A stretch of DNA of 64,000 bases from Microbacterium sp. MM2322. GTDB taxonomy: Bacteria; Actinomycetota; Actinomycetes; Actinomycetales; Microbacteriaceae. Position 1 is the first letter of the stretch; each line of letters starts with the position of its first letter. The notes beneath the pieces are model-generated. The model was not told where the DNA came from. It made no database searches and was given only the letters and a program-made list of their open reading frames with translations. Both the position numbers and the translations under genes were made by a program. Positions 1 through 64,000 of the stretch are shown here, in pieces. Location: the NCBI RefSeq assembly GCF_964186585.1, contig NZ_OZ075067.1:744001-808000 (forward strand), written 5' to 3'.

Positions 1-1
1 G

Positions 2-763
2 TGGTACCGCGCCGAGGCGGCGCCCTGGGTGCGTCCGTTGACGCAGCTGATGCCCGCGGTCCCCGCGCCCGACCTGCCCGGCCCGCTGGAGCTGTGGGAG
101 GCGGGCGACGACCTCGCCGACCTCGATTGGCCGGCGACCCTGCAGGCCGGTGCAACGGTTCTCCCCGGGGTCACGACGCGTCGACGCTCTTTTTTGCCTG
201 ACGAACCGATACCCCGCGAGGCCAGCATCACGCTCGACGTCTTCATCGACTCGTCCGGGTCGATGCCGCGCCCGGAGCGAGGGTCGTCCGCCGTGCTCGC
301 CGGAATGATCGTGGCGCTGTCGGTGCTGCGAGGCGGTGGTCGAGTGCGGGTCACGAGCTTCTCGGGAGCGGGCCAGGTCGCCGGCTCCGAGGACTTCCAG
401 CGCACCGTCCCTGGTGTCGTGCGCGATCTCGCCTGCTACTTCGGCGGCGGGACGACGTTCCCGCTCGACCTTCTCGAGCGGCGCTACGCCGACCTCCGCC
501 CGCCGCTCCCCGACGAGCGACGGCACCTCCTCGTCCTCTCGGACGACGGCCTGGTGTCGATGTTCGGAGACGGCAACGATGCGTTCGCCGGTGTGGCGGC
601 GCGGGTCCGTCCGCTGCTGACGACCGCGACGCTCCTGCTCTCGGTGCGCTCCGACCGTGTCGACGCCCAGGCTGCCGCCGCGGGATACGACGTCCTGCAC
701 GTGAAGACGATGGATGAGGCGCCCGCCGCGTGCGCCCGACTGGCGGAGGTCCTGCATGGCTGA
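2..763 (+). CDS. VWA-domain protein, 5' end outside window
   Basis: The reading frame is open from the first bases of the window, so the gene is cut at its 5' end; a GTG at 29 is an internal codon or a weak alternative start. About 253 residues are visible. A von Willebrand factor A domain is indicated by a MIDAS-like DSSGS at bases 248-262, a later GGGTTFPLDLL segment that can supply the second metal-binding Thr, and VLSDDG for the third Asp. Such domains bind a divalent metal and a protein partner, and often work with MoxR-type AAA+ ATPases. The stop codon overlaps the next gene by 8 nt, and that gene overlaps the third in the same way, so the three are translationally coupled. No signal peptide can be judged because the N-terminus is missing. 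The VWA call is firm; the role is unknown. Confidence 0.75.
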   Translation, partial: WYRAEAAPWVRPLTQLMPAVPAPDLPGPLELWEAGDDLADLDWPATLQAGATVLPGVTTRRRSFLPDEPIPREASITLDVFIDSSGSMPRPERGSSAVLAGMIVALSVLRGGGRVRVTSFSGAGQVAGSEDFQRTVPGVVRDLACYFGGGTTFPLDLLERRYADLRPPLPDERRHLLVLSDDGLVSMFGDGNDAFAGVAARVRPLLTTATLLLSVRSDRVDAQAAAAGYDVLHVKTMDEAPAACARLAEVLHG

Positions 764-1367
764 ATCCGACGCACTGCTGTCGGCGTGGTCGGCATCCGCT
801 CCGCCCGAGGAACTCGCCTGGCGGGCGACCGTCCCCGGTCCGCCGCTCGCCGCCGTCGCGGCACGGCTGGCGAGCGTGCCTCGGTCCTTCCTCGACCCGC
901 GCGTCTCGATCGCCGCGCTCGCCGGTGACGTCCTCCGTTCCCGGCTCCTCGCCGTCGACCACGAGGCCGACGATCGTGTCCGGCGCGGCGCTGCCGTGGG
1001 GCTGTGGGTCCTGGCGAGCGAGGACCTCGTCGAGGCGTTCTCCCCGTCGATCGCCGCGGCGGCGGGTGCGGGACGTGCGGTCGACGCGCTGGCGCTCCGG
1101 CTCGCGCCCGTCGTCGACCCGTGGGAATGGTTGTCGGACGACGAGCGCCGGGAGGAGGCCGTCCGCACGTTCCTCCTCTGGGCGGGGATGCGGCCCGCCG
1201 GCGAGGACGTCGACACCGCCCGCAGCCTCCTCGACGCGCGAGACTCGCTCCGCCGCAACGCCGCGCTCGCGCAGGCCTACGCCGCGCACCGGCACCGCGA
1301 CGAGATCGCCCGCCGCCTCGCCGAGGCCCGCGCGAAGGAGGCCGCGGCGAGGTACTCGAGTGAGTGA
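756..1367 (+). CDS. Unrecognised 203-residue protein in VWA operon
   Basis: The ATG at 756 lies inside the end of the VWA gene and has a GGAGG about 7 nt upstream, which decides the start. I do not recognise a family. The protein looks soluble, helical and rich in Ala, Arg, Asp and Glu, with no membrane segment, no Cys and no obvious catalytic motif. The C-terminal 30 residues form a charged amphipathic helix. It could be a helical-repeat adaptor, but nothing in the sequence proves this. Its position, overlapping both neighbours by 8 nt, implies that it is made in step with the VWA protein and the adenylate-forming enzyme and probably acts with them. Confidence 0.7.
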   Translation: MAESDALLSAWSASAPPEELAWRATVPGPPLAAVAARLASVPRSFLDPRVSIAALAGDVLRSRLLAVDHEADDRVRRGAAVGLWVLASEDLVEAFSPSIAAAAGAGRAVDALALRLAPVVDPWEWLSDDERREEAVRTFLLWAGMRPAGEDVDTARSLLDARDSLRRNAALAQAYAAHRHRDEIARRLAEARAKEAAARYSSE

Positions 1368-2709
1368 CCCCGACGACGGTCTCGCCCTCGCCGAGTACGC
1401 CCCGGGTTCGGCGGCGGTCCTGACGGACCCAGAACGCTGGCCGACGATGGATGCCGCCGGTGCCGCACGCCTCGACCGGTGGCGCCGGCATCCCACCGCC
1501 CCCGACTGGGTGCACGCGACCGGCGACCGGCTGACGGCCGAGATGATCGAACGCACCCGGGTGCCGCTGTCGACGGAAGATTGGCTCGAGGAGCACCTCG
1601 CCACGGCGCGGAACCTGCTCGCGTACCGAGAGCTCGGCGCCCTCCCGACTCTCTCGGACTTCCCGCCGATCACACGGCAGCACCTCGTCGACGACCTCGC
1701 CTCGTTCGTCCCCCTCGACGCCGACCTCGACCGGATGCTGCACGGCACGAGCTCCGGCTCGACCGGTGCTGCACTCCTCATCCCCGACGACGTCGAGGAG
1801 GTCGCCCGCGGGTTTCATCTGATGGTGTCGCTGGTGCGGGCGCAGGGGATCGACTGGGTTCCCGACGACGAGCGGTTCGCCGTGGCATCCGTCGTCTTCC
1901 AGCGTCAAGCGTTCACGTACGTCTCGCTGGTGAGCGGGTTCGCGCACCGAGCGATGGCGCGCCTCAACCTCGACACCGGGGCGTGGCGGACACCGTCGGA
2001 CCGCGCCGCCTTCCTGCGGGATGCCGACCCCCAGGTCATCTCGGGCCACCCGACGAGCCTCGCCGAGCTGTTGAGCCCCGATCTTCGTGGGGCGGTGCGT
2101 CCGCTCGCGCTCTTCTCCAGCGCCATGGCGCTGTCGGCGCCCCTCCGGGCCGACCTCGAGGACGCGTTCGGATGCCCCGTCTTCGACGTCTACGGTCTGC
2201 ACGAGACGCGCCAGATCGCCGTCCGCACCGACGACGGGCCGTTCCGCGTGCTCGATCGGCGGGTGCACGTCGAGATCCTCGACCCCGCCGGCGATGCCCT
2301 CCCGGAAGGTGAGGTGGGCGAGATCACCGTGACGGCGGGGGAGAACCCGCTGCTGCCGCTCGTCCGGTACCGCACGGGAGACATCGGCCGTCTCGTCCGG
2401 CTGGCGGACGACGGCCTCGGGATCGCCGACCTCGAAGGCCGGGAGAACACGGTGTTCCTCGCCGCGGACGGCCGGCGGGTGCCGTGCGTCGACCTCACGC
2501 AACAGCTCCAATCGCACGGCGCGCGGGGGTGGAGCGTCGCTCAGGCCGCCGACGGCAGCGTCGACGCGCAGGTCGTCGGCGGGGATGCCGAGGCCGTCGA
2601 GCGCGCGCTCCGGTCGCTGCTCGATCAGCCCACCGACGTGACGCGACACGAGCGGCTCATCGACCTCGGCGAGGGCAAGCCGCGACGCTACCGCAGCGCC
2701 GCCGGCTGA
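1360..2709 (+). CDS. PaaK-like adenylate-forming enzyme (AMP-binding)
   Basis: The start is the GTG at 1360, inside the preceding gene, with GAGG 7 nt upstream; longer versions of the frame are shadows of the neighbour. The product is about 449 residues. It carries the adenylation P-loop HGTSSGSTG at residues 128-136, a YGLHE segment near 277 that corresponds to the A5 motif, and YRTGD at 337-341 with the ribose-binding Asp. This matches the phenylacetate-CoA ligase (PaaK)/coenzyme F390 synthetase branch of the ANL superfamily, which activates a carboxylate with ATP and passes it to CoA or another acceptor. No phenylacetate pathway gene is nearby. It is coupled to a VWA protein instead, so the substrate may be unusual, possibly protein-linked. 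The adenylation call is firm; the substrate is unknown. Confidence 0.8.
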   Translation: MSDPDDGLALAEYAPGSAAVLTDPERWPTMDAAGAARLDRWRRHPTAPDWVHATGDRLTAEMIERTRVPLSTEDWLEEHLATARNLLAYRELGALPTLSDFPPITRQHLVDDLASFVPLDADLDRMLHGTSSGSTGAALLIPDDVEEVARGFHLMVSLVRAQGIDWVPDDERFAVASVVFQRQAFTYVSLVSGFAHRAMARLNLDTGAWRTPSDRAAFLRDADPQVISGHPTSLAELLSPDLRGAVRPLALFSSAMALSAPLRADLEDAFGCPVFDVYGLHETRQIAVRTDDGPFRVLDRRVHVEILDPAGDALPEGEVGEITVTAGENPLLPLVRYRTGDIGRLVRLADDGLGIADLEGRENTVFLAADGRRVPCVDLTQQLQSHGARGWSVAQAADGSVDAQVVGGDAEAVERALRSLLDQPTDVTRHERLIDLGEGKPRRYRSAAG

Positions 2710-2739
2710 GCGGACCGGGTGCTTCCCAGCCCACTCCAC

Positions 2740-2754
2740 TACGGTGGATAGGTG
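2740..2754 (+). promoter_or_regulatory. -10 box and leaderless start of DEAD-box helicase
   Basis: TACGGT at 2740-2745 is followed by exactly 6 nt and then the GTG start at 2752, with no Shine-Dalgarno. This is the geometry of actinobacterial leaderless transcripts. No convincing -35 is visible. Confidence 0.5.
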
Positions 2755-4560
2755 AGTGACCCCCAGACCCCGACCGAATCCGCTGAAACCCCCGCCCTCC
2801 CCGGCTTCGATGAACTCGGCTTGACCGGTCCCGTCCTCGCCGCCATCAAGGACCTCGGCTACGAGACGCCCTCCGCGATCCAGGCCGCGACGATCCCCGT
2901 CCTTCTCGGCGGCCGCGATGTCGTCGGCATGGCGCAGACCGGTACCGGCAAGACCGCCGCCTTCGCCCTGCCCATCATGGAGAACCTGGACCTGAGCCAG
3001 AAGACCCCGCAGGCCCTCGTGCTCGCCCCCACCCGTGAGCTCGCGCTCCAGGTGTGCGAGGCGTTCGAGTCCTACGCCGCCCGCATGAAGGGCGTCCACG
3101 TCCTCCCCGTCTACGGCGGCCAGGGCTACGGCGTGCAGCTGTCGGCCCTCCGTCGCGGCGTGCACATCGTCGTCGGCACGCCCGGCCGCATCATGGACCA
3201 CCTCGAGAAGGGCACGCTCGACCTCTCGCAGCTCAAGAACCTCGTCCTCGACGAGGCCGACGAGATGCTGAAGATGGGCTTCGCCGAAGACGTCGAGCAG
3301 ATCCTCGCGAAGACGCCCGCCGAGAAGCAGGTCGCCCTGTTCTCCGCGACCATGCCGCCCTCGATCCGCCGCCTCGCGCAGCAGTACCTGCGCGACCCGG
3401 AAGAGATCACCGTCAAGACCAAGACGTCGACGAACGTCAACATCACGCAGCGGTACCTGATCGTGTCGTACCAGCAGAAGGTCGACGCACTCACCCGCAT
3501 CCTCGAAGTCGAAGACTTCGACGGGATGATCATCTTCGTCCGCACGAAGAACGAGACCGAGACGCTCGCCGAGAAGCTCCGCGCCCGCGGGTTCAGCGCG
3601 GCGCCGATCAACGGCGACATCCCGCAGCCCCAGCGAGAGCGGTCGATCTCGCAGCTCAAGGACGGCAAGCTCGACATCCTGGTTGCGACCGACGTCGCCG
3701 CCCGCGGTCTCGACGTGGAGCGCATCAGCCACGTCGTGAACTTCGACATCCCCACCGACACCGAGTCGTACGTGCACCGCATCGGCCGCACGGGTCGCGC
3801 CGGCCGCAAGGGCGACGCGATCAGCTTCGTGACGCCGCGCGAGCGCTACCTGCTCGCGCACATCGAGCGCGCCACCCGTCAGGCTCCCACGCAGATGCAG
3901 CTGCCGACGACCGAGGACATCAACTCGACCCGCCTCGCGCGCTTCGACGATGCGATCACCGCGGCCCTGGGCGAGACCGACCGGATCAACGGCTTCCGCG
4001 ATGTCATCGCCCACTACGTGCGCAACCACGACGTGCCCGAGCAGGACGTCGCCGCAGCCCTCGCCGTCGTCGCGCAGGGCGAGACGCCGCTGCTGCTCGA
4101 CCCCGCCAGCGACCAGCTCGCGAAGGCGCTCGCCGCCGACGCGCAGCGCGGTACCCGCAGCAACGACAAGGGCAGCAGCCGCCCCGAGCGCGCCGACGGC
4201 GGGTCGCGCGAGCGCCGCAGCCGCGGCGACTTCACGACCTACCGCATCGCCGTGGGCCGTCGTCACCGCGTCGAGCCGCGCCAGATCGTCGGTGCGCTGG
4301 CGAACGAGGGCGGCCTCGGCCGCGACGACTTCGGTGCCATCACGATCCGGCCCGACTTCTCGCTCGTCGAACTGCCGACGTCGATGGATGCCTCGGTCCT
4401 CGACCGCCTCAGCGGCACCCGCATCTCGGGTCAGCTGATCGAGATCCGTCCCGACCGCGGCCGTCCCGGTGGCGAGCGCCCGCAGCGCTCGTTCGACGAC
4501 CGACCGAAGCGTTCGTTCGACGACCGTCCTGAGCGCAAGCCCCGCCACGGCCGCGACTGA
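2752..4560 (+). CDS. deaD: DEAD-box ATP-dependent RNA helicase
   Basis: This 602-residue protein unwinds RNA duplexes using ATP in the cytoplasm and is likely to act in ribosome assembly and cold adaptation. A Q motif occupies about residues 19-43, followed by Walker A AQTGTGKT at 61-68, PTREL, DEAD at 167-170, SAT at 198-200, and HRIGRTGRAGR from 343. After the two RecA folds comes a DbpA-type RNA-binding domain at about 495-570, then an Arg/Asp-rich tail with two RSFDDRP repeats. This DEAD core, DbpA domain and basic tail is the actinobacterial DeaD/CsdA arrangement. The GTG start sits 6 nt after a TACGGT box and lacks a ribosome binding site, suggesting a leaderless message. It is not coupled to the genes before it. 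Codon use is strongly biased, as expected for a highly expressed gene. Confidence 0.93.
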   Translation: MSDPQTPTESAETPALPGFDELGLTGPVLAAIKDLGYETPSAIQAATIPVLLGGRDVVGMAQTGTGKTAAFALPIMENLDLSQKTPQALVLAPTRELALQVCEAFESYAARMKGVHVLPVYGGQGYGVQLSALRRGVHIVVGTPGRIMDHLEKGTLDLSQLKNLVLDEADEMLKMGFAEDVEQILAKTPAEKQVALFSATMPPSIRRLAQQYLRDPEEITVKTKTSTNVNITQRYLIVSYQQKVDALTRILEVEDFDGMIIFVRTKNETETLAEKLRARGFSAAPINGDIPQPQRERSISQLKDGKLDILVATDVAARGLDVERISHVVNFDIPTDTESYVHRIGRTGRAGRKGDAISFVTPRERYLLAHIERATRQAPTQMQLPTTEDINSTRLARFDDAITAALGETDRINGFRDVIAHYVRNHDVPEQDVAAALAVVAQGETPLLLDPASDQLAKALAADAQRGTRSNDKGSSRPERADGGSRERRSRGDFTTYRIAVGRRHRVEPRQIVGALANEGGLGRDDFGAITIRPDFSLVELPTSMDASVLDRLSGTRISGQLIEIRPDRGRPGGERPQRSFDDRPKRSFDDRPERKPRHGRD

Positions 4561-4593
4561 CCTCGAGCACGAGACCCCACGTCGATAAACGCG

Positions 4594-4638
4594 ATCCGGG
4601 CCGAGACACGGTGCACATCACCGAGTCCCGGCCCGGAT
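4594..4638. terminator. Two-part hairpin downstream of deaD
   Basis: Bases 4594-4607 pair with 4625-4638 (14 positions, one A/C mismatch). Inside them 4609-4613 pairs with 4619-4623 around the loop CACAT. The structure starts 33 nt after the deaD stop and is followed by TCCGTTTC, not a clean U-tract, so it may terminate weakly or protect the mRNA 3' end. Confidence 0.5.
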
Positions 4639-4700
4639 TCCGTTTCTCGGGGCGCACGGCGGACCGACGTCGCCACCCCCGACCGCGGCATCCGTGGCGG

Positions 4701-4753
4701 GCGGATGCCGCGGCTGACCGCGGGCGGATGCCGCGGCTGACCGCGCGCGGATG
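4701..4753. repeat. 23-bp tandem repeat, about 2.3 copies
   Basis: Units run 4701-4723 and 4724-4746, followed by a partial copy from 4747. Each unit begins GCGGATGCCGCGG. An inverted copy of that core lies just upstream near 4683-4694. Two units do not make a CRISPR array. The core contains the GGATGCC word that is abundant throughout the window. Confidence 0.7.
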
Positions 4754-4824
4754 CAATGGATCCTGGCCGACACGCCGCGCGACGGACCGGTCCGGCGGCG
4801 TGTCGTCGCGGATCCCTTGCATCC
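4749..4824. repeat. 76-bp intergenic inverted repeat
   Basis: The outer arms 4749-4763 and 4810-4824 are complementary over 15 bp with one mismatch. Inside them GACACGCCG near 4768 pairs with CGGCGTGTC near 4796. The element ends 15 bp before the stop codon of the convergent glycosidase gene, so it may terminate that gene, but it has no U-tract and is larger than a usual terminator. Confidence 0.6.
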
Positions 4825-4838
4825 GACGCCGCCGGCCG

Positions 4839-6650
4839 TCAGCTCGTATGGGTCCCCGTGATCGCCGCGCGGATGCGATCGACCGGGATCTTCGGCGTGC
4901 GGTCGGCTGTGACGAGGCCGTTCGTCTCCTGCAGGGTGTCGGCCAACTGCGTGTAGCAGAAGCCCGCGAGAGCATCGCTCGCGTGGACGGCCGCCATGAG
5001 CCCCTCGAAACGCTCGGCGAAATCCTCCGGAGAGGTCGCCGACGAGTACCCCCACGCTCCCTCGGCCGCCGACGTGTCGAACGAGATGCCGCCGAACTCG
5101 GTGAGCATCACCGGCGCATCCGAGACGTCGCCGCTGACGATGAGGGTTCGCCCGCCGGGGCCGACCGTGTCGATGAGGTGACGGATGCCGGCATCCGTCG
5201 CGTATCGCTCCTGCACGACATCGGGGCGCCACTCGTAGTCGTGGATCGCGACGATGTCGGTGTCGACCTGCTCCCACCCGTCGTTCGAGACCACCGGTCT
5301 CGTCGGGTCGAGGGCCTTCGTCAGCGAGACGAGCGCGCGGGCGAAATGCTGCATCCGCGGGTCGGTGGCGATGTGCTGCACGCCCCAGCTCTCGTTGATC
5401 GGCACCCACGTGACGATCGACGGATGCGACATATCGCGGCGGACGACCTCGAGCCACTCGCGCGTCGTGCGCTCGATGGCGGTCTGCGTGAACGTGTAGG
5501 TGCCGGGCGCTTCTCCCCAGACCAGCAGGCCGAGCTGGTCGGCAGCCAGGAGGAAGCGCGGATCCTCGAACTTCTGATGCACGCGGGTTGCGGTGAACCC
5601 CAGCGAACGGATGAGCTCGACCTCATCGCGGAGCGCCCCCGCCGACGGCGCGGCGAGGTGCGACTCGGGCCAGTAGCCCTGATTCAGCACGGAGCGCAGG
5701 TAGTAGGGGCGGTCGTTCAGCCAGAACCGCCCGCGGGCGACGTGGGCGGTGCGGAGGCCGAGGTAGGAATGCACGACGTCGTCACCCACTCGCACCTCGG
5801 CGTCGATGAGCCGCGGGCTCTCGGGCGACCAGAGGAGTTCCTCGTAGGACTGCCCGTTCGCGAGCTCCGCGACGGGGAGGACGATGGTCGACTCGCGCGA
5901 GCCCGCGGTCACCACGGCGTGGGCGAGTCGGGCACCCTCGTAGGCCAGGTCGACCTCGACCTCCGTCCCTGCTGACGGCGCGCCCGACAGTTCGAGGTCG
6001 AGGGTCACGGTTCCCCGTCGCGGGTCGGCCGTCCAGCGGATCGCGCTGACGTGCACATCGGGCACGCTCTCGAGCCACACGGGCTGCCAGATCCCGGACG
6101 TCCGGTGGTACCAGATGGCGTGCGGGTGATCCCGCCAGTCCTGCTTGCCACGGGGCTGCGAGATGTCGGTCGGGTCATCCTCCACGCGGACCACGACGGT
6201 GCGGTCGCCCGCGGCGACGGCCGAGGTGATGTCGAGCGCGAACGGTGTGTGACCGCCCTCGTGGCGCCCCACCGACCGGCCGCCGACCCACACCTCAGAG
6301 CGGTAGTCGACCGCGCCGAAGTGCAGGATCAGGCGTCGGCCGTTCGCGTGCCCCGCGGCGTCGAGGTCGTCGTCGGTGAGGTCGCGGGAGTACCAGAGCA
6401 CGCGGTGCGGCGCGGTGTCGCCGATTCCCGACGCGGTCGACTCGGGTGGGAAGGGGACGACGATCCGATCCGAGCGGATGCCGGTGCGCTCCCAGCCGAG
6501 GCGAGCCCCGGCATCCTCGTCGTCGAATGCGAACCCCCACGTTCCGGAGAGATCCGCCCACGCGGGGCGGACGAGCTGCGGTCGAGGGTAGGAGCCGTCC
6601 TGCGTGCTCGCGCGGAAGGCGACGTCATCGTCGGTCATGCGCACCAGCAT
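4839..6650 (-). CDS. Glycoside hydrolase family 2 (beta-glucuronidase/galactosidase-like)
   Basis: The product is about 603 residues from the ATG at 6650, chosen because CAGG lies 7-9 nt upstream; the ATG at 6638 is a close alternative. Family 2 enzymes hydrolyse terminal beta-galactosides, glucuronides or mannosides with retention. An N-terminal sugar-binding beta domain (about 30-210), an immunoglobulin-like domain (about 210-310) and a C-terminal TIM barrel are recognisable. The acid/base is in PINESWG (Glu about 420) and the nucleophile in TEFGG (Glu about 518). No signal peptide is present, so it acts in the cytoplasm on imported oligosaccharides. At this length it lacks the C-terminal domains of LacZ and is closer in size to beta-glucuronidase. 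It stands alone between two convergent or divergent genes, without a transporter beside it. The substrate cannot be assigned. Confidence 0.88.
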   Translation of the reverse strand: MLVRMTDDDVAFRASTQDGSYPRPQLVRPAWADLSGTWGFAFDDEDAGARLGWERTGIRSDRIVVPFPPESTASGIGDTAPHRVLWYSRDLTDDDLDAAGHANGRRLILHFGAVDYRSEVWVGGRSVGRHEGGHTPFALDITSAVAAGDRTVVVRVEDDPTDISQPRGKQDWRDHPHAIWYHRTSGIWQPVWLESVPDVHVSAIRWTADPRRGTVTLDLELSGAPSAGTEVEVDLAYEGARLAHAVVTAGSRESTIVLPVAELANGQSYEELLWSPESPRLIDAEVRVGDDVVHSYLGLRTAHVARGRFWLNDRPYYLRSVLNQGYWPESHLAAPSAGALRDEVELIRSLGFTATRVHQKFEDPRFLLAADQLGLLVWGEAPGTYTFTQTAIERTTREWLEVVRRDMSHPSIVTWVPINESWGVQHIATDPRMQHFARALVSLTKALDPTRPVVSNDGWEQVDTDIVAIHDYEWRPDVVQERYATDAGIRHLIDTVGPGGRTLIVSGDVSDAPVMLTEFGGISFDTSAAEGAWGYSSATSPEDFAERFEGLMAAVHASDALAGFCYTQLADTLQETNGLVTADRTPKIPVDRIRAAITGTHTS

Positions 6651-6684
6651 GCCCGACCTGACCGCATCCGCGAACACCCCCGAC

Positions 6685-8214
6685 TCACTCGAGGCGGAAC
6701 GCCGCCCAGAGTTCGGCCCGCGCGGCGAACGACCCGAGGTCGGTGCCGAGCGCCTTCTCGGCGGCGGCGAGCCGGGTCCGCACGGTGTGCCGGTGCACGC
6801 CGAGCGCCGCCGCTGCTCGCTCATTCGAGCCGTCCGCCTCGAGCCACGCCCGCAGCGTCTCTTCGAGGCGCCCGCCCGTCTCACGGTCGTGTGCCCGGAG
6901 CGGGGCGAGGTGCGCGGCGGCGACCATCGCGGCATCCCCCGACGACAGGGCCGACAGGATGCCGCCGGTCTGCACCTCCGCGAAGTGCGAGACCCCCGGC
7001 GCCGCAGCGCGGTCGCGCGCCGCGCGGGCCTGTCCGAGGGCGTGGGCGACGTCGGCGTAGCCCGCCGGCTCAGACACGCCGAGCCGCAGGGCGAACCGGG
7101 CCGGGATCTCGTCGAGCATCGTGGCGGCGGAGGCCGGCACCACGATCACGACGTCGTCGTCGAGCGTGCCGTAGACGAGGGCGCCGTGTCGCTCGTCGGC
7201 GCGGAGCTCGAGCACGTCGAGGAGAGCGCCCGTGCGGGGGCCACCGGCATCCGCCACCGCGACGACGATCGGCGCGGGAGGCAACGGACCCCACACGTCG
7301 CGGGAGATCTGCCGGGCGAGCGACGGGTCGCCGGTGAGGAGCGAGCGCACCATCCCCGAGCGGAGCACCGTGCGGGCGCGCGAGAGCCGCTGATGCTGTT
7401 CGAGCGCGAGGCCGGCCATCGCGATGACGGCGGTCACGACGTCGCGACCCGCCTGGTCGAGCTCGCCCGCGGCGATGGCGACGACGCCGTGGAGACTGCC
7501 GCCGCGCCCGAGGGTCTGCAGCGTGAACGCATCGGTGTCGGAGCGAAGAGACGATCCGGCCCGCGCGCCGCGGCGGAGGACCGCGTCCACTTCGGCGCGC
7601 AGCACGGCAGCCGCGTCGGCGGACAGGGTGCCGGAGGGGTGTTCGCGGACGAGCTCGCCGGCCGCGTCGTACATCCCCACCCACGTGTCGAGCTGTCGGG
7701 CGAGTTCGGCGATCGTGGCGTCCAGCCCGTCGGGGCGGAGGGCTGCGAGCGCGATCGCCCGCTGCGCCGACAGCGCCCAACTGCGCCGCGCGTAGGCCTG
7801 CGCGGCGACGGCTTCGGCGTTCGCGCGGGCGACGGCGATGAACGGCGTGCTGTACGGCACCTCGAACAGCGGCAGGTGCGCGCTGCGGCACGCTGCGGCC
7901 AGGCCCGGCGGGATGCCGTCGCGCACCACCTCGGTCCCGAAACCCAGGGCCGCGACCCCGCGGTCGACGAGCCGCTTCACGTAGGTCTCGAAGGGGTACC
8001 GCGCTCCCGCGGGGAACTGCGTCCCCGTCGTGAGGAGCACGAGGTCCTCGGCGAGGAACGGGGTGGGGTCATCGAGATCGGAACTGTGCACCCAGCGCGT
8101 CGGGCGGTCGAGCGCAGCCGGCGGCAGATCCGCTTCCTCGCCGTCGAGGCGCAGCTGCAGTTCGCGCCGGCCGAGGAGCGCGCGAAGGGTGGGGCCGGCA
8201 TCCCGTGTGACCAC
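6685..8214 (-). CDS. PucR-family transcriptional regulator
   Basis: The GTG at 8214 is preceded by GAGAGGAGCG, a good ribosome binding site; the long upstream frame is a shadow of gabT. The product is about 509 residues. The N-terminal third has the PucR sensory-domain pattern (LLTTGTQFP, FGTEVVRDGIPP), the middle is a GGDEF-like/CdaR-type region, and residues 463-490 form the C-terminal PucR helix-turn-helix with GVHRHTVRTRL. PucR proteins are usually activators of nitrogen or amine catabolism that respond to the pathway substrate. It is divergent from gabT with 96 bp between the start codons, where a perfect 14-bp palindrome lies, so control of the GABA/putrescine genes and possibly itself is likely. 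The ligand, perhaps GABA or putrescine, is inferred from context only. Confidence 0.88.
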   Translation of the reverse strand: MVTRDAGPTLRALLGRRELQLRLDGEEADLPPAALDRPTRWVHSSDLDDPTPFLAEDLVLLTTGTQFPAGARYPFETYVKRLVDRGVAALGFGTEVVRDGIPPGLAAACRSAHLPLFEVPYSTPFIAVARANAEAVAAQAYARRSWALSAQRAIALAALRPDGLDATIAELARQLDTWVGMYDAAGELVREHPSGTLSADAAAVLRAEVDAVLRRGARAGSSLRSDTDAFTLQTLGRGGSLHGVVAIAAGELDQAGRDVVTAVIAMAGLALEQHQRLSRARTVLRSGMVRSLLTGDPSLARQISRDVWGPLPPAPIVVAVADAGGPRTGALLDVLELRADERHGALVYGTLDDDVVIVVPASAATMLDEIPARFALRLGVSEPAGYADVAHALGQARAARDRAAAPGVSHFAEVQTGGILSALSSGDAAMVAAAHLAPLRAHDRETGGRLEETLRAWLEADGSNERAAAALGVHRHTVRTRLAAAEKALGTDLGSFAARAELWAAFRLE

Positions 8215-8229
8215 ACCCGCTCCTCTCTG

Positions 8230-8250
8230 TTGTACGCGCTGTACAGCGCT
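8230..8250. promoter_or_regulatory. Candidate PucR operator
   Basis: GCGCTGTACAGCGC at 8236-8249 is a perfect 14-bp palindrome. An extra TGTAC half-site at 8231-8235 gives two direct TGTAC copies 9 bp apart. It sits between the divergent PucR and gabT genes, upstream of the gabT -10 box. Confidence 0.5.
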
Positions 8251-8276
8251 GAGCTGAGAATAGACGCCTCGGCGAG

Positions 8277-8313
8277 TGACCGCACGCCCGTGCGCCCCTA
8301 CGCTCGCCGCATG
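8277..8313 (+). promoter_or_regulatory. gabT promoter, leaderless
   Basis: TGACCG at 8277-8282 and TACGCT at 8299-8304 are separated by 16 nt, and the ATG at 8311 follows after 6 nt. There is no Shine-Dalgarno, so the transcript probably starts at or next to the ATG. Confidence 0.5.
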
Positions 8314-9669
8314 ACTACCTCGACCGCACCCGTGACCACGCCCCTCGGCGGACCGTCCCTCCCACAGGAGCGCCGCCTCGAGACCGCGATCCCCGGACCC
8401 CGATCGCAGGAGATCCTCGCACGCAAGGCCGACGCGGTCGCTGCGGGCGTCGGGCACACCGTGCCCATCGCGGCCGTCGCTGCCGGCGGCGGCGTCGTCG
8501 TCGACGCCGACGGCAACTCGCTCATCGATCTCGGCTCCGGCATCGCCGTCACGACGGTCGGCAACGCCCACCCGAAGGTCGTCGAGGCGATCGCCGCGCA
8601 GGCTGCGCAGCTCACCCACACCTGCTTCATGATCTCGCCGTACGAGTCGTACGTCGAGGTCGCCGAGACGCTCAACCGCCTCACCCCCGGCGACCACGCC
8701 AAGAAGAGCGCCCTCTTCAACTCGGGCGCCGAAGCAGTCGAAAACGCCGTCAAGATCGCCCGCAAGTTCACGGGCAAGCAGGCCGTCGTCGCCTTCGACC
8801 ACGCCTACCACGGCCGCACCAACCTCACGATGGCCCTCACGGCCAAGTCGATGCCCTACAAGAGCGGCTTCGGACCCTTCGCCGCCGAGGTCTACCGCGT
8901 GCCCGCGTCCTACCCGTTCCGCGACGGCCTTTCCGGACAGGATGCCGCGGCCCGCGCCATCTCGATGATCGAGAAGCAGGTCGGTGCCGACAACCTGGCC
9001 GCCGTCATCATCGAACCCATCCAGGGCGAGGGCGGCTTCGTCGTCCCCGCCGACGGCTTCCTCCCCGCAGTCGTCGAGTGGTGCCGTGCCAACGACGTCG
9101 TCTTCATCGCCGACGAGGTGCAGTCCGGGTTCGCCCGCACCGGAGCCATGTTCGCGAGCGAGCACTTCGGGATCGTCCCCGACCTGATCACCACCGCCAA
9201 GGGCATCGCGGGAGGCATGCCCTTGGCCGCGGTCACGGGACGCGCCGACATCATGGACGCCACGCACACCGGTGGCCTCGGCGGCACGTACGGCGGCAAC
9301 CCCGTCGCCTGCGCGGCGGCGCTCGCGGCGATGGACGCGTTCGAGAACGACGGCCTCATCGAGCGAGCTCAGGAGATCGAGGCCCTGCTGACAGCGCGTC
9401 TGCGGGAGATCGCGGCATCCGACCCCCGCATCGGCGAGGTGCGCGGTCGCGGCGCGATGATCGCGGCGGAGTTCGTCGACCCGACCACCGGAGCACCGGA
9501 TGCGGCGCTCACGGGCGCGGTCGCGAAGGCGTGCATAGCGGCGGGCGTCATCGTCCTGACCTGCGGCACCTACGGCAACGTGATCCGTTTCCTGCCCCCG
9601 CTGTCGATCGGGGACGACCTGCTGAGGGAAGGCCTCGACGTGCTTGCAGAGGCGCTGGGGAAGGCCTGA
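8311..9669 (+). CDS. gabT: 4-aminobutyrate aminotransferase
   Basis: This 452-residue class III PLP enzyme moves the amino group of GABA to 2-oxoglutarate, giving succinate semialdehyde and glutamate. The cofactor lysine is K297 in TTAKGIAGG, the PLP-binding aspartate is in IADEVQSGF, and the phosphate-binding segment NSGAEAVENAVK lies near 135-146. Length and motifs fit bacterial GabT. The ATG at 8311 follows a TACGCT box by 6 nt and has no ribosome binding site. The next gene, a permease, begins 2 nt after the stop codon, and the whole run to 17811 looks like one operon for putrescine and GABA use. A closely related 5-aminovalerate or other omega-amino acid transaminase is possible, but the neighbours favour GABA. 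Confidence 0.93.
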   Translation: MTTSTAPVTTPLGGPSLPQERRLETAIPGPRSQEILARKADAVAAGVGHTVPIAAVAAGGGVVVDADGNSLIDLGSGIAVTTVGNAHPKVVEAIAAQAAQLTHTCFMISPYESYVEVAETLNRLTPGDHAKKSALFNSGAEAVENAVKIARKFTGKQAVVAFDHAYHGRTNLTMALTAKSMPYKSGFGPFAAEVYRVPASYPFRDGLSGQDAAARAISMIEKQVGADNLAAVIIEPIQGEGGFVVPADGFLPAVVEWCRANDVVFIADEVQSGFARTGAMFASEHFGIVPDLITTAKGIAGGMPLAAVTGRADIMDATHTGGLGGTYGGNPVACAAALAAMDAFENDGLIERAQEIEALLTARLREIAASDPRIGEVRGRGAMIAAEFVDPTTGAPDAALTGAVAKACIAAGVIVLTCGTYGNVIRFLPPLSIGDDLLREGLDVLAEALGKA

Positions 9670-9671
9670 TC

Positions 9672-11153
9672 ATGGCGGCGTCGAAGGATTGGTCCAACCC
9701 CGTCTCGCCCGAGACCTCGGCGGGGCTCGGTGCGGTCACGAAGGCGCGCTCGAACAAGCTCCGTTCGCGTCACGTGACGATGATCACGCTCGGCGGGATC
9801 ATCGGTGCGAGCCTGTTCGTCGGGTCCGGCAACGTCATCCGCACCGTCGGCCCGGCCGCCGTCCTGTCCTATCTCGTGGGCGGACTGCTCGTCTTCCTCG
9901 CCATGCGCATGCTGGGCGAGATGGCGGCATCCCGTCCTGCGATCGGGTCGTTCATGGAGTACGCCCGCGTCGGGCTCGGCGACTGGGCGGCCTACCTCGT
10001 GGGCTGGCTGTACTGGTACTTCTGGGTCGGCGTGCTCGCCTACGAGGCGGTCCTCGGCGGCGAGACGATGCAGACCTGGTTCCCCGCGGTGCCGTCTTGG
10101 GCGTGGTCGCTCATCCTGATCGCGATCTTCGTCGGAACGAACCTCATTTCGGTCCGCACCTTCGGTGAGGTCGAGTTCTGGCTGGCGAGCATCAAGGTCA
10201 TCGCCATCGTGGTGTTCCTCGGTGCCGGCCTGCTGTTCGCCCTCGGCCTCTGGCCGAACGCGACGTTCTCGGTGCCCAACCTGTGGGAGCACGGCGGGTT
10301 CGCGCCCAACGGCATCGGCGTCGCGTTCACGGGCGTCGCGCTCGTGATCTTCTCCTACTTCGGAACCGAGATCGCCGTCATGGCCGCGGCGGAGTCGGTC
10401 GACCCCGGCAAGGGCATCCGGCAGGCGACGAGCACGATCATCTGGCGCATCCTGCTCTTCTTCGTCGGATCGGTCCTCGTCATCGTGGCGGTCGTCCCGT
10501 GGGACGAGCTGCCGGTGCCGACCGACGTCGCCAACGCGCCCTTCACGATCGCGCTCGCTAAATTCGGCATCCCCGGCGCCGACGTCATCATGCAGCTGGT
10601 GATCTTCACCGCCGTGCTCTCGGTGCTCAACTCCGGCCTGTACTCGGCATCTCGCATGTTCGCCGCGCTCGCCGACAAGGGCTTCGCGCCGAAGGCCGTG
10701 ACCACGCGGTCCAAGACCGGCGTCCCCGTCGTCGCCCTCCTCGCCTCGACGATCGGCGGGCTCATCGCCACGCTCGTCAACTTCCTCGCGCCGGCGTCGG
10801 GCATCTTCGACTTCATCATGAACTCGGCCGGCCTCGTCGCCCTCTTCGTCTACGTCTTCATCGCCCTCACGCAGATGCGACTGCGCCAGAAGATGACGCC
10901 CGAGGAGGTCGCGAAGCTGAAGCTGAAGGTGTGGTTCCACCCCTGGCTGAACATCCTCCTCGTCGCGGCGATCGCTGCCGTGGTGGTCGTGATGCTGACC
11001 TCCGAGTCGGGACGCTCCCAGGTGTGGACAAGCCTCATCGCGACCGGCGTCCTCCTCGTGTTCTGGCCGCTCGTGCGGCGCAACCTCCGCCGTCGGCCCG
11101 ACCACGCGTCCGCCGACCGGCATCCCTCCAATGAAGGAGTACTGAATGAGTGA
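9672..11153 (+). CDS. APC-family amino acid permease (GABA permease-like)
   Basis: The product is 493 residues with about 12 membrane segments. The N-terminal segment MITLGGIIGASLFVGSG is the classic first helix of the GabP/AnsP/CycA group of amino acid-proton symporters, and EYARVGLGDWAAYLVGWLYW follows as in GABA permeases. It is expected to bring GABA or a similar amino acid across the cytoplasmic membrane. The ATG at 9672 is 2 nt after the gabT stop, and the end overlaps the amine oxidase gene by 8 nt, so it is coupled to both. Substrate choice rests on the neighbours; other neutral amino acids cannot be ruled out. Confidence 0.87.
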   Translation: MAASKDWSNPVSPETSAGLGAVTKARSNKLRSRHVTMITLGGIIGASLFVGSGNVIRTVGPAAVLSYLVGGLLVFLAMRMLGEMAASRPAIGSFMEYARVGLGDWAAYLVGWLYWYFWVGVLAYEAVLGGETMQTWFPAVPSWAWSLILIAIFVGTNLISVRTFGEVEFWLASIKVIAIVVFLGAGLLFALGLWPNATFSVPNLWEHGGFAPNGIGVAFTGVALVIFSYFGTEIAVMAAAESVDPGKGIRQATSTIIWRILLFFVGSVLVIVAVVPWDELPVPTDVANAPFTIALAKFGIPGADVIMQLVIFTAVLSVLNSGLYSASRMFAALADKGFAPKAVTTRSKTGVPVVALLASTIGGLIATLVNFLAPASGIFDFIMNSAGLVALFVYVFIALTQMRLRQKMTPEEVAKLKLKVWFHPWLNILLVAAIAAVVVVMLTSESGRSQVWTSLIATGVLLVFWPLVRRNLRRRPDHASADRHPSNEGVLNE

Positions 11154-12504
11154 GATCACCCGCGACGTCGTCATCATCGGAGCCGGCGCCGCCGGACTCA
11201 CCGCGGCGCACGAACTGCGCAAGGCCGGTCTCTCCGTCGCGGTCCTCGAGGCGCGCGAGCGCGTCGGCGGACGCCTCTGGACCGACGTGATCGACGGCGC
11301 CGTGCTCGAGCTCGGCGGACAGTGGGTCTCGCCCGATCAGGACGCCCTCATCGACACGGTCGCCGAGCTCGGCCTCGACACCTTCAGCCGCTACCGCGAA
11401 GGCGACAGCGTCTACGTCGGGCCCGACGGCACCGCCTCGCGCTTCACGGGGGAGATGTTCCCCGTCAGCCCCGAGACCGAGCGGACGATCGACGAGATCA
11501 CCCGTCGCCTCGACGCGATGGTCGCCGAGATCGACCCCGACCGCCCCTACGCGCACCCGAAGGCCGAGGAGTGGGACACCGTCACGTGGGACGCGTGGCT
11601 GCGCCAGCAGACCGACGACGACGAGGCTGTCCGCAACCTCGCCTTCGCGACCGGGTCCGCCATGCTCACGAAGCCCACGCACGCCTTCTCGCTCCTGCAG
11701 TCGCTGCTCATGGCGGCGAGTGCCGGCAGCTACTCGAACCTGGTCGACGCGGACTTCATCCTCGACAAGCGCGTCGTCGGCGGACTCCAGCAGGTGCCGG
11801 TGCTGCTCGCCGAGCGCCTCGGCGACGACGTGTTGCTGAACCGGCCGGTCCGGACGCTCGAATGGTCGGATGCCGGTGTCGCGGCGCACGCGGAGGGCGT
11901 GACCGTCCGCGCGCGGAGCGCCATCCTCGCCCTCGCCCCCGTGCTCTACAACCGGATCTCCTTCGTCCCCCCGATGCCGCGGCTGCAGCACCAGATGCAC
12001 CAGCACATCTCGATGGGGTTCGTGATCAAGGTGCACGCGGTCTACGAGACGCCGTTCTGGCGCGACAAGGGACTCTCGGGCACGGCGTTCAGCCCGTACG
12101 AGATCTGCCACGAGGCATACGACAACACGAACCACGACGACCCGCGCGGCACGCTGGTCGCCTTCGTCGCGGATCAGAACGCGGATGACATGTTCCGGCT
12201 GAGCGAGGCGGAGCGGAAGGACGCCATCCTCGAATCGCTCTCGCACTACTACGGTCCCGAGGCGAAGGACACGGTCGTCTACTACGAGAGCGACTGGGGC
12301 ACCGAGGAGTGGACGCGCGGCGCCTACGCCGCGAGCTTCGACATGGGCGGGCTGCACCGGTACGGGGCGGACCTGCGCACCCCCGTCGGCCCGATCCACT
12401 TCGCGTGCAGCGACATCGCGGGCGCCGGCTACCAGCACGTCGACGGTGCGATCCGAATGGGACGCCTCGCGGCGCGGAACATCCTGGAAGACGGCCGGGT
12501 ATGA
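11146..12504 (+). CDS. puo: Flavin amine oxidase, probable putrescine oxidase
   Basis: This 452-residue FAD protein oxidises a primary amine with oxygen, releasing hydrogen peroxide and ammonia. The N-terminal dinucleotide-binding motif GAGAAGLTAAHEL lies at residues 12-24, followed by the ARERVGGRLWT signature of the monoamine oxidase family. Near the C-terminus AGYQHVDGAIRMGRLAA is the second FAD-binding segment. The length and the GQWVSP segment resemble actinobacterial putrescine oxidase, which makes 4-aminobutanal, rather than mitochondrial monoamine oxidases. It overlaps the permease gene before it by 8 nt and the stress-protein gene after it by 4 nt. With the two aldehyde dehydrogenases downstream and gabT upstream, the full route from putrescine to succinate is present. 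Oxidation of tyramine or another amine is the alternative. Confidence 0.85.
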   Translation: MSEITRDVVIIGAGAAGLTAAHELRKAGLSVAVLEARERVGGRLWTDVIDGAVLELGGQWVSPDQDALIDTVAELGLDTFSRYREGDSVYVGPDGTASRFTGEMFPVSPETERTIDEITRRLDAMVAEIDPDRPYAHPKAEEWDTVTWDAWLRQQTDDDEAVRNLAFATGSAMLTKPTHAFSLLQSLLMAASAGSYSNLVDADFILDKRVVGGLQQVPVLLAERLGDDVLLNRPVRTLEWSDAGVAAHAEGVTVRARSAILALAPVLYNRISFVPPMPRLQHQMHQHISMGFVIKVHAVYETPFWRDKGLSGTAFSPYEICHEAYDNTNHDDPRGTLVAFVADQNADDMFRLSEAERKDAILESLSHYYGPEAKDTVVYYESDWGTEEWTRGAYAASFDMGGLHRYGADLRTPVGPIHFACSDIAGAGYQHVDGAIRMGRLAARNILEDGRV

Positions 12505-13385
12505 GCGGGCGCATCGTCGTCGGGTACACGGCGACGACGTCGGGCCGCGACGCGGTGGCGGTCGCGAGCGGTCTGGCCGCGGCATCCGGAGCGGAACTCG
12601 ACATCGTGCTGGTCCTTCCGGCCGAGGGGCGGAGCGTCATCACCCCGCCCGACGCGTCGTACGACCGCTACCTCCTGGGGCAGGCGGAAACCTGGCTCGC
12701 TGAGGCCGCCGCCAAGGTCCAGACGGGCGTCGTGCATCGTGAGCACGCCCGGTACGCCGAGTCGTTCGCCGAGGGCCTCGTCGACGCCGCCGACGAGTTC
12801 GGAGCGTCTCACCTGGTCGTGGGGGCAGCCGAAGGCGGCGCTCGCGGCCGGCACCGGCTCGGGTCGACGACGAGCCAGCTGCTGCACTCCTCCGACGTTC
12901 CCGTGATCCTCGTTCCGCGCGGTGCCCGCAAGAGGGTGACGGATGCCGGAGTTCCGCGCCTCACCGTCGCCGTCGGCACGCGTGCCGGCGCCGACGTCCT
13001 CCTCGAGGAGGCCGTCGCGCTCGCCTCGGCGACCGGCGCCTCGCTGCGGCTCGTCTCCCTCGTGACGGTGGATCTTCCCGCCTCGGTCGACACGGGCGTC
13101 ATCCGCCTTGCGGGAGCCGCTCACGCCGACAAGGTGCTCGCCGATGTGCTCGCCGCGATCCCCGACGGGGTCCGCGCCGATATCGTGACCGCGAAGGGCG
13201 ACAGCATCGAGGATGCCGTCGCGCACCTCGACTGGCTCCCGGGCGAGCTGATCCTCGTCGGCTCGAGCCGTCTCGCACAGCCGCGGCGTCTCTTCCTCGG
13301 TTCCCTCGCTGCGAAGCTCCTCAGCGAAATCCCGGTGCCGATGGTCGTCGTGCCTCGCACCCGCACCCCCGAACAGTCCCGCTGA
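12501..13385 (+). CDS. Tandem universal stress protein
   Basis: The ATG at 12501 overlaps the oxidase stop in an ATGA arrangement. The 294-residue product holds two UspA folds, roughly 1-145 and 150-290. The first ends with GSTTSQLLHSSDVPVILVPR and the second with GSLAAKLLSEIPVPMVVVPR, which correspond to the nucleotide-binding segment of ATP-type Usp proteins, though the classic G-2x-G-9x-G spacing is only partly kept. It is cytoplasmic. Being inside the amine catabolic run suggests it helps the cell cope with peroxide or aldehyde made by the oxidase, or regulates the transporters, but this is inference from position. Confidence 0.85.
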   Translation: MSGRIVVGYTATTSGRDAVAVASGLAAASGAELDIVLVLPAEGRSVITPPDASYDRYLLGQAETWLAEAAAKVQTGVVHREHARYAESFAEGLVDAADEFGASHLVVGAAEGGARGRHRLGSTTSQLLHSSDVPVILVPRGARKRVTDAGVPRLTVAVGTRAGADVLLEEAVALASATGASLRLVSLVTVDLPASVDTGVIRLAGAAHADKVLADVLAAIPDGVRADIVTAKGDSIEDAVAHLDWLPGELILVGSSRLAQPRRLFLGSLAAKLLSEIPVPMVVVPRTRTPEQSR

Positions 13386-13402
13386 CCCGAAGGAGCTCGA
13401 CG

Positions 13403-14968
13403 ATGAGCCAGCACGCACCCGAGACGACACCCGTGAGTGACGGCGGCCTCTCGAAGAAGGGTCTCAGCGCGGGGACGATCGGTCTGATCGGCGCCGTCGT
13501 CATCGGCATCTCCTGCATCGCGCCCGCCTATACGTTCACCGCGGCGATCGGTCCGACGGCATCGGCGGTCGGAGCGCAGATCCCGGCCGTCATCCTGGTC
13601 GGATTCATTCCGATGCTGCTGGTGGCCTTCGGCTACCGCGAACTGAACAACCGGATGCCGGATGCCGGCACGTCGTTCACGTGGGCATCTCGCGCCTTCG
13701 GCCCGTGGATCGGATGGATGGCCGGGTGGGGGCTGATCGTCGCCACGGTGCTCGTCCTCTCGAACCTCGCGGGGGTCGCGGTCGACTTCCTCTTCCTGCT
13801 CGTTTCGCAGATCACCGGCGATGAGAGCATCGCGGAGCTCGCCGGCATCCCGTGGCTGAACATCCTCGTGTGCCTGGCGTTCATCGCCGGGGCGACCTTC
13901 ATCTCGTACCGCGACATGCAGACCACGCAGAAGCTGCAGTACGTCCTCGTCGGCTTCCAGGTCATCGTCCTGGTGTTCTTCGCGATCGCTGCGATCTCGA
14001 CCGCGGTGAGCGGCGGCGGGTTCGACTATCAGCCGTTCGACCTCGAATGGTTCAACCCGTTCGCGATCTCGTCGTTCAGTGCGCTCGCGGCGGGACTCTC
14101 GCTGTCGATCTTCATCTTCTGGGGATGGGACGTCACCCTGACGATGAACGAGGAGACGAAGGATCCCGAGCGCACGCCCGGCCGATCGGCGACGATCACG
14201 GTGATCGCGATCGTGACGATCTACCTGCTGCTGGCGATCGCCATGCTCATGTACTCGGGCGTCGGCGAGGGCGAGTTGGGGCTGGGCAACGCCGACATCC
14301 AGGACAACGTGTTCTTCTTCCTGTCGGGCCCGGTCCTCGGCCCGCTGGCATTCCTCGTCTCGCTGGCCGTCCTCACGAGCTCGGCGTCGTCGCTGCAGTC
14401 GACGTTCGTGAGCCCGGCGCGCACTCTGCTCGCCATGGGGCACTACGGCGCGCTGCCCCGGCGGTTCGCCCGAGTGAGCCCGCGGTTCTTCACCCCCGGG
14501 TATGCCACCATCGCCTCCGCGATCGTGGCGGCCGCCTTCTACGCCGTCATGCGGGCGGTGAGCGAGAACGCCCTCTGGGACACGATCCTCACCCTCGGTC
14601 TCATGATCTGCTTCTACTACGGCATCACCGCGTTCGCCTGCGTCTGGTACTTCCGCAAGCAGTGGTTCGACTCGGTGCGGAACGTGTTCTTCACCTTCCT
14701 GTTCCCGCTGATCGGCGGTGTCATCCTGGCCGTGCTCTTCGTCACCACGCTCATCGACTCCGCGAACCCGGAGTACTCCGAGAGCGGTGCCGACATCTTC
14801 GGCGTCGGTATCGTGTTCTTCCTCGGCCTCGCCATCATCGTCCTGGGGCTCGTGCTGATGCTCATCCAGGCCCGGGTCGCCCCGGCCTTCTTCCGCGGAC
14901 AGACCTTGTCCGTCGACGCACCCCCGAGCGCGCGAACGCTGCGCGCAGAAAGCGAGAACATCCGATGA
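13403..14968 (+). CDS. APC-family permease, putrescine importer-like
   Basis: The product is 521 residues with about 12 membrane segments. The start at 13403 has AAGGAG 8 nt upstream. The N-terminus KKGLSAGTIGLIGAVVIGIS followed by AYTFTAAIG fits the APC superfamily and differs from the first permease of the cluster. It is similar in style to PuuP-like putrescine importers and basic amino acid/polyamine carriers, consistent with supplying putrescine to the oxidase two genes upstream. It overlaps the first aldehyde dehydrogenase gene by 4 nt. The family is firm; putrescine as substrate is an inference from the cluster. Confidence 0.83.
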   Translation: MSQHAPETTPVSDGGLSKKGLSAGTIGLIGAVVIGISCIAPAYTFTAAIGPTASAVGAQIPAVILVGFIPMLLVAFGYRELNNRMPDAGTSFTWASRAFGPWIGWMAGWGLIVATVLVLSNLAGVAVDFLFLLVSQITGDESIAELAGIPWLNILVCLAFIAGATFISYRDMQTTQKLQYVLVGFQVIVLVFFAIAAISTAVSGGGFDYQPFDLEWFNPFAISSFSALAAGLSLSIFIFWGWDVTLTMNEETKDPERTPGRSATITVIAIVTIYLLLAIAMLMYSGVGEGELGLGNADIQDNVFFFLSGPVLGPLAFLVSLAVLTSSASSLQSTFVSPARTLLAMGHYGALPRRFARVSPRFFTPGYATIASAIVAAAFYAVMRAVSENALWDTILTLGLMICFYYGITAFACVWYFRKQWFDSVRNVFFTFLFPLIGGVILAVLFVTTLIDSANPEYSESGADIFGVGIVFFLGLAIIVLGLVLMLIQARVAPAFFRGQTLSVDAPPSARTLRAESENIR

Positions 14969-16425
14969 CCTCCCGCGAGTCAGACCTCCTCGCCCAGATC
15001 CCGAACCAGCTCTTCATCGGAGGGGAATGGGCGGATGCCGAGGGCGGCGCAACCCTCGACGTGTTCGATCCCTCGACGGGCGAAGTCATCCGCCGCATCG
15101 CGGACGCCTCCCCGGCCGACGGCATCCGCGCCCTCGACGCCGCCGTCGCCGCGCAGGAGGCGTGGGCGGCGACCGCACCGCGCGAGCGGAGCGAGATCCT
15201 CCGCCGGGCGTTCGACCTCGTCCAGGCCCGCAAGGAGGACCTCGCCCTCCTCATGACGCTCGAGATGGGAAAGCCGCTCGCCGAGTCCCGCGGCGAGGTG
15301 GCCTACGGCGGCGAGTTCCTTCGCTGGTTCAGCGAGGAGGCGGTGCGGATCTCCGGCCGGTACGGCATGAACCCCGAAGGAACGGGGCGCATGATCGTCT
15401 CGCAGCGGCCCGTCGGTCCGTCCTTCTTCATCACGCCGTGGAACTTCCCGCTCGCGATGGCGACGCGGAAGATCGCCCCCGCGCTCGCCGCGGGGTGCAC
15501 CGTCGTGGTCAAGCCCGCTGAACTCACGCCGCTGACGACGCTCTTCTTCGTCCAGCTGCTCACCGAGGCGGGTGTGCCCGCCGGCGTCGTGAACGTCATC
15601 ACGACCGCGTCGTCGGCCGCCGTCTCCGGGCCGATCATCTCCGACCCGCGGCTCCGGAAGCTCTCCTTCACGGGCTCGACCCCCGTCGGGCAGAAGCTCA
15701 TCGCGCAGGCCGCCGAGGGTGTCCTCCGTGTCTCGATGGAGCTCGGCGGCAACGCCCCCTTCGTCGTGTTCGACGATGCCGACCTCGACAAGGCGGTCGA
15801 CGGCGCGATGCTCGCGAAGTTCCGCAACATCGGCCAGGCCTGCACGGCGGCGAACCGCTTCATCGTGCACGAGTCGGTGGCCGCCGAGTTCTCCCGCCGT
15901 GTCGCCGAACGGGTCCGCGACATGAACGTCGGTCGCGGCACCGAGGACGGTGTGCAGATCGGCCCGCTCATCGACGACCGCGCGGTGGCGAAGGCCCAGC
16001 AGCTCGTCGGCGACGCCGTCGAGCGCGGTGCCCGCATCCTCGTGGGCGGCAGCGCGCTCGAGGGCCCCGGCACGTTCTACGAGCCGACGGTCGTCGAGGG
16101 CGTCGTCCCCGGCAGCGCGATCCTCCGCGAGGAGATCTTCGGCCCCGTGCTCGCGATCAGCACCTTCACCGACGAGGACGAGGCCGTGCGTCTCGCGAAC
16201 GACACCGAGTACGGTCTCGTGTCCTACGTGTTCACGCAGGACCTGGCCCGCGGGCACCGCATGATCGACCGTCTCGACACCGGGATGATGGGGCTGAACG
16301 TCGGAGTCGTCTCCAACGCGGCAGCGCCCTTCGGCGGTGTGAAGCAGTCGGGCATGGGTCGCGAAGGCGGCCTCGAAGGCATCCACGAGTACCTGAACGT
16401 GAAGTACACCCTGATCCCGGCCTGA
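14965..16425 (+). CDS. gabD: Aldehyde dehydrogenase, GabD-type
   Basis: This 486-residue NAD(P)-dependent enzyme oxidises an aldehyde to the acid. The catalytic cysteine is C293 in GQACTAANRF, the general base is E259 in MELGGNAPF, and the fold signature PWNFPLAMATRK lies near 159. The sequence style (EMGKPLAES, FTGSTPVGQKL) matches succinate-semialdehyde dehydrogenases of the GabD group. In this cluster it would oxidise either succinate semialdehyde from GabT or 4-aminobutanal from the oxidase. The ATG at 14965 overlaps the permease stop by 4 nt. Which of the two dehydrogenases takes which aldehyde cannot be decided from sequence alone. Confidence 0.88.
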   Translation: MTSRESDLLAQIPNQLFIGGEWADAEGGATLDVFDPSTGEVIRRIADASPADGIRALDAAVAAQEAWAATAPRERSEILRRAFDLVQARKEDLALLMTLEMGKPLAESRGEVAYGGEFLRWFSEEAVRISGRYGMNPEGTGRMIVSQRPVGPSFFITPWNFPLAMATRKIAPALAAGCTVVVKPAELTPLTTLFFVQLLTEAGVPAGVVNVITTASSAAVSGPIISDPRLRKLSFTGSTPVGQKLIAQAAEGVLRVSMELGGNAPFVVFDDADLDKAVDGAMLAKFRNIGQACTAANRFIVHESVAAEFSRRVAERVRDMNVGRGTEDGVQIGPLIDDRAVAKAQQLVGDAVERGARILVGGSALEGPGTFYEPTVVEGVVPGSAILREEIFGPVLAISTFTDEDEAVRLANDTEYGLVSYVFTQDLARGHRMIDRLDTGMMGLNVGVVSNAAAPFGGVKQSGMGREGGLEGIHEYLNVKYTLIPA

Positions 16426-16446
16426 CCGGAACTTCTGAGGAGCATC

Positions 16447-17811
16447 ATGAGCGACTACGCCGTCATCGACCCCGCCACAGGCGAGACCCACGCGACCTTC
16501 CCGACCGCCACCGCCGACGAGGTCGAACACGCCCTCGCCACGGCAGACGACGCCGCGCGCGGGTGGGGTCGGACCTCGACCCCCGCCGAGCGCGCCGACC
16601 TGCTGCGCCGTGTCGCGGCGCTGCACCGCGAGCGCCGCGAGGACCTCGCGAAGATCATCGTCCGAGAGATGGGCAAGCAGATCGACGGCGCCCTCGGCGA
16701 GGTCGACTTCGCGGCCGACATCACGGAGTACTACGCCGACCACATCGACGAGATCACGGCCGACGCGCCGATCCCGATCGAGGGGGAGGGGACCGCCGTC
16801 ATCCGCAAGGCGCCCCTGGGCGTTCTTCTGGGTGTCATGCCGTGGAACTTCCCGTACTACCAGGTGGCGCGCTTCGCGGCGCCGAACATCGCGATCGGCA
16901 ACACGATCCTGCTGAAGCACGCGCCGCAGTGCCCCGAGTCGGCCGCCGCCATCGAGGACCTCTACCGCGACGCGGGCTTCCCCGCGGGCGTCTACACGAA
17001 CGTCTACCTGACGAACGACCAGGCCGCCGAGGTCATCGCCGACTCCCGGGTCCAGGGCGCGTCGGTGACCGGATCCGAGCGTGCCGGCGCGGCCGTCGCC
17101 GAGGTCGCCGGGCGCAACCTCAAGAAGGTCGCGCTCGAGCTCGGCGGCTCCGACCCGTTCATCGTCCTGTCGGTCGACGATCTCGATGCGGTCGCGCAGG
17201 CGGCAGTCGACGCGCGTCTCGACAACACGGGCCAGTCCTGCAACGGCGCCAAGCGGTTCATCGTCATCGACGGTCTCTACGACGCGTTCGTCGAGGCCTT
17301 CACGGCGAAGATGGCGGCGGCATCGGTCGGTGACCCGTGGAGCTCCGACACCGTCCTCGGTCCGCTGTCGTCGGTCGCTGCGGCAGAGCGTCTCGAGAAG
17401 CAGATCCAGGATGCCGCCGCCCAGGGCGCGACGATCGTCACCGGCGGGACCCGCGACGGCGCGTTCTTCGCCCCGACCGTCCTCACGGGCGTCACGCCCG
17501 AGATGGACGTGTACCGGGAGGAGCTCTTCGGCCCCGCTGGCGTCGTCTACCGCGTCGCGAGCGAGGAGGAGGCGATCCGCCTCGCCAACGACACCCCGTT
17601 CGGTCTCGGATCGTACGTGTACACGACCGACCCCGATCAGGCGATCCGTGTCGCCGACCAGATCGAGGCGGGCATGGTCTACGTCAACCTCGTCCTCGCC
17701 GACGAGGCGGGTCTGCCCTTCGGCGGCATCAAGCGCAGCGGTACGGGGCGCGAGATGGGCCTGCTGGCAGCCGACGAGTTCGTCAACAAGAAGCTCGTCC
17801 GCATCGGCTGA
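16447..17811 (+). CDS. Aldehyde dehydrogenase, Sad/YneI-like
   Basis: This is a second aldehyde dehydrogenase of 454 residues, with GAGGAG about 6 nt before its ATG. The catalytic cysteine is C265 in TGQSCNGAKRF and the base E231 in LELGGSDPF. The PWNFPYYQVARFAAPN and KHAPQCPES segments and the shorter length resemble the Sad/YneI type of succinate-semialdehyde dehydrogenase, which is NAD-dependent, rather than GabD. It ends the catabolic operon: 6 nt downstream is a 19-bp perfect hairpin. With the previous gene it supplies the two oxidation steps, 4-aminobutanal to GABA and succinate semialdehyde to succinate. The exact split of work between the two is not visible. Confidence 0.87.
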   Translation: MSDYAVIDPATGETHATFPTATADEVEHALATADDAARGWGRTSTPAERADLLRRVAALHRERREDLAKIIVREMGKQIDGALGEVDFAADITEYYADHIDEITADAPIPIEGEGTAVIRKAPLGVLLGVMPWNFPYYQVARFAAPNIAIGNTILLKHAPQCPESAAAIEDLYRDAGFPAGVYTNVYLTNDQAAEVIADSRVQGASVTGSERAGAAVAEVAGRNLKKVALELGGSDPFIVLSVDDLDAVAQAAVDARLDNTGQSCNGAKRFIVIDGLYDAFVEAFTAKMAAASVGDPWSSDTVLGPLSSVAAAERLEKQIQDAAAQGATIVTGGTRDGAFFAPTVLTGVTPEMDVYREELFGPAGVVYRVASEEEAIRLANDTPFGLGSYVYTTDPDQAIRVADQIEAGMVYVNLVLADEAGLPFGGIKRSGTGREMGLLAADEFVNKKLVRIG

Positions 17812-17816
17812 ACGAC

Positions 17817-17858
17817 ACGGTGAGGGGCGGCATCCGACCGGATGCCGCCCCTCACCGT
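17817..17858. terminator. Bidirectional terminator with GGATGCC arms
   Basis: Arms 17817-17835 and 17840-17858 are perfectly complementary over 19 bp around a 4-nt loop. It lies between two convergent genes and can serve both. The tip of the stem is an inverted pair GGCATCC/GGATGCC. Confidence 0.85.
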
Positions 17859-17864
17859 TTCCGC

Positions 17865-20657
17865 TCAGACCGGGAGCGTCGCGCGTACCTCCGCGGCCTC
17901 TCCGTGGCGCCCGAGGCCCTCGTACACGTCACCCAGCTCGAGGGCCGCCTGCTGGCGGATCTGCTCGTTCTCCGTCGCGTGGTCGAGCGCGGAGCGGTAG
18001 AGCGCGACCGCATCTGCCGGGCGCTCGGCGCCGACCAGCAGACGCGCCGCCAGGAGCTCCGACCCGGCGCCCGAGCCGACGTCGCCGGCCGACGCGAACC
18101 CGTCGGCGGCCTGGAGCGCTGTCGCCACCGCCTCCTCCGTGCGGCCGAGGGCGGCGAGCAGGCGGGCACGCGTGTCGAGCACATCCGAGACGTACCAGTG
18201 CGCGTCGTTCGCGCGTCCGAGCGCGAGCGCCTCGTCGATGACGTCGAAAGCGTCCTCGTCGCCGCGCTGCATCTTCGCCTGCGCGAGCAGGTGCAAAGCC
18301 TCGGCGAGCAGTCCCACCTGCTCCTCCTGCCCTCGGATGAGGCCGATCGCGGTCTCGACTGCGACCACGGCGTCGTCGTACTCGCCGAAATTGCCGAGGT
18401 GGCGCCCCTGCTGCACGAGCGCATGCGCCTGGCCGGCGGCCTCGCCCGCCTCCTCGTGCAGATCAGCGGTGAAGCCCCACGCGCCGACGGCGTTGCCGAA
18501 GTCCCTCGCGCCTTCGTAGGCGCGCGCGAGCAGTCCGACGGTGATCGCGCGCGATCCGGCCGGAACCTCGGCGGCGGTTTCCTCCTGCAGCACCTCGTGC
18601 AGGGCGTCCACGGCTTCCAGCGGCATCCCCGCCGTGACCATGGCGCGGCCGAGGCGATACCGGGCGTCGGCCGTCGGCGCTCCCGCGGATTCGAACCGTT
18701 CGACGGCGGACCGGTAGCGTCCCACGGCGAGCGAGGCCGACTCGGCGTCCTCGTGGAGCGCCCCCGCGAGCACGAACGCCTCCCCGATGCGCAGATCGTC
18801 GGCGCCGAGGGTGAGCAGCAGTCTGACCGTCTCGTCGGCGTCGGCTGCTCCGTCGGCGTATTCCTCGGCGGCGCCGTGCAGCCGTGCCCGTGCCGCCAAC
18901 GCCCGGGCGCGGCGCCCGTCGCTGATCGGCTGCGCGAGGAGGTCCGCGGCGAGAGCGCGAGCGTCGTCGGCCTGCGACGCGGATGCCGCTGCTTCGATTT
19001 CGAACAGTCGGACGCCCTCCGAGCGGATCGCATCCCCCGCCTCGGCGAACAGGCGTGCCGCCTCGCGGGCGTCGTCCCGTGCCTCGGCGAACGACCCCTC
19101 GTACATCCGCGCGACGGCGAGCGTCGCGATCAGGTCGGCGCGCACCTCGGCGGGGAGGGACCCTGCCGCCGCGACCTCCGCGCGGAGGACGTCACCGGTG
19201 GTCGCGATGTCCTTGCCGAAGAGGATGAGGCCGAGCCTCTCCTCGAGCTCCGCCTGCTCCGCGTGTCCCGCGGCGCGGAGCGCGGCGAGGCGTTCGGGCA
19301 GGAACGCTTCGGCCTCGTCGATGCGCTCGATCGCGACGAGGGCGCCCAGCAGGTGCGAAGAGAGCGTCACGCGCTCGTCGGGTGCAGCATCCGTCAGCAG
19401 TTCCCGGATCGGCTCGATCGCGGCCACCGAACCCGCGTGGGCGAGCGCGACTGCGCGCTGGAGGCGTTCCTCCCGCGTCACGGCGGGGGTCGGGGCGACG
19501 ACGGTCGAGAAGTCGTGCGACCGGATCGGCACGTCGTACCGTTCGGCGCCCGTCTCGCGCAGACGCCCGAGGTTTCGGGTGTGGGCGTCGGTTCCGTTGC
19601 GGCGGTCGAACGCGCTAGCGATCGATTCCGCGGCGCTCCAAGCCGCCGCGGCGAGCTCGTCGACCCGCCAGGGTCCGTCGTGGGCGCCGAAGACGGGGAT
19701 CAGAGCTTCCGCGTCGGACCCGCGGACGGTCAGCTCGGGGTGTCCCGCTGCCGCGACGGAGTCGAGGGCGAGGGCGAACGCGCCGAGCGCCGTCGCGTGG
19801 GCGTCGGCGTTGAGGCCGTCGTGCACGAGCCACGGCAGGTGTCGCTCGACGAGCGCCAGCGCGCGCGCCTCGTTGCCGGTCACGACGCAGAACACCACGT
19901 TCTTGGCGACGATCGCCAGGTTGTCGGGGTTGTCCTTCGCGAGGCGGTAGCTCCGCTGGTGCGCGGTGCGGGCCTCGTCCAGCATGCCGGCGCGAAGGTA
20001 GGGCAGCAGGATCCGGGACAGGGCGTGCTCGGGCTCTTCGCCGCAGGAGAAGCCGTTCTCGATCATCTCGTCGACGAGGCGGATGGCGTCGTCCTCGCGC
20101 CCGGTCTCGATGAAGAACCCGGCGAACTGGCTGCGCACGCACGCGTCGCAGTGGCTGTACTCGTCACGCGGAGTAGCCTCGAGCGTGCGCTGCAGATCCG
20201 ACGCCTCCTCGAGGCGGCCGGCGGACCAGGCGTCCTCGAAGCGAGCCATCAGCACCCCGCTGGGACCGACGCCCGCCTGCCGGTAGTGCGCCTCCATGTC
20301 GTCGAGCACGGCAGCGATCTGCTCGGAGGGGAATTCCGGTGACCCGCCGAGGGCGCTCGCCATCCACTTGTACTGCCAGAGGACGTCGCCGGCGCGTTCG
20401 ATTTCGGCCGGGAAGCGCTCCGGGTCGGCGTCGTAGTGCGCGAGGCACCAGGCGAAGGACGTCAGCATGAGGTCGGTGTCGCCGCCCATGTTCGCGCTCG
20501 AGGTCTGCCGGAGGCGCGCCTCGTACTCGAGTCGCTCGTCGCCGCTCTCCTGCGCGAGCGCGACCGCCTGCGCGACGAGAGCCTGCTCCTGCGGGCCCCA
20601 GGGCGTGTTGTCTATCTCGTCGAAGAGAGTTCGGATGCGGGTCGCGTAGCCGGTCAT
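17865..20657 (-). CDS. Large TPR-repeat protein paired with HSP90
   Basis: The product is about 930 residues, made almost entirely of helical pairs with the TPR spacing of small and large residues (for example YEGLGRHGEAAEVR near the C-terminus and RARLLAALGRTEEAVATALQAADGF before it). There is no signal peptide, membrane segment or enzymatic motif. The start ATG at 20657 lies inside the last codons of the upstream HSP90-family gene; the genes overlap by 4 nt. TPR proteins are scaffolds, and several eukaryotic HSP90 cochaperones use TPRs, so the pairing suggests a chaperone-adaptor relationship. The family is clear; the partner and the process are inferred from gene order only. Confidence 0.85.
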   Translation of the reverse strand: MTGYATRIRTLFDEIDNTPWGPQEQALVAQAVALAQESGDERLEYEARLRQTSSANMGGDTDLMLTSFAWCLAHYDADPERFPAEIERAGDVLWQYKWMASALGGSPEFPSEQIAAVLDDMEAHYRQAGVGPSGVLMARFEDAWSAGRLEEASDLQRTLEATPRDEYSHCDACVRSQFAGFFIETGREDDAIRLVDEMIENGFSCGEEPEHALSRILLPYLRAGMLDEARTAHQRSYRLAKDNPDNLAIVAKNVVFCVVTGNEARALALVERHLPWLVHDGLNADAHATALGAFALALDSVAAAGHPELTVRGSDAEALIPVFGAHDGPWRVDELAAAAWSAAESIASAFDRRNGTDAHTRNLGRLRETGAERYDVPIRSHDFSTVVAPTPAVTREERLQRAVALAHAGSVAAIEPIRELLTDAAPDERVTLSSHLLGALVAIERIDEAEAFLPERLAALRAAGHAEQAELEERLGLILFGKDIATTGDVLRAEVAAAGSLPAEVRADLIATLAVARMYEGSFAEARDDAREAARLFAEAGDAIRSEGVRLFEIEAAASASQADDARALAADLLAQPISDGRRARALAARARLHGAAEEYADGAADADETVRLLLTLGADDLRIGEAFVLAGALHEDAESASLAVGRYRSAVERFESAGAPTADARYRLGRAMVTAGMPLEAVDALHEVLQEETAAEVPAGSRAITVGLLARAYEGARDFGNAVGAWGFTADLHEEAGEAAGQAHALVQQGRHLGNFGEYDDAVVAVETAIGLIRGQEEQVGLLAEALHLLAQAKMQRGDEDAFDVIDEALALGRANDAHWYVSDVLDTRARLLAALGRTEEAVATALQAADGFASAGDVGSGAGSELLAARLLVGAERPADAVALYRSALDHATENEQIRQQAALELGDVYEGLGRHGEAAEVRATLPV

Positions 20658-22477
20658 GATGCTCCTTCTGCGGGGGGAGGGGTCTCGGTGTCGCTGTCGA
20701 TTGCCCGGTCGACGAGTTCGGACAGCGCCGTCGACATGAGGGCGCGGTCATTCGGGCCGAGGGGATGGTGACCGGCGAGGAGCGACTGCACGTACAGCAG
20801 CTGCACACTGAGGTCGAACACGCGGCCGGGCGGTGTCGCCGCCAGCTTGCGGATCATCGGATTGGTCCAGTTCAGACACAGCCGCGCAGCGAGTTCCTCG
20901 GTCCCGCGCCCCGAGACGACGCTCGCGGCGCGATCGAGGACACCGCCCCAGAGGGCTCCGCCGGCGCTGCGCGCCCGACCCCGGTCGAGGGCGCGGAGCA
21001 CCTCGGGGTCAGCGACGAACAGTCCCGGCAGTTCGGATCGCTCGAACGTGCGGACGGCGACGTCCACGTCCTCGAGAGCGGCCTTCGCGCGGCTTTCGAG
21101 CGACGTCGCCGCGGCGCGGTCGTCGAGGGGCGCGAGGTCGAGGCGATCGATCTCGCCGACCACGTCGACCCGCTCCACCTCGACGCCGGGGAACAGCTCC
21201 GGGATCCGGCGGACGAGGTCGGCGTCGTAGAGGTAGCCGCCGTTGACGAGGATGCCGCCGGCCGAGGCCATGCTCGCCACCTGACGGAACTCGTCCACCG
21301 TCTCGGCGTAGCGCACGAGCGGGAACCGGCGCGCCACCTCTTCGATGCGCAGACGCCCCGCCGTCGTGTCGACCGAGAGCCACCGCACGATGAAGCGGGC
21401 GAGCTCGTCGTCGTGGCGGACGAGGGATTTCAGGGCGACCTCGTGGATCGACACGAACTGCGACAGCCGCAGCGGATCCTGCAGCGCGAGGTCGAGGATC
21501 CAGCGCCGGATCGCCTCGCCGAGCTCCTGCCGCGTCTGTTCCAGCGCGTCGTCGTCGACGAGCGACTCGCGGCTCGCCGTCGGATGCAGCGACCCCGAGT
21601 CCACGACCGCGCGGGCGAAGAACGCCCAGGAGGGGAGGAGTTCGTCGGCGCGCTCGGTCAGCAGCATCCGTCGCAGATAGACACGTGTGCTCTGCCGAGC
21701 CCCCGGGGGAGGCGCGAACGGGAGCACGAACGCGACACCGCGCGTCTGGGTGCCGGGCACGGTGAGGGGGATGACGTCGAGGGGTTCCGCGCCGATGAGT
21801 TCGCGACCGTAGGCGAGCTGGCGTTCCAGATCTCCTTCGAGGAAGGGGGCCGGCTCGGTGACCGTCGTCTCGCCGCCGCCGGGCAGGTCGACGACGACCG
21901 TGTGCGGCAGGTAGCGGCCGAACGTCTCGGCGAGCTCCATGATCGTGCTCGTGCCGAGCAGAGTGCGCGTGTCGGAGCGCGGCGTGAGGTGGACGCTCGT
22001 GCCGATGGGGATGTCGTGCGGGTATGCAGCGACGGTGAAGGTTCCGTCGGAGTGGCCGGTCCATTCCACGGGTGCCGAGCCGGCGGCGCTCCGCGAGCGG
22101 ATGACGATCGTGTCGCACACCATGAAGCACGACAGCATCCCGATGCCGAACTGTCCGAGGAAGTCTCCGCGCGGCAGATCGAAGATGTCGCGCTTGGAGC
22201 TGCGTCCCACCGTGGCCAGCAGATCGGCGACCTCGGTGTCGGTGAGCCCGACGCCGTCGTCACGCATGACGAACTCGGCGGAGCCATCGCTGACCGGGGT
22301 GATCCGGATGCGGCCGCCGCCGCCGTCCATCGCGCGTCGAGCGGCGATCGCATCGACGGCGTTCTGCAGAAGTTCGCGCAAGAACACGCGCGGGCTCGAG
22401 TAGATGTGTCGGCTCAGCAGGTCGATGACTCCGCGGAGGTCGACCTGGAACTGTTGGGCGGCAGTACTGTCGGTCAC
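20654..22477 (-). CDS. HSP90-family ATPase chaperone
   Basis: The product is 607 residues, starting at a GTG with GAGGAG upstream. All GHKL ATPase motifs are present: ELLQNAVDA with E35 and N39, RDDGVGL with D74, GQFGIGM at 108-114, and GTSVHL near 159. The middle-domain catalytic arginine is kept in ASRESL (R303), so it should hydrolyse ATP. A C-terminal region of dimerisation size follows. It is more diverged than standard HtpG, and its C-terminus (PPPAEGAS) has no MEEVD motif. It overlaps a large TPR gene by 4 nt and is divergent from tRNA-Trp and secE. It probably folds or remodels client proteins in the cytoplasm; clients are unknown. Whether the genome also has a standard htpG cannot be seen. 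Confidence 0.88.
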   Translation of the reverse strand: MTDSTAAQQFQVDLRGVIDLLSRHIYSSPRVFLRELLQNAVDAIAARRAMDGGGGRIRITPVSDGSAEFVMRDDGVGLTDTEVADLLATVGRSSKRDIFDLPRGDFLGQFGIGMLSCFMVCDTIVIRSRSAAGSAPVEWTGHSDGTFTVAAYPHDIPIGTSVHLTPRSDTRTLLGTSTIMELAETFGRYLPHTVVVDLPGGGETTVTEPAPFLEGDLERQLAYGRELIGAEPLDVIPLTVPGTQTRGVAFVLPFAPPPGARQSTRVYLRRMLLTERADELLPSWAFFARAVVDSGSLHPTASRESLVDDDALEQTRQELGEAIRRWILDLALQDPLRLSQFVSIHEVALKSLVRHDDELARFIVRWLSVDTTAGRLRIEEVARRFPLVRYAETVDEFRQVASMASAGGILVNGGYLYDADLVRRIPELFPGVEVERVDVVGEIDRLDLAPLDDRAAATSLESRAKAALEDVDVAVRTFERSELPGLFVADPEVLRALDRGRARSAGGALWGGVLDRAASVVSGRGTEELAARLCLNWTNPMIRKLAATPPGRVFDLSVQLLYVQSLLAGHHPLGPNDRALMSTALSELVDRAIDSDTETPPPAEGAS

Positions 22478-22696
22478 CGCGCTCCTCGGGATCGTCGTTC
22501 ATCCGATGCCGCGCGCCCTCGTCGTAGCGAACGGGCACGGCCGGACAAGCCTAGCGACGCGAATCCAGACGGGGCAGGGATGACGCGCGTTCGCCACCCT
22601 CCGAGGCATGCCGTATGCTTGTCCACGCAGTTGTCTGCATTCTTTTGCCGTGCCCATGGGTCGGTGAGGATGTGGATTCCCGGGTCGGAAGACCTT
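22478..22696. other. Divergent intergenic region, HSP90 operon and tRNA-Trp/secE
   Basis: These 219 bp separate the GTG of the HSP90 gene from tRNA-Trp. A possible -10 for the HSP90 side is TAGGCT (minus strand, 22547-22552), and one for the tRNA side is TATGCT at 22614-22619. Neither has a good -35. I see no coding sequence. Confidence 0.4.
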
Positions 22697-22769
<73 letters not shown>

Positions 22770-22813
22770 CGTGTCAGCGTCAGCTGACTCGAACCGAGCA
22801 ACAGGTGGGTTGA

Positions 22814-23080
22814 ATGGTCCAGGATGAGCCGAACGGCGAGGTCGTCGCTGCGGGCAGCGGCGCCACCCGTGAGAAGAAGCTCAACTTCTTCCAGCGGATC
22901 GCCCTCTTCATCCGCCAGGTGATCGCAGAACTCCGCAAGGTCGTCACGCCGACCCGGCAGGAGCTGGTCAAGTTCACGCTCGTCGTCCTGGGATTCGTCG
23001 TCGTCGTGATGGCCATCGTGTACGGGCTCGACCTGTTCTTCACCTGGATCGTCAACATCGTCTTCGACGTGCCGAGCTGA
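22814..23080 (+). CDS. secE: Preprotein translocase subunit SecE
   Basis: The product is 88 residues, the usual size for single-span actinobacterial SecE. A short polar N-terminus is followed by the amphipathic helix FFQRIALFIRQVIAELRKVV and the PTRQELVKFT hinge, then one membrane segment at about residues 58-82. SecE clamps SecY and is essential for protein export. It lies between tRNA-Trp and nusG, the conserved order, and is probably co-transcribed with both. Confidence 0.96.
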   Translation: MVQDEPNGEVVAAGSGATREKKLNFFQRIALFIRQVIAELRKVVTPTRQELVKFTLVVLGFVVVVMAIVYGLDLFFTWIVNIVFDVPS

Positions 23081-23188
23081 CGACCGGACGACCACCCGTC
23101 GCGATGACGGACGGCATCCCGGATCACCGGAACTGCCCGCCGCGTCGCCGCTGAACATCGAAGCCGAACCTGCAGGGAAGTGAATCAC

Positions 23189-24202
23189 GTGACCGAAAGA
23201 TATGTGGACGACGCCGACTGGTCGACCGCCGCGGAGCAGTCCAGCGAGGACGACGAGGCCCAGGAGGGCAACATCCTGGCTGATCAGGAGCGTTCCGCAG
23301 AGTCCGCCGAGCACGCTGCGCTGCACATCGAAGAGGACGAGCCCGTCGAGGACGAGCCGACCGGAGAGGATGCCGTCGTGATCGAGGACCCCGAAGCAGA
23401 CCGCATCGTGAACGACGCGCTCGAGATCGACCAGGCCGACGAGGCCGAGGCCGCCGCCGAGGTGCTCACCGAGTCGCTCGCCGACGAAGAGGCCGAGCGC
23501 GCCGCTGCCGCCGCCGACGAGGTCGCTCCCTACGACGGTCCCGAGCTCGGTGACGATGACGACGAAGACGAGACCCCCGAAGACCCGTACGAGGCGTTCC
23601 GTCAGGAGCTGCGCTCGCTCGAGGGCAAGTGGTACGTCATCCACTCCTACGCCGGCTTCGAGCGCAAGGTGAAGGCCAACATCGAGCAGCGCAAGTCGAC
23701 GCTCGAGGTCGAGGACGACATCTACCAGGTCGAGGTCCCCATGGAGGACGTCGTCGAGATCAAGAACGGCCAGCGCAAGATGGTCAACCGCGTACGGATC
23801 CCCGGCTACGTGCTGGTCCGCATGGAGCTCAACGAGGACACCTGGTCGGTCGTTCGCCACACGCCCGGTGTCACCGGCTTCGTCGGCAACGCCCACAACC
23901 CGACCCCGCTGCGTTTCGAAGAGGCCTTCACCATGCTGAAGCCCCTCGTCGAGGTCAAGGAGGTCGCACCCGCCAAGGGTGGCGCCGCCACGAAGGGCTC
24001 CGCGACGCAGGCACGCTCGATCGTCACCGAGGTCGACTTCGAGATCGGCGAGACGATCACGATCAAGGAAGGCTCGTTCGCCGGTCTCCCCGGATCGATC
24101 TCCGAGATCAAGCCCGAGAGCGGCAAGCTCACGGTCCTCGTCTCGCTGTTCGAGCGTGAGACCCCGGTCGAGCTCAGCTTCGACCAGGTCACCAAGCAGT
24201 AA
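23189..24202 (+). CDS. nusG: Transcription antitermination factor NusG
   Basis: I start at the GTG at 23189 (337 residues), because AGGGAAG lies 8 nt upstream; the in-frame GTG at 23180 overlaps that site. NusG binds RNA polymerase and controls pausing, Rho termination and coupling to ribosomes. The NGN domain begins at about residue 147 (KWYVIHSYAGFERK) and the KOW domain (IKEGSFAGLPGSI) closes the protein. Before them is an N-terminal extension of roughly 145 residues made mainly of Glu, Asp and Ala. Acidic NusG extensions are known in actinobacteria, but this one nearly doubles the size of the E. coli protein. A hairpin 12 nt downstream probably ends the transcript. Confidence 0.95.
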   Translation: MTERYVDDADWSTAAEQSSEDDEAQEGNILADQERSAESAEHAALHIEEDEPVEDEPTGEDAVVIEDPEADRIVNDALEIDQADEAEAAAEVLTESLADEEAERAAAAADEVAPYDGPELGDDDDEDETPEDPYEAFRQELRSLEGKWYVIHSYAGFERKVKANIEQRKSTLEVEDDIYQVEVPMEDVVEIKNGQRKMVNRVRIPGYVLVRMELNEDTWSVVRHTPGVTGFVGNAHNPTPLRFEEAFTMLKPLVEVKEVAPAKGGAATKGSATQARSIVTEVDFEIGETITIKEGSFAGLPGSISEIKPESGKLTVLVSLFERETPVELSFDQVTKQ

Positions 24203-24214
24203 GCACAGGATTTG

Positions 24215-24242
24215 CGAAGGCCCCGCTCCGGCGGGGCCTTCG
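24215..24242 (+). terminator. Hairpin between nusG and rplK
   Basis: Arms 24215-24226 and 24231-24242 pair over 12 bp around a TCCG loop, 12 nt after the nusG stop. A short T content follows (CGTCATG), so it may be a partial terminator. Confidence 0.7.
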
Positions 24243-24267
24243 TCATGCCGTGGGATGCCGCATGCGG

Positions 24268-24382
24268 TAGACTCATGTGGTTTGTGCGCCGTTTCGTCGT
24301 GCGCGCGAACACCACCACGACCCGGAACCGCCGGGACCGTGGGAGAACGGGGCATCCGTCCCGCTCGTGAAAGGAAGAGGAA
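24268..24382 (+). promoter_or_regulatory. rplKA promoter -10 and leader
   Basis: TAGACT at 24268-24273 is a good -10 box, but no clear -35 is visible. The roughly 100-nt leader ends with GAAAGGAAGAGG before the rplK ATG. L11-L1 operons are often autoregulated by L1 binding in the leader; I cannot identify the exact L1 site here. Confidence 0.4.
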
Positions 24383-24814
24383 ATGGCACCGAAGAAGAAG
24401 GTGACCGGCCTGATCAAGCTTCAGATCAACGCCGGTGCAGCCAACCCGGCGCCGCCGATCGGGCCCGCGCTCGGTCAGCATGGCGTCAACATCATGGAGT
24501 TCTGCAAGGCGTACAACGCCGCGACCGAGTCGCAGCGCGGCAACGTCATCCCCGTGGAGATCACCGTCTACGAGGACCGCAGCTTCACCTTCGTCCTGAA
24601 GACCCCGCCCGCCGCGGAGCTCATCAAGAAGGCCGCCGGCGTCGCGAAGGGTTCTGCGACCCCGCACACCACCAAGGTCGCGAAGCTCACCAAGGATCAG
24701 GTTCGCCAGATCGCCGAGACGAAGATGCCCGACCTGAACGCCAACGACATCGAGGCCGCCTCGCTGATCATCGCCGGCACCGCCCGTTCCATGGGCATCA
24801 CGGTCGAGAGCTGA
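24383..24814 (+). CDS. rplK: 50S ribosomal protein L11
   Basis: The 143-residue product matches L11 in length and motifs: [20 protein letters not shown] near residues 16-35 and the C-terminal rRNA-binding [22 protein letters not shown]11 forms the GTPase-associated centre with 23S rRNA and is needed for the stringent response through RelA. It is preceded by a strong ribosome binding site and followed 13 nt later by rplA. A terminator-like hairpin separates it from nusG, so it has its own promoter. Confidence 0.98.
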
Positions 24815-24827
24815 GGGGAACAGAACA

Positions 24828-25517
24828 ATGGCTAAGTCCAAGGCTTACGAAGCAGCAGCGGCGAAGATCGACCGCTCCACGTTCTACTCCTCCGAGCAGG
24901 CTGTCGCCCTCGCCAAGGAGACCGGTTCGGCGAAGTTCGACTCGACCGTCGAGGTCGCGCTGAAGCTCGCCGTCGACCCGCGCAAGGCAGACCAGATGGT
25001 CCGTGGCACGGTCATCCTGCCCCACGGCACCGGCAAGACCGCCCGCGTCATCGTGTTCGCGACCGGTCCCGCCGCTGAAGCTGCTCTCGCCGCTGGTGCG
25101 GACGAGGTCGGTGGCGCCGAGCTCATCGAGAAGGTCGCCGGTGGCTACACCGCGTTCGACTCGGCTGTCTCGACCCCCGAGCTCATGGGCCAGGTCGGGC
25201 GCCTCGGAAAGGTCCTCGGACCCCGCGGCCTCATGCCGAACCCGAAGACCGGCACCGTGACCCCCAACCCGGCCAAGGCCGTCGAGGAGATCAAGGGCGG
25301 AAAGATCGAGTTCCGCGTCGACAAGCACGCCAACGTGCACTTCGTCGTCGGCAAGGCGTCCTTCTCGGAGGACCAGCTGAACGAGAACTTCAACGCCGCT
25401 CTCGAAGAGATCGTGCGCCTGAAGCCCTCGAGCGCGAAGGGCCGTTACATCCAGAAGGGCGCCATCTCGACCACGTTCGGTCCTGGCATCCCGCTGGACG
25501 TCAACGCTCTCGTCTGA
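24828..25517 (+). CDS. rplA: 50S ribosomal protein L1
   Basis: The 229-residue product carries the L1 signature ([16 protein letters not shown] near residues 130-145) and the N-terminal [14 protein letters not shown] start. L1 forms the mobile L1 stalk that handles exit tRNA and commonly represses its own operon. GAGGGGAA precedes the ATG. rplJ, the usual next gene in many bacteria, is not adjacent; it lies 19.7 kb downstream. Confidence 0.98.
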
Positions 25518-25531
25518 GTCGTTTCGACAGC

Positions 25532-25562
25532 AAGGGGGCTCCACCTTCGGGTGGGGCCCCTT
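25532..25562 (+). terminator. Terminator of rplKA
   Basis: Arms 25532-25545 and 25550-25562 form a stem of about 12 bp with a TTCG tetraloop, 15 nt after the rplA stop. There are GU pairs but no long mismatch. TTCGTCGTTC follows. Confidence 0.8.
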
Positions 25563-25577
25563 CGTCGTTCCCCTTGG

Positions 25578-25592
25578 TAGCGTCATCGCGTG
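25578..25592 (+). promoter_or_regulatory. -10 box and leaderless start at 25590
   Basis: TAGCGT at 25578-25583 lies 6 nt before the GTG start, and there is no Shine-Dalgarno. No -35 is visible because the rplKA terminator occupies that position. Confidence 0.4.
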
Positions 25593-26642
25593 ACCCGCGA
25601 CCTCCAGACGCTGTTCGGCATCGACGCTCCTCTTGTGCTGGGACCGTTCGGCGGGATGTCCTCCGTCGCCCTGACCGCCAGCGTCAGCGGGGCCGGCGGC
25701 CTCGGCTCCTTCGGGCTGTACGGGTACTCGGGAGCGCGGATCCGCGAGACGGCTGCGGCCCTTCGGGCGGCGACGACTCGCCCGTTCGCGCTCAACCTCT
25801 GGCTGCCGACCGGCGACGAGGTCCAGCCCGGCGACGTGGACCTCGCTGCGGCACGCGCCGCGGTCGCGCCCCTGCTCGAGGCCGCGGGTGTCGATGTACC
25901 GTCACCGCTCCCGGAGGCGTTCCTGCCATCGCTCGAGGAACAGCTGGATGCGGTGTGGGATGCCGCGCCCGCCGTCCTCAGCGTCGTGTTCGGTGTGCCT
26001 CCCGTCGAGGTCGTCGCCGACGCGCATCGGCGCGGCATCCGGGTCGTGGGGACTGCCACCTCGGTCGCGGAGGCCGTCGCGCTGGCGGGAGGGGGAGTGG
26101 ACGCGATCGTCGCGAGCGGCGCAGAGGCGGCCGGGCATCGCGTGAGCTTCCTGCGCCGTGCGGAGGACTCGCTCGTGGGGACGTTCGCGCTCGTGCCGCA
26201 GGTGGTCGACGCCGTCGACGTCCCGGTCATCGCCGCGGGCGGCGTCGCCGATCGGCGGGGTGTCGCGGCGGCGTTCGCGCTCGGAGCCGCAGGAGTCCAG
26301 GTCGGGAGCGCCTTCCTCCGCACCCGCCAGTCGGCGGCCTCCGATGCCCACCGTGCCGCCCTGCGGGCCGCGGCCGACACCGACACGGTCCTCACCCGGG
26401 CGATGAGCGGGCGGCTGGCCCGCGGCATCCCGAATCGAGCGGTCCGGACGATCGAGGCGGCGGGTGCCATGGCGCCGTTCCCGGCCCAGAACTGGCTGAC
26501 GGCGAGCTTCCGTTCGGCAGCGGCGGAGGACGGCGATCTCGCGTCGTTGTGGGCAGGACAGGCAGCGGGGCTGTCGCGCTCCGACGATGCGGACGAGGTC
26601 TTCGCGGAGTTGGCCGCCGGGGTTCCCGCGGCATCCGACTGA
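25590..26642 (+). CDS. Nitronate monooxygenase-family flavoprotein
   Basis: The 350-residue product is an FMN-dependent TIM-barrel protein of the NMO/2-nitropropane dioxygenase family. Family marks are LVLGPFGGMSSVALTASVS at the N-terminus, a GSEAAGH-like segment (ASGAEAAGHR) near residues 172-181, VPVIAAGGVADRRG near 212 and GAAGVQVGSAFLRT near 232-245. Such enzymes oxidise alkyl nitronates, including plant 3-nitropropionate, to carbonyl compounds. It is monocistronic by position, between the rplKA terminator and an amino acid ABC system. FabK-type enoyl reductases share the fold, but the motifs fit NMO better. The substrate is not visible. Confidence 0.82.
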   Translation: MTRDLQTLFGIDAPLVLGPFGGMSSVALTASVSGAGGLGSFGLYGYSGARIRETAAALRAATTRPFALNLWLPTGDEVQPGDVDLAAARAAVAPLLEAAGVDVPSPLPEAFLPSLEEQLDAVWDAAPAVLSVVFGVPPVEVVADAHRRGIRVVGTATSVAEAVALAGGGVDAIVASGAEAAGHRVSFLRRAEDSLVGTFALVPQVVDAVDVPVIAAGGVADRRGVAAAFALGAAGVQVGSAFLRTRQSAASDAHRAALRAAADTDTVLTRAMSGRLARGIPNRAVRTIEAAGAMAPFPAQNWLTASFRSAAAEDGDLASLWAGQAAGLSRSDDADEVFAELAAGVPAASD

Positions 26643-26750
26643 CACAGACCGTCACCGGCGGGAATCATTCGCGCGGATGCGTGTTGTATGGAGGGGCCCG
26701 CGTGGCCACAGCCTTCGCGCGCCCCCGTTGCCCCCTCACCAAGGAGATCC

Positions 26751-27545
26751 ATGTCCCGTCGTACCGTTGCCCTCGGAGCCCTCGCCCTCAGCGCCGTTCT
26801 GGCGTTGACCGCCTGCTCCTCGAGCTCGAACGGGGCGGCCGCCGGCGGCGATGACCTCGGCCTCGCGAAGGGCGGCACCCTCACGGTCGCCACCGAAGGC
26901 ACCTACCGGCCGTTCACGTACCACGACGAGAGCGGCAAGCTGGTCGGCTACGACGTCGAGATCATCGAAGCCGTCGCCAAGAAGCTCGACCTGAACATCG
27001 AGTTCCAGGAGACCCAGTGGGACGGCATCTTCGCCGGACTCGACGCGGGACGCGTCGACGTCATCGCGAACCAGGTCTCCATCAACCCCCAGCGCGAAGA
27101 GAAGTACCTCTTCAGCGAGCCGTACACGGTGTCGCCGAGCGTCGTCGTCGTGAAGGACAGCGACGACTCGATCTCGAGCTTCGCCGACCTCAAGGGCAAG
27201 AAGACCGCCCAGTCGCTCACGAGCAACTTCTTCACGCTCGCCGAAGAGGCCGGCGCGGACGTCACCCCGATCGAGGGCTGGGCGCAGGCCGTCGAGCTGC
27301 TGCGTCAGGACCGCGTCGAGGCGACCGTCAACGACAAGCTGACGTTCCTCGACTACGAGAAGACCGACGGCCCCACCGGCCTGAAGATCGCCGCCGAGAC
27401 CGATCCCGCCAAGACCGCCGTCGTCACGACGAAGGACAAGAAGGCGCTCATCGAGAAGATCGACGGTGCGCTGGACGACCTGCGCGAAGATGGAACCCTC
27501 GCGAAGATCAGCGAGAAGTACTTCGGAGCCGACGTCACCGAGTGA
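26751..27545 (+). CDS. Amino acid ABC transporter, binding lipoprotein
   Basis: The 264-residue product starts at the ATG at 26751 with AAGGAG 5 nt upstream. It has a lipoprotein signal peptide (VLALTACSSSS, lipobox cysteine at about residue 21), so it is anchored outside the membrane. The mature part is a family 3 solute-binding protein: GTLTVATEGTYRPFTYHDE, GYDVEIIEAVAKKL and ANQVSINPQREEKYLFSEPY. It would deliver a polar amino acid, possibly cystine, to the permease and ATPase that follow. About 75 nt separate it from the permease gene, with a GAAAGG ribosome binding site for the latter. Confidence 0.93.
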   Translation: MSRRTVALGALALSAVLALTACSSSSNGAAAGGDDLGLAKGGTLTVATEGTYRPFTYHDESGKLVGYDVEIIEAVAKKLDLNIEFQETQWDGIFAGLDAGRVDVIANQVSINPQREEKYLFSEPYTVSPSVVVVKDSDDSISSFADLKGKKTAQSLTSNFFTLAEEAGADVTPIEGWAQAVELLRQDRVEATVNDKLTFLDYEKTDGPTGLKIAAETDPAKTAVVTTKDKKALIEKIDGALDDLREDGTLAKISEKYFGADVTE

Positions 27546-27621
27546 CACCAGTCCCGACGGGCTCGGCGCGGCGCGGTGACGCGACCGCCGAGCCCGTTGC
27601 CCGTTCTGCGAAAGGATGCCG

Positions 27622-28290
27622 GTGGACACCGATACATGGCAGCTGATCCTGACCTCGTTCTGGCCGATGTTCATCGCCGGGGTCACGGTCACGATCCCGC
27701 TCGCGCTCATCTCGTTCGCGATCGGGTTGATCCTTGCGATCACCGCCGCCCTCATGCGGATCTCCGGCAACCGGATCCTGTCGGGGATCGCGCGTGTCTA
27801 CATCTCCGCCATCCGCGGCACGCCGCTGCTCGTCCAGATCTTCGTGATCTTCTACGGTCTGCCGCAGATCAACGTGCGGATCGATGCGTACCTCGCGGCG
27901 GTCATCGCCCTGTCGCTGAACGTGGGCGGATACGCCGCCGAGGTCGTCCGGGCGGCGATCCTGTCGGTGCCGAAGGGGCAGTGGGAAGCCGGCTTCACCG
28001 TCGGGCTCTCGCGGGCGACGGCGCTTCGGCGCATCATCCTCCCGCAGGCGGCCCGCGTCTCGGTGCCGCCGCTGTCGAACACGTTCATCTCGCTCGTGAA
28101 GGACACGTCGCTGGTCGCCCAGATCACCGTCGCGGAGCTTTTCCTCGCGGCGCAGCGCATTGCCGCGTTCAGTTCGGAGTTCCTCGTCGTCTACATCGAG
28201 GCGGCCTTCATCTACTGGCTCTTCTGCCTCGTCCTGTCCTTCGGGCAGGACCGCATCGAACGGAGGCTCGACCGCCGTGTCGCACACTGA
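27622..28290 (+). CDS. Amino acid ABC transporter permease
   Basis: I choose the GTG at 27622 (222 residues) because GAAAGG is 6 nt upstream; the ATG at 27616 abuts that site. Several membrane segments and the amino acid-type EAA loop (GQWEAGFTVGLSRATALRRIILPQA) show the His/Glu/Cys uptake permease family. One permease gene only is present, so it probably works as a homodimer. It overlaps the ATPase gene by 14 nt. Confidence 0.92.
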   Translation: MDTDTWQLILTSFWPMFIAGVTVTIPLALISFAIGLILAITAALMRISGNRILSGIARVYISAIRGTPLLVQIFVIFYGLPQINVRIDAYLAAVIALSLNVGGYAAEVVRAAILSVPKGQWEAGFTVGLSRATALRRIILPQAARVSVPPLSNTFISLVKDTSLVAQITVAELFLAAQRIAAFSSEFLVVYIEAAFIYWLFCLVLSFGQDRIERRLDRRVAH

Positions 28291-29062
28291 CGCACCCCTT
28301 CTCACCGTCACCGGGCTCCGCAAGTCGTTCGGCGACAACGTCGTCCTCGACGGCGTCGACTTCTCCGTCAGGCCCGGGCAGGTCGTCTGCCTGATCGGGC
28401 CGAGCGGGTCGGGCAAGACGACGGTCCTCCGCTGCCTCAACGGACTGGAGACCCCCGACGCCGGCGTCGTCGCGTTCTCCGACGGGCAGCGTCACGACTT
28501 CGCCGATCCGCTCAAGGGCAGGGCAGCCACGCTCGACCGCGCGGCACTCCGCGACCGGTCCGCCATGGTGTTCCAGCAGAACAACCTGTTCCCCCACCTC
28601 ACCGTGCTCGAGAACGTGATCGAAGGTCCCGTGCACGCTCACGGGGTATCGAAGGATGCCGCGGTCGCCGAGGCAGAGCGGCTGCTGGCTCGCGTGGGCC
28701 TCTCCGAGAAGCGCGACGCCTACCCGCACGAACTCTCGGGCGGTCAGCAGCAGCGCGTGGGCATCGTCCGCGCGCTCGCCCTGACGCCCGATCTTCTGCT
28801 GTTCGACGAGCCGACGAGCGCCCTCGACCCCGAGCTGGTCGGGGAGGTGCTGCTCGTCCTCAAGGAGCTCGCCGACGAGGGGTGGACGATGGTCATCGTG
28901 ACGCACGAGCTCGGGTTCGCGCGACAGGTCGCCGACGAGGTCGTCTTCTTCGACGGCGGCGTGATCGTCGAGCGGGGTCACCCGGCGACGATGTTCACCG
29001 CGCCGGAGAACGAGCGCACGCGCCGGTTCCTCGACCGGATCCTGCGGCCGCTCGAGGACTGA
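28277..29062 (+). CDS. Amino acid ABC transporter ATPase
   Basis: The GTG at 28277 lies inside the permease gene, and the product is 261 residues. Walker A GPSGSGKTT, Q-loop FQQNNLFPHLT, signature LSGGQQQRVGIVRAL, Walker B LLLFDEPTSALD and the switch His in VTHELGF are all present, so it is a competent ATPase of the polar amino acid group. It energises uptake through the preceding permease and lipoprotein. The stop codon is 5 nt before the end of the convergent acylphosphatase gene. Confidence 0.94.
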   Translation: MSHTDAPLLTVTGLRKSFGDNVVLDGVDFSVRPGQVVCLIGPSGSGKTTVLRCLNGLETPDAGVVAFSDGQRHDFADPLKGRAATLDRAALRDRSAMVFQQNNLFPHLTVLENVIEGPVHAHGVSKDAAVAEAERLLARVGLSEKRDAYPHELSGGQQQRVGIVRALALTPDLLLFDEPTSALDPELVGEVLLVLKELADEGWTMVIVTHELGFARQVADEVVFFDGGVIVERGHPATMFTAPENERTRRFLDRILRPLED

Positions 29063-29067
29063 CCGGG

Positions 29068-29346
29068 CTACGCGTCGCGGCGGATCTCGAATCCGCTCTC
29101 GTCCGGAGTCGTCGGCATCTCGGTCATCGACACCCCGTCGACGACACCGCCACGTGGCCCTTTCGCCGCCCAGTCGAGCACGGTCTCGACCGCGGCGGCA
29201 TCCCCCTGCACCTCCGCCTCGACGGTTCCGTTCGTGACGTTGCGGACCCAGCCTGTGGCTCCCGCTCCCCGAGCAATGTGCTGCATCGAGTAGCGGAAGC
29301 CGACGCCCTGGACGACGCCGCGGATGACGAGACGGATGCGGCGCAT
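29068..29346 (-). CDS. acyP: Acylphosphatase
   Basis: The 92-residue product has the acylphosphatase signatures: VVQGVGFRYSMQHIA with the catalytic Arg, and GWVRNVTNGTVEAEVQG with the catalytic Asn. It hydrolyses acyl phosphates such as acetyl phosphate in the cytoplasm. I take the ATG at 29346, whose A is the last base of the upstream gene's TGA; a GTG one codon earlier is possible. It is translationally coupled to the quinone oxidoreductase. Confidence 0.95.
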   Translation of the reverse strand: MRRIRLVIRGVVQGVGFRYSMQHIARGAGATGWVRNVTNGTVEAEVQGDAAAVETVLDWAAKGPRGGVVDGVSMTEMPTTPDESGFEIRRDA

Positions 29347-30377
29347 CACGCCTCCGCCACCTGGAGGACGACCTTGCCCCGGACATGGCCCCGCTCGACC
29401 TCACGGTGCGCGTCGGCGGCATGGGCGAGGTCGAACACCCGGTCGATGTAGACCTGGATCGCCCCGGAGTCGAGCAGTCGGCTGATCGTCGCCAGAACCG
29501 ACCCGTCGGGGACCACCTTGTACGTCGTCGCGCGGACGCCCGCCGACGCAGCGGCATCCGCGTACCCGTCCCACCCCCCGGTGGGGACCATGACGTACAG
29601 CCCGCCGGGCCGAAGGACGCCGAGGGAGCGACTGCCGGTGTCGTCGTGGACGTTGCCGACGAGGTCGATGACGACGTCCATCTCGCCGACGACGTCCTCG
29701 AACCGGGTGGTCGCGTAGTCGACCGCGACGGATGCCCCGAGTTCGCGGAGCCAGCCGAGGTTGCCCTCCGAGCCGGTCGCGGTGACGTGGGCACCGAAGT
29801 AGGCGGCGAGCTGGACGGCGAAGTGGCCGACGCCGCCGGAGCCGGCATGGATGAGGACGCGCTGCCCCTCGTGGGCGTGCGCCGTTTCGACGACCAGACC
29901 CCACGCGGTGAGCGCTGCGAGCGGGACGCCTGCGGCCTCGACGTGCGACAGTGCCGCGGGTTTGCGAGCCACCGACAGGCTCGGGACGACGACGTACTCG
30001 GCGTACGTGCCGCCCGACCGGGGGAACGGCACCATGCCGAAGACCTGGTCGCCCGGCTGCAGCGGGTGCGCTTCGAAAGGACTCGTCACGACGACGCCGC
30101 TGAAATCGAAGCCGAGTGTCGACGGGTAGGCGGGTATCTGCCCCGTGACGCCGCGGCCGGAGCGGGTCTTGGCGTCGATCGGGTTCGTGCCGGCGGCCAC
30201 GACGCGGATCAGCAGCTCGCTGAGCGCCGGAGCGGGCACCGGTACGTCGGCTTCCCGCAGCACGTCCGCGCCGCCGGGGGCGTCGTAGACGACGGCGCGC
30301 ATGGTCGAGGGAGGGGCGGTCACCTCGACGACCTCGTTCGCGGTGGGGGCTGCGGAACGCAGCGGCCGGAATCGCAT
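29346..30377 (-). CDS. Zinc-type alcohol dehydrogenase-like quinone oxidoreductase
   Basis: The 343-residue product belongs to the medium-chain reductase superfamily. AGTNPIDAKTRSG, GFDFSGVVV and the NADPH-binding HAGSGGVGHFAVQLA near residue 177 are typical of NADPH:quinone oxidoreductase/zeta-crystallin proteins. The cysteines that bind catalytic zinc are absent, so it should reduce quinones or enones rather than act as an alcohol dehydrogenase. The ATG at 30377 has GAAGGAG upstream. Acylphosphatase follows directly. The physiological substrate is unknown. Confidence 0.88.
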   Translation of the reverse strand: MRFRPLRSAAPTANEVVEVTAPPSTMRAVVYDAPGGADVLREADVPVPAPALSELLIRVVAAGTNPIDAKTRSGRGVTGQIPAYPSTLGFDFSGVVVTSPFEAHPLQPGDQVFGMVPFPRSGGTYAEYVVVPSLSVARKPAALSHVEAAGVPLAALTAWGLVVETAHAHEGQRVLIHAGSGGVGHFAVQLAAYFGAHVTATGSEGNLGWLRELGASVAVDYATTRFEDVVGEMDVVIDLVGNVHDDTGSRSLGVLRPGGLYVMVPTGGWDGYADAAASAGVRATTYKVVPDGSVLATISRLLDSGAIQVYIDRVFDLAHAADAHREVERGHVRGKVVLQVAEA

Positions 30378-30518
30378 CGGCTGCTCCTTCTCACCTGCGC
30401 TCGACGACGGGCGCGGGGGTGCTCGGTGGATGACCAGTCAACAGCGTCATTGTCTCGACGGTGTTACGTCGGCATCACCGGAGCGAGAAGCCCGTCGGCG
30501 GTGTCCGCGGATTGGGCG

Positions 30519-30586
30519 TTGACGTCCGACGGGCGTATCCCTACAGTGGTGCGCATACGTAGAACCACTTCTCCGCAACGCTGCGG
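30519..30586 (+). promoter_or_regulatory. Promoter and LacI-type operator of the oligosaccharide cluster
   Basis: TTGACG at 30519-30524 and TACAGT at 30542-30547 are spaced by 17 nt, a strong vegetative promoter. CCGCAACGCTGCGG at 30573-30586 has 5-bp inverted arms around a central CG, as LacI-family operators do, and lies just after the expected start site. It is a likely target of the regulator at 36361-37422. Confidence 0.6.
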
Positions 30587-30631
30587 ATCGTTTGCTCATA
30601 CGAATGCTCACCCCGTCGAAGGAGACAGGAC

Positions 30632-32284
30632 ATGCGCCCCCAGAGAACCCTCGTCGTTGCCGCCGTCGCGGCATCCGCTCTGCTCGCCTTCAGCGGGTGC
30701 ACCGCGGGCACGACGACCACGCAGACCGGCAGCACCCGGGCCAACACGATCATCTTCGGCAAGTCCGACGGCGGCACGACGTACGTCCGCAACTACAACG
30801 TGCTCGGCCCCGCGACGGAGAAGGCTCCGAACGCCGAGCTCATCTACGAGCCCCTCGCCCGCATCGACTACTCCAACGGCGCGATCGTCGAGCCGTGGTT
30901 GGCGAAGTCGATGACGTTCGATGCCGCGGGAACCACGCTGACGGTCGACATCCGCGACGACGTCACCTTCTCCGACGGCGAGCGGATGACCGCTGACGAT
31001 GTCGCGTACTCGCTGTCGCTGCCGCTCGAGAAGCCCGAGCTGAATCTTGCGGGCGTGACCTATACCGCAGTCGACAAGGTCGACGACGACACGGTCGACG
31101 TAACCTTCGACAGCCCGTCGTTCGCCGCACTGAACCAGTTCGCCTCCAGCTCTCTGCCCATGGTTCCCGAGCACATCTGGAAAGAGCAGGACCTCTCCAC
31201 GTGGACCAACCCCGACCCGGTGGGCACCGGTCCGTTCACCCTCGATGCGTTCGCCGCCCAGCAGGTCACGCTCAAGGCTCGTGACGACTACTGGGGCGGC
31301 GACCTGCCGATGACGTACATGAAGATCCTCGCGACGAGCGGCGAGACGGTGAAGGCCCAGTTGCTCCGCGGCGATGTCGACTGGGCGCCGGCGGGATGGC
31401 CGAACGCCGAGGACGAGTTCGTGGCCAAGGACCCGGAGAAGAACCTCTATCAGCTGTACGCCACCGGCGGCGCCTACTCGATGATGTACAACACCGCACA
31501 GGCTCCCTTCGACGACGTGAACCTGCGCCGGGCGTTCGCACTGTCGATCCCGCGATCCGACATCACCGCGACGCTCAACCGGCCGGGAACCGAGGCGGGA
31601 CCGACGGGCCTGGTCGACCAGATCTACAGCGACTGGATCGCTCCCGAGTACCGCGGGAAGGTGCAGGAGGTCGACGCGGATGCCGCAACCGCCGCGCTCG
31701 CCGCGAGCGGGTACGACGTCGTCGACGGTGCGCTCGTCAAAGACGGGAAGAGCTACACGCCCCGCATCTCCTTCAACCAGGACTTCGGCTGGAACGCATA
31801 TGCCGACATCATGATCAACAGCTGGAAGAAGGTCCTGGGCGTGACGGTCGCCCCCGCAGGTGCCCCCGGCGCCACCCTCTACGACCAGCAGAAGACCGGT
31901 GACTTCGACCTCACGATCGCGACGACCGGTGGCGCCGGCGTCTACGGCGTCTACGGGTTCCTCGACAGCCGCTACGTCGAGCCGCTCGGCACCGCCGCCG
32001 CGACGAACATCGGGCGGTGGGACGACCCGGAGACCGACGCCATCCTCACGAAGATGACCGAAGCGTCCGACGAGGACACGGTGAAGGACCTCGGCATGCA
32101 GATGCAGAAGATCGTCGTCGACGAGGTGCCCTTCAGCCCCCTCTACAACTCCTACTGGTTCGTCGACGTCAACGCCACGAACTGGACGGGGTGGCCGACG
32201 CCCGACGACTTCGACGCGGTGCCGTTCCCGAGCCTCGGCCCCGACACGATCCGCACGCTCCTGTCGCTGAAGCCCGCATCATGA
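30632..32284 (+). CDS. ABC transporter binding lipoprotein, family 5
   Basis: The 550-residue product has a lipoprotein signal (LLAFSGCTAG, cysteine about residue 23) and is a family 5 solute-binding protein of the DppA/OppA type, with ELIYEPLARID, ADDVAYSL and VGTGPFTLDAF. Family 5 proteins bind peptides, but many bind oligosaccharides or glycosides. Here the co-transcribed LacI regulator, FAD oxidoreductase and nearby secreted GH5 glycosidase favour a sugar. A strong promoter and operator lie upstream. The stop overlaps the next ATG by 4 nt, and coupling continues to 39035. Confidence 0.92.
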   Translation: MRPQRTLVVAAVAASALLAFSGCTAGTTTTQTGSTRANTIIFGKSDGGTTYVRNYNVLGPATEKAPNAELIYEPLARIDYSNGAIVEPWLAKSMTFDAAGTTLTVDIRDDVTFSDGERMTADDVAYSLSLPLEKPELNLAGVTYTAVDKVDDDTVDVTFDSPSFAALNQFASSSLPMVPEHIWKEQDLSTWTNPDPVGTGPFTLDAFAAQQVTLKARDDYWGGDLPMTYMKILATSGETVKAQLLRGDVDWAPAGWPNAEDEFVAKDPEKNLYQLYATGGAYSMMYNTAQAPFDDVNLRRAFALSIPRSDITATLNRPGTEAGPTGLVDQIYSDWIAPEYRGKVQEVDADAATAALAASGYDVVDGALVKDGKSYTPRISFNQDFGWNAYADIMINSWKKVLGVTVAPAGAPGATLYDQQKTGDFDLTIATTGGAGVYGVYGFLDSRYVEPLGTAAATNIGRWDDPETDAILTKMTEASDEDTVKDLGMQMQKIVVDEVPFSPLYNSYWFVDVNATNWTGWPTPDDFDAVPFPSLGPDTIRTLLSLKPAS

Positions 32285-33357
32285 GCCTCGCCCCCGGCGC
32301 CGTCACCTCCGCCACGGTCAGCGTGGCGCAGGCGACGGCCAAGAAGAAGACCCGCAAGGGACGGGCAAGGTTCCTCCTCAGGCGGCTCGGCTTCTACCTG
32401 GCGGCCGCGTGGGCGGCGATCACGTTGAACTTCGTGATCCCGCGGCTCATGCCGGGCGACCCCTCGGCGGCCATCATCGACCAGCTCGAGCGGGTGAGCG
32501 GTCAGGCGCTCGCTCCCGCCACCCTGCAGTCGATCCAGGGACTGTTCGGCAACCCCCAGGAGAACCTGTTCCAGCAGTACCTCGCCTACCTGGGCCAGCT
32601 CGCGCGCTTCGATCTCGGCGTCTCGATCGTGAACTTCCCCGTCCCGGTCTCGGACCTCGTGGCCACCGGCCTGCCGTGGACGCTCCTGCTCGTGGGGACC
32701 ACGACGATCGCGGCGTTCCTCATCGGAACGGCTCTGGGGGTCGCTGCCGGGTGGCGAGCGGGGTCCCGCTTCGACACGATCGTCACGCCTCTCGTGACAT
32801 TCGTGTCGTCGGTGCCCTACTTCTGGATCGCGCTGCTGGCGGTGTGGTTCTTCGGCTTCATCCTGGGGTGGTTCCCCCTCAGCGGCGGATACGACCCCAA
32901 CCTCCCCGTCGGAGTCAACATCCCGTTCATCCTGAGCACGCTGCACTTCGGGGCGCTCCCCGCGGCCACGATCGTCTTCTCGGCCTTCGGCGGGTGGATG
33001 CTCGGCATGCGGAACATGACGGTGACGACCGTCGGCGAGGACTACGTCCTGCTCGCGCAGGCGAAGGGCCTGTCGCCTGCGCGTGTCCGGTGGCGTTACG
33101 CGGCGCGCAATGCCATGCTCCCGCAGTTCACCGGCTTCGCGATGGCGCTCGGCGGTGTGGTCGGCGGTGCCCTCCTCACCGAGATCGTCTTCAGCTACCC
33201 GGGAATCGGCTACCTCCTCTTCTCCGCGCTTCAGAAGCGCGACTACCCGGTCATGCAGGGGGTCTTCCTGCTCGTCACGCTCGCCGTGCTCCTGGCGAAC
33301 CTCATCGCCGACTCGGTCTACGCGACGCTCGATCCGCGGGTGCGGGAGGAGTCCTGA
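32281..33357 (+). CDS. ABC permease, DppB-type
   Basis: The ATG at 32281 overlaps the binding-protein stop. The product is 358 residues with a basic cytoplasmic N-terminus of about 35 residues, a first helix, a long external loop and five further helices, the DppB/OppB topology. The coupling-helix segment is AKGLSPARVRWRYAARNAMLPQ. It forms the channel with the next permease. Two nucleotides separate it from that gene. Confidence 0.92.
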   Translation: MSLAPGAVTSATVSVAQATAKKKTRKGRARFLLRRLGFYLAAAWAAITLNFVIPRLMPGDPSAAIIDQLERVSGQALAPATLQSIQGLFGNPQENLFQQYLAYLGQLARFDLGVSIVNFPVPVSDLVATGLPWTLLLVGTTTIAAFLIGTALGVAAGWRAGSRFDTIVTPLVTFVSSVPYFWIALLAVWFFGFILGWFPLSGGYDPNLPVGVNIPFILSTLHFGALPAATIVFSAFGGWMLGMRNMTVTTVGEDYVLLAQAKGLSPARVRWRYAARNAMLPQFTGFAMALGGVVGGALLTEIVFSYPGIGYLLFSALQKRDYPVMQGVFLLVTLAVLLANLIADSVYATLDPRVREES

Positions 33358-33358
33358 C

Positions 33359-34264
33359 ATGAAGTACCGCGTCTTCGGCAACGGCAAGGTCACCTTCGGG
33401 GTGGTCGTGCTCGCCTTCTTCGTCTTCCTCGCCGTCTTCGGCGGCGCCCTGCTCGATCTGGCCGGGCTCGATGCGCGCGCGAACGACATCTCCGCCATCT
33501 CGCAGCCGCCGACGGCGGAGCACCTGCTCGGAACCACTCAGTTCGGTCAGGACGTCCTCGCCCAGGTGGTCGAAGGCGCCCGCGGATCCATGTTCGTCGG
33601 ATTCCTCTCCGCCGTGATCGGCACACTCCTCGCGATCGTCGTCGGCGTGCCGTCGGGGTACTTCCGCGGTGTCGCCGGGCAGTCGCTCAACTTCCTCACG
33701 AACCTGTTCCTCGTCATGCCGGTGCTGCCGCTCATCTTCGTCGTCGCCGGGTACCTCCAGGGGACGGGGCTCGTGATGATCGCCGTCATCATCGGCGTCT
33801 TCGGGTGGGCGGGCGGCGCCCGCACCCTGCGCGCGCAGGCGATGAGCGTCGCCAGTCGCGACTTCGTGCAGGCGATGCGGATGCTGGGGGAGTCGCACAC
33901 CCGGCTGATCTTCACCGAGGTGCTGCCGCACCTCTACGGCTGGATCGCGTCCATGTTCCTCGGCGGCCTGATCGGCGGCGTGATGGCGGAGGCCGGTCTC
34001 GCCTTCCTGGGCGTCTCGGACTCCTCGGCCGTCAGCTGGGGCACCATGATCCAGGCCGCTCAGCAGCAGAGCGCCGTGCTCCGCGGGCTCTGGTGGTGGC
34101 TCGTGCCGCCCGGGCTCTGCATCGCGCTCGTCGGAACGGCGGCCGCGCTCATCAACTTCGGTGTCGACGAGCTCGCGAACCCGAAGCTGCGTGCCGCGTC
34201 GCGCGCCGTTGCCAAGCGAACCGCGCGGGTGCGCCGTGCCGCCCTCGTCAGCGAAGGAGTCTGA
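33359..34264 (+). CDS. ABC permease, DppC-type
   Basis: The 301-residue product has one N-terminal helix, then the LLGTTQFGQDVLAQVVEGARGS segment split here as a typical DppC/OppC entry (HLLGTTQFGQDVL), and five more helices. The coupling helix is RDFVQAMRMLGESHTRLIF. The basic C-terminal tail (AVAKRTARVRRA) is cytoplasmic. It pairs with the upstream permease. The first ATPase gene begins 1 nt after its stop codon. Confidence 0.92.
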   Translation: MKYRVFGNGKVTFGVVVLAFFVFLAVFGGALLDLAGLDARANDISAISQPPTAEHLLGTTQFGQDVLAQVVEGARGSMFVGFLSAVIGTLLAIVVGVPSGYFRGVAGQSLNFLTNLFLVMPVLPLIFVVAGYLQGTGLVMIAVIIGVFGWAGGARTLRAQAMSVASRDFVQAMRMLGESHTRLIFTEVLPHLYGWIASMFLGGLIGGVMAEAGLAFLGVSDSSAVSWGTMIQAAQQQSAVLRGLWWWLVPPGLCIALVGTAAALINFGVDELANPKLRAASRAVAKRTARVRRAALVSEGV

Positions 34265-34265
34265 G

Positions 34266-35302
34266 ATGAGCCTCACCGATGTCCGTGCCCCCGGCATCCG
34301 TCCCGTCGATGGCGCGGGGGACGTCCTGCTGGAGGTCGACGACCTGACGGTCGAGTACGCCTCCGAGGGGGCTCCCACCCGCGCGTGCTCCGAGATCTCG
34401 TTCACCCTCGGGCGCGGCGAGATCCTCGGGGTCGTCGGCGAGTCGGGCTCCGGCAAATCGACGCTCATCACGGCGCTCACCCGCCTGCAGCGGCCGCCTG
34501 CCGTCACGACGGCCGGCAGCATCCGCTTCCACCCGCGCGACGGGGCACCTCCCATCGACTTGGTCACCCTCTCGCCGCGCGAGCTGCGCGCCCTGCGGTG
34601 GACGCGGATGTCGATCGTGCTGCAGAGCGCGATGGATGCGCTCAACCCCGTCATGCGCCTCGGTGCGCAGTTCGTCGACGTGCTCCGCACGCACGACCGA
34701 CGGATGTCGCGCGCCGCCGCGTGGGATGAGGCCCGCCGCCTTCTCGGACTCGTGGGGATCTCCGCCGACCGGGTGCGCAGCTTCCCCCACGAGCTGTCCG
34801 GCGGGATGCGGCAACGCGCGACCATCGCGCTCGCCCTCGCGTGCCGTCCCGAGCTCATCGTGATGGACGAGCCGACGACGGCCGTCGACGTCGTCATGCA
34901 ACGGCAGATCCTGGCGCAGGTGCTCCGCCTGCGCCGCGAGTTCGACTTCGCCGTCGTCTTCGTCACCCACGACCTCTCGCTGCTGCTGGAACTCGCCGAC
35001 AGGATCGCGGTCATGTACGGCGGGCGGATCGTGGAACTCGCACCCGCGCAGGACGTCTACCACTCGCCGCGCCACCCTTACACGACGGGCCTCCGGGATT
35101 CATTCCCGCCCCTGCATGCGACCGCGACGCGGCTCGAGGGCATCCCGGGCACCCCGCCCGACCTGCGGGCGCTGCCCCCCGGGTGCGCCTTCGCCGAGCG
35201 GTGCCCCGCAGTGATGGACCGCTGCCGCACCGAACTGCCCGTCCTCCGTCCCGTCGGCGACACCGTCGTCGCCTGCCATCTTCACGACGAGGAGGTCCCC
35301 TC

Positions 35303-35306
<4 letters not shown>
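34266..35306 (+). CDS. ABC ATPase, DppD-type
   Basis: The 346-residue product has Walker A GESGSGKST, Q-loop VLQSAMDALNP, signature LSGGMRQR, Walker B LIVMDEPTTAVD and H-loop VTHDLS. The C-terminal oligopeptide-transporter extension contains a Cys cluster (GCAFAERCPAVMDRC) that in this family can hold an iron-sulfur cluster. It is one of two ATPases that drive the importer. It overlaps the second ATPase by 4 nt. Confidence 0.93.
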
Positions 35307-36360
<1,054 letters not shown>

Positions 36361-36364
<4 letters not shown>

Positions 36365-37422
36365 CAGACCTCCCCGACCGTCCCGCACGCAGCCGTCCGG
36401 CGCGGCAGTCCGACGTCGCGCGCCTCGCGGGCGTCTCGCAGTCCGCTGTCTCGCGTGTCATCAGCGGCGACGTCTCGGCGGCCCGCATCCCCGAGGAGAC
36501 CCGCCAGCGGGTCCGCGAGGCGATCGCGACCCTCGGATACGTTCCGAACCCCGTCGCACGGAACCTCCGCGGCAAGCGCACGCAGCTGCTGGGCGTGCAC
36601 ACGTTCGAGGCGCTCTTCCCGAACGCGCGGGAGTCGTTCTACTTCGAGTTCCTGCTCGGCATCGAAGAACGCGCCGAGGAGAGCCGCCACGACCTCGTCC
36701 TGTTCAGCTCGACCGGCGACGGCGCCGGCGGACGGCGCATCTACCGCGACGAGACCAACCGGCTCACCATCGCGGACGGCAGCATCCTCCTCGGCATGGC
36801 GTCCGACCGGGACGAGCTCGCCCGCCTCTGGCGCGACGGCTACCCGTTCGTCCACATCGGTCGGCGCGAAGTGCCCGGGGCGCCCTTCCCGTGCATCGTG
36901 CCCGACTATTGGGCCGCGGCATCCGCGATCGTGGAACGACTGCACGGCCTCGGACATCGCCGACTCGTCTACGTCCGCGATTCGATCGGCGGCGAACCCT
37001 ACGACGACCGCCGGTCCGGGTACCGCGAAGCCGTCGAGCGGCTGCAGATCGTCGATGACTCTCCCGGTTACACGGCGGAGCAGGCGGGTCTCTCCGACGA
37101 CGTCGTCGACGCGCTCGCCGCGGGGCGTGCCACCGCCGCTGTGGTCGAATCCGAGCGCATCGCCGCGACGCTGCGCCGCCGCCTCTCCGAGCGCGGGGTC
37201 TCCATCCCGGCAGACGTCTCGGTCGCCGTCCTCGAGGACACCGCGGCGTCGGAGGTGACCTGGAGCGATCTCCGCATCCCGCGCAAGGAGATCGGCCGCA
37301 TCGCCGTGGACCGCCTCATCGCGATGATCTCGGACCCCGACGCGCCTCGTGAGAGCGTGCTCGTCGCCTGCACGCACGTGGCCGGTGCGACCGTCGCCGA
37401 GGTTCGGGGAGACGCCGCGTGA
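36361..37422 (+). CDS. LacI-family transcriptional regulator
   Basis: The 353-residue product begins with a basic segment and a LacI helix-turn-helix (QSDVARLAGVSQSAVSRVIS, about residues 18-37) with hinge-helix region NPVARNLRGKRT, then a periplasmic-binding-protein-like sensor domain. It probably represses the cluster at the operator 30573-30586 and releases it when a sugar derivative binds. Being embedded after the ATPases gives feedback on its own level. A sugar-responsive regulator is the main reason to think this peptide-type importer carries oligosaccharides. Confidence 0.92.
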
Positions 37423-39035
37423 ACGCCAGCCCCGACCTGCTCATCATCGGCGGCGGCACGAGCGGTGTCGCCGCCGCCCTCACGGCGCTCCGCCTCGGCC
37501 TCCGCGTCGTGATGACCGAGGAGACCGACTGGCTCGGCGGCCAGCTGACGGCGCAAGCCGTGCCCCCGGACGAGAACTCCTGGATCGAGACGGCCGACGC
37601 GCCGCCCGGCTACGCCGAGTTCCGCGGCCGTGTCCGTGACTATTACCGGCGCAACTATCCCCTGACCGCCGCAGCCGCGTCGAACCCCCGCCTCGATCCC
37701 GGCATCGGCATCGTCAGCCGCATGTGCCACGAGCCCCGAGTCGCCGCCGCGGTCATCGACGAGATGGTCGCGCCCTGGCTCACCTCCGGTCGACTCGAGG
37801 TTCTGCGCGAGCATCGTCCCGTCCACGTGGAGGTCGAGGGAGACCGTATCCGATCGGTCACCGTGCGCGGACCGCGCGGAGACCGCGAACTGAGCGCTCC
37901 GTTCGTCGTCGACGCGACGGAGCTCGGTGAGATCGTCGGGTGGGAAGACATCGAACACACCATCGGCGCCGAAGGCCAGCGCGACACCGGGGAGCTCCAC
38001 GCCCCGGCCGAGGCGAACCCGCTCGACCAGCAGGCCGTGTCGTGGTGCTTCGCGCTCGAACACCGGCCGGGCGAAGATCACACGGGCGACAAACCGGCCC
38101 GGTACGACCACTGGCGCTCGCACGTCGACCCGTTCTGGCCCGGGCCGCAGCTGTCGTGGGTCGACGTCGAGCCCATCGGACTCCGGGTGCGCACCCGTCC
38201 GATCTTCCAGGTGCAGCCGACGCCGGACGCCCCGTTCGACCTGTGGCGCTTCCGCCGAGTCGTCGCCGCAGAGAACTTCCGCGAGGGCACGATCGACTCC
38301 GACGTGTCGCTGGTCAACTGGCCGCAGATCGACTACTGGGAGGCGCCGATCCTCGGTGTGACGGCGGATGCCGCGGCTCAGGCGCTCCGAGCGAGCAAAG
38401 AGCTCTCGGCATCCTTCCTCTACTGGATGCAGACCGAGGCGCCCCGGGAAGACGGCGGCCACGGGTACCCGGGACTGCGCCTCCGGGGCGACGTCACGGG
38501 CACCGACGACGGATATGCCAAATCGGTCTACGTCCGGGAGTCCCGACGCGCGTTGACCGAGTTCCGCGTGCTCGAGCAGCATGTCGGCGTCGAGGCGCGC
38601 GGAGCGGGCGTGGGCAGCGAACTCTTCCGCGACAGCGTCGGCCTCGGGCACTACCGCATCGATCTGCACCCGAGCACAGCAGGGCGCACCTACGTGGACA
38701 TCGAGTCCTACCCGTTCCAGATCCCGCTCGGAGCGCTCCTGCCGGTCCGAATCGACAACCTCTTGCCGGCGGGCAAGAACATCGGCACGACGCACATCAC
38801 CAACGGCTGCTACCGGCTGCACCCCGTCGAGTGGAGCATCGGCGAAGCGGTGGGAGCCCTCGCGGCGTTCGCCTCCGAGCGGCGGATCCCGCCGCGTGCC
38901 GTGCGTGCGGATGCGACGCTCCTCGAGGACTACCAGCGTCTGCTCGGCACCACCCTCGGGATCAGCCTCCGCTGGCCGGAGGAGGTGCGTACGCACCATT
39001 GGGTGCCCGAGCCTCCGAAGGCTCGGGTGTCCTGA
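37419..39035 (+). CDS. FAD-dependent oxidoreductase (FAD_oxidored type)
   Basis: The GTG at 37419 overlaps the regulator stop by 4 nt. The 538-residue product has an N-terminal Rossmann motif (LLIIGGGTSGVAAAL) and TDWLGGQLTAQAVPPDEN, the pattern of the FAD_oxidored proteins that are often labelled xanthan lyase-like and found in bacterial glycan-use clusters. The C-terminal LLPAGKNIGTTHITNGCYRL is the second FAD-binding region. It has no signal peptide, so it acts on an imported product. The reaction is unknown; oxidation of a sugar or sugar-derived compound is plausible from context. Confidence 0.82.
   Translation: MNASPDLLIIGGGTSGVAAALTALRLGLRVVMTEETDWLGGQLTAQAVPPDENSWIETADAPPGYAEFRGRVRDYYRRNYPLTAAAASNPRLDPGIGIVSRMCHEPRVAAAVIDEMVAPWLTSGRLEVLREHRPVHVEVEGDRIRSVTVRGPRGDRELSAPFVVDATELGEIVGWEDIEHTIGAEGQRDTGELHAPAEANPLDQQAVSWCFALEHRPGEDHTGDKPARYDHWRSHVDPFWPGPQLSWVDVEPIGLRVRTRPIFQVQPTPDAPFDLWRFRRVVAAENFREGTIDSDVSLVNWPQIDYWEAPILGVTADAAAQALRASKELSASFLYWMQTEAPREDGGHGYPGLRLRGDVTGTDDGYAKSVYVRESRRALTEFRVLEQHVGVEARGAGVGSELFRDSVGLGHYRIDLHPSTAGRTYVDIESYPFQIPLGALLPVRIDNLLPAGKNIGTTHITNGCYRLHPVEWSIGEAVGALAAFASERRIPPRAVRADATLLEDYQRLLGTTLGISLRWPEEVRTHHWVPEPPKARVS
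39006..39027 (+). terminator. Hairpin at the end of the FAD oxidoreductase gene
   Basis: Nine-bp arms 39006-39014 and 39019-39027 pair perfectly around CCGA, within the last codons of the gene. No T-run follows, so its role as a terminator is uncertain. Confidence 0.35.
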
Positions 39036-39122
39036 GCCGCACAGACGCGGCGCGACCTCCCGGCAACGGTGCCGGGATGCCGGCGGCGACGAGGCCGTCG
39101 ACGGATCGGAAAGGGAACCACC

Positions 39123-40622
39123 ATGACACGATCTCCGTTGCTCATCCGCCGCGCGCGGGCCACGGCCGGCGCCATCGCCGCAGCGCTGCTCCTCGCGCTC
39201 GGCGCGCCTGCCGTCGCTTCCGCGACCGCACCGCCCCCGGGAGGCGGGGGAGAGGCATCCGCCGCAGCCGCGCCGCTTCCCGCGCTGCAGGTGCAGGGCA
39301 ATCAGGTGCTCGACGCGACGGGGGCACCCGCGGACCTCCGCGGCGTCTCGGTGCTCGCGCCCGAGCAGAACGACCTCTGCGAGTACTGCAACATCAAGCC
39401 GACGTCGGAGCTCATCGACATCGCGAAGGCGTGGAACACGCGTGCGCTGCGACTGCCCGCGACCGAGATCGGCGCGACGACGGACCTCGCCGCGTACGAC
39501 GCCGAGTACATCGCTCCGTACGTCGCCCAGGCCACCGACCTCGGGATGTACGTGATCGTCGATCTGCACCTCGTGCGCAACTACGGGGATGCCGCCGGGG
39601 CCGTCCCGCGCTCGACGGTCGAACGCTTCTGGGACTACATCGCGCCCCGGTACGGTGCGAACCCGAACGTGATCTTCGAGGTCTTCAACGAGCCGATCAA
39701 CCCGGCGAACTGGAACACGTGGAAGGACTACATCCAGCCCGTCGTGGATGGCATCCGCGAAACCGCTCCCGACACGCTGCTGCTCATGGGGTCGCCGCAG
39801 TGGAGCACGATGCTGAACGGCGCCCTGACCAATCCGATCGACGACGACAACACGGCGTACGTCTACCACCTGTACCCGAACCAGGGCGCGCCGACGGCGG
39901 CGCTCCTCGACGGCAAGTTCGGCGACGCCGCCGAGCAACTTCCGGTCGTGATCACGGAGTTCGGCTGGAATCCGCCCGGCGAGTTCTCCGACTCGATCAC
40001 CGCGGGCACGACGACGAACTGGGGCGTTCCGTTCCGCGCATACATGGACGCGCGACCGTGGATCAACTGGCAGGCCTGGATCCTCGACAACTTCTGGAAG
40101 CCGCAGATGTTCGACTACGACTGGAACGTCCTCGGCGGCGAGCACCAGGGGCAGTTCATCAAGGATTGGCTCGCGGGGGAGCCGAGCGTCTCACCGTGCG
40201 CGACGCACGAGGCGGTCGGCGCGGGCGTGACGGTCTCGTCCACCTACAGCGCGGCCTACGACGGGGGCAACCTCGTGGACGGCGACTGCTCCGACGCCGG
40301 CCGCTGGCTGTCGGCCGTCGGCGACGCGACGCCGACGGCGAGCGTGACCCTCGCGGCACCGGTCGACGTGACCTCCGTCGGGGTCTACAGCGGCTTCGGC
40401 GCCGGCACCGGCACGGTTCTCGTGGACTTCACCCTCGAGGTGCACACGGATGCCGGGTGGCAGCAGGCGGCATCCATCACCGGCAACACGCAGGCGGCCC
40501 GCGAGGTGCCGGTCGGGGTAGCGGGAGTCGACCAGGTGAGGCTGGTCGTCACGAACCCGTCGGCCTCGACGACCGAACCGAAGATCGCGCGCGTGTACGA
40601 ACTCGCCGTCCACTCCGGCTGA
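39123..40622 (+). CDS. Secreted GH5-type glycosidase with C-terminal discoidin-like domain
   Basis: The 499-residue product starts with a basic region, a hydrophobic core and an Ala-rich cleavage region (LALGAPAVASA), so it is secreted. Residues about 55-355 form a glycoside hydrolase family 5/clan A barrel: EVFNEPINPANW contains the acid/base Glu and VITEFGW the nucleophile. A C-terminal region of about 130 residues resembles an F5/8C (CBM32-like) carbohydrate-binding fold. GH5 enzymes cut beta-glucans, mannans and related polymers. An 87-nt gap with another small hairpin separates it from the cluster, but it is probably functionally linked: it would release oligosaccharides that the ABC importer takes up. 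Confidence 0.87.
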   Translation: MTRSPLLIRRARATAGAIAAALLLALGAPAVASATAPPPGGGGEASAAAAPLPALQVQGNQVLDATGAPADLRGVSVLAPEQNDLCEYCNIKPTSELIDIAKAWNTRALRLPATEIGATTDLAAYDAEYIAPYVAQATDLGMYVIVDLHLVRNYGDAAGAVPRSTVERFWDYIAPRYGANPNVIFEVFNEPINPANWNTWKDYIQPVVDGIRETAPDTLLLMGSPQWSTMLNGALTNPIDDDNTAYVYHLYPNQGAPTAALLDGKFGDAAEQLPVVITEFGWNPPGEFSDSITAGTTTNWGVPFRAYMDARPWINWQAWILDNFWKPQMFDYDWNVLGGEHQGQFIKDWLAGEPSVSPCATHEAVGAGVTVSSTYSAAYDGGNLVDGDCSDAGRWLSAVGDATPTASVTLAAPVDVTSVGVYSGFGAGTGTVLVDFTLEVHTDAGWQQAASITGNTQAAREVPVGVAGVDQVRLVVTNPSASTTEPKIARVYELAVHSG

Positions 40623-40647
40623 GCGGGGGAAGCGCCCCGGCGGCGAC

Positions 40648-41133
40648 CTATGTGGTGAGGTCGCCGTCGGGTCGTGACCCGGCGACGAGGGCGTGCAGCA
40701 GGTGCGCGAGGTTCTCGATGTCCTCGACGCGCCAGTCGCTGAGTGCGTCAAGGAGGGCGCCCTCCTGCGGGCCGCGGGCGTCCGCGAGACGTTCGCGGCC
40801 GTGCTCGGTCGCGGTCAGCAGGCTCGAACGGCCGTCGTGCGGATCGGGTGTCCGCTCGATGAGACCCATGTCGGTGAGCTCGCGGACGGTGCGGCTCAGC
40901 TGCCCCTTGTCGAGGATGAGCATCTCCGCCAGCGCGGACTGCGTGACCGGCTCGTGCCGCACGATCGTCGTGAACACCTTGTAGGCGCCGGGCAGCATGC
41001 CGGGACTCACCCGGTTGGCGTTCTCGGTGATCCGCCGCCGGAAGAGTGCGATCAGGTCGCTGAACTCGCCCTCGAGGGCGCGCACCGCAGCGGTGCGCGC
41101 CTCTCGATCGGACTGTGTCGACATCTCAGCCAT
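40648..41133 (-). CDS. MarR-family regulator
   Basis: The 161-residue product has the MarR winged helix: VTQSALAEMLILDKGQLSRTVRELTDMGLIER, followed by DPHDGRSSLLTATEHG (the wing with the conserved Asp-Arg-Arg-type salt bridge region, here DGRS). MarR proteins are dimeric repressors released by phenolic compounds or drugs. It is the second gene of an operon with an MFS exporter, 1 nt after the latter's stop. Two palindromes at that operon's promoter are its likely targets. An ATG three codons inside (41124) is also possible. Confidence 0.92.
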   Translation of the reverse strand: MAEMSTQSDREARTAAVRALEGEFSDLIALFRRRITENANRVSPGMLPGAYKVFTTIVRHEPVTQSALAEMLILDKGQLSRTVRELTDMGLIERTPDPHDGRSSLLTATEHGRERLADARGPQEGALLDALSDWRVEDIENLAHLLHALVAGSRPDGDLTT

Positions 41134-41134
41134 G

Positions 41135-42811
41135 TTATCGGCGCGCCGGCGCCTCAGCCTCGACGTCGGACGTGCCGGAGGTGACGACCGGCACGGTTCC
41201 GGTGGCGGTCAGGGAATCCATGCCTGCGGGAACCGACACGGTGGCGAGGTCCGCCTCCGACGCGTTGCGACGCTCGGTGGTCGTCATCGTGCTCAGCGAA
41301 CGGTTCGGCAGGAAGATGACCGCGATGATGCTGAGGATGCCGAAGGGCACCGCGATGAGGAATGCGGACGAGATGCCCTGCGCGTAGATGTCCTCGACGA
41401 TCACGCGGAGCGGCTCGGGCATCGCCGACACCTTCGGCAGGGTGCCCGAGGTCAGCTGCTTCGCCCACGAGGCGCCTTCTGCGCCGAGTGAGCCGAGGAC
41501 GGTCCCGATGCGTGCCTGCGCGTCGCCGAACAGGTCCGCGACTCGCGTGCCGAGGGCGGCGCCCATGAGCGAGACGCCGACGGTGCCGCCGAGGCTCCGG
41601 AAGAACGTGACACCCGAGCTGGCGACGCCGATCTCGCTCGGCTTGGCGCTGTTCTGGACCGCCAGCACGAGGTTCTGCATCGTCATCCCGACGCCTGCTC
41701 CGAGCAGGAACATGTAGACCGAGACGAGGAAGAAGTCGGTGTCGTAGTGGATCGTCGACAGGAGTGCTGCGCCCGCGGTGAGCAGCAGGCTTCCGACGAC
41801 GAGGTACGGCTTCCAGTGCCCGTAGCGGGTGATGAGAGCGCCGACGCCGACGGACGAGAGCAGCAGGCCCGCGATCATCGGGATCGTCATCAGGCCGGCT
41901 TCGGTCGGGGTCGCGCCTCGCGCCATCTGCATGTACTGACCGAGGAAGACGGAAGCCCCGAACATGGCGATACCGGTGGCGATCGAGGCGATCACCGCGA
42001 GGGTGAACGTGCGGTCCCGGAAGAGGGTCAGCGGCACGAGGGGCTCCGCGGTGCGGAACTCGACGACGACGAAGAGCAGAGCGGCGAGGATCGCGCCGCC
42101 CACCATGAGCATGGTCTCCGTGCCCCACCAGTCGAAGCTGCGACCGGCGTTGGTGACCCAGATCAGCAGGAGCGACACCGCGGTCGAGAGGAGCACGATG
42201 CCGAGGTAGTCGATCTTCGCGCGACGTGTCGACGGGGCGGATGCCGGGATCGTCCGCTGCACCATGACCAGGGCGAGCACGGCGACGGGGAGCGAGACGA
42301 AGAAGTTCCAGCGCCATCCGAATCCGTCGGTGATGACACCACCGAGGAGCGGGCCGCCGACGGTGGCGACGGCCATGACGGCGCCGAACAGGCCCATGTA
42401 GCGCCCGCGCTCGCGGGGGCTGATGATGTCGGCCATGAGCACCTGGCTCAGTGCGGCGAGACCGCCGGCGCCGATGCCCTGCACGGCACGGAAGGCGATG
42501 AGGGTGGTCGTGTCCTGTGCGAAGCCGGCGGCGGCGGTGGCGAGGACGAAGATCACGAGGGCGATCTGGTACAGCGTCTTGCGACCCATCAGATCGGACA
42601 GCTTGCCCCAGATCGGGGTGGAGATCGCGGTGGTGAGGAGGGTGGCGGTGACGACCCAGGTGTACGCGCCCTGGTCGCCCTTCAGGTCGTGGATGATCAC
42701 CGGGAGCGAGGTCGACACGACGGTCGAGGCGATCATCGACACGAACATGCCGAGGAGGAGGCCCGAGAGGGGGGCCAGCACCCGATTTCGGGTCGGAGCG
42801 GTGGTGGTCAT
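41135..42811 (-). CDS. MFS drug exporter, DHA2 type (14 helices)
   Basis: The start ATG at 42811 has GGAGAAG upstream; the longer frame to 42886 runs back over the promoter and is rejected. The 558-residue product has about 14 membrane segments. Motif A is GKLSDLMGRKT, and motif C for drug/proton antiport is VATVGGPLLGGVI followed by DGFGWRWNF. This is the EmrB/QacA group, which exports toxic hydrophobic compounds. It is co-transcribed with a MarR repressor gene, with an excellent promoter covered by palindromes, so expression is likely to be drug-inducible. Confidence 0.93.
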   Translation of the reverse strand: MTTTAPTRNRVLAPLSGLLLGMFVSMIASTVVSTSLPVIIHDLKGDQGAYTWVVTATLLTTAISTPIWGKLSDLMGRKTLYQIALVIFVLATAAAGFAQDTTTLIAFRAVQGIGAGGLAALSQVLMADIISPRERGRYMGLFGAVMAVATVGGPLLGGVITDGFGWRWNFFVSLPVAVLALVMVQRTIPASAPSTRRAKIDYLGIVLLSTAVSLLLIWVTNAGRSFDWWGTETMLMVGGAILAALLFVVVEFRTAEPLVPLTLFRDRTFTLAVIASIATGIAMFGASVFLGQYMQMARGATPTEAGLMTIPMIAGLLLSSVGVGALITRYGHWKPYLVVGSLLLTAGAALLSTIHYDTDFFLVSVYMFLLGAGVGMTMQNLVLAVQNSAKPSEIGVASSGVTFFRSLGGTVGVSLMGAALGTRVADLFGDAQARIGTVLGSLGAEGASWAKQLTSGTLPKVSAMPEPLRVIVEDIYAQGISSAFLIAVPFGILSIIAVIFLPNRSLSTMTTTERRNASEADLATVSVPAGMDSLTATGTVPVVTSGTSDVEAEAPARR

Positions 42812-42827
42812 GTACTTCTCCAGATGG

Positions 42828-42841
42828 TTGACGCACGTCAA
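42828..42841. promoter_or_regulatory. MarR operator 1
   Basis: TTGACGCACGTCAA has perfect 6-bp inverted arms around CA. It lies 16 bp upstream of the MFS start codon, just after the expected transcription start. Confidence 0.65.
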
Positions 42842-42857
42842 ATATTGAGTGAGGTCA

Positions 42858-42886
42858 ACTATATGCAGATGTTTGATGCGTGTCAA
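42858..42886 (-). promoter_or_regulatory. MFS-marR promoter with MarR operator 2
   Basis: On the minus strand the -35 is TTGACA (42881-42886), the -10 is TATAGT (42858-42863), and the spacer is 17 nt. TTGATGCGTGTCAA at 42873-42886 is a near-copy of the other palindrome and covers the -35. Binding there would block RNA polymerase. Confidence 0.75.
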
Positions 42887-42946
42887 CTATCGGTGCTTCC
42901 GGCACGCGGGTGAACCCGGGCGCGACCCGGGGCGACGATGCGCGAT

Positions 42947-43624
42947 TCAGTCGGCGAGAGCGAGCGCGCGGAAGATGTCGCGCTCGCGCAGCTGCTCGCG
43001 ACGGCTGACCGGCGCGGCTTCTTCGCGCCGCGGAGGCGGGTTGCCGGTCGTCCGGTGGTAGAGCTCGTCGATCAGCGAGGTCGCGAGGCGGACCAGCGAG
43101 CCGATCTCGGTTTCGTCGCGGTCGATCCAGGCGCAGCGTGGTTCGTCGCGGAGCGGAACGAAGTCCTGGTGCTCTTCCCAGACGACGAGCGTCCGTTCGG
43201 CGCCGAGGACGTGCTGCTGCCACCACACCTGGCGCATGTAGGTCCGGGGGATCGACTTCCAGGTCTTGTTGGTCGTCTTGATCTCGGCGAGGATCACTCG
43301 GCCCGCGGCATCCACCATGATCCCGTCGGGGGTCGCGAGGTGACGCTTCTCGACCTCGGCATGGAACAGGGCCGACGACGGAAGGATGCCGTGGGTCGCC
43401 GCAACCCACGCGGCGATCTCGGGCTCGCGACGCCGGCCGTGGTCGGTGTAGGCGTTGCCGCTGAAGCCCGACCCGTTGAGCTTGGCTTCGGCCGCCCGGG
43501 CGATGGCCCGCTCGCTCGTGAGCGACGCGACATCCGTGGCGGTGATCCCCCGCGACCGCGCCCGCATCCACGCGACCCGGTCGCGGGAGTCCGCGACGAT
43601 CCGGGCAGCGAGTTCGGGGGTCAC
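42947..43624 (-). CDS. YqaJ-type (lambda exonuclease family) nuclease
   Basis: The 225-residue product starts at a GTG 6 nt after TAGGAT, leaderless in style. It has the YqaJ/lambda-exonuclease pattern: SRGITATDVASL near the N-terminus, then GIMVDAAGRVILAEIKTT, which supplies the catalytic Asp and the Glu-x-Lys of the PD-(D/E)xK fold, followed by QVWWQQHVLGAE. Family members digest one DNA strand for recombination in phages; chromosomal orphans are common in actinobacteria. No recombinase or phage gene is adjacent. It may be a phage relic or a housekeeping repair nuclease; the sequence does not decide. Confidence 0.85.
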   Translation of the reverse strand: MTPELAARIVADSRDRVAWMRARSRGITATDVASLTSERAIARAAEAKLNGSGFSGNAYTDHGRRREPEIAAWVAATHGILPSSALFHAEVEKRHLATPDGIMVDAAGRVILAEIKTTNKTWKSIPRTYMRQVWWQQHVLGAERTLVVWEEHQDFVPLRDEPRCAWIDRDETEIGSLVRLATSLIDELYHRTTGNPPPRREEAAPVSRREQLRERDIFRALALAD

Positions 43625-43636
43625 CCGACGATCCTA
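43625..43636 (-). promoter_or_regulatory. -10 box and leaderless start of YqaJ-like gene
   Basis: On the minus strand TAGGAT (43631-43636) is followed by 6 nt and the GTG at 43624. No ribosome binding site or -35 is visible. Confidence 0.45.
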
Positions 43637-43718
43637 AGTCGCCCCTCCCGCACGCCCGCCCCGACCCGCCGCGCGGCCACACCCCCGGTCTAAGCGCCCT
43701 GTCTCTCTTCCGGTCGTG

Positions 43719-43788
43719 ATCATGTCCTCTCGTCGAGATCACCCGCTGCGCACGTGCGCGGGATGTGATCTCGACGAGAGGACATGAT
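43719..43788. repeat. 70-bp palindromic element, copy 1
   Basis: Arms 43719-43742 and 43765-43788 are perfectly complementary over 24 bp. The 22-bp centre contains a second palindrome, GCGCACGTGCGC. The right arm and about 15 bp beyond it match copy 2 at 44913-44996, so the two belong to one family. There is no T-run. It lies between divergent genes, so it is not a simple terminator. Confidence 0.8.
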
Positions 43789-43892
43789 GTGGGCGGGCAG
43801 ACGATTCCTCCCCAGCGTCGTCAACGGACCGCGAGGGCACGGGGTGTCGGCATCCCCTCATCAGAGCGGATGCCACCGGTGACCCTCGTGGC

Positions 43893-44876
43893 ATGGAACG
43901 CCACATTTCGTACCCGCAGGCAGCTGCGCTCGTTGACTCGCGTTCGACTCTGCTGGACGCGGGGTGGACGTCTCGAGGCATCACGGAAGCGGTCGCGCAC
44001 GGACATTTGATCCGGATCCAGCGCAACCGCTATGTCGCGGCCGTGGATACGTCGGACCTCTGGCCCGAGAGTCATCATCGTGTCGAAGTCGCCGCCGCTG
44101 TCGCAGAGATGCGAGGAGGTTCAGGCGTGGTCTCCTACGAGTCCGCCGCGGTCCTGTGGGACTTGCCGCTCTATCAGCGCCGGCCGGACGCGGTCCACAT
44201 CAGCATGCCGGGCGATGCGCGAATGTCGAGTCGGTTGCGGGTGAGACGTCACGCCGACCGGCTGGTGGAGGCAGACATCGACGAGCTGCACGGCGTCCCC
44301 TGCACGAGCCTCGAACGCACGATCTGGGACGTCGCGCGTTCGCTTCCTCCTGAGGCGGCCGTCGCCGCGGTGGATGCTGCGCTCCGACAGATCGCGCTGA
44401 GTCCGAGACGCGGCGCGGCGCATGCTGAGCAGACGCGCCAGCGGGTGCTCGACCGATGCGCCACGGCTCGGGGCGTCCGTGGCATCCGGCAGGCCGCTCG
44501 TGTCGTCGCGTTCGCGGATCACCGAGCGGAGCTGCCGGGCGAGAGCGTCAGTCGGTTCAGGCTGCGTCAGCTCGGATTCGAGCGGGTTGATCTGCAGGTG
44601 CCCGTGCCGGGATCGGACGGCCGCGAGTTCCGCATCGATCTGGAGCTCGAGGATGTCGGCGTGTTCGTCGAGTTCGACGGCTCCGCGAAGTATCGCGACG
44701 AGGCGATGCGAAGCGGGCGCTCGCTCGATGACGTCCTTCTCGCTGAGAAGCATCGCGAAGACTGGATCAGAGGCGTCACCGGCAAGCGGCTCGTGCGCGT
44801 CGCCTCGGAGCACATCTCATCTCCCGCCGCGCTCCGTGCACGTCTCAGCGCCTTTGGCATCCCGATGCCTCGCTGA
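43893..44876 (+). CDS. AbiEi/DUF559-like protein with PD-(D/E)xK-type C-terminus
   Basis: The 327-residue product has an N-terminal winged-helix region like that of AbiEi antitoxin-type proteins (LLDAGWTSRGITEAVAHGHLIRIQRNRYV), a middle segment with SYESAAVLWDLPL, and a C-terminal domain of the DUF559/Vsr-like endonuclease fold. In the latter, FRIDLELEDVGVFVEFDG carries Asp and Glu and a Lys occurs in AEKHREDWIR. Such proteins are abundant in Microbacteriaceae and usually stand alone, without the AbiEii toxin. None is present here. The gene is flanked by two related palindromic elements, which suggests it can move or is part of a small unit. No convincing ribosome binding site precedes the ATG. 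Confidence 0.7.
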   Translation: MERHISYPQAAALVDSRSTLLDAGWTSRGITEAVAHGHLIRIQRNRYVAAVDTSDLWPESHHRVEVAAAVAEMRGGSGVVSYESAAVLWDLPLYQRRPDAVHISMPGDARMSSRLRVRRHADRLVEADIDELHGVPCTSLERTIWDVARSLPPEAAVAAVDAALRQIALSPRRGAAHAEQTRQRVLDRCATARGVRGIRQAARVVAFADHRAELPGESVSRFRLRQLGFERVDLQVPVPGSDGREFRIDLELEDVGVFVEFDGSAKYRDEAMRSGRSLDDVLLAEKHREDWIRGVTGKRLVRVASEHISSPAALRARLSAFGIPMPR

Positions 44877-45028
44877 CGATGCTCGTTACGCCGCGCGCAA
44901 TCGCATGACGGCTGTCCACATCATGGCCTCTCGCCGACATCACACGTCCCGCGCGCCGAAAGCATGTGCATTCGGCGAGAGCACATGATGTGGACAAGCA
45001 GCCCCGGCGACCCCGCGGATGCCGGGAT
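44877..45028. other. Intergenic region between AbiEi-like gene and rplJ promoter
   Basis: These bases hold palindromic copy 2 (44913-44996) and no gene. Together with the leader they make the 394-bp gap before rplJ. Confidence 0.6.
44913..44996. repeat. 84-bp palindromic element, copy 2
   Basis: Arms 44913-44937 and 44972-44996 are complementary over 25 bp with two mismatches. The inner part holds a smaller hairpin, CGCCGAA with TTCGGCG. The right arm matches copy 1 (ACATGATGTGG followed by GCAG). It lies 36 bp after the AbiEi-like gene and 32 bp before the rplJ promoter. Confidence 0.8.
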
Positions 45029-45057
45029 TTGGCGCGCCGGGCGGCGGCACGTACACT
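45029..45057 (+). promoter_or_regulatory. rplJL promoter
   Basis: TTGGCG at 45029-45034 and TACACT at 45052-45057 are spaced by 17 nt. Transcription should begin near 45064, giving a leader of about 205 nt before rplJ. Confidence 0.7.
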
Positions 45058-45063
45058 GGGGCA

Positions 45064-45201
45064 CAAGCCAAAGACCGTCGGTTATCGGCGTGCGTCCGCG
45101 CACACGATCGAAGCTCTGCATCGCAGGGGCCCACGCAGGTGTACGACAGACTTCCGGGAAACCGGGCCCAAAGCTCCGTGCGCTTGCGCCGGAGCTTTTT
45201 T
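45064..45201 (+). ncRNA. rplJL leader (L10 leader-type) with attenuator
   Basis: The untranslated leader is long and ends with a strong intrinsic terminator at 45170-45201, before the rplJ ribosome binding site. L10 leaders in many bacteria bind the L10-L12 complex and repress or attenuate the operon. The position and the terminator fit that role; I cannot fold the L10-binding kink-turn with certainty. Confidence 0.55.
45170..45201 (+). terminator. Attenuator hairpin before rplJ
   Basis: AAGCTCCG at 45171-45178 pairs with CGGAGCTT at 45190-45197, the inner bases GCGC/GCGC extend the stem, and six T follow. This is a clear intrinsic terminator about 70 nt upstream of the rplJ start codon. Confidence 0.85.
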
Positions 45202-45270
45202 CATGCAGCCCGACCGTCGAGGTCGATGTCCCGCTGCCGCGGGACGTCTCGTACACATCAAGGAGTGACC

Positions 45271-45759
45271 ATGGCGCAGAAGGATGCATCGGTCGCCGAG
45301 CTCACGAAGCACTTCGAGGACTCGAACGCCGTCTTGCTGACCGAGTACCGCGGTCTGACGGTTGCCCAGCTCAAGCAGCTGCGCAACGACATCCGTCAGG
45401 ACGCGCAGTACGCCGTGGTGAAGAACACGCTGACCAAGATCGCCGCGAACAACGCGGGGATCACGGCTCTGGACGAGGACCTCAAGGGTCCCTCGGCCGT
45501 TGCTTTCGTGCACGGTGACTTCGTCGCCACTGCCAAGGCTCTTCGTGACTTCGCCAAGGCCAACCCGCTTCTGGTGATCAAGGGCGGCATCTTCGAGGGC
45601 AACGCCCTCACTGCCGACGAGGTCAACAAGTACGCCTCGCTCGAGAGCCGTGAGGTTCTGCTGGCGAAGGCTGCGGGCATGATGAAGGCGACGATGGGCA
45701 AGGCTGCCGCCACCATCGACGCGCTTCGCGAAAAGCTGGAGACCGCTGACGCCGCGTAA
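45271..45759 (+). CDS. rplJ: 50S ribosomal protein L10
   Basis: The 162-residue product has the L10 rRNA-binding N-terminal domain ([30 protein letters not shown]) and a C-terminal helix that binds L7/L12 dimers. It anchors the stalk on the ribosome. AAGGAG precedes the ATG at 45271. Expression is probably controlled by the attenuator upstream. rplL follows after 50 nt. Confidence 0.98.
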
Positions 45760-45809
45760 GCGACGAGCGAGCTCTTTTACACAAACCCCATCTATCTAGG
45801 AGATACATC

Positions 45810-46190
45810 ATGGCGAAGCTTTCCACCGAGGAGCTGCTCGAGCAGTTCGCCGGCCTCACCCTCGTCGAGCTCAGCGAGTTCGTGAAGGCGTTCGAGGAGA
45901 AGTTCGACGTCACCGCTGCTGCCCCCGTCGCCGTTGCCGGTGCCGGCGGTGGCGCTGCTGCTGAAGAGGTTGAGGAGAAGGACTCCTTCGACGTCATCCT
46001 CGAGGCTGCCGGCGACAAGAAGATCCAGGTCATCAAGGTCGTCCGCGAGCTCACCTCGCTCGGCCTCGGCGAGGCCAAGGCCGTCGTCGACGGTGCTCCC
46101 AAGGCCGTGCTCGAGGGCGCGAACAAGGAAGCTGCCGACAAGGCCAAGGAGGCCCTCGAGGCCGCCGGCGCGACGGTCACCGTCAAGTAA
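45810..46190 (+). CDS. rplL: 50S ribosomal protein L7/L12
   Basis: The 126-residue product has an N-terminal dimerisation domain ([21 protein letters not shown]), an Ala/Gly-rich hinge and the conserved C-terminal domain that recruits translation GTPases ([19 protein letters not shown]). It has its own strong ribosome binding site (TAGGAG). A 17-bp perfect hairpin ends the operon, and rpoB does not follow. Confidence 0.98.
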
Positions 46191-46206
46191 GGCGAATCCC
46201 TTCACT

Positions 46207-46242
46207 GGAAGGCTCCGGATGCCGCGGCATCCGGAGCCTTCC
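46207..46242. terminator. rplJL terminator with GGATGCC arms
   Basis: Arms 46207-46223 and 46226-46242 are perfectly complementary over 17 bp. It lies between convergent genes. As at 17817 and 51349, the tip is an inverted GGATGCC/GGCATCC pair. Confidence 0.85.
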
Positions 46243-46260
46243 GGCGTTAACGGCGGCGGC

Positions 46261-47319
46261 TCACACGTCGGAGGCGACGCGGGAGAGCCCGAAGTCCCGC
46301 ACCGCCGCGGGGGTCGAACCCGAGGGCGCGGCGGTGGAGTTGCGGACCACGAGCCGCGGTCGGATCGAGACGGTGATCGGTTCCAGCGTCGGGTCCTCGA
46401 GGTGGCGTGTCAGCAGTTCGACGGCTGTCGCGCCCTGCTCTCGGGGAACCTGTCGGAGGGTCGTGAGCGCGAACATCTCGGCGTTCACGTGATCGTCGAT
46501 GCCGACGACGCTGAGATCCGACGGGACGAGGATGCCGAGGCGACGCGCGGCGATGATGGCACCGATCGCGACCTCGTCGCACGCCCCGACGATCGCCGTG
46601 GGGCGGTTCGACGGGTCGCTGAGCAGATCGACGGCGGCCTCGTACCCCGCGGGCATAGACAGTTCGGCGGGCGTGCGCGTGATGTGCGGGGCGAGGCCCG
46701 ACTCGCGCATCTCGCGCGCGTACCCCTCATAGCGCGCTGACTCCACGTGGGGCCAGTGCGACGCCGACGTGCCGCCGAGGAAGGCGATGCGGCGGTGTCC
46801 GAGCGAGACGAGATGGGATGTCGCCAGTGCTGACGCGTGGCTGTCGTCGAGGGCGACGAGACTCGTCCGGTCCTCGGTCCCGATGACGCTGACGACGGGG
46901 CGTCCGAGCGACAGCAAGGCTTCGAGTTCGCTGGCGGCGGGTTCGAGGCCGACGGCGATGACACCGTCGAAACGTTTACGCGCCAGGAACTCCGTGAACA
47001 CCCGTTCGCGGCCCGCGCTCCCGGGTGTCGCGTCGTACAGCGTCAAGTCGAGCCCGCGGTCGAGGAGCGCGGTCTGAATGCCCTCCAGCACCTCGGCGAA
47101 GAACCATCGGTTCACGTGGGGGAGTACCACTCCCACGTTGCGGGTGCGGCCGGTGGCGAGGCTGACGGCGCTCGTCGAGGGGACGTATCCGAGACGCTGG
47201 GCGGCTTCGTGCACGCGCTGGCGGGTGTCGGAGGAGACCTGGGGGCTTCCGGTCAGGGCACGGCTCGCCGTGGCTTTGGAGACGCCCGCTTCGCGCGCAA
47301 CGTCGGCGATGGTGCTCAT
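46261..47319 (-). CDS. LacI-family sugar regulator
   Basis: The ATG at 47319 has GAGGAGG upstream. The 352-residue product has a LacI helix-turn-helix at residues 3-24 (TIADVAREAGVSKATASRAL), the hinge region STSAVSLATGRTRNVG and a sugar-sensor domain. It is divergent from an alpha-glucoside-type ABC importer. Three similar operator candidates, GGAACCGGTTCC-like, lie in the 265 bp between them, one over the likely -35 of this gene, so it probably represses both sides and itself. Confidence 0.93.
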   Translation of the reverse strand: MSTIADVAREAGVSKATASRALTGSPQVSSDTRQRVHEAAQRLGYVPSTSAVSLATGRTRNVGVVLPHVNRWFFAEVLEGIQTALLDRGLDLTLYDATPGSAGRERVFTEFLARKRFDGVIAVGLEPAASELEALLSLGRPVVSVIGTEDRTSLVALDDSHASALATSHLVSLGHRRIAFLGGTSASHWPHVESARYEGYAREMRESGLAPHITRTPAELSMPAGYEAAVDLLSDPSNRPTAIVGACDEVAIGAIIAARRLGILVPSDLSVVGIDDHVNAEMFALTTLRQVPREQGATAVELLTRHLEDPTLEPITVSIRPRLVVRNSTAAPSGSTPAAVRDFGLSRVASDV

Positions 47320-47390
47320 CGGTCCTCCTCGACCTGTTCTCGCCGTCCCCATCGGTCGAGGACTGAGCGTAGTCGCTCGAGCGGCCGAAG

Positions 47391-47402
47391 GGAACCGGTT
47401 CC
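47391..47402. promoter_or_regulatory. LacI operator candidate 1
   Basis: GGAACCGGTTCC is a perfect 12-bp palindrome. It overlaps the position expected for the -35 of the LacI gene, whose -10 may be TACGCT (minus strand, 47366-47371). Confidence 0.65.
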
Positions 47403-47414
47403 ATCGTTGAAAAA

Positions 47415-47428
47415 TGGTACCGCTCCCA
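47415..47428. promoter_or_regulatory. LacI operator candidate 2
   Basis: TGGTACCGCTCCCA is an imperfect copy of the same pattern with a central CG, 24 bp from candidate 1. Confidence 0.45.
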
Positions 47429-47479
47429 TGCGAATCCTAACCCACACACCAATGGTTGTAGAACCTTGATATTTCGCAG

Positions 47480-47526
47480 TTGTGCGGAGGGTCGATCGGA
47501 CAGTAGGTTGTCCTGGAATCGGTTCC
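47480..47526 (+). promoter_or_regulatory. Promoter and LacI operator 3 of the sugar importer
   Basis: TTGTGC at 47480-47485 and TAGGTT at 47504-47509 are spaced by 18 nt. GGAATCGGTTCC at 47515-47526, one base from a perfect palindrome, covers the expected start site. Binding there would block transcription of 47585-51329. Confidence 0.55.
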
Positions 47527-47584
47527 CCAAGGATGCGGCCAAGGCTCCTCTGGGTGGACGATGATCCCGAAAGAGGAGAAGTAC

Positions 47585-48910
47585 ATGGCATTGTCACAGC
47601 GATACCGCCTTCTTGCCCCCGTCGCGCTTCTCGGCGCCGCAGCATTGATGCTGGCAGGGTGTGCGGAAGGTGGCACCGGAAACGGCGGCGGAGAGGCCAA
47701 GAAGACCGTCCGCATCTCCGGAGGCATCACGGGCGGCGAGGCAGACGCCCTCAATGGATCCTTCGATCAGTTCACGAAGGACACCGGCATCGAGGTCGAG
47801 TACGTCGGCGACAAGGGGTTCGAGGGCAACATCGTCACCAAGGTGACCGGTGGCGACGCCCCCGACATCGCGGTCGTCCCGCAGCCGGGTCTGCTGAAGA
47901 CCCTCGTCGACACGGGCAAGGTCCTCAAGGCCCCCGAGGCCGTCGAGACCGCGGTCGACGAGAACTGGTCGCCGGACTGGAAGAAGTACGGCACGTTCGA
48001 CGACACCTTCTACGCGGCACCCATGCTCGCGAACCTGAAGGGTTACGTCTGGTACTCGCCGAAGCAGTTCGCCGAGTGGGGCGTCGAAGCCCCCAAGACG
48101 TGGGACGACATGATCGCCCTGACCGACAAGATCGTCCAGACCACGGGCAAGCCCGCATGGTGCGCCGGTTTCGCCTCCGAGGCGGCGTCCGGGTGGCCCG
48201 GAACGGACTGGGTCGAGGACCTCGTCCTTCGCCAGTCCGGTGCCGACGTCTACGACAAGTGGGTCGCCGGTGACGTGAAGTTCACCGACCCCGAGATCAA
48301 GAAGGCGTTCGACGCGGTCGGCGACATCCTCCTGAACCCCGACTACGTCAACGCCGGTTACGGCGACGTGAAGAGCATCAACGCGACGGCGTTCGGTGAC
48401 GTGGCGGCGGCTGTGGCGAGCGGCGACTGCGCCCTGACCCACCAGGCGTCGTTCCTGTCGGCGAACTTCCTCGACGTGAAGACCGCGGACGGCAAGACCC
48501 CCGAGGTCGCGCCCGACGGCGACGTCTACGCGTTCATCATGCCCGGCTACACCGAGGGCGAGCTCCAGATCGAGGGTGGCGGCGAGTTCGTCGCCGGCTT
48601 CTCGGACGACGAGTCGACCCAGAAGGTGCTCGCCTACATGGCATCGCCCGAGTTCGCTGACGCCCGCGTCAAGCTCGGCGGCGTCATCTCGGCCAACAAG
48701 AAGGCCGACCCCAGCCTCGCCTCGAGCGAGTTCCTTCAGGAAGCGATGACGACGCTGCAGGATGACTCCACGGTCCTCCGCTTCGACGCATCCGACCTGA
48801 TGCCCGCCACGGTGGGTCAGGGCTCGTTCTGGAAGGGCATGGTCGACTGGATCGACGGCAAGGACACCGCCACGGTGCTCTCCGACATCCAGGCCGGTTA
48901 CGAGAACTGA
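47585..48910 (+). CDS. Sugar ABC transporter binding lipoprotein
   Basis: The ATG at 47585 follows GAGGAG; an upstream in-frame ATG at 47561 is rejected because it lacks a ribosome binding site and would bury the signal peptide. The 441-residue product has a lipoprotein signal (LMLAGCAEGG) and is a family 1 sugar-binding protein with similarity in style to alpha-glucoside binding proteins (AglE). Motifs include SGGITGGEADALN, GDAPDIAVVPQPG and TWDDMIALTDKI. The substrate could be an alpha-glucoside such as maltose or trehalose. A strong hairpin follows, likely lowering expression of the permeases relative to this protein. Confidence 0.88.
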   Translation: MALSQRYRLLAPVALLGAAALMLAGCAEGGTGNGGGEAKKTVRISGGITGGEADALNGSFDQFTKDTGIEVEYVGDKGFEGNIVTKVTGGDAPDIAVVPQPGLLKTLVDTGKVLKAPEAVETAVDENWSPDWKKYGTFDDTFYAAPMLANLKGYVWYSPKQFAEWGVEAPKTWDDMIALTDKIVQTTGKPAWCAGFASEAASGWPGTDWVEDLVLRQSGADVYDKWVAGDVKFTDPEIKKAFDAVGDILLNPDYVNAGYGDVKSINATAFGDVAAAVASGDCALTHQASFLSANFLDVKTADGKTPEVAPDGDVYAFIMPGYTEGELQIEGGGEFVAGFSDDESTQKVLAYMASPEFADARVKLGGVISANKKADPSLASSEFLQEAMTTLQDDSTVLRFDASDLMPATVGQGSFWKGMVDWIDGKDTATVLSDIQAGYEN

Positions 48911-48937
48911 TCGTCGCCTGACGATCGGCTGAGCCGA

Positions 48938-48968
48938 GCGGGGTCGGGCTGACACAGCCCGACCCCGC
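48938..48968 (+). terminator. Hairpin between binding protein and permease genes
   Basis: Arms 48938-48950 and 48956-48968 pair perfectly over 13 bp around a 5-nt loop, with TTCTCC following. It is well placed to reduce read-through so that the binding protein is made in excess. Confidence 0.75.
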
Positions 48969-49020
48969 TTCTCCCGTCCGTACCGCTTGGGTACGCCGCT
49001 GTACCCAGAAGGGAACCCGC

Positions 49021-50358
49021 ATGTCCCAGACGACCGTCGACAGGCCTGTCGACACCGAACTCGCCGTCACCACCCATGCTCAAGATCCCAAGGGACGATC
49101 GATCACGAAGATCGTCGTCGCCGTGGGCTTCATCCTCATCGCCGTCGTCGCGCTGCTGCTCGTCTTCACCGTCTCGAGCGAAGAGTCCGCGCGCGTCACC
49201 ATCGGCTTCTCGCTCAACAGCTTCTTCCTGTGGCTGGGCGCGATGAACCCCCTCATCCAGATCCCCGTCATCCTCGTGGTGTTCGCCCTCGTGGTGGGGA
49301 TCATCCTGGTGCTCATCGAGTTCGCCCCCCGCCCCGGGCGCGGATACTTCATCATGCGGCTCGTCGCCTGCCTGGTGATCCCGGTGCTCGCCTTCATGCT
49401 GCTGCGCCCGTACGCCAATGCTGTCGTCTACGTCGTGGCCATCGCGCTTCTCGTCGGAGCGCTGCTCTTCTTCGCGGACTTCCGCTCCCGTCAGGGCGCG
49501 GGATACCTGTTCCAGCTCATCCTCTTCATGGCCCCGGCGAGCATCATGCTCATCCTCGGCCTGGTCTACCCGGCGATCGCGACGATCTTCAAGTCGTTCT
49601 TCAACAAGGCGGGCGACGAGTTCGTCGGCATGGAGAACTACATCTGGGTCTTCACGAACCCCACCGGTACGGCCTCGATCATCAACACGATCCTGTGGGC
49701 ACTTCTGGCGCCCACCATCTCGGTCGTCATCGGTCTCGCGTACGCGGTCTTCATCGACCGAGCCCGCGGGGAGAAGCTCCTGAAGGTCCTCGTGTTCATG
49801 CCCGTCGCGATCTCGTTCGTCGGCGCCGGCATCATCTGGAAGTTCATGTACGACGCGCGTCAGGGCGACCAGATCGGTCTCCTCAATGCGATCCTCACGG
49901 CGTTCGGCGGTGACCCGGTGCAGTGGCTCGCCATCAAGCCGATCCTCAACACGCTGATGCTCCTCGTCGTCTTCATCTGGACCCAGACCGGTTTCGCCAT
50001 GGTGATCCTGTCCGCGGCGATCAAGGCGGTTCCGACCGAGCAGATGGAGGCCGCCGAGCTCGACGGCACGAACGCGTGGCAGCGCTTCCGCAATGTCACG
50101 GTGCCCGGCATCCGTTCATCGCTGATCGTGGTGCTGACCACAGTGACGATCGCCTCGCTGAAGGTCTACGACATCGTCGCCGTCATGACCGGTGGTCGCG
50201 ATGAGACGACCGTCCTCGGATTCGAGATGGTCAACCAGCAGCAGCGGTTCCAGAGCTTCGGGCACTCGTCCGCACTCGCCGTCGTGCTGTTCCTGTTCGT
50301 CTTGCCGCTGATCGTCTACAACGCCCGATCGATGGCCAAGCAGAAGGAAATCCGCTGA
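49021..50358 (+). CDS. Sugar ABC permease, AglF-like, with long N-terminal membrane extension
   Basis: The 445-residue product has an N-terminal cytoplasmic tail, then about four helices (residues 28-160) before the usual six-helix MalF-type core, which starts near FQLILFMAPASIMLILGLVYP. The coupling segment is EAAELDGTNAWQRFRNVTVP. Sugar permeases of this subfamily (CUT1) are usually about 300 residues, so the extension is marked; AglF-like permeases are often longer than average. It overlaps the next permease by 1 nt (TGATG). Confidence 0.87.
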   Translation: MSQTTVDRPVDTELAVTTHAQDPKGRSITKIVVAVGFILIAVVALLLVFTVSSEESARVTIGFSLNSFFLWLGAMNPLIQIPVILVVFALVVGIILVLIEFAPRPGRGYFIMRLVACLVIPVLAFMLLRPYANAVVYVVAIALLVGALLFFADFRSRQGAGYLFQLILFMAPASIMLILGLVYPAIATIFKSFFNKAGDEFVGMENYIWVFTNPTGTASIINTILWALLAPTISVVIGLAYAVFIDRARGEKLLKVLVFMPVAISFVGAGIIWKFMYDARQGDQIGLLNAILTAFGGDPVQWLAIKPILNTLMLLVVFIWTQTGFAMVILSAAIKAVPTEQMEAAELDGTNAWQRFRNVTVPGIRSSLIVVLTTVTIASLKVYDIVAVMTGGRDETTVLGFEMVNQQQRFQSFGHSSALAVVLFLFVLPLIVYNARSMAKQKEIR

Positions 50359-51329
50359 TGACCGTTGCAGCACCGGCACGGCCGGTCGACACCCGCACCG
50401 CGCGCCAGGTCGCTCGCGACACCCGACGCAACGAAGCGATCGCCCACAAGAAGCTGACGTCGAAGGGCGCGACCATCGCGGCCGTCATCATCGCCATCTT
50501 CTGGACGATCCCGACGTTCGGCTTGTTCGTCACCTCCCTCCGACCCGGCGCGGAGACGCAGTCGAGTGGATGGTGGACCGCGTTCACCGATCCGAAGTTC
50601 ACCCTCGACAACTACATGCAGGCGCTCAACGCCGGCGGTACCTCGACGACGCTGGCTTCGGCCTTCGTCAACTCGCTGGCGATCACGATCCCCGCGACGG
50701 TCTTCCCGATCGTCATGGCGGCTCTTGCGGCCTACGCCTTCGCGTGGATCGACTTCAAGGGCCGCAGTGCGCTGTTCGTGTTCGTGTTCGCGCTGCAGAT
50801 CGTGCCGCTGCAGATGGCGCTCGTGCCGCTGCTCAGCCTGTTCTCGGATGGTCTGAGCATCAACGACGTGCCGATCTTCCCCGGCTTCGGACTGAACGAA
50901 GTGGACTACAGCTTCGCTCGAGTGTGGATCGCGCACGCGATCTTCGCGCTGCCGCTGGCGACGTTCATGCTGCACAACTTCATCGCCGAGATCCCGGGCG
51001 AGATCATCGAAGCGGCGCGCGTCGACGGGGCCGGACACGGCCAGGTGTTCTTCCGGATCATCCTGCCGCTGGCCGCTCCCGCGATCGCCTCGTTCGGCAT
51101 CTTCCAGTTCCTCTGGGTCTGGAACGACCTGCTCGTGGCGACGATCTTCGCGTCGCCGGGTGCCCTGCCGATCACGCAGGCGCTCAACTCGCTGTCCGGT
51201 ACGTGGGGCAACAAGTGGTTCCTGCAGTCCGCGGGAACGTTCATCTCGATCCTCGTCCCGCTGATCGTGTTCTTCGCGCTGCAGCGCTTCTTCGTCCGCG
51301 GCCTCCTGGCCGGGGCGACGAAGGGCTGA
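50358..51329 (+). CDS. Sugar ABC permease, AglG/MalG-like
   Basis: The 323-residue product has six helices and the MalG coupling segment EIPGEIIEAARVDGAGHGQVFF. It pairs with the preceding permease. No ATPase gene is present in the cluster; in actinobacteria such CUT1 importers commonly share an MsiK-type ATPase encoded elsewhere. A strong terminator follows 19 nt after the stop codon. Confidence 0.92.
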   Translation: MTVAAPARPVDTRTARQVARDTRRNEAIAHKKLTSKGATIAAVIIAIFWTIPTFGLFVTSLRPGAETQSSGWWTAFTDPKFTLDNYMQALNAGGTSTTLASAFVNSLAITIPATVFPIVMAALAAYAFAWIDFKGRSALFVFVFALQIVPLQMALVPLLSLFSDGLSINDVPIFPGFGLNEVDYSFARVWIAHAIFALPLATFMLHNFIAEIPGEIIEAARVDGAGHGQVFFRIILPLAAPAIASFGIFQFLWVWNDLLVATIFASPGALPITQALNSLSGTWGNKWFLQSAGTFISILVPLIVFFALQRFFVRGLLAGATKG

Positions 51330-51348
51330 TCGCCAAGAACGACAGAAG

Positions 51349-51384
51349 AGAGGGGGATGCCGGTGGCCACCGGCATCCCCCTCT
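51349..51384. terminator. Importer terminator with GGATGCC arms
   Basis: Arms 51349-51366 and 51367-51384 are perfectly complementary over 18 bp. TCTCG follows. The stem contains an inverted GGATGCC/GGCATCC pair, as in two other terminators here. It also faces the convergent DUF305 gene. Confidence 0.85.
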
Positions 51385-51399
51385 TCTCGTTCGTGCGTG

Positions 51400-52083
51400 T
51401 CAGCTGCAGCCGAGCCGCTGCTGCATCGAGGTCATCGCCTGGATCTCGAAGGTCTGACCCTTCTTCATGTTCTCGGCCACCGTCTTCACGCGCTCGTCGG
51501 TGCCGAGCTCGAGGACGGCGTCGGCCATGGGGATCGCCCCCTCGTGGTGACGGATCATGAGCGAGAGGAACTGGCAGTCCGCCGCGGTGCCGGTCGCAGC
51601 GCGCAGCTCAGTCAACTCCTCCTCGGAGGCCATGCCCATCGCCTCGCGGATCTGCTCATCCGTCTGCGGCTGGCCGGCAGTGCCCCCGTGGGCGTGACCG
51701 GAGTCGGATGCCGCCATCCATGCCATCGGGCTGTCCGAGTACGGCGGCAGCCCCCACTTGAGGAGCCAGTCGTACATTTCGCCGCGCTGCGACGACTGTC
51801 CCGTTGCGATGTCGTAGGAGAGGGCGCGGAGCTGGTCGTCGTCTGTCTCGGCGTAGATCGTCATCGCCATGTCGACCGCCTGCGCGTGGTGCACCTGCAT
51901 GTCCCGGGCGAAGCCGGCGTCAGCAGAGCCTTCGCCGGGCGTCGACCCGGCGATCCCGAACGTCGAGAAGCGGCCGATCGAGAAGGCGACCGCGGCGACG
52001 GCGAGCCCGACGAGCAGCACGACCCACCACGGGGGAAGGGTGCGCTCGGTGCCCGGCTCGTCGCCGACGGTCTCAGTGGTCAC
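51400..52083 (-). CDS. DUF305 family protein, membrane-anchored
   Basis: The GTG at 52083 overlaps the stop of the upstream gene (GTGA). The 227-residue product has one membrane anchor (WWVVLLVGLAVAAVAFSIG, residues 19-37) and a DUF305 domain outside the membrane: FARDMQVHHAQAVDMA and FLSLMIRHHEGAIPMADAVL. DUF305 is a ferritin-like helical fold with Met and His pairs, and some members bind copper. The His-His and Met residues here fit metal binding. It forms a pair with a DUF3105 gene. The exact role is unknown. Confidence 0.87.
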   Translation of the reverse strand: MTTETVGDEPGTERTLPPWWVVLLVGLAVAAVAFSIGRFSTFGIAGSTPGEGSADAGFARDMQVHHAQAVDMAMTIYAETDDDQLRALSYDIATGQSSQRGEMYDWLLKWGLPPYSDSPMAWMAASDSGHAHGGTAGQPQTDEQIREAMGMASEEELTELRAATGTAADCQFLSLMIRHHEGAIPMADAVLELGTDERVKTVAENMKKGQTFEIQAMTSMQQRLGCS

Positions 52084-52790
52084 TTCTTGCCGGGGGCGTC
52101 CAGGGCACCCGAGCATGCAGCCAGGGGCTCGGGGCCGTTCTGATTGCGCCAGTAGGCCTTGATGAACTGACCGATGCGCGGGTCGTCCACGGAATCGACC
52201 TTGAGCTGCGCGTTCCAGGCGGTCACGGCGATCGGGGTGTCCATGTCCTCGTACGGGGAGAGCACGGTGTAGTCGGAGGGCAGCTGACGGTCGAGTGCGT
52301 CGACCCCCGCCGAGTCGACCTTCGCGGGGTCGTAGGTGATCCAGATGGCACCGTGCTCGAGGGCGTGAACGGCGTTCTCGTTCGGGACGGGCTGGGTGTA
52401 GACGCCGCAGTTGAGCCAGACGGCGTTGTGGTCGCCGCCGGCCGGTGGGGTCTGCTCGTAGTCGACGACGCCCTCGACGTGATTCGCGGTGTGCTCGAAA
52501 GTCTGCACACCCGAGATGCCGGAACCGTCGCCGTTGCCGCGCGCGATCGAGACAGGGCGGGGCGTCAGGATGACCGAGGCGACGACGAGCCCGATGACGA
52601 GGACGGCGGCGGTCGAGCCGACGATCCACCAGGTGGCTTTCGTGCGCCGGCGCTTGGCCAACTGGCGCTGGTACTCGGCGAGCTTCTTCTGCTTCTGCTG
52701 CTCGCGCTGCTGCTTGACGGTGAGGTTCAGCTGAGCCTGCGTCGCGGGGTTACCGCTCGTCCGCTTTCCGGCATCATCGTTCGGGGTCAT
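52080..52790 (-). CDS. DUF3105 family protein, membrane-anchored
   Basis: The ATG at 52790 gives 236 residues. A Lys/Arg/Gln-rich cytoplasmic segment (residues 24-50) is followed by one membrane helix (WWIVGSTAAVLVIGLVVASV), then the DUF3105 domain with GGDHNAVWLNCGVY, HALEHGAIWITYDP and a C-terminal Cys. The conserved His and Cys residues suggest metal or thiol chemistry outside the membrane, which is unproven. It is translationally coupled to the DUF305 gene, an association I believe is recurrent in actinobacteria. Confidence 0.87.
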   Translation of the reverse strand: MTPNDDAGKRTSGNPATQAQLNLTVKQQREQQKQKKLAEYQRQLAKRRRTKATWWIVGSTAAVLVIGLVVASVILTPRPVSIARGNGDGSGISGVQTFEHTANHVEGVVDYEQTPPAGGDHNAVWLNCGVYTQPVPNENAVHALEHGAIWITYDPAKVDSAGVDALDRQLPSDYTVLSPYEDMDTPIAVTAWNAQLKVDSVDDPRIGQFIKAYWRNQNGPEPLAACSGALDAPGKK

Positions 52791-52976
52791 GGGTGGCCTC
52801 GTCGGTCGGGTGGGGAGGGCGCGGGCGCGCTCCGTCGATTCTATTCGGCCGCATCTTGAGGCGGTCTGGATGCCGCCCGGGGAGAGGTTGTTCATAGGCA
52901 GTCGTGATGAGAGACGGTCGCGGGCGCACCGCGCAAGGGGGATGTCGTCGGGGGACGCGTCGGACAGGATGAACCC

Positions 52977-53630
52977 ATGACGGTGCCCTCCCATGAACAC
53001 GAGATCGGCATCGGGCTGCGGTTGGCGGTCATCGGCGCGATCCTCCTCATCGTCGCCGTCGCGACGGGGATCGCCGTGGAGTCGACGGACTCGGAGCTCA
53101 TCGACCTCGACGCGTGGTGGAACACCTACGTGACGACGTTCCTGCCCGGCATCCGTCCCGTCTCGCTGTTCATGAACGTCGCGGGTGCGGGCGTCGTCGG
53201 CACGTACATCGTGCCGCTCGCCGGTGCGGCTCTCCTGGCTCTGGCCCGCCGGCCATGGGGGGCGGTCTTCTTCCTCGCCGCATCCATCGCCGGTGCACTC
53301 GTCGTGCAGCTGCTCAAGGGCCTCTTCGGACGCGTGCGGCCGGAGGAGATCCTGGTCATCTCGGACCATGGGTCCTTCCCGTCCGGGCATACGGCCAACG
53401 CCGCGGTGATGGCGACCGTCGCGGTCATCCTCTTCCCTCGCCTGTGGGTGGCCGTCGTCGGGCTCGCGTGGACGCTGCTCATGGCGTTCAGCCGCACGCA
53501 GGTGCACGCTCACTGGCTCACCGACACGCTCGGTGCACTGGTCCTCGGCATCGCGACGACACTGCTGGTCGCAGCCGCGATGACGATCCCCGTCGTCCGG
53601 GAACGCGAGCGACGCCGCTCGCTAGGCTGA
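52977..53630 (+). CDS. PAP2-family phosphatase
   Basis: The 217-residue integral membrane protein has the three acid phosphatase motifs: KGLFGRVRPEE, PSGHTANA and SRTQVHAHWLTD. It should dephosphorylate a lipid such as undecaprenyl pyrophosphate or phosphatidic acid on the outer face of the membrane. The hydrophobic segments surround these motifs in the BcrC-like layout. No ribosome binding site precedes the ATG; CAGGAT lies 6 nt before it, so the message may be leaderless. The HerA-like gene follows 5 nt after the stop. Confidence 0.92.
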   Translation: MTVPSHEHEIGIGLRLAVIGAILLIVAVATGIAVESTDSELIDLDAWWNTYVTTFLPGIRPVSLFMNVAGAGVVGTYIVPLAGAALLALARRPWGAVFFLAASIAGALVVQLLKGLFGRVRPEEILVISDHGSFPSGHTANAAVMATVAVILFPRLWVAVVGLAWTLLMAFSRTQVHAHWLTDTLGALVLGIATTLLVAAAMTIPVVRERERRRSLG

Positions 53631-53638
53631 GCGGCATG
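53623..53638 (+). promoter_or_regulatory. -10 box near the HerA-like start
   Basis: TAGGCT at 53623-53628 lies 7 nt before the ATG at 53636, and no Shine-Dalgarno is seen. This gene may have its own leaderless transcript although it follows the PAP2 gene closely. Confidence 0.4.
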
Positions 53639-55483
53639 AGCGCCGACGAAGCCGCTGCCGAACTCGCCCGCCTCGAAGCAGAGGCCGCCGCCGCCGAGGC
53701 CGAGCTGAAGCTCGCGCGGGCGCAGGCGGCCCTCGCCGCTGCCCGCGCCGAAGCCGCGAAGGCGCAGGGGGATGCCGCTGCCACCCAGGCCCCGACGACA
53801 GATCCCCCGCCCGCCGAGCCCAGCGCGGCGGCAGACGCGGCCGACGACACGGCCGGCCCGCTCGACGCCACCGAGGTCGCCCGCATCGTCGCGGGCTACA
53901 CGTTCGACGAAGCGACGCTCGACCTTGGCGCGCTCGTCAACGGCGATGCGGTCCGCGACGCGCAGATCCGCATCCCGCTCGCCATGACGAACCGGCACGG
54001 GCTCGTCGCCGGCGCCACCGGTACGGGCAAGACACGCACGCTGCAGGGGCTCGCGGAGCAGCTCGCGGCGAAGGGCGTCCCCGTCTTCGCCGCCGACATC
54101 AAGGGCGACCTGACAGGCGTCGCGACGGCGGGGGAGTCGACCCCGAAGCTCCTGGCCCGCACCGAGGCGATCGGGCAGGCGTGGGAGCCGGCGGCATCCG
54201 TCACGGAGTACTTCGCCCTCGGCGGGATCGGAACGGGCGTGCCGGTGCGCGCCACGGTCACCGGGTTCGGCCCGTTGCTGCTGAGCCGCGTCCTCGGGCT
54301 CAACGAGACGCAGGAGTCCAGCCTCGGGCTCGTCTTCCACTACGCCGACGCGCACGCGCTGCCGCTCGTCGATCTGGCGGACCTCCGCGCCGTCCTCACG
54401 TATCTGACGAGCGACGGCGGCAAGGCCGAGCTGAAGACCCTCGGCGGGCTCTCGTCCGCGACGGCGGGCGTCATCCTCCGCGAACTCATCACCTTCGCCG
54501 ACGGGGGCGCCGACGTCTTCTTCGGCGAGCCCGAGTTCGACGTCCGCGATTTCCTCCGAACGGCGCCCGACGGACGCGGGATCATCTCGCTGCTCGAGGT
54601 TCCCGGCATCGCCGACAAGCCCGAACTGTTCTCGACGTTCCTCATGTACCTGCTGGCGGAGCTGTTCGAGATCCTCCCCGAGGTGGGGGATGCCGACAAG
54701 CCGAAGCTCGTGTTCTTCTTCGACGAGGCGCACCTCCTCTTCCGCGACGCGTCGAAGGCGTTCACCAGCGCGATCGTGCAGACCGTCCGCCTCATCCGAT
54801 CGAAGGGCGTCGGCGTCTTCTTCGTGACGCAGACGCCGAAGGACGTCCCCGCCGACGTGCTCGGTCAGCTCGGCTCGCGCATCCAGCACGCGCTGCGGGC
54901 GTTCACCCCGGATGACGCGAAGGCGCTCCGTGCGACGGCGAGCACGTATCCGACGTCGGGGTACGACCTCGAGCGCGTGCTGCAGGAACTCGGCACGGGC
55001 GAGGCGATCGTGACCGTCATGAACGAGAAGGGCGCGCCGACCCCGGTCGCCTGGACGCGGTTGCGCGCGCCGCAGGGGCTCATGTCCCCGACGGCGGCGA
55101 CCGCCGTGCAGGCCGCGGTCGCCGCCTCACCCCTCCTCGCCACCTACGGGACCCCTGTGGACCGCGAGTCCGCGCGAGAGATCCTCGGCGCGAAGATGGC
55201 CGCGGCCGATGCGGCCGTGGATGCGGCAAAGGCCGCCGCCGACAAGGCGAAAGCCGACGCCGAGTACGCGAAGCAGAAGGCGGCATCCGACAAGGCGCAG
55301 CAGAAGGCCGAGCGCGACGCGCAGCGCGAATACGAGCGGATCCTCCGGACGACGGGCGGACAGACTCGCACGCGCCGGCGACCCCAGGCATCCCCCCTCG
55401 AGGAGATCCTCGGATCCAAGACCACGCAGACGATCATCGGAAGCGTCATCCGTGGCGTTTTCGGGAATGGACGACGCCGATGA
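53636..55483 (+). CDS. HerA-like helicase/ATPase (DUF853)
   Basis: The 615-residue product starts with an Ala/Glu-rich coiled coil (1-50) and a Pro/Ala linker, then a HerA/FtsK-like ATPase: Walker A GATGTGKT ending at about 133, Walker B FFFDEAH at about 361-367, and VFFVTQTPKDVPADVLGQLG, the DUF853 signature. A second coiled coil near 530-580 and a basic tail end it. Related HerA ATPases translocate DNA with NurA nucleases; DUF853 proteins are widespread and usually lone, and no nuclease gene is adjacent. The GNAT gene overlaps its end by 4 nt. Function is probably DNA-related but unproven. Confidence 0.88.
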   Translation: MSADEAAAELARLEAEAAAAEAELKLARAQAALAAARAEAAKAQGDAAATQAPTTDPPPAEPSAAADAADDTAGPLDATEVARIVAGYTFDEATLDLGALVNGDAVRDAQIRIPLAMTNRHGLVAGATGTGKTRTLQGLAEQLAAKGVPVFAADIKGDLTGVATAGESTPKLLARTEAIGQAWEPAASVTEYFALGGIGTGVPVRATVTGFGPLLLSRVLGLNETQESSLGLVFHYADAHALPLVDLADLRAVLTYLTSDGGKAELKTLGGLSSATAGVILRELITFADGGADVFFGEPEFDVRDFLRTAPDGRGIISLLEVPGIADKPELFSTFLMYLLAELFEILPEVGDADKPKLVFFFDEAHLLFRDASKAFTSAIVQTVRLIRSKGVGVFFVTQTPKDVPADVLGQLGSRIQHALRAFTPDDAKALRATASTYPTSGYDLERVLQELGTGEAIVTVMNEKGAPTPVAWTRLRAPQGLMSPTAATAVQAAVAASPLLATYGTPVDRESAREILGAKMAAADAAVDAAKAAADKAKADAEYAKQKAASDKAQQKAERDAQREYERILRTTGGQTRTRRRPQASPLEEILGSKTTQTIIGSVIRGVFGNGRRR

Positions 55484-56082
55484 CCGCTTCCCGCATCCGT
55501 CCGTTCCGCCCCGGCGACGAACCCGCGCTCGCCGAGATCTGCTTGCGCACTGCGGATGCCGGGGGCGACGGGACCGGCATCTTCGAGGACGACGCCATCT
55601 GGGCCCACATCTGGGTGCTGCCCTACGCCGAACGTCACCCTGATCTCGCCTTCGTCGTGGAGGAGGAGGACGGCACGGTGTCGGGATACGTCGTCGGGAC
55701 CCCCGACACCGACGCGTTCGAGCAGTGGTTCCGGGACGAATGGTGGCCGCGGCACGCCCACAAGTGGCCGAAGCCTGAGAAGGAGATCACCCGTCAGGAC
55801 GGGACGCTCCTCTACGCCTACGGGCGCGGTGAGAAGCCCGAGCCGTTCGCGGCCGAGTTCCCCGCGCACCTGCACATCGACCTGCTTCCGCAGGCTCAGG
55901 GCAAGGGCGCGGGGCGGCGCCTCATCGAGACCCTCTTCGCCGCGCTCCGCGAGCGGGGCGTGCGCGGTCTCCACCTCGTCGCCTCGGCGGAGAACACCGG
56001 CGCGATGGCGTTCTACACGCGTCTCGGTTTCGCGCCGCTGCCGTCCTCGCCGGGGTCTCGCGCCTACGGCATCCCGCTATGA
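55480..56082 (+). CDS. GNAT-family acetyltransferase
   Basis: The 200-residue product has the GNAT core. IRPFRPGDEPALAEICLRTA is the first strand-helix unit, and LPQAQGKGAGRRLIETLF supplies the acetyl-CoA pyrophosphate-binding loop. GAMAFYTRLGF is the last motif. The segment between (DAFEQWFRDEWWP) resembles O-GlcNAcase-type acetyltransferase domains. The ATG overlaps the HerA-like stop by 4 nt. Its own stop overlaps the convergent transporter stop by 6 nt. The substrate is unknown. Confidence 0.88.
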   Translation: MTASRIRPFRPGDEPALAEICLRTADAGGDGTGIFEDDAIWAHIWVLPYAERHPDLAFVVEEEDGTVSGYVVGTPDTDAFEQWFRDEWWPRHAHKWPKPEKEITRQDGTLLYAYGRGEKPEPFAAEFPAHLHIDLLPQAQGKGAGRRLIETLFAALRERGVRGLHLVASAENTGAMAFYTRLGFAPLPSSPGSRAYGIPL

Positions 56083-57597
56083 CCGGTGGACGGGGATGGG
56101 CATCGTCGACGTGTCGATGAGCGGGTCCTCGTCCTGGCGGGCGACCACCTCGAGGGCTTCCTCCCGCGTCTCGACCGTCGGAACCGATCCGAGCAGCGGC
56201 CGCTTCGCGGTCTCCTTCATCGACAGCAGGGCGATGCCGCCGAGCGCGGCGAAGAACATGATGTAGAACGCCGGCATGAAGGTGTTGCCGGTGAGTTTGA
56301 TGAGCGCCTGACTGAACAGCGGCGTCGTGCCGCCGAACAGGGACACCGAGACGTTGTAGGCGATCGCCATGGCCCCGAAGCGGGATGCCGTCGGGAACAG
56401 CGCGGGCAGGGTCGACGCCGACACGGCGACATAGAACGCGACAGGGATCGCGACCATCGCCAGCGCCACGAACACAGCCCACTCCTCACCGATCTGCATG
56501 ATGGCGAACGCGGGGATCATCAGGACGATCGTCGATCCCGCGGCGATCATGTACACGGGGCGACGGCCGATGCGGTCGCTCAGGCGGCCGATGAACGGCA
56601 GGCAGACCGACATGACGAGGAGCACGGGGACGGTCGCGACCGCGGCGCCGAGGTTCGAGACACCGACCTCCTCCTCGAGGTACGTCGGCATGTAGCTCGT
56701 GAGCGCGTACCCCGCGGTGTTCGTCGCGGCGACGATCGCGATGCCGATGAGCACTTCGCGCCAGTGGTGACGGAGGATGCCGCCGATGCCGTGGCGGGCG
56801 AGCGGGTCGTCGCGGTCCGCGTCGAGATTGGACTCGGCCTCCTCGTCCGCCGCGTTCTCGTAGGCGGGGGTCTCGGGGATCTTGAGGCGGAACCAGATCG
56901 CAACGATGCCGAGCGGGATGGCGACGAGGAACGGGATGCGCCAGCCGAAGTCGACCATGGCGGTGTCGCCCCAGATCGACTCGGTGATGATCGTGGTCAG
57001 AGCGACGACCGAGGCGCCGGCGGCGAAGCCGACGTACGAGCCGAGATCGAGCCACGACGACCAGAAGCCGCGCCGCTTGTCGGGCGAGAACTCCGCGACG
57101 TAGGTGGTGGCGCCGGCGTACTCGCCGCCGGTCGAGAAGCCCTGGACCATTTTGAGGAGGTAGAGCGGCGCGATCGCCCACAGGCCGATCTGCTGGCTCG
57201 TGGGAAGGACGCCGATGAGTGCCGTGGCGAGAGCCATCATCGCCATCGTGAAGAACAGCACCTTCTGGCGCCCGATGCGGTCGCCGAGGGGCCCGAGCAC
57301 GAGTCCGCCGATCGGGCGGACGAGGAACGAGATCGCGAAGCCGAAGAGAGCGGCCAGCAGATTCCACGGTTCGGGGAGATCCGCGGTGAACACGGCCGAG
57401 ATCGTGACGGCGAGGTAGCCGTAGATCCCGAAGTCGAACCACTCCATGAAGTTGCCGACCACGGTGCCGCCGATGGCGGTGCGGACACGCTTGGTGTCGA
57501 CCACGATGACGTCGTCGACATCGAGGCGGGGCGGTGGCGAAGAGCGGGTCACAGCGTCGGAGGACGGGGGTACCGGGGGACGGGATGACCTGGCCAT
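56077..57597 (-). CDS. MFS transporter, MHS (metabolite:proton symporter) type
   Basis: The 506-residue product has about 12 membrane segments and the MHS family signatures: GNFMEWFDFGIYGYLA near the N-terminus, FSTGGEYAGATTYVAE, and GRLSDRIGRRPVY. Members such as ProP and KgtP import proline, betaine, 2-oxoglutarate or similar solutes with protons. The ATG at 57597 lies 6 nt after a TACCGT box; GGAGAG between the two could also serve as a ribosome binding site. It is monocistronic and divergent from the SDR gene. The substrate cannot be assigned. Confidence 0.9.
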   Translation of the reverse strand: MARSSRPPVPPSSDAVTRSSPPPRLDVDDVIVVDTKRVRTAIGGTVVGNFMEWFDFGIYGYLAVTISAVFTADLPEPWNLLAALFGFAISFLVRPIGGLVLGPLGDRIGRQKVLFFTMAMMALATALIGVLPTSQQIGLWAIAPLYLLKMVQGFSTGGEYAGATTYVAEFSPDKRRGFWSSWLDLGSYVGFAAGASVVALTTIITESIWGDTAMVDFGWRIPFLVAIPLGIVAIWFRLKIPETPAYENAADEEAESNLDADRDDPLARHGIGGILRHHWREVLIGIAIVAATNTAGYALTSYMPTYLEEEVGVSNLGAAVATVPVLLVMSVCLPFIGRLSDRIGRRPVYMIAAGSTIVLMIPAFAIMQIGEEWAVFVALAMVAIPVAFYVAVSASTLPALFPTASRFGAMAIAYNVSVSLFGGTTPLFSQALIKLTGNTFMPAFYIMFFAALGGIALLSMKETAKRPLLGSVPTVETREEALEVVARQDEDPLIDTSTMPIPVHRS

Positions 57598-57609
57598 CTC
57601 TCCACGGTA
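57598..57609 (-). promoter_or_regulatory. -10 box of MHS transporter gene
   Basis: On the minus strand TACCGT (57604-57609) is followed by GGAGAG and the ATG at 57597. The 6-nt spacing matches the leaderless pattern seen elsewhere in the window. Confidence 0.4.
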
Positions 57610-57698
57610 CGAAGCGGCGCGCAACATCGCACCTCGGCGGTGTGTCTCTTGACAAACCCGGGATGCTGCGCAGTGGTCGCCGCCTTCCGGGGGCGGTC

Positions 57699-57713
57699 TA
57701 TGGTGACGGAATG
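57699..57713 (+). promoter_or_regulatory. -10 box and leaderless start of SDR gene
   Basis: TATGGT at 57699-57704 is followed by 6 nt and the ATG at 57711. A TTGACA at 57649-57654 is too far upstream for this box and may belong to a second promoter. Confidence 0.45.
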
Positions 57714-59249
57714 AGCGAGCTCTCCGCCCCCACCGGCCGTGAACCGGCCCTCGTCGCGCGACCCCGTCCCGACGGGTCGGCGCCCCGAGCGCTCGTCCTC
57801 GGCGCCACGGGATACCTCGGTGGACGCCTCGTTCCCCGCCTCCTGTCGGCGGGCTACCGGGTGCGTGTGCTCGTGCGGACTCCAGCGCGCGTCGCGGCGT
57901 TCGTCTGGGGGAGCGAGGTCGAGGTCGTCGAGGGCGCTGCCGAAGACGCGGATGCCGTGGCCCAGGCGGTCGAGGACGTCGACATGCTCTACTACCTCGT
58001 CCACTCGATGGGCGGCGGCGCCGACTTCGAGTCGAAGGACCTCCGCGCCGCCGAGACGGTCGCCGATGCGGCGGCCGCGGCATCCGTCGGTCGGATCGTG
58101 TACCTCGGTGGACTGCACCCGGCCGGCGTGGCACTGAGCCCGCACCTGCGATCGCGGGTCGAGGTCGGCGAGGTGCTGCTGCAGAGCGGCGCGCCCACTC
58201 TCGTGCTGCAGGCAGGGGTCGTGATCGGGTCGGGCTCCGCGTCGTTCGAGATGGTCCGCCACCTCACCGACGTGCTGCCGTACATGCCCGCGCCGAAGTG
58301 GGTGCGCAACCGCATCCAGCCGATCGCCGTCCGCGACGTCCTTCACTACCTGCTCGCCGCGGCGCAAGTCGACCCGGAGGTCAACCGGGCCGTCGACATC
58401 GGCGGACCCGACGTGCTGCGGTACGGCCAGATGATGAACGGGTACGCCGTGGAGGCGGGACTCCGGCAGCGCGCGATCGCGCCGCTTCCCGTCCTGACTC
58501 CCGGACTCGCGTCGCACTGGGTGAACCTCGTGACCCCCGTGCCGCGGTCGATCGCACGGCCGCTCATCGCGTCGCTGCAGAACGAGTGCATCATGGACGA
58601 CCACGACGTCGACGACCTGCTGCCTCGGCCCGAAGGCGGGCTCACGTCGTACCGCGAGTCGGTGCGCCTGGCGCTTCGCAAGGTCGAAGCCGACGCCGTC
58701 GAGACGAGCTGGCAGGACGCCGAGGTCTCGTCGGTGCCGAGCGACCCGCTGCCGAGCGACCCCGAGTGGGCGGGCCGCCTCGTCTTCACCGACACGCAGA
58801 CCGCGACGACGTCGGCGACCCCCGAACAGCTGTGGCGCGTCATCGTCGGCATCGGCGGCGAGAACGGCTGGTACTCGTCGCCGTTCCTCTGGGCCGTCCG
58901 CGGCTGGATGGACCGTCTCGTGGGCGGTGTCGGCCTGCAGCGAGGCCGCCGGAGTCGCGGCAAGGTCGCCGCGGGCGACGCGATCGACTTCTGGCGCGTC
59001 GAGGCGGTCGAAGAGGGCCACCTCCTCCGCCTGCGCGCGGAGATGAAGGTGCCCGGGCTCGCGTGGCTGGAGCTGCGGGCGAGTCCCGAGGGCTCAGGAT
59101 CGCGCTACGACCAGCGCGCCGTGTTCTTCCCGACCGGTCTCGCCGGGCGCCTCTACTGGTTCGCGGTGCTCCCGTTCCACGGCTTCATCTTCCAGGGCAT
59201 GGCGAACCGCATCGCCGCCGCGGCGGAACGCGAGGCGCCCACCGCCTGA
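57711..59249 (+). CDS. SDR-family NAD(P)-binding protein with DUF2867 domain
   Basis: The 512-residue product is a fusion. Residues about 22-310 are an atypical short-chain dehydrogenase with the nucleotide-binding LVLGATGYLGGRLVPRL and, instead of the catalytic YxxxK, a YYLVHSMGG segment. Residues about 350-505 are a DUF2867 domain (START-like lipid-binding type), with WRVIVGIGGENGWY and FPTGLAGRLYWFAVLPFHGF. This architecture is common in actinobacteria. The final hydrophobic patch may contact membrane. The reaction is unknown; lipid or quinone handling is a guess. Confidence 0.88.
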   Translation: MSELSAPTGREPALVARPRPDGSAPRALVLGATGYLGGRLVPRLLSAGYRVRVLVRTPARVAAFVWGSEVEVVEGAAEDADAVAQAVEDVDMLYYLVHSMGGGADFESKDLRAAETVADAAAAASVGRIVYLGGLHPAGVALSPHLRSRVEVGEVLLQSGAPTLVLQAGVVIGSGSASFEMVRHLTDVLPYMPAPKWVRNRIQPIAVRDVLHYLLAAAQVDPEVNRAVDIGGPDVLRYGQMMNGYAVEAGLRQRAIAPLPVLTPGLASHWVNLVTPVPRSIARPLIASLQNECIMDDHDVDDLLPRPEGGLTSYRESVRLALRKVEADAVETSWQDAEVSSVPSDPLPSDPEWAGRLVFTDTQTATTSATPEQLWRVIVGIGGENGWYSSPFLWAVRGWMDRLVGGVGLQRGRRSRGKVAAGDAIDFWRVEAVEEGHLLRLRAEMKVPGLAWLELRASPEGSGSRYDQRAVFFPTGLAGRLYWFAVLPFHGFIFQGMANRIAAAAEREAPTA

Positions 59250-59258
59250 CACGTCTCG

Positions 59259-60926
59259 TCAGGCGGCATCCGTGATGCGGCCGTTCGCGACGCGCGCCGT
59301 GCGATCGACGAGGGATGCCGGGAGCTCCGCGTGCGAGATGAGCACGACGGCGTGCGAGGCGTCGACGGCGCCGAGCAGGTCGGTGAGGAGCGCGTCGGCC
59401 GCGGCCGGGTCGACCCCGGCGGTCGGCTCGTCGAGGATCAGGACGGTGAAGCCGCGCAGGAGCGCACGCGCGAGCGAGATGCGCTGCGCCTGACCACCGG
59501 AGACGAGCGAGCCGCGCTCGCCGACGCGCGCGTCGAGCCCGCCCCGGGCCCGCAGCCAGCCGCCCAGCCCGACCCGTTCCAGAACCCGCTCGAGGTCGTC
59601 GTCGGTCGCGGTGTCGCGTGCGAAGAGCAGGTTCTGGCGGATGTCCTCGTCGAAGAGCATCGGATGCTGCTCGCACAGCCCGACCGTCAGTCTGAGGTCG
59701 TCGGGGGCGATCGTCTCGACGGGGCGACCCCCGATCGTGTACTCGCCGTTCACTGCGAGGAACCGGACGAGGGCGTGGGCGAGGGTGGATTTGCCCGCCC
59801 CGCTCGCACCGACGACGTGCAGGCGCTCGCCGGGACGGAGGTCCAGGTCGACGCCGGTGAGAGCGGGATGCGTGGCACCCGGCCAGGTGACGTCGACTCC
59901 GCGCAGTCGCAGACCGTCGCCGAGCGCGGGTGCCTCGCCGGTCGGCGTGCCCGTGGGCGGGATCTCGGCCGGGACCGTCGCGGGCACCACCGAGGCCACA
60001 CGGGATGCCGCGGCGCGCACCTGCCGCCACGCGGACGCCGCGAGCGGCACCGCAGCGAAGACCTCGAACACGGCCATCGGGACGAGGACGGCGACTCCGA
60101 GCGCGGGACCGGTGATCGAGCCGGCGGCGGCGGCCGGTGCGGCGACGAGGACGGCGGCGACGGTCGCGACTCCGGCGGCGAGTGAGACGAGTGCTGCCGT
60201 CCCCGCCTGCGCGCCCGCGCGGCGGAGCACCGCGCGGCGGAGAGCGGCATCCGCCTCGCAGACTGCGGCACGTGATGCGGTCTCCGCGCCGAAAGCCACC
60301 AGCACGTCGAGGCGCGACAGGTGGTCGAGCACGGCGTCGCGGAGCCGTGCCCGCAGCGGAGCGATCGAGCGTTCCGCGCGCGCGCCCGCTACCCATCCCC
60401 AGGCGAGCGCGGCGATGCCGGCGACGATCAGGCACCCGAGCAGGGTGAGCGCGGCCGGCCACCACACGAGCGCGACGAGGACGACCGCTCCGATCGCGAC
60501 GGTGGCGGAGGATGCGAGGGGGAGGATGACTCGGAGGGGCAGATTCTGGAGCTCGTCGATGTCGTCGACGAGCGCGGCCGAGGCGGCGCCACGCGACGAC
60601 GACGCCAGCCCGGCGGGAGCGTGCGGGAGCAGACGGCGCACCAGGTCGGTGCGGGTCGCCGCGAGCTGACGGAGGACCGCGTCGTGACTCGCGAGACGCT
60701 CGGTGTAGCGGAACACGGCACGCGAGAGCGCGAACGCGCGGACTCCGACGACGGCCGCTGCGACGTACATCACGAGGGGCTGCTCTGAGGCGCGGACGAT
60801 GAGCCACGCGCTGACGGCGAGGAGCGCCACCGCCGACGCCTCGGATAGGAACCCGGACGCGAGAGCCCGCCAGAACCGGCGCGGCGGAGGGACGGAGGCG
60901 CGGAGGACGTCGGCGGTCGTCGTCAT
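59259..60926 (-). CDS. cydC: Thiol reductant ABC exporter subunit CydC
   Basis: The 555-residue product has six membrane helices and an ATPase domain with Walker A GASGAGKST (K379), signature SGGQAQRISLARAL and Walker B VLILDEPTAGVD. CydDC exports glutathione-like thiols or haem-related compounds and is required to assemble cytochrome bd. The ATG overlaps the cydD stop by 4 nt, with GGAGGTGAGGG upstream. It is the last gene of cydABDC and ends 9 bp from the stop of the convergent SDR gene. Confidence 0.95.
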   Translation of the reverse strand: MTTTADVLRASVPPPRRFWRALASGFLSEASAVALLAVSAWLIVRASEQPLVMYVAAAVVGVRAFALSRAVFRYTERLASHDAVLRQLAATRTDLVRRLLPHAPAGLASSSRGAASAALVDDIDELQNLPLRVILPLASSATVAIGAVVLVALVWWPAALTLLGCLIVAGIAALAWGWVAGARAERSIAPLRARLRDAVLDHLSRLDVLVAFGAETASRAAVCEADAALRRAVLRRAGAQAGTAALVSLAAGVATVAAVLVAAPAAAAGSITGPALGVAVLVPMAVFEVFAAVPLAASAWRQVRAAASRVASVVPATVPAEIPPTGTPTGEAPALGDGLRLRGVDVTWPGATHPALTGVDLDLRPGERLHVVGASGAGKSTLAHALVRFLAVNGEYTIGGRPVETIAPDDLRLTVGLCEQHPMLFDEDIRQNLLFARDTATDDDLERVLERVGLGGWLRARGGLDARVGERGSLVSGGQAQRISLARALLRGFTVLILDEPTAGVDPAAADALLTDLLGAVDASHAVVLISHAELPASLVDRTARVANGRITDAA

Positions 60927-62563
60927 GCCCTCACCTCCGCGCCGCTCAGGCGGACGACCCGGTCGGCGATCGCTCGGGCGCTCTCGCGGTGGGAGACCAG
61001 GAGGATCAGGGCCCCGGCATCCGCCACGGATCGGAGCGACTGCCAGAGGTGGTCTTCCGCGGCGGCGTCGAGGGCCGCCGAGGGCTCATCGAGCGCGAGG
61101 ACGGGCGCGTGCCCGCGCAGGTGACGCGCGAGGGCGCGGGCGACGGCGACGCGCTGCGCCTGGCCGCCCGACAGGCCGGCTCCCTGGACTCCCAGCATCC
61201 GCTCGGGGTCGACGTCGTCGAGACCCACGAGGTCGAGCACTCGCGCGACGATCTCGGCGGGCATGTCGCCGTCGCCGAGGGAGATGTTCGCAGTGATCGT
61301 GCCCGACGCGAGCCCCGGGCGCTGCCCCGCCCACGCCAGCCACGTGGACGGCGGGCGGGAGGTGGCATCCGCTCCGTCGAACTCGATGCGGCCGGTCGCG
61401 GGCGCGGCGCCGAGGAGCGCCTGCAGCAGGCTCGACTTGCCGGCGCCGCTCGGGCCTTCGATGAGCACGATCTCGCCCGAGCGGGCCTCGAGGTCGACCG
61501 GGGGAAGCTCGCGCACGCGGACGCCGTCGAGCCGCAGCCGGTGATCCGCCCCCGAAGCGGCCGTCGCCGTCGGCGGGGGCGGGACGGATGCCGCGGCTGC
61601 CTCGTCGAGCACGGCGAAGACGTCGCGCGTGGCGGCGACCCCTTCGCTCGACGCGTGGAACTGCACACCGACCTGGCGGATCGGGAGGAACGCCTCGGGG
61701 GCGAGGAGCAGGACGAACAGACCGACGCTCAGGGTGAGCGAGCCGTCGATCAGGCGGAACCCGATCGCGACGGCGACGATCGCGACCGAGATCGAGGCGA
61801 GGAACTCCAGCGCGAATCCGGAGAGGAAGGAGACGCGCAGCACCGTCATCGTCTCGCGACGGTAGTCGTCGGTCACCCGCTCGATCGAGTCGGCGGCGCG
61901 ACGCTGCCGGCCGAAGACCGTGAGGGTCGACAGCCCCGCAACCGTCTCTGAGAACCGGGTCGCGAGTCGGGTGAGGGTCTCCCACTGGCGGCGCTGCACC
62001 GAGCGGGTCGCCAGACCGATGAGGATCATGAAGATCGGGATGAGGGGCAGGGTGAGGGCAACGGTGAGCCCGGAGATCGCGTCGGCCTGCCACATGACCG
62101 CGATGAGGAGGGGCGTTGCGATCACGGTCTGCACCAGCTGGGGAAGGTACCGACCGACGTAGGGCTCGAGTGCGTCGAGTCCGCGGCCCGCGACGAGGGC
62201 GAGGTGCGACGTGCTGCGGGTCGCCATCCACCCCGGGCCGAGCCGTGCGATGCCGTCGAGCACCGCCGCGCGCAGCTGCGACTCGACGCGGGCCGAGGCG
62301 CGCGCCGCGACCCGTTCGCGCAGGAGCGACAGCAGGGACCGGGCGACCACGACGGCGGTCAGCGCGACGAGCGTGCCGGTGAGATCGGCGCCCGCGATGG
62401 CGTCGACGATCGCGCGCGTCGTGAAGAACGCGAAGCCCACGATCGCCGCCGTCTGCGCGATCGAGAGGACCGCGATGACGACGAAGAACGATCGGGATGC
62501 CGCCGCGTACCGCCACAGGCGAGGGTCCACCGGCGGCTGCCGGGGTTCGACCTCAGGAGCCAT
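60923..62563 (-). CDS. cydD: Thiol reductant ABC exporter subunit CydD
   Basis: I start at the ATG at 62563, with GGGAGG 9-10 nt upstream (546 residues); the ATG at 62605 would overlap cydB. Six membrane helices are followed by Walker A GPSGAGKSS (K376), signature LSGGQAQR and Walker B VLALDEPSAALD. It forms a heterodimer with CydC and is needed for cytochrome bd maturation. It lies 22 nt after cydB. Confidence 0.95.
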   Translation of the reverse strand: MAPEVEPRQPPVDPRLWRYAAASRSFFVVIAVLSIAQTAAIVGFAFFTTRAIVDAIAGADLTGTLVALTAVVVARSLLSLLRERVAARASARVESQLRAAVLDGIARLGPGWMATRSTSHLALVAGRGLDALEPYVGRYLPQLVQTVIATPLLIAVMWQADAISGLTVALTLPLIPIFMILIGLATRSVQRRQWETLTRLATRFSETVAGLSTLTVFGRQRRAADSIERVTDDYRRETMTVLRVSFLSGFALEFLASISVAIVAVAIGFRLIDGSLTLSVGLFVLLLAPEAFLPIRQVGVQFHASSEGVAATRDVFAVLDEAAAASVPPPPTATAASGADHRLRLDGVRVRELPPVDLEARSGEIVLIEGPSGAGKSSLLQALLGAAPATGRIEFDGADATSRPPSTWLAWAGQRPGLASGTITANISLGDGDMPAEIVARVLDLVGLDDVDPERMLGVQGAGLSGGQAQRVAVARALARHLRGHAPVLALDEPSAALDAAAEDHLWQSLRSVADAGALILLVSHRESARAIADRVVRLSGAEVRA

Positions 62564-62585
62564 GGATCGATCCTCCCCCGCTCGC

Positions 62586-63620
62586 TCAGTGAGCGGGCGC
62601 GGCATCCGCCTTCTCGATCTGGACGCGGGTGATGCGCTTGCGGAAGACCCAGTAGGTCCAGGCCTGGTAGGCGAGGATCCCCGGCACGAAGATGACCGCC
62701 GCCCAGGTCATGACGCCGAGCGTGTAGTCGGTGCTCGAGGCGTTCTCGATCGTGAGGGAGAACGCGGGGTCGGTCGACGACGGCATCACGTACGGGAAGA
62801 GGGCGAACCAGAGCATCAGGACCGCGGTGACGATCGTGACCGCGCCGAGCGCGAACGCCCAGCCGTCGCGACGGCGGAGGTTGGCGACCGCCGACCCGAG
62901 AAGAGCCAGCGCGGCGAGGGCGCCGCATCCGATCACCACCGCCAGCAGCGGGGCGTCGCGGTCCATCGCGATGACGGTCGTCCAGACGACCGTGCCGGCC
63001 GCGAACGCGATCGCCGGGAACGCGACCCGCTGGGCCAGGCGGTGCGCGTCGTCCTTCACCCGGCCGTCGGCCTTCAGCCCGACGAAGTACAGGCCGTGCA
63101 GGAAGAAGAGGAGGAGCGTCGTGACACCGACGCAGAGGGCGTAGGGGTTCAGGAGCGTCAGGAGCGAGCCGGTGACGTTCTTGTCGGCGTCGATCGGGAC
63201 GCCCTGCACGATGTTGCCGAAGGCGACACCCCAGAGGAGGGCCGGGATGACCGACCCGATCACGATCATCCGGTCGAACCCGCGCTTCCACGCGAGCCCC
63301 TCGCGCTGGTGGCGGTACTCGAACGAGACGCCGCGGAGGATCAGGGCGAGGAGGATCAGCAGCAATGGCAGGTAGAAGCCGCTGAACAGGGTCGCGTACC
63401 ACTCGGGGAACGCGGCGAACAGGCAGGCGCCGGCCACGATGACCCAGGTCTCGTTGAGGTCCCACACGGGGCCGATGGTGTTGATGACCTGGCGGCGCGA
63501 CACTTCATCTCGGCCGAGGAACGGCAGGCTCATCCCGACGCCGAAGTCGAACCCGTCGAGCACGAAGTAGCCGACGAAGAACACACCGACGATGAAGAAC
63601 CAGAGGTAGGCGAGATCCAT
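62586..63620 (-). CDS. cydB: Cytochrome bd oxidase subunit II
   Basis: The 344-residue product has about eight or nine membrane segments. The N-terminus YLWFFIVGVFFVGYFVLDGF is the CydB signature, with VINTIGPVWDLNETWVI next. CydB supports the three haems held by CydA in the oxygen-reducing quinol oxidase. AGGAG lies upstream of the ATG at 63620. The gene follows cydA with a 9-nt gap. Confidence 0.97.
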   Translation of the reverse strand: MDLAYLWFFIVGVFFVGYFVLDGFDFGVGMSLPFLGRDEVSRRQVINTIGPVWDLNETWVIVAGACLFAAFPEWYATLFSGFYLPLLLILLALILRGVSFEYRHQREGLAWKRGFDRMIVIGSVIPALLWGVAFGNIVQGVPIDADKNVTGSLLTLLNPYALCVGVTTLLLFFLHGLYFVGLKADGRVKDDAHRLAQRVAFPAIAFAAGTVVWTTVIAMDRDAPLLAVVIGCGALAALALLGSAVANLRRRDGWAFALGAVTIVTAVLMLWFALFPYVMPSSTDPAFSLTIENASSTDYTLGVMTWAAVIFVPGILAYQAWTYWVFRKRITRVQIEKADAAPAH

Positions 63621-63629
63621 GGCGTGCTC

Positions 63630-64000
63630 CTAGTAGACCGTCGAGGGGGTCTGATCGACCGGCAGAGCCCGCGGGTCGGGGTCGTCGGGACCGGGCAGGG
63701 GGTCGGGACCCTGCTGCGCGGCTTTCAGGATGAGGCGGAACTCGACCACCGCGAGCGCCGCGTAGATCGCGGTGAAGGCGACCAGAGAGATCAGTACGGT
63801 CCAGCCGGGGACGTTCGGGGAGACGCCGTCCTCGGTGTGCATCAAGCCGAACACGATCCAGGGCTGGCGGCCCATCTCGGTGAAGATCCAGCCCACGAGG
63901 CTGCCGAAGAGGGGGAGCGGGGCGGACCAGATGGCGACGCGCCACATCCATCCGGCGACGGGTCGCGTGGCCTTCCTACGCGTGACCCAGAGACCGGCGA
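63630..64000 (-). CDS. cydA: Cytochrome bd oxidase subunit I, 3' part
   Basis: The frame is open to the window edge (codons read from 63998), so only about the last 123 residues are visible. GRQPWIVFGLMHTEDGVSP and GWIFTEMGRQP are the CydA C-terminal signatures, and a last membrane helix (VLISLVAFTAIYAALAVVEF) is followed by a polar tail. CydA binds haems b558, b595 and d and reduces oxygen with quinol at high affinity. It is the first gene of cydABDC; the promoter lies outside the window. Confidence 0.96.
   Translation of the reverse strand, partial: AGLWVTRRKATRPVAGWMWRVAIWSAPLPLFGSLVGWIFTEMGRQPWIVFGLMHTEDGVSPNVPGWTVLISLVAFTAIYAALAVVEFRLILKAAQQGPDPLPGPDDPDPRALPVDQTPSTVY

Follow-up and report, generated by a model that had tools for sequence, protein, structure and literature searches.

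The 8-mer GGATGCCG, which often occurs in a longer form, CGGATGCCG, is probably a DNA uptake sequence that would mark DNA as "self" during natural transformation in Microbacterium. An earlier note on this DNA had likened the word GGATGCC/GGCATCC to the uptake sequences of other bacteria, and this reading of a predicted function is supported by dialect switching, by phage DNA that shows no clear excess of the word and by the ComEA, ComEC and Tad genes of the host. Judged from genome sequences, the word is best read as belonging to a third uptake-sequence system, of independent origin and without precedent in Gram-positive bacteria. The wider claim is probable: the family Microbacteriaceae would hold, independently of Neisseriaceae and Pasteurellaceae, the first such system of a Gram-positive phylum, read by a Tad/Flp pilus and not by a type IVa pilus, spread over many genera and split, within Microbacterium itself, into at least seven dialects, of which one arose twice, with species partly isolated by their word. 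If so, a third case in another phylum and with another pilus would imply that self-tagging of DNA evolves repeatedly, natural competence would be predicted in much of a large family of bacteria, and the word would provide a practical tag for transforming family members.

The window, that is, the whole 64,000-nt stretch of DNA analysed, comes from a genome of the Microbacterium oleivorans clade. It contains 160 copies of GGATGC/GCATCC (81 and 79 on the two strands; 64.9 expected from an order-2 Markov model) and 107 of GGATGCC/GGCATCC (53 forward, 54 reverse; 18.8 expected), in agreement with the roughly 150 hexamers and more than 100 heptamers estimated earlier; all 16 example positions checked lay within 7 bases of a word. 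The 107 heptamers span positions 791..62607, 91 of them being GGATGCCG and 18 being intergenic by our own gene caller, which was used throughout. A maximum-order Markov model nearly masks the heptamer (107 observed, 80.7 expected) because the sub-words of GGATGCC are inflated too. The whole genome (3.09 Mb) carries 5,353 copies, 2,725 forward and 2,628 reverse, 17 times the number of the reversed control word (308; 133 forward and 175 reverse). In a 1.66-Mb sample of this genome GGATGCCG was the most over-represented 8-mer by z, with 2,471 copies observed against 353 expected from an order-3 Markov model (z 113), a density of 1,485 per Mb (2,471 in 1.664 Mb). C precedes GGA in about half of the copies of the common word, and the flanks within 20 bases have weak preferences only, with nearly no information and no AT-richness. 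An interspersed repeat of the REP or MITE type was rejected on account of these flanks.

Codon-pair or amino-acid bias, acting through Asp-Ala (GAT GCC) or Ala-Ser (GCA TCC), might also enrich the word, and three frames do hold 2,255 of the 2,484 coding copies (1034, 621 and 600). Within-gene synonymous shuffling nevertheless left only 658 ± 23 copies (40 shuffles). Keeping codon pairs lifted the expectation from 658 to 1,284, still 1.9-fold short of the heptamers observed, and for the 8-mer gave 775 against 2,088, 2.7-fold short; this model, which takes up the codon-pair-preserving shuffle named in the earlier note, is a codon-level Markov expectation and not a literal shuffle, does not keep the proteins and was fed codon-pair counts that themselves contain the word. 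The presence of the word on both strands and in more than one reading frame, already remarked upon, was borne out by an excess in each of the six frames, both under the codon-pair model and under synonymous shuffling (1.6-21x for the 7-mer and 2.5-33x for the 8-mer). GAT and GCA are indeed the less used codons, GAT encoding 18% of Asp and GCA 8% of Ala, and congeners have different words. Outside the family the word stands at 1.3-3.4 times its control in the first 21 genomes, a background that speaks for some codon effect, but the shuffles, the codon-pair model, the six-frame excess and an intergenic density equal to or above the coding one led to the rejection of codon or codon-pair bias as the main cause, and it is scarcely credible as the explanation. 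The probabilities attached to the rival readings overlap, and their total is not one.

Between genes the frequency of the heptamer is 8- to 11-fold that expected from an order-2 model, so that the intergenic excess foreseen in the earlier note is present, together with inverted pairs in hairpins. Densities per kb were 1.70 in coding DNA, 1.97 in co-directional, 2.10 in divergent and 3.69 in convergent intergenic regions. Close intergenic pairs were oriented +- in 35 cases, -+ in 6, ++ in 3 and -- in 3, and inverted pairs of the common word often lie in hairpins. Three hairpins in the window (Table 1), described earlier as terminators, carry the word in both arms and fold stably: the one at 17817 has a 19-bp stem (-44 kcal/mol, z -10.7), and those at 46205 and 51345 each reach -38.2 kcal/mol (z -7.6 and -6.8, respectively), with none of 200 shuffles folding as well for each. 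All three are located between convergent genes in our gene calls; their T runs are weak, and they are considered here predicted terminators. Of the two features named earlier as a hallmark of uptake sequences, both-strand excess and inverted pairs in terminators, the inverted pairs are weaker evidence than was claimed and not diagnostic, because a stem with an enriched word in one arm must hold the complement of that word in its other arm. The repeats reported at 4683-4753 do hold the word, which is contained in a tandem repeat at 4697-4754. The scarcity described for translation genes is broadly correct, as genes read as secE, L11, L10 and L7/L12 have 0 words, but not absolute, since deaD, nusG and L1 have 1 word each.

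Table 1. Arrangements of the word GGATGCC/GGCATCC at selected sites of the window
Feature	Position	Strand	Words and context
Three words, two within 23-bp tandem repeat	4687..4754	4687 (-), 4703 (+), 4726 (+)	Downstream of deaD
Overlapping inverted pair GGATGCCGGCATCC	5183..5196		Within coding gene (own gene calls)
Two adjoining direct copies GGATGCCGGATGCC	13653..13666	+	Within coding gene (own gene calls)
Hairpin, inverted pair	17817..17858	+	Words 17829 (-), 17840 (+); flanked by convergent genes
Intergenic word pair	43849..43874	43849 (-) / 43868 (+)	
Hairpin, inverted pair	46205..46244	+	Words 46217 (+), 46226 (-); 3' of gene read as L7/L12
Hairpin, inverted pair	51345..51388	+	Words 51355 (+), 51372 (-); flanked by convergent genes

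The word is spread over the genome at 1.3 to 2.2 copies per kb across 16 bins. Strand skew, suggested earlier as a sign of a segregation motif, was absent from these bins, the largest imbalance being 76 to 59 when the two strands were compared bin by bin, whatever the position of the origin. The word is therefore not KOPS- or Chi-like, and Chi, KOPS and similar polar motifs were rejected by this balance. A binding site for a nucleoid, segregation or replication protein would agree with the genome-wide spread and with the retention of sites among close relatives described below. The lack of skew weighs against such an architecture signal, as do the 12 label changes on the ComEC tree, each of which would require thousands of sites to be swapped without a transfer bias; this reading is judged improbable. 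The word overlaps recognition sites of known restriction enzymes; such sites tend to be avoided in genomes, not enriched, and the restriction-site reading was tentatively rejected for this reason.

GGATGCC reaches at least 2,000 copies in 128 of 149 genomes of the genus. Congeners poor in it hold other abundant words with a shared GGA, usually CGGA. These dialect words are CGGATCCG, CGGAACCA, CGGATGGCC, CGGATGCGG, CGGATGCTG and CCGGATG, with CCGGATG, CGGATGCGG and CGGATGCTG identified from 14-60 kb of sequence sampled in each genome; in a word-by-genome matrix each word is high chiefly in its own genomes. CGGATCC, counted with the palindrome CGGATCCG on both strands, exceeds 4,000 copies in 7 of the 149 genomes (4,115-9,980) as compared with 283-1,674 in the other 142, and the same seven have only 434-1,441 copies of GGATGCC. 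Likewise, CGGAACCA occurs 2,917 times in G118 versus 62-201 in 20 other genomes, and GGATGGCC 1,938 times in G032 and 1,388 in G038 versus 39-278 in 19 others. On a ComEC tree of 42 genomes the dialects form small groups inside a common-word background, and their labels, including "no clear word", need 12 changes. By parsimony on this one gene tree, one dialect switch arose twice. The tree is built on a single gene that may itself have been transferred, and on it most of the low-count genomes were labelled from k-mer samples and all others by their GGATGCC count over the whole genome; G004 was labelled as common word despite its low count (2,384). No clear own word was found in G061, G089 and G097 (60 kb each), G004 (20 kb), G109 (16 kb) or G199 (80 kb). 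The top words of G061 resemble a repeat. GGATGCC is common to many genera of the family, taken to be Microbacteriaceae; among other genera, each represented by one genome, 35 of 84 fall below 5 times the control and overlap the other-family background.

Close relatives (85-89% nucleotide identity) retain 15-24 of 27 words (56-89%), and same-composition control 8-mers are retained at 31-40% in the same relatives, about half as often; these figures come from one 21.8-kb region and from relatives that are not independent. At longer evolutionary distances word positions turn over. In phage DNA (103.7 kb, five records) GGATGCC occurs 30 times against 26.4 expected, with no clear excess, and GGATGCCG 15 times against about 10.4, one piece (L228) having 5 against 1.3; this small set consists of one record in full and a 14-kb piece of each of the other four, and the common word was counted whatever the hosts' own word. 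Non-enrichment in foreign DNA characterizes uptake sequences as a functional kind and is matched here in this small set. Mutation or repair might also be driven in a sequence-specific way, as by very-short-patch repair coupled to a DNA methyltransferase; such a drive could create a strand-symmetric word in all frames and between genes and, by a change of enzyme, switch it between species. Known drives of the very-short-patch type, however, give mild word excesses, retention above control words would need a strong and continuous drive, and the phages have no clear excess, although their time in the host is short; such a drive is thus quite unlikely, if slightly less so than an architecture signal.

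ComEC matches were found in 147 of the 149 genomes of the genus, and ComEA at 37 of 42 comEC loci. In searches of smaller sets of genomes, ComEA matched in all 26 (19 above the cut-off) and TadA in all 28 (17 above it). The search for comEA, comEC and a pilus advised in the earlier note recovered both com genes and a Tad/Flp pilus operon in the window's genome (G000), all with open frames, and no PilT match over the cut-off. PilT over the cut-off is present in 39 of 149 genomes, and a type IVa pilus was consequently rejected as the general machine. ComEA was also rejected as the dialect reader, since no dialect pattern could be discerned by eye in an alignment of 37 sequences. Thirteen tad loci were compared, too few for a co-evolution test of Tad minor pilins as reader: TadB/C, Flp, TadE and TadF occur in all 10 loci of genomes that carry a word (in G118, TadF by visual recognition only) and were all matched in G089 and G061, which have no clear word, whereas the locus of G097 is truncated. 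In g52 (G199, G268), where GGATGCC is not enriched, ComEC is present and the TadA and ComEA matches are weaker, below the cut-offs; ComEC, TadA and ComEA are likewise matched in small genomes where the word excess is slight. Therefore, the machinery does not predict the word.

It is unlikely that the words are a relic, left by an earlier competent ancestor and now unused in this species, a reading that shares its origin with the uptake-sequence explanation and differs only in present use. The comEC gene is apparently cut or split in some congeners, and the tad operon of G097, a congener in which no clear word was found, is truncated; against this, words are kept above control words in the window's clade, the window's genome has open frames for comEA, comEC and tad, and most genomes sampled from the genus have high counts.

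As an uptake sequence in present use, the tag would be bound by a surface protein, most likely a Tad/Flp minor pilin, after which the pilus would retract, ComEA would take the duplex and ComEC would pass one strand inside, where homologous recombination may copy the tag-bearing allele. Such an uptake bias would let tags build up where sequence is free, at synonymous positions, between genes and in hairpin stems, and a change in receptor specificity could make a lineage swap one tag for another, giving rise to dialects able to isolate species. Micrococcus luteus belongs to another family of the same order. Like that bacterium, whose natural transformation is Flp/Tad-dependent, the window's genome has comEA, comEC and a tad operon, and its Flp-like pilin resembles M. 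luteus Flp by eye (PMC6370729). The term "uptake sequence" was absent from an M. luteus paper in a term search (PMC4322843). Among the papers listed by a limited literature search there was no report of transformation in Microbacterium and no description of uptake-like self words for this branch of life.

In Neisseriaceae the DUS is a short continuous word present in thousands of genic and intergenic copies, its inverted pairs are tied to terminators, and its dialects differ at some positions round a shared core and follow phylogeny (PMC3630211, PMC12616744). The Microbacterium word is similarly over-represented on either strand, both in coding and in non-coding DNA, its common form occurs as inverted pairs in hairpins (predicted terminators), and its dialects surround a shared part. 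This part is GGA, usually CGGA, unlike the CTG core of the DUS, which is absent from GGATGCCG on either strand. The system further differs in its high-G+C Gram-positive host, in a Tad operon without a PilT match over the cut-off in G000 instead of the retractable, PilT-driven type IVa pilus, and in a dialect with two origins inside a single genus, as reconstructed by parsimony from one gene tree. As for Pasteurellaceae, the USS is an abundant word with two dialects and inverted pairs in terminators, and its receptor is predicted to be a minor pilin (PMC12616744). Abundance, more than one dialect, inverted pairs in hairpins and a minor pilin as predicted receptor are common to both. Receptor-word co-evolution is an open question for the USS and would become directly testable by comparative genomics in Microbacterium, with many sequenced species and several dialects in one genus. 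The USS cores AAGTGCGGT or ACAAGCGGT with their AT-rich downstream segments were not matched by the top word GGATGCCG and its flanks. GGATGCCG is also denser than Hin-USS, for which 500-800 per Mb are given (PMC12616744), as against 1,485 per Mb.

The heptamer GGATGCC/GGCATCC, described in an earlier note as a DUS-like over-represented word, is in heavy excess in the 64-kb window, with 107 copies (53 and 54 on the two strands) against 18.8 expected under an order-2 Markov model; the hexamer GGATGC/GCATCC, also claimed to be in excess, occurs 160 times against 64.9 expected under a model of the same order. The 16 example coordinates that were checked all lie at most 7 bases from a word, and the three hairpins said to contain it as an inverted pair have a copy in each arm and are much more stable when folded than shuffled sequences. 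The core extends to GGATGCCG: 85% of the copies in the window have G as their eighth base. About half are preceded by C, and the remaining flanks are nearly free of information. For one-base neighbours of this 8-mer, window counts are 0 to 1.9 times expectation with a change at any of positions one to five, and 1.0 to 4.4 times with a change at any of the last three. A 23-bp tandem repeat containing the word lies downstream of deaD (window 4697-4754).

This genome (G000) is a single contig of 3,085,801 bases, with the window at 744001-808000; its strands carry 2,725 and 2,628 heptamers, compared with 133 and 175 copies of the reversed word used as control. Among all 8-mers in 80 stretches of 20 kb (1.664 Mb including the window), GGATGCCG ranks first by z (2,471 copies vs 353 expected under an order-3 Markov model; z 113). 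A strand skew, named beforehand as a sign of a segregation motif, is not seen in 16 bins of 200 kb, where the strands are balanced (76 to 59 in the most uneven bin). The same stretches contain 28 copies of CAGCCTAG/CTAGGCTG vs 1.9 expected. Their longest word-free stretch, 7.2 kb at 61% G+C (C1:551391-558638), is perhaps foreign DNA.

Codon-pair bias had been proposed as an alternative source of the excess. Within genes predicted by our own caller (1,526 genes, 87.8% coding), 2,484 heptamers and 2,088 8-mers were observed, against 658 ± 23 and 371 ± 19 in 40 within-gene synonymous shuffles, and the heptamer exceeds these shuffles in all six frames, from 1.6-fold (GGC ATC C) to 21-fold (G GCA TCC). 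A codon-level Markov model that preserves codon pairs expects 1,284 and 775 copies; because it keeps the codon-pair counts, it absorbs part of the word's own signal, and an excess of 1.9- and 2.7-fold stays, found in each frame. Between genes, where a lack of excess would have spoken against the claim, word density equals or tops that of coding DNA, the densest placement being between convergent genes (3.69 vs 1.70 per kb in coding DNA; 90 copies vs 8.1 expected). Among intergenic pairs with starts at most 30 bases apart, 35 are inverted with GGATGCC first and the other orders number 6, 3, and 3; the same classes in coding DNA number 50, 25, 5, and 11. The intergenic inverted pairs fit terminators, but stem complementarity alone would double any enriched word in hairpins. 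Genes in the top sixth for codon bias carry fewer words, 1.07 per kb, compared with 1.55-2.05 in the other five sixths, matching the remark that the word is scarce in translation genes.

A protein encoded in the window is closest, at 88-93% identity over five loci, to four M. oleivorans records and to Microbacterium sp. 11MF, which places the organism in that clade of Microbacterium. All 149 genomes scanned in the genus (G numbers) contain the heptamer, at 434 to 9,877 copies, with at least 2,000 in 128. A family scan covered 249 genomes of 85 genera, with the 84 other genera represented by one genome each: relative to the reversed control, 32 of these reach at least 7-fold, 17 lie at 5- to 7-fold, and 35 fall below 5-fold, the extremes being 0.9 (genus g52) and 25 (genus g58). 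In an order scan of 198 genomes, the first 21 that do not belong to the family show a background ratio of 1.3 to 3.4 (median 2.1). Given these ratios, strong excess is a feature of the Microbacterium-containing family, whose weaker members overlap the background. Higher outside values were seen in family f4 (genus g88 up to 6.6-fold, g105 up to 4.6-fold), possibly a further lineage that carries this word or one akin to it, and in single genomes near 3.9-fold. In named loci of 9-22 kb, many Microbacterium carry 0.9-2.0 copies per kb, Salinibacterium 0.8-1.4, and Agromyces 1.05-1.4; M. azadirachtae and some others have 0.2-0.6.

In alignments of 21.8 kb of the window with loci from the M. oleivorans clade (five loci at 85.5-89% identity), 24, 23, 20, 18, and 15 of 27 8-mers were intact, while same-composition control 8-mers were kept at 37, 40, 36, 35, and 31%. 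Four more distant congeners (77-79% identity), about equally word-rich, have 1/18, 3/18, 1/16, and 0/3 sites in common with the window, at or under the control level (16-21%). Retention among close relatives and turnover among distant ones indicate that individual sites persist in the short term and are replaced in the long term, with density maintained. Microbacterium phage DNA (one whole record and four 14-kb pieces) has no clear heptamer excess (30 vs 26.4 expected, 0.29 per kb); its 8-mer count is 15 vs 10.4, and a single piece accounts for five of these copies.

Genomes low in GGATGCC turned out to carry other words instead, here called dialects, identified by comparing k-mers in 14-100 kb of sequence from each genome and in named loci that were pooled.

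Machinery genes and dialect words in Microbacterium genomes
Feature	Genome and position	Evidence
comEA-comEC, adjacent	G000 1312364-1315227	comEA 184 aa with helix-hairpin-helix part; comEC 742 aa
tad operon	G000 871402-874112	TadA, TadB/C reading, Flp-like pilin, two TadE-type proteins
TadA	G000 tad operon	TIGR03819 above cut-off
Putative TadB/C, 276 aa	G000 tad operon	our reading; no NCBIfam match
Flp-like pilin	G000 tad operon	no NCBIfam match
Two TadE-type proteins	G000 tad operon	NF041390, TIGR03816
PilT-type pilus ATPase, example	G097 C1:161990-163015	above family cut-off
Dialect CGGATCCG	G148, G043, G057, G064, G111, named M. azadirachtae group	k-mer samples
Dialect CGGATCCG	G115	k-mers on 3.8 kb, then whole-genome count
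Dialect CGGAACCA	G118	k-mer sample, whole-genome scan
Dialect CGGATGGCC	G032; weaker in G038	k-mer samples
Dialect CCGGATG	G026, G142	k-mer samples
Dialect CGGATGCGG	G035, G136; probably G123 (14 kb)	k-mer samples
Dialect CGGATGCTG	G050, G140	k-mer samples

When seven words were scored in 25 groups, the diagonal of the matrix was high (2.7- to 17.7-fold over expectation), and cross-signals of up to 5.3-fold, on small counts, appeared among GGATGCCG, GGATGCGG, and GGATGCTG genomes; no word is high in G061, G089, G097, or G199. Words around TGTAGCAGC recur about 10-11 times in 60 kb sampled from G061, probably a local repeat family. Whole-genome scans back three dialects, and CCGGATG, CGGATGCGG, and CGGATGCTG come from samples. 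CGGATCC exceeds 4,000 copies in seven of the 149 genomes (including G103), all poor in GGATGCC (434-1,441 copies), and numbers 283-1,674 in the other 142; CGGAACCA has 2,917 strand-balanced copies in G118 and 62-201 in 20 others; GGATGGCC has 1,938 in G032, 1,388 in G038, and 39-278 in 19 others. All dialect words have GGA in common, usually as CGGA, and the remainder varies. A G050 hairpin bears an inverted pair of that genome's own word.

In a ComEC phylogeny of 42 congeners, genomes with the common word occur throughout, and eight labels, including 'no clear word', require 12 changes (minimum possible 7, shuffled mean 19.3). Well-supported branches force two changes for CGGATCC, and a pair of gains is the simplest reading of these. 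CGGATGGCC, CCGGATG, and CGGATGCTG each occupy one side of a branch, and CGGATGCGG does not.

The same combination of features is found in the uptake sequences of Neisseriaceae (PMC3630211) and Pasteurellaceae (PMC12616744): a short word that occurs on both strands and in every frame, forms inverted pairs in hairpins, shows no clear excess in phages, is retained yet turns over, and has dialects that share a part and switch within a genus. The system belongs to neither class, since words, pilus, and phylum differ. We take the Microbacterium word to work like those sequences. Among the literature matches listed, judged by title or start of abstract, there was no report of actinobacterial uptake sequences, and 'uptake sequence' with Microbacterium or Actinomycetota gave no match; both searches covered open-licence literature, so a description elsewhere is possible.

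ComEC is present in 147 of the 149 genomes, and the two without a match are only 72 and 77% complete. Higher comEC expression has been reported in a Microbacterium under drying-like stress (PMC5177630). In Micrococcus luteus, which has comEA and comEC, Flp pili are required for transformation according to the review PMC6370729, and the G000 Flp-like protein is similar to the Flp printed there. A Tad minor pilin would be the first candidate reader of the word. Of 13 tad loci compared, all ten from word-bearing genomes have every part (TadF of G118 by eye). Among genomes without a clear word, G089 and G061 match every part and the G097 operon is truncated (L254, C1:1368001-1372500), its flp breaking off in the helix and TadE/TadF not being found within the 4.5 kb seen. 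ComEC also occurs in g52 and in small genomes where the word is hardly in excess, as do TadA and ComEA-type matches (below cut-offs in g52), which counts against a simple reading. PilT is above cut-off in 39 of the 149 genomes, G000 not among them, a patchy distribution in word-rich and word-poor genomes alike.

ComEA is unmatched beside comEC in five of 42 loci; in G142, G034, G126, and G002 it lies further off, and the G022 locus is short. The comEA-comEC interval is 6-13 kb in G034, G126, and G002. In several congeners comEC appears cut or split, which may be due to mobile elements targeting it: G144 has two pieces 16 kb apart (C13:37273-53944), G033 a match lacking the first 29 positions (C26), and G128 a full copy with an additional 5' fragment 19 kb away (C1:1692529-1712352). 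In G142 (C2:119408-168383), 48 kb separate comEA from a ComEC without its N-terminal part; the 9.5 kb seen upstream of this remnant contain 4 copies of CCGGATG, and the next 10.4 kb contain 16.
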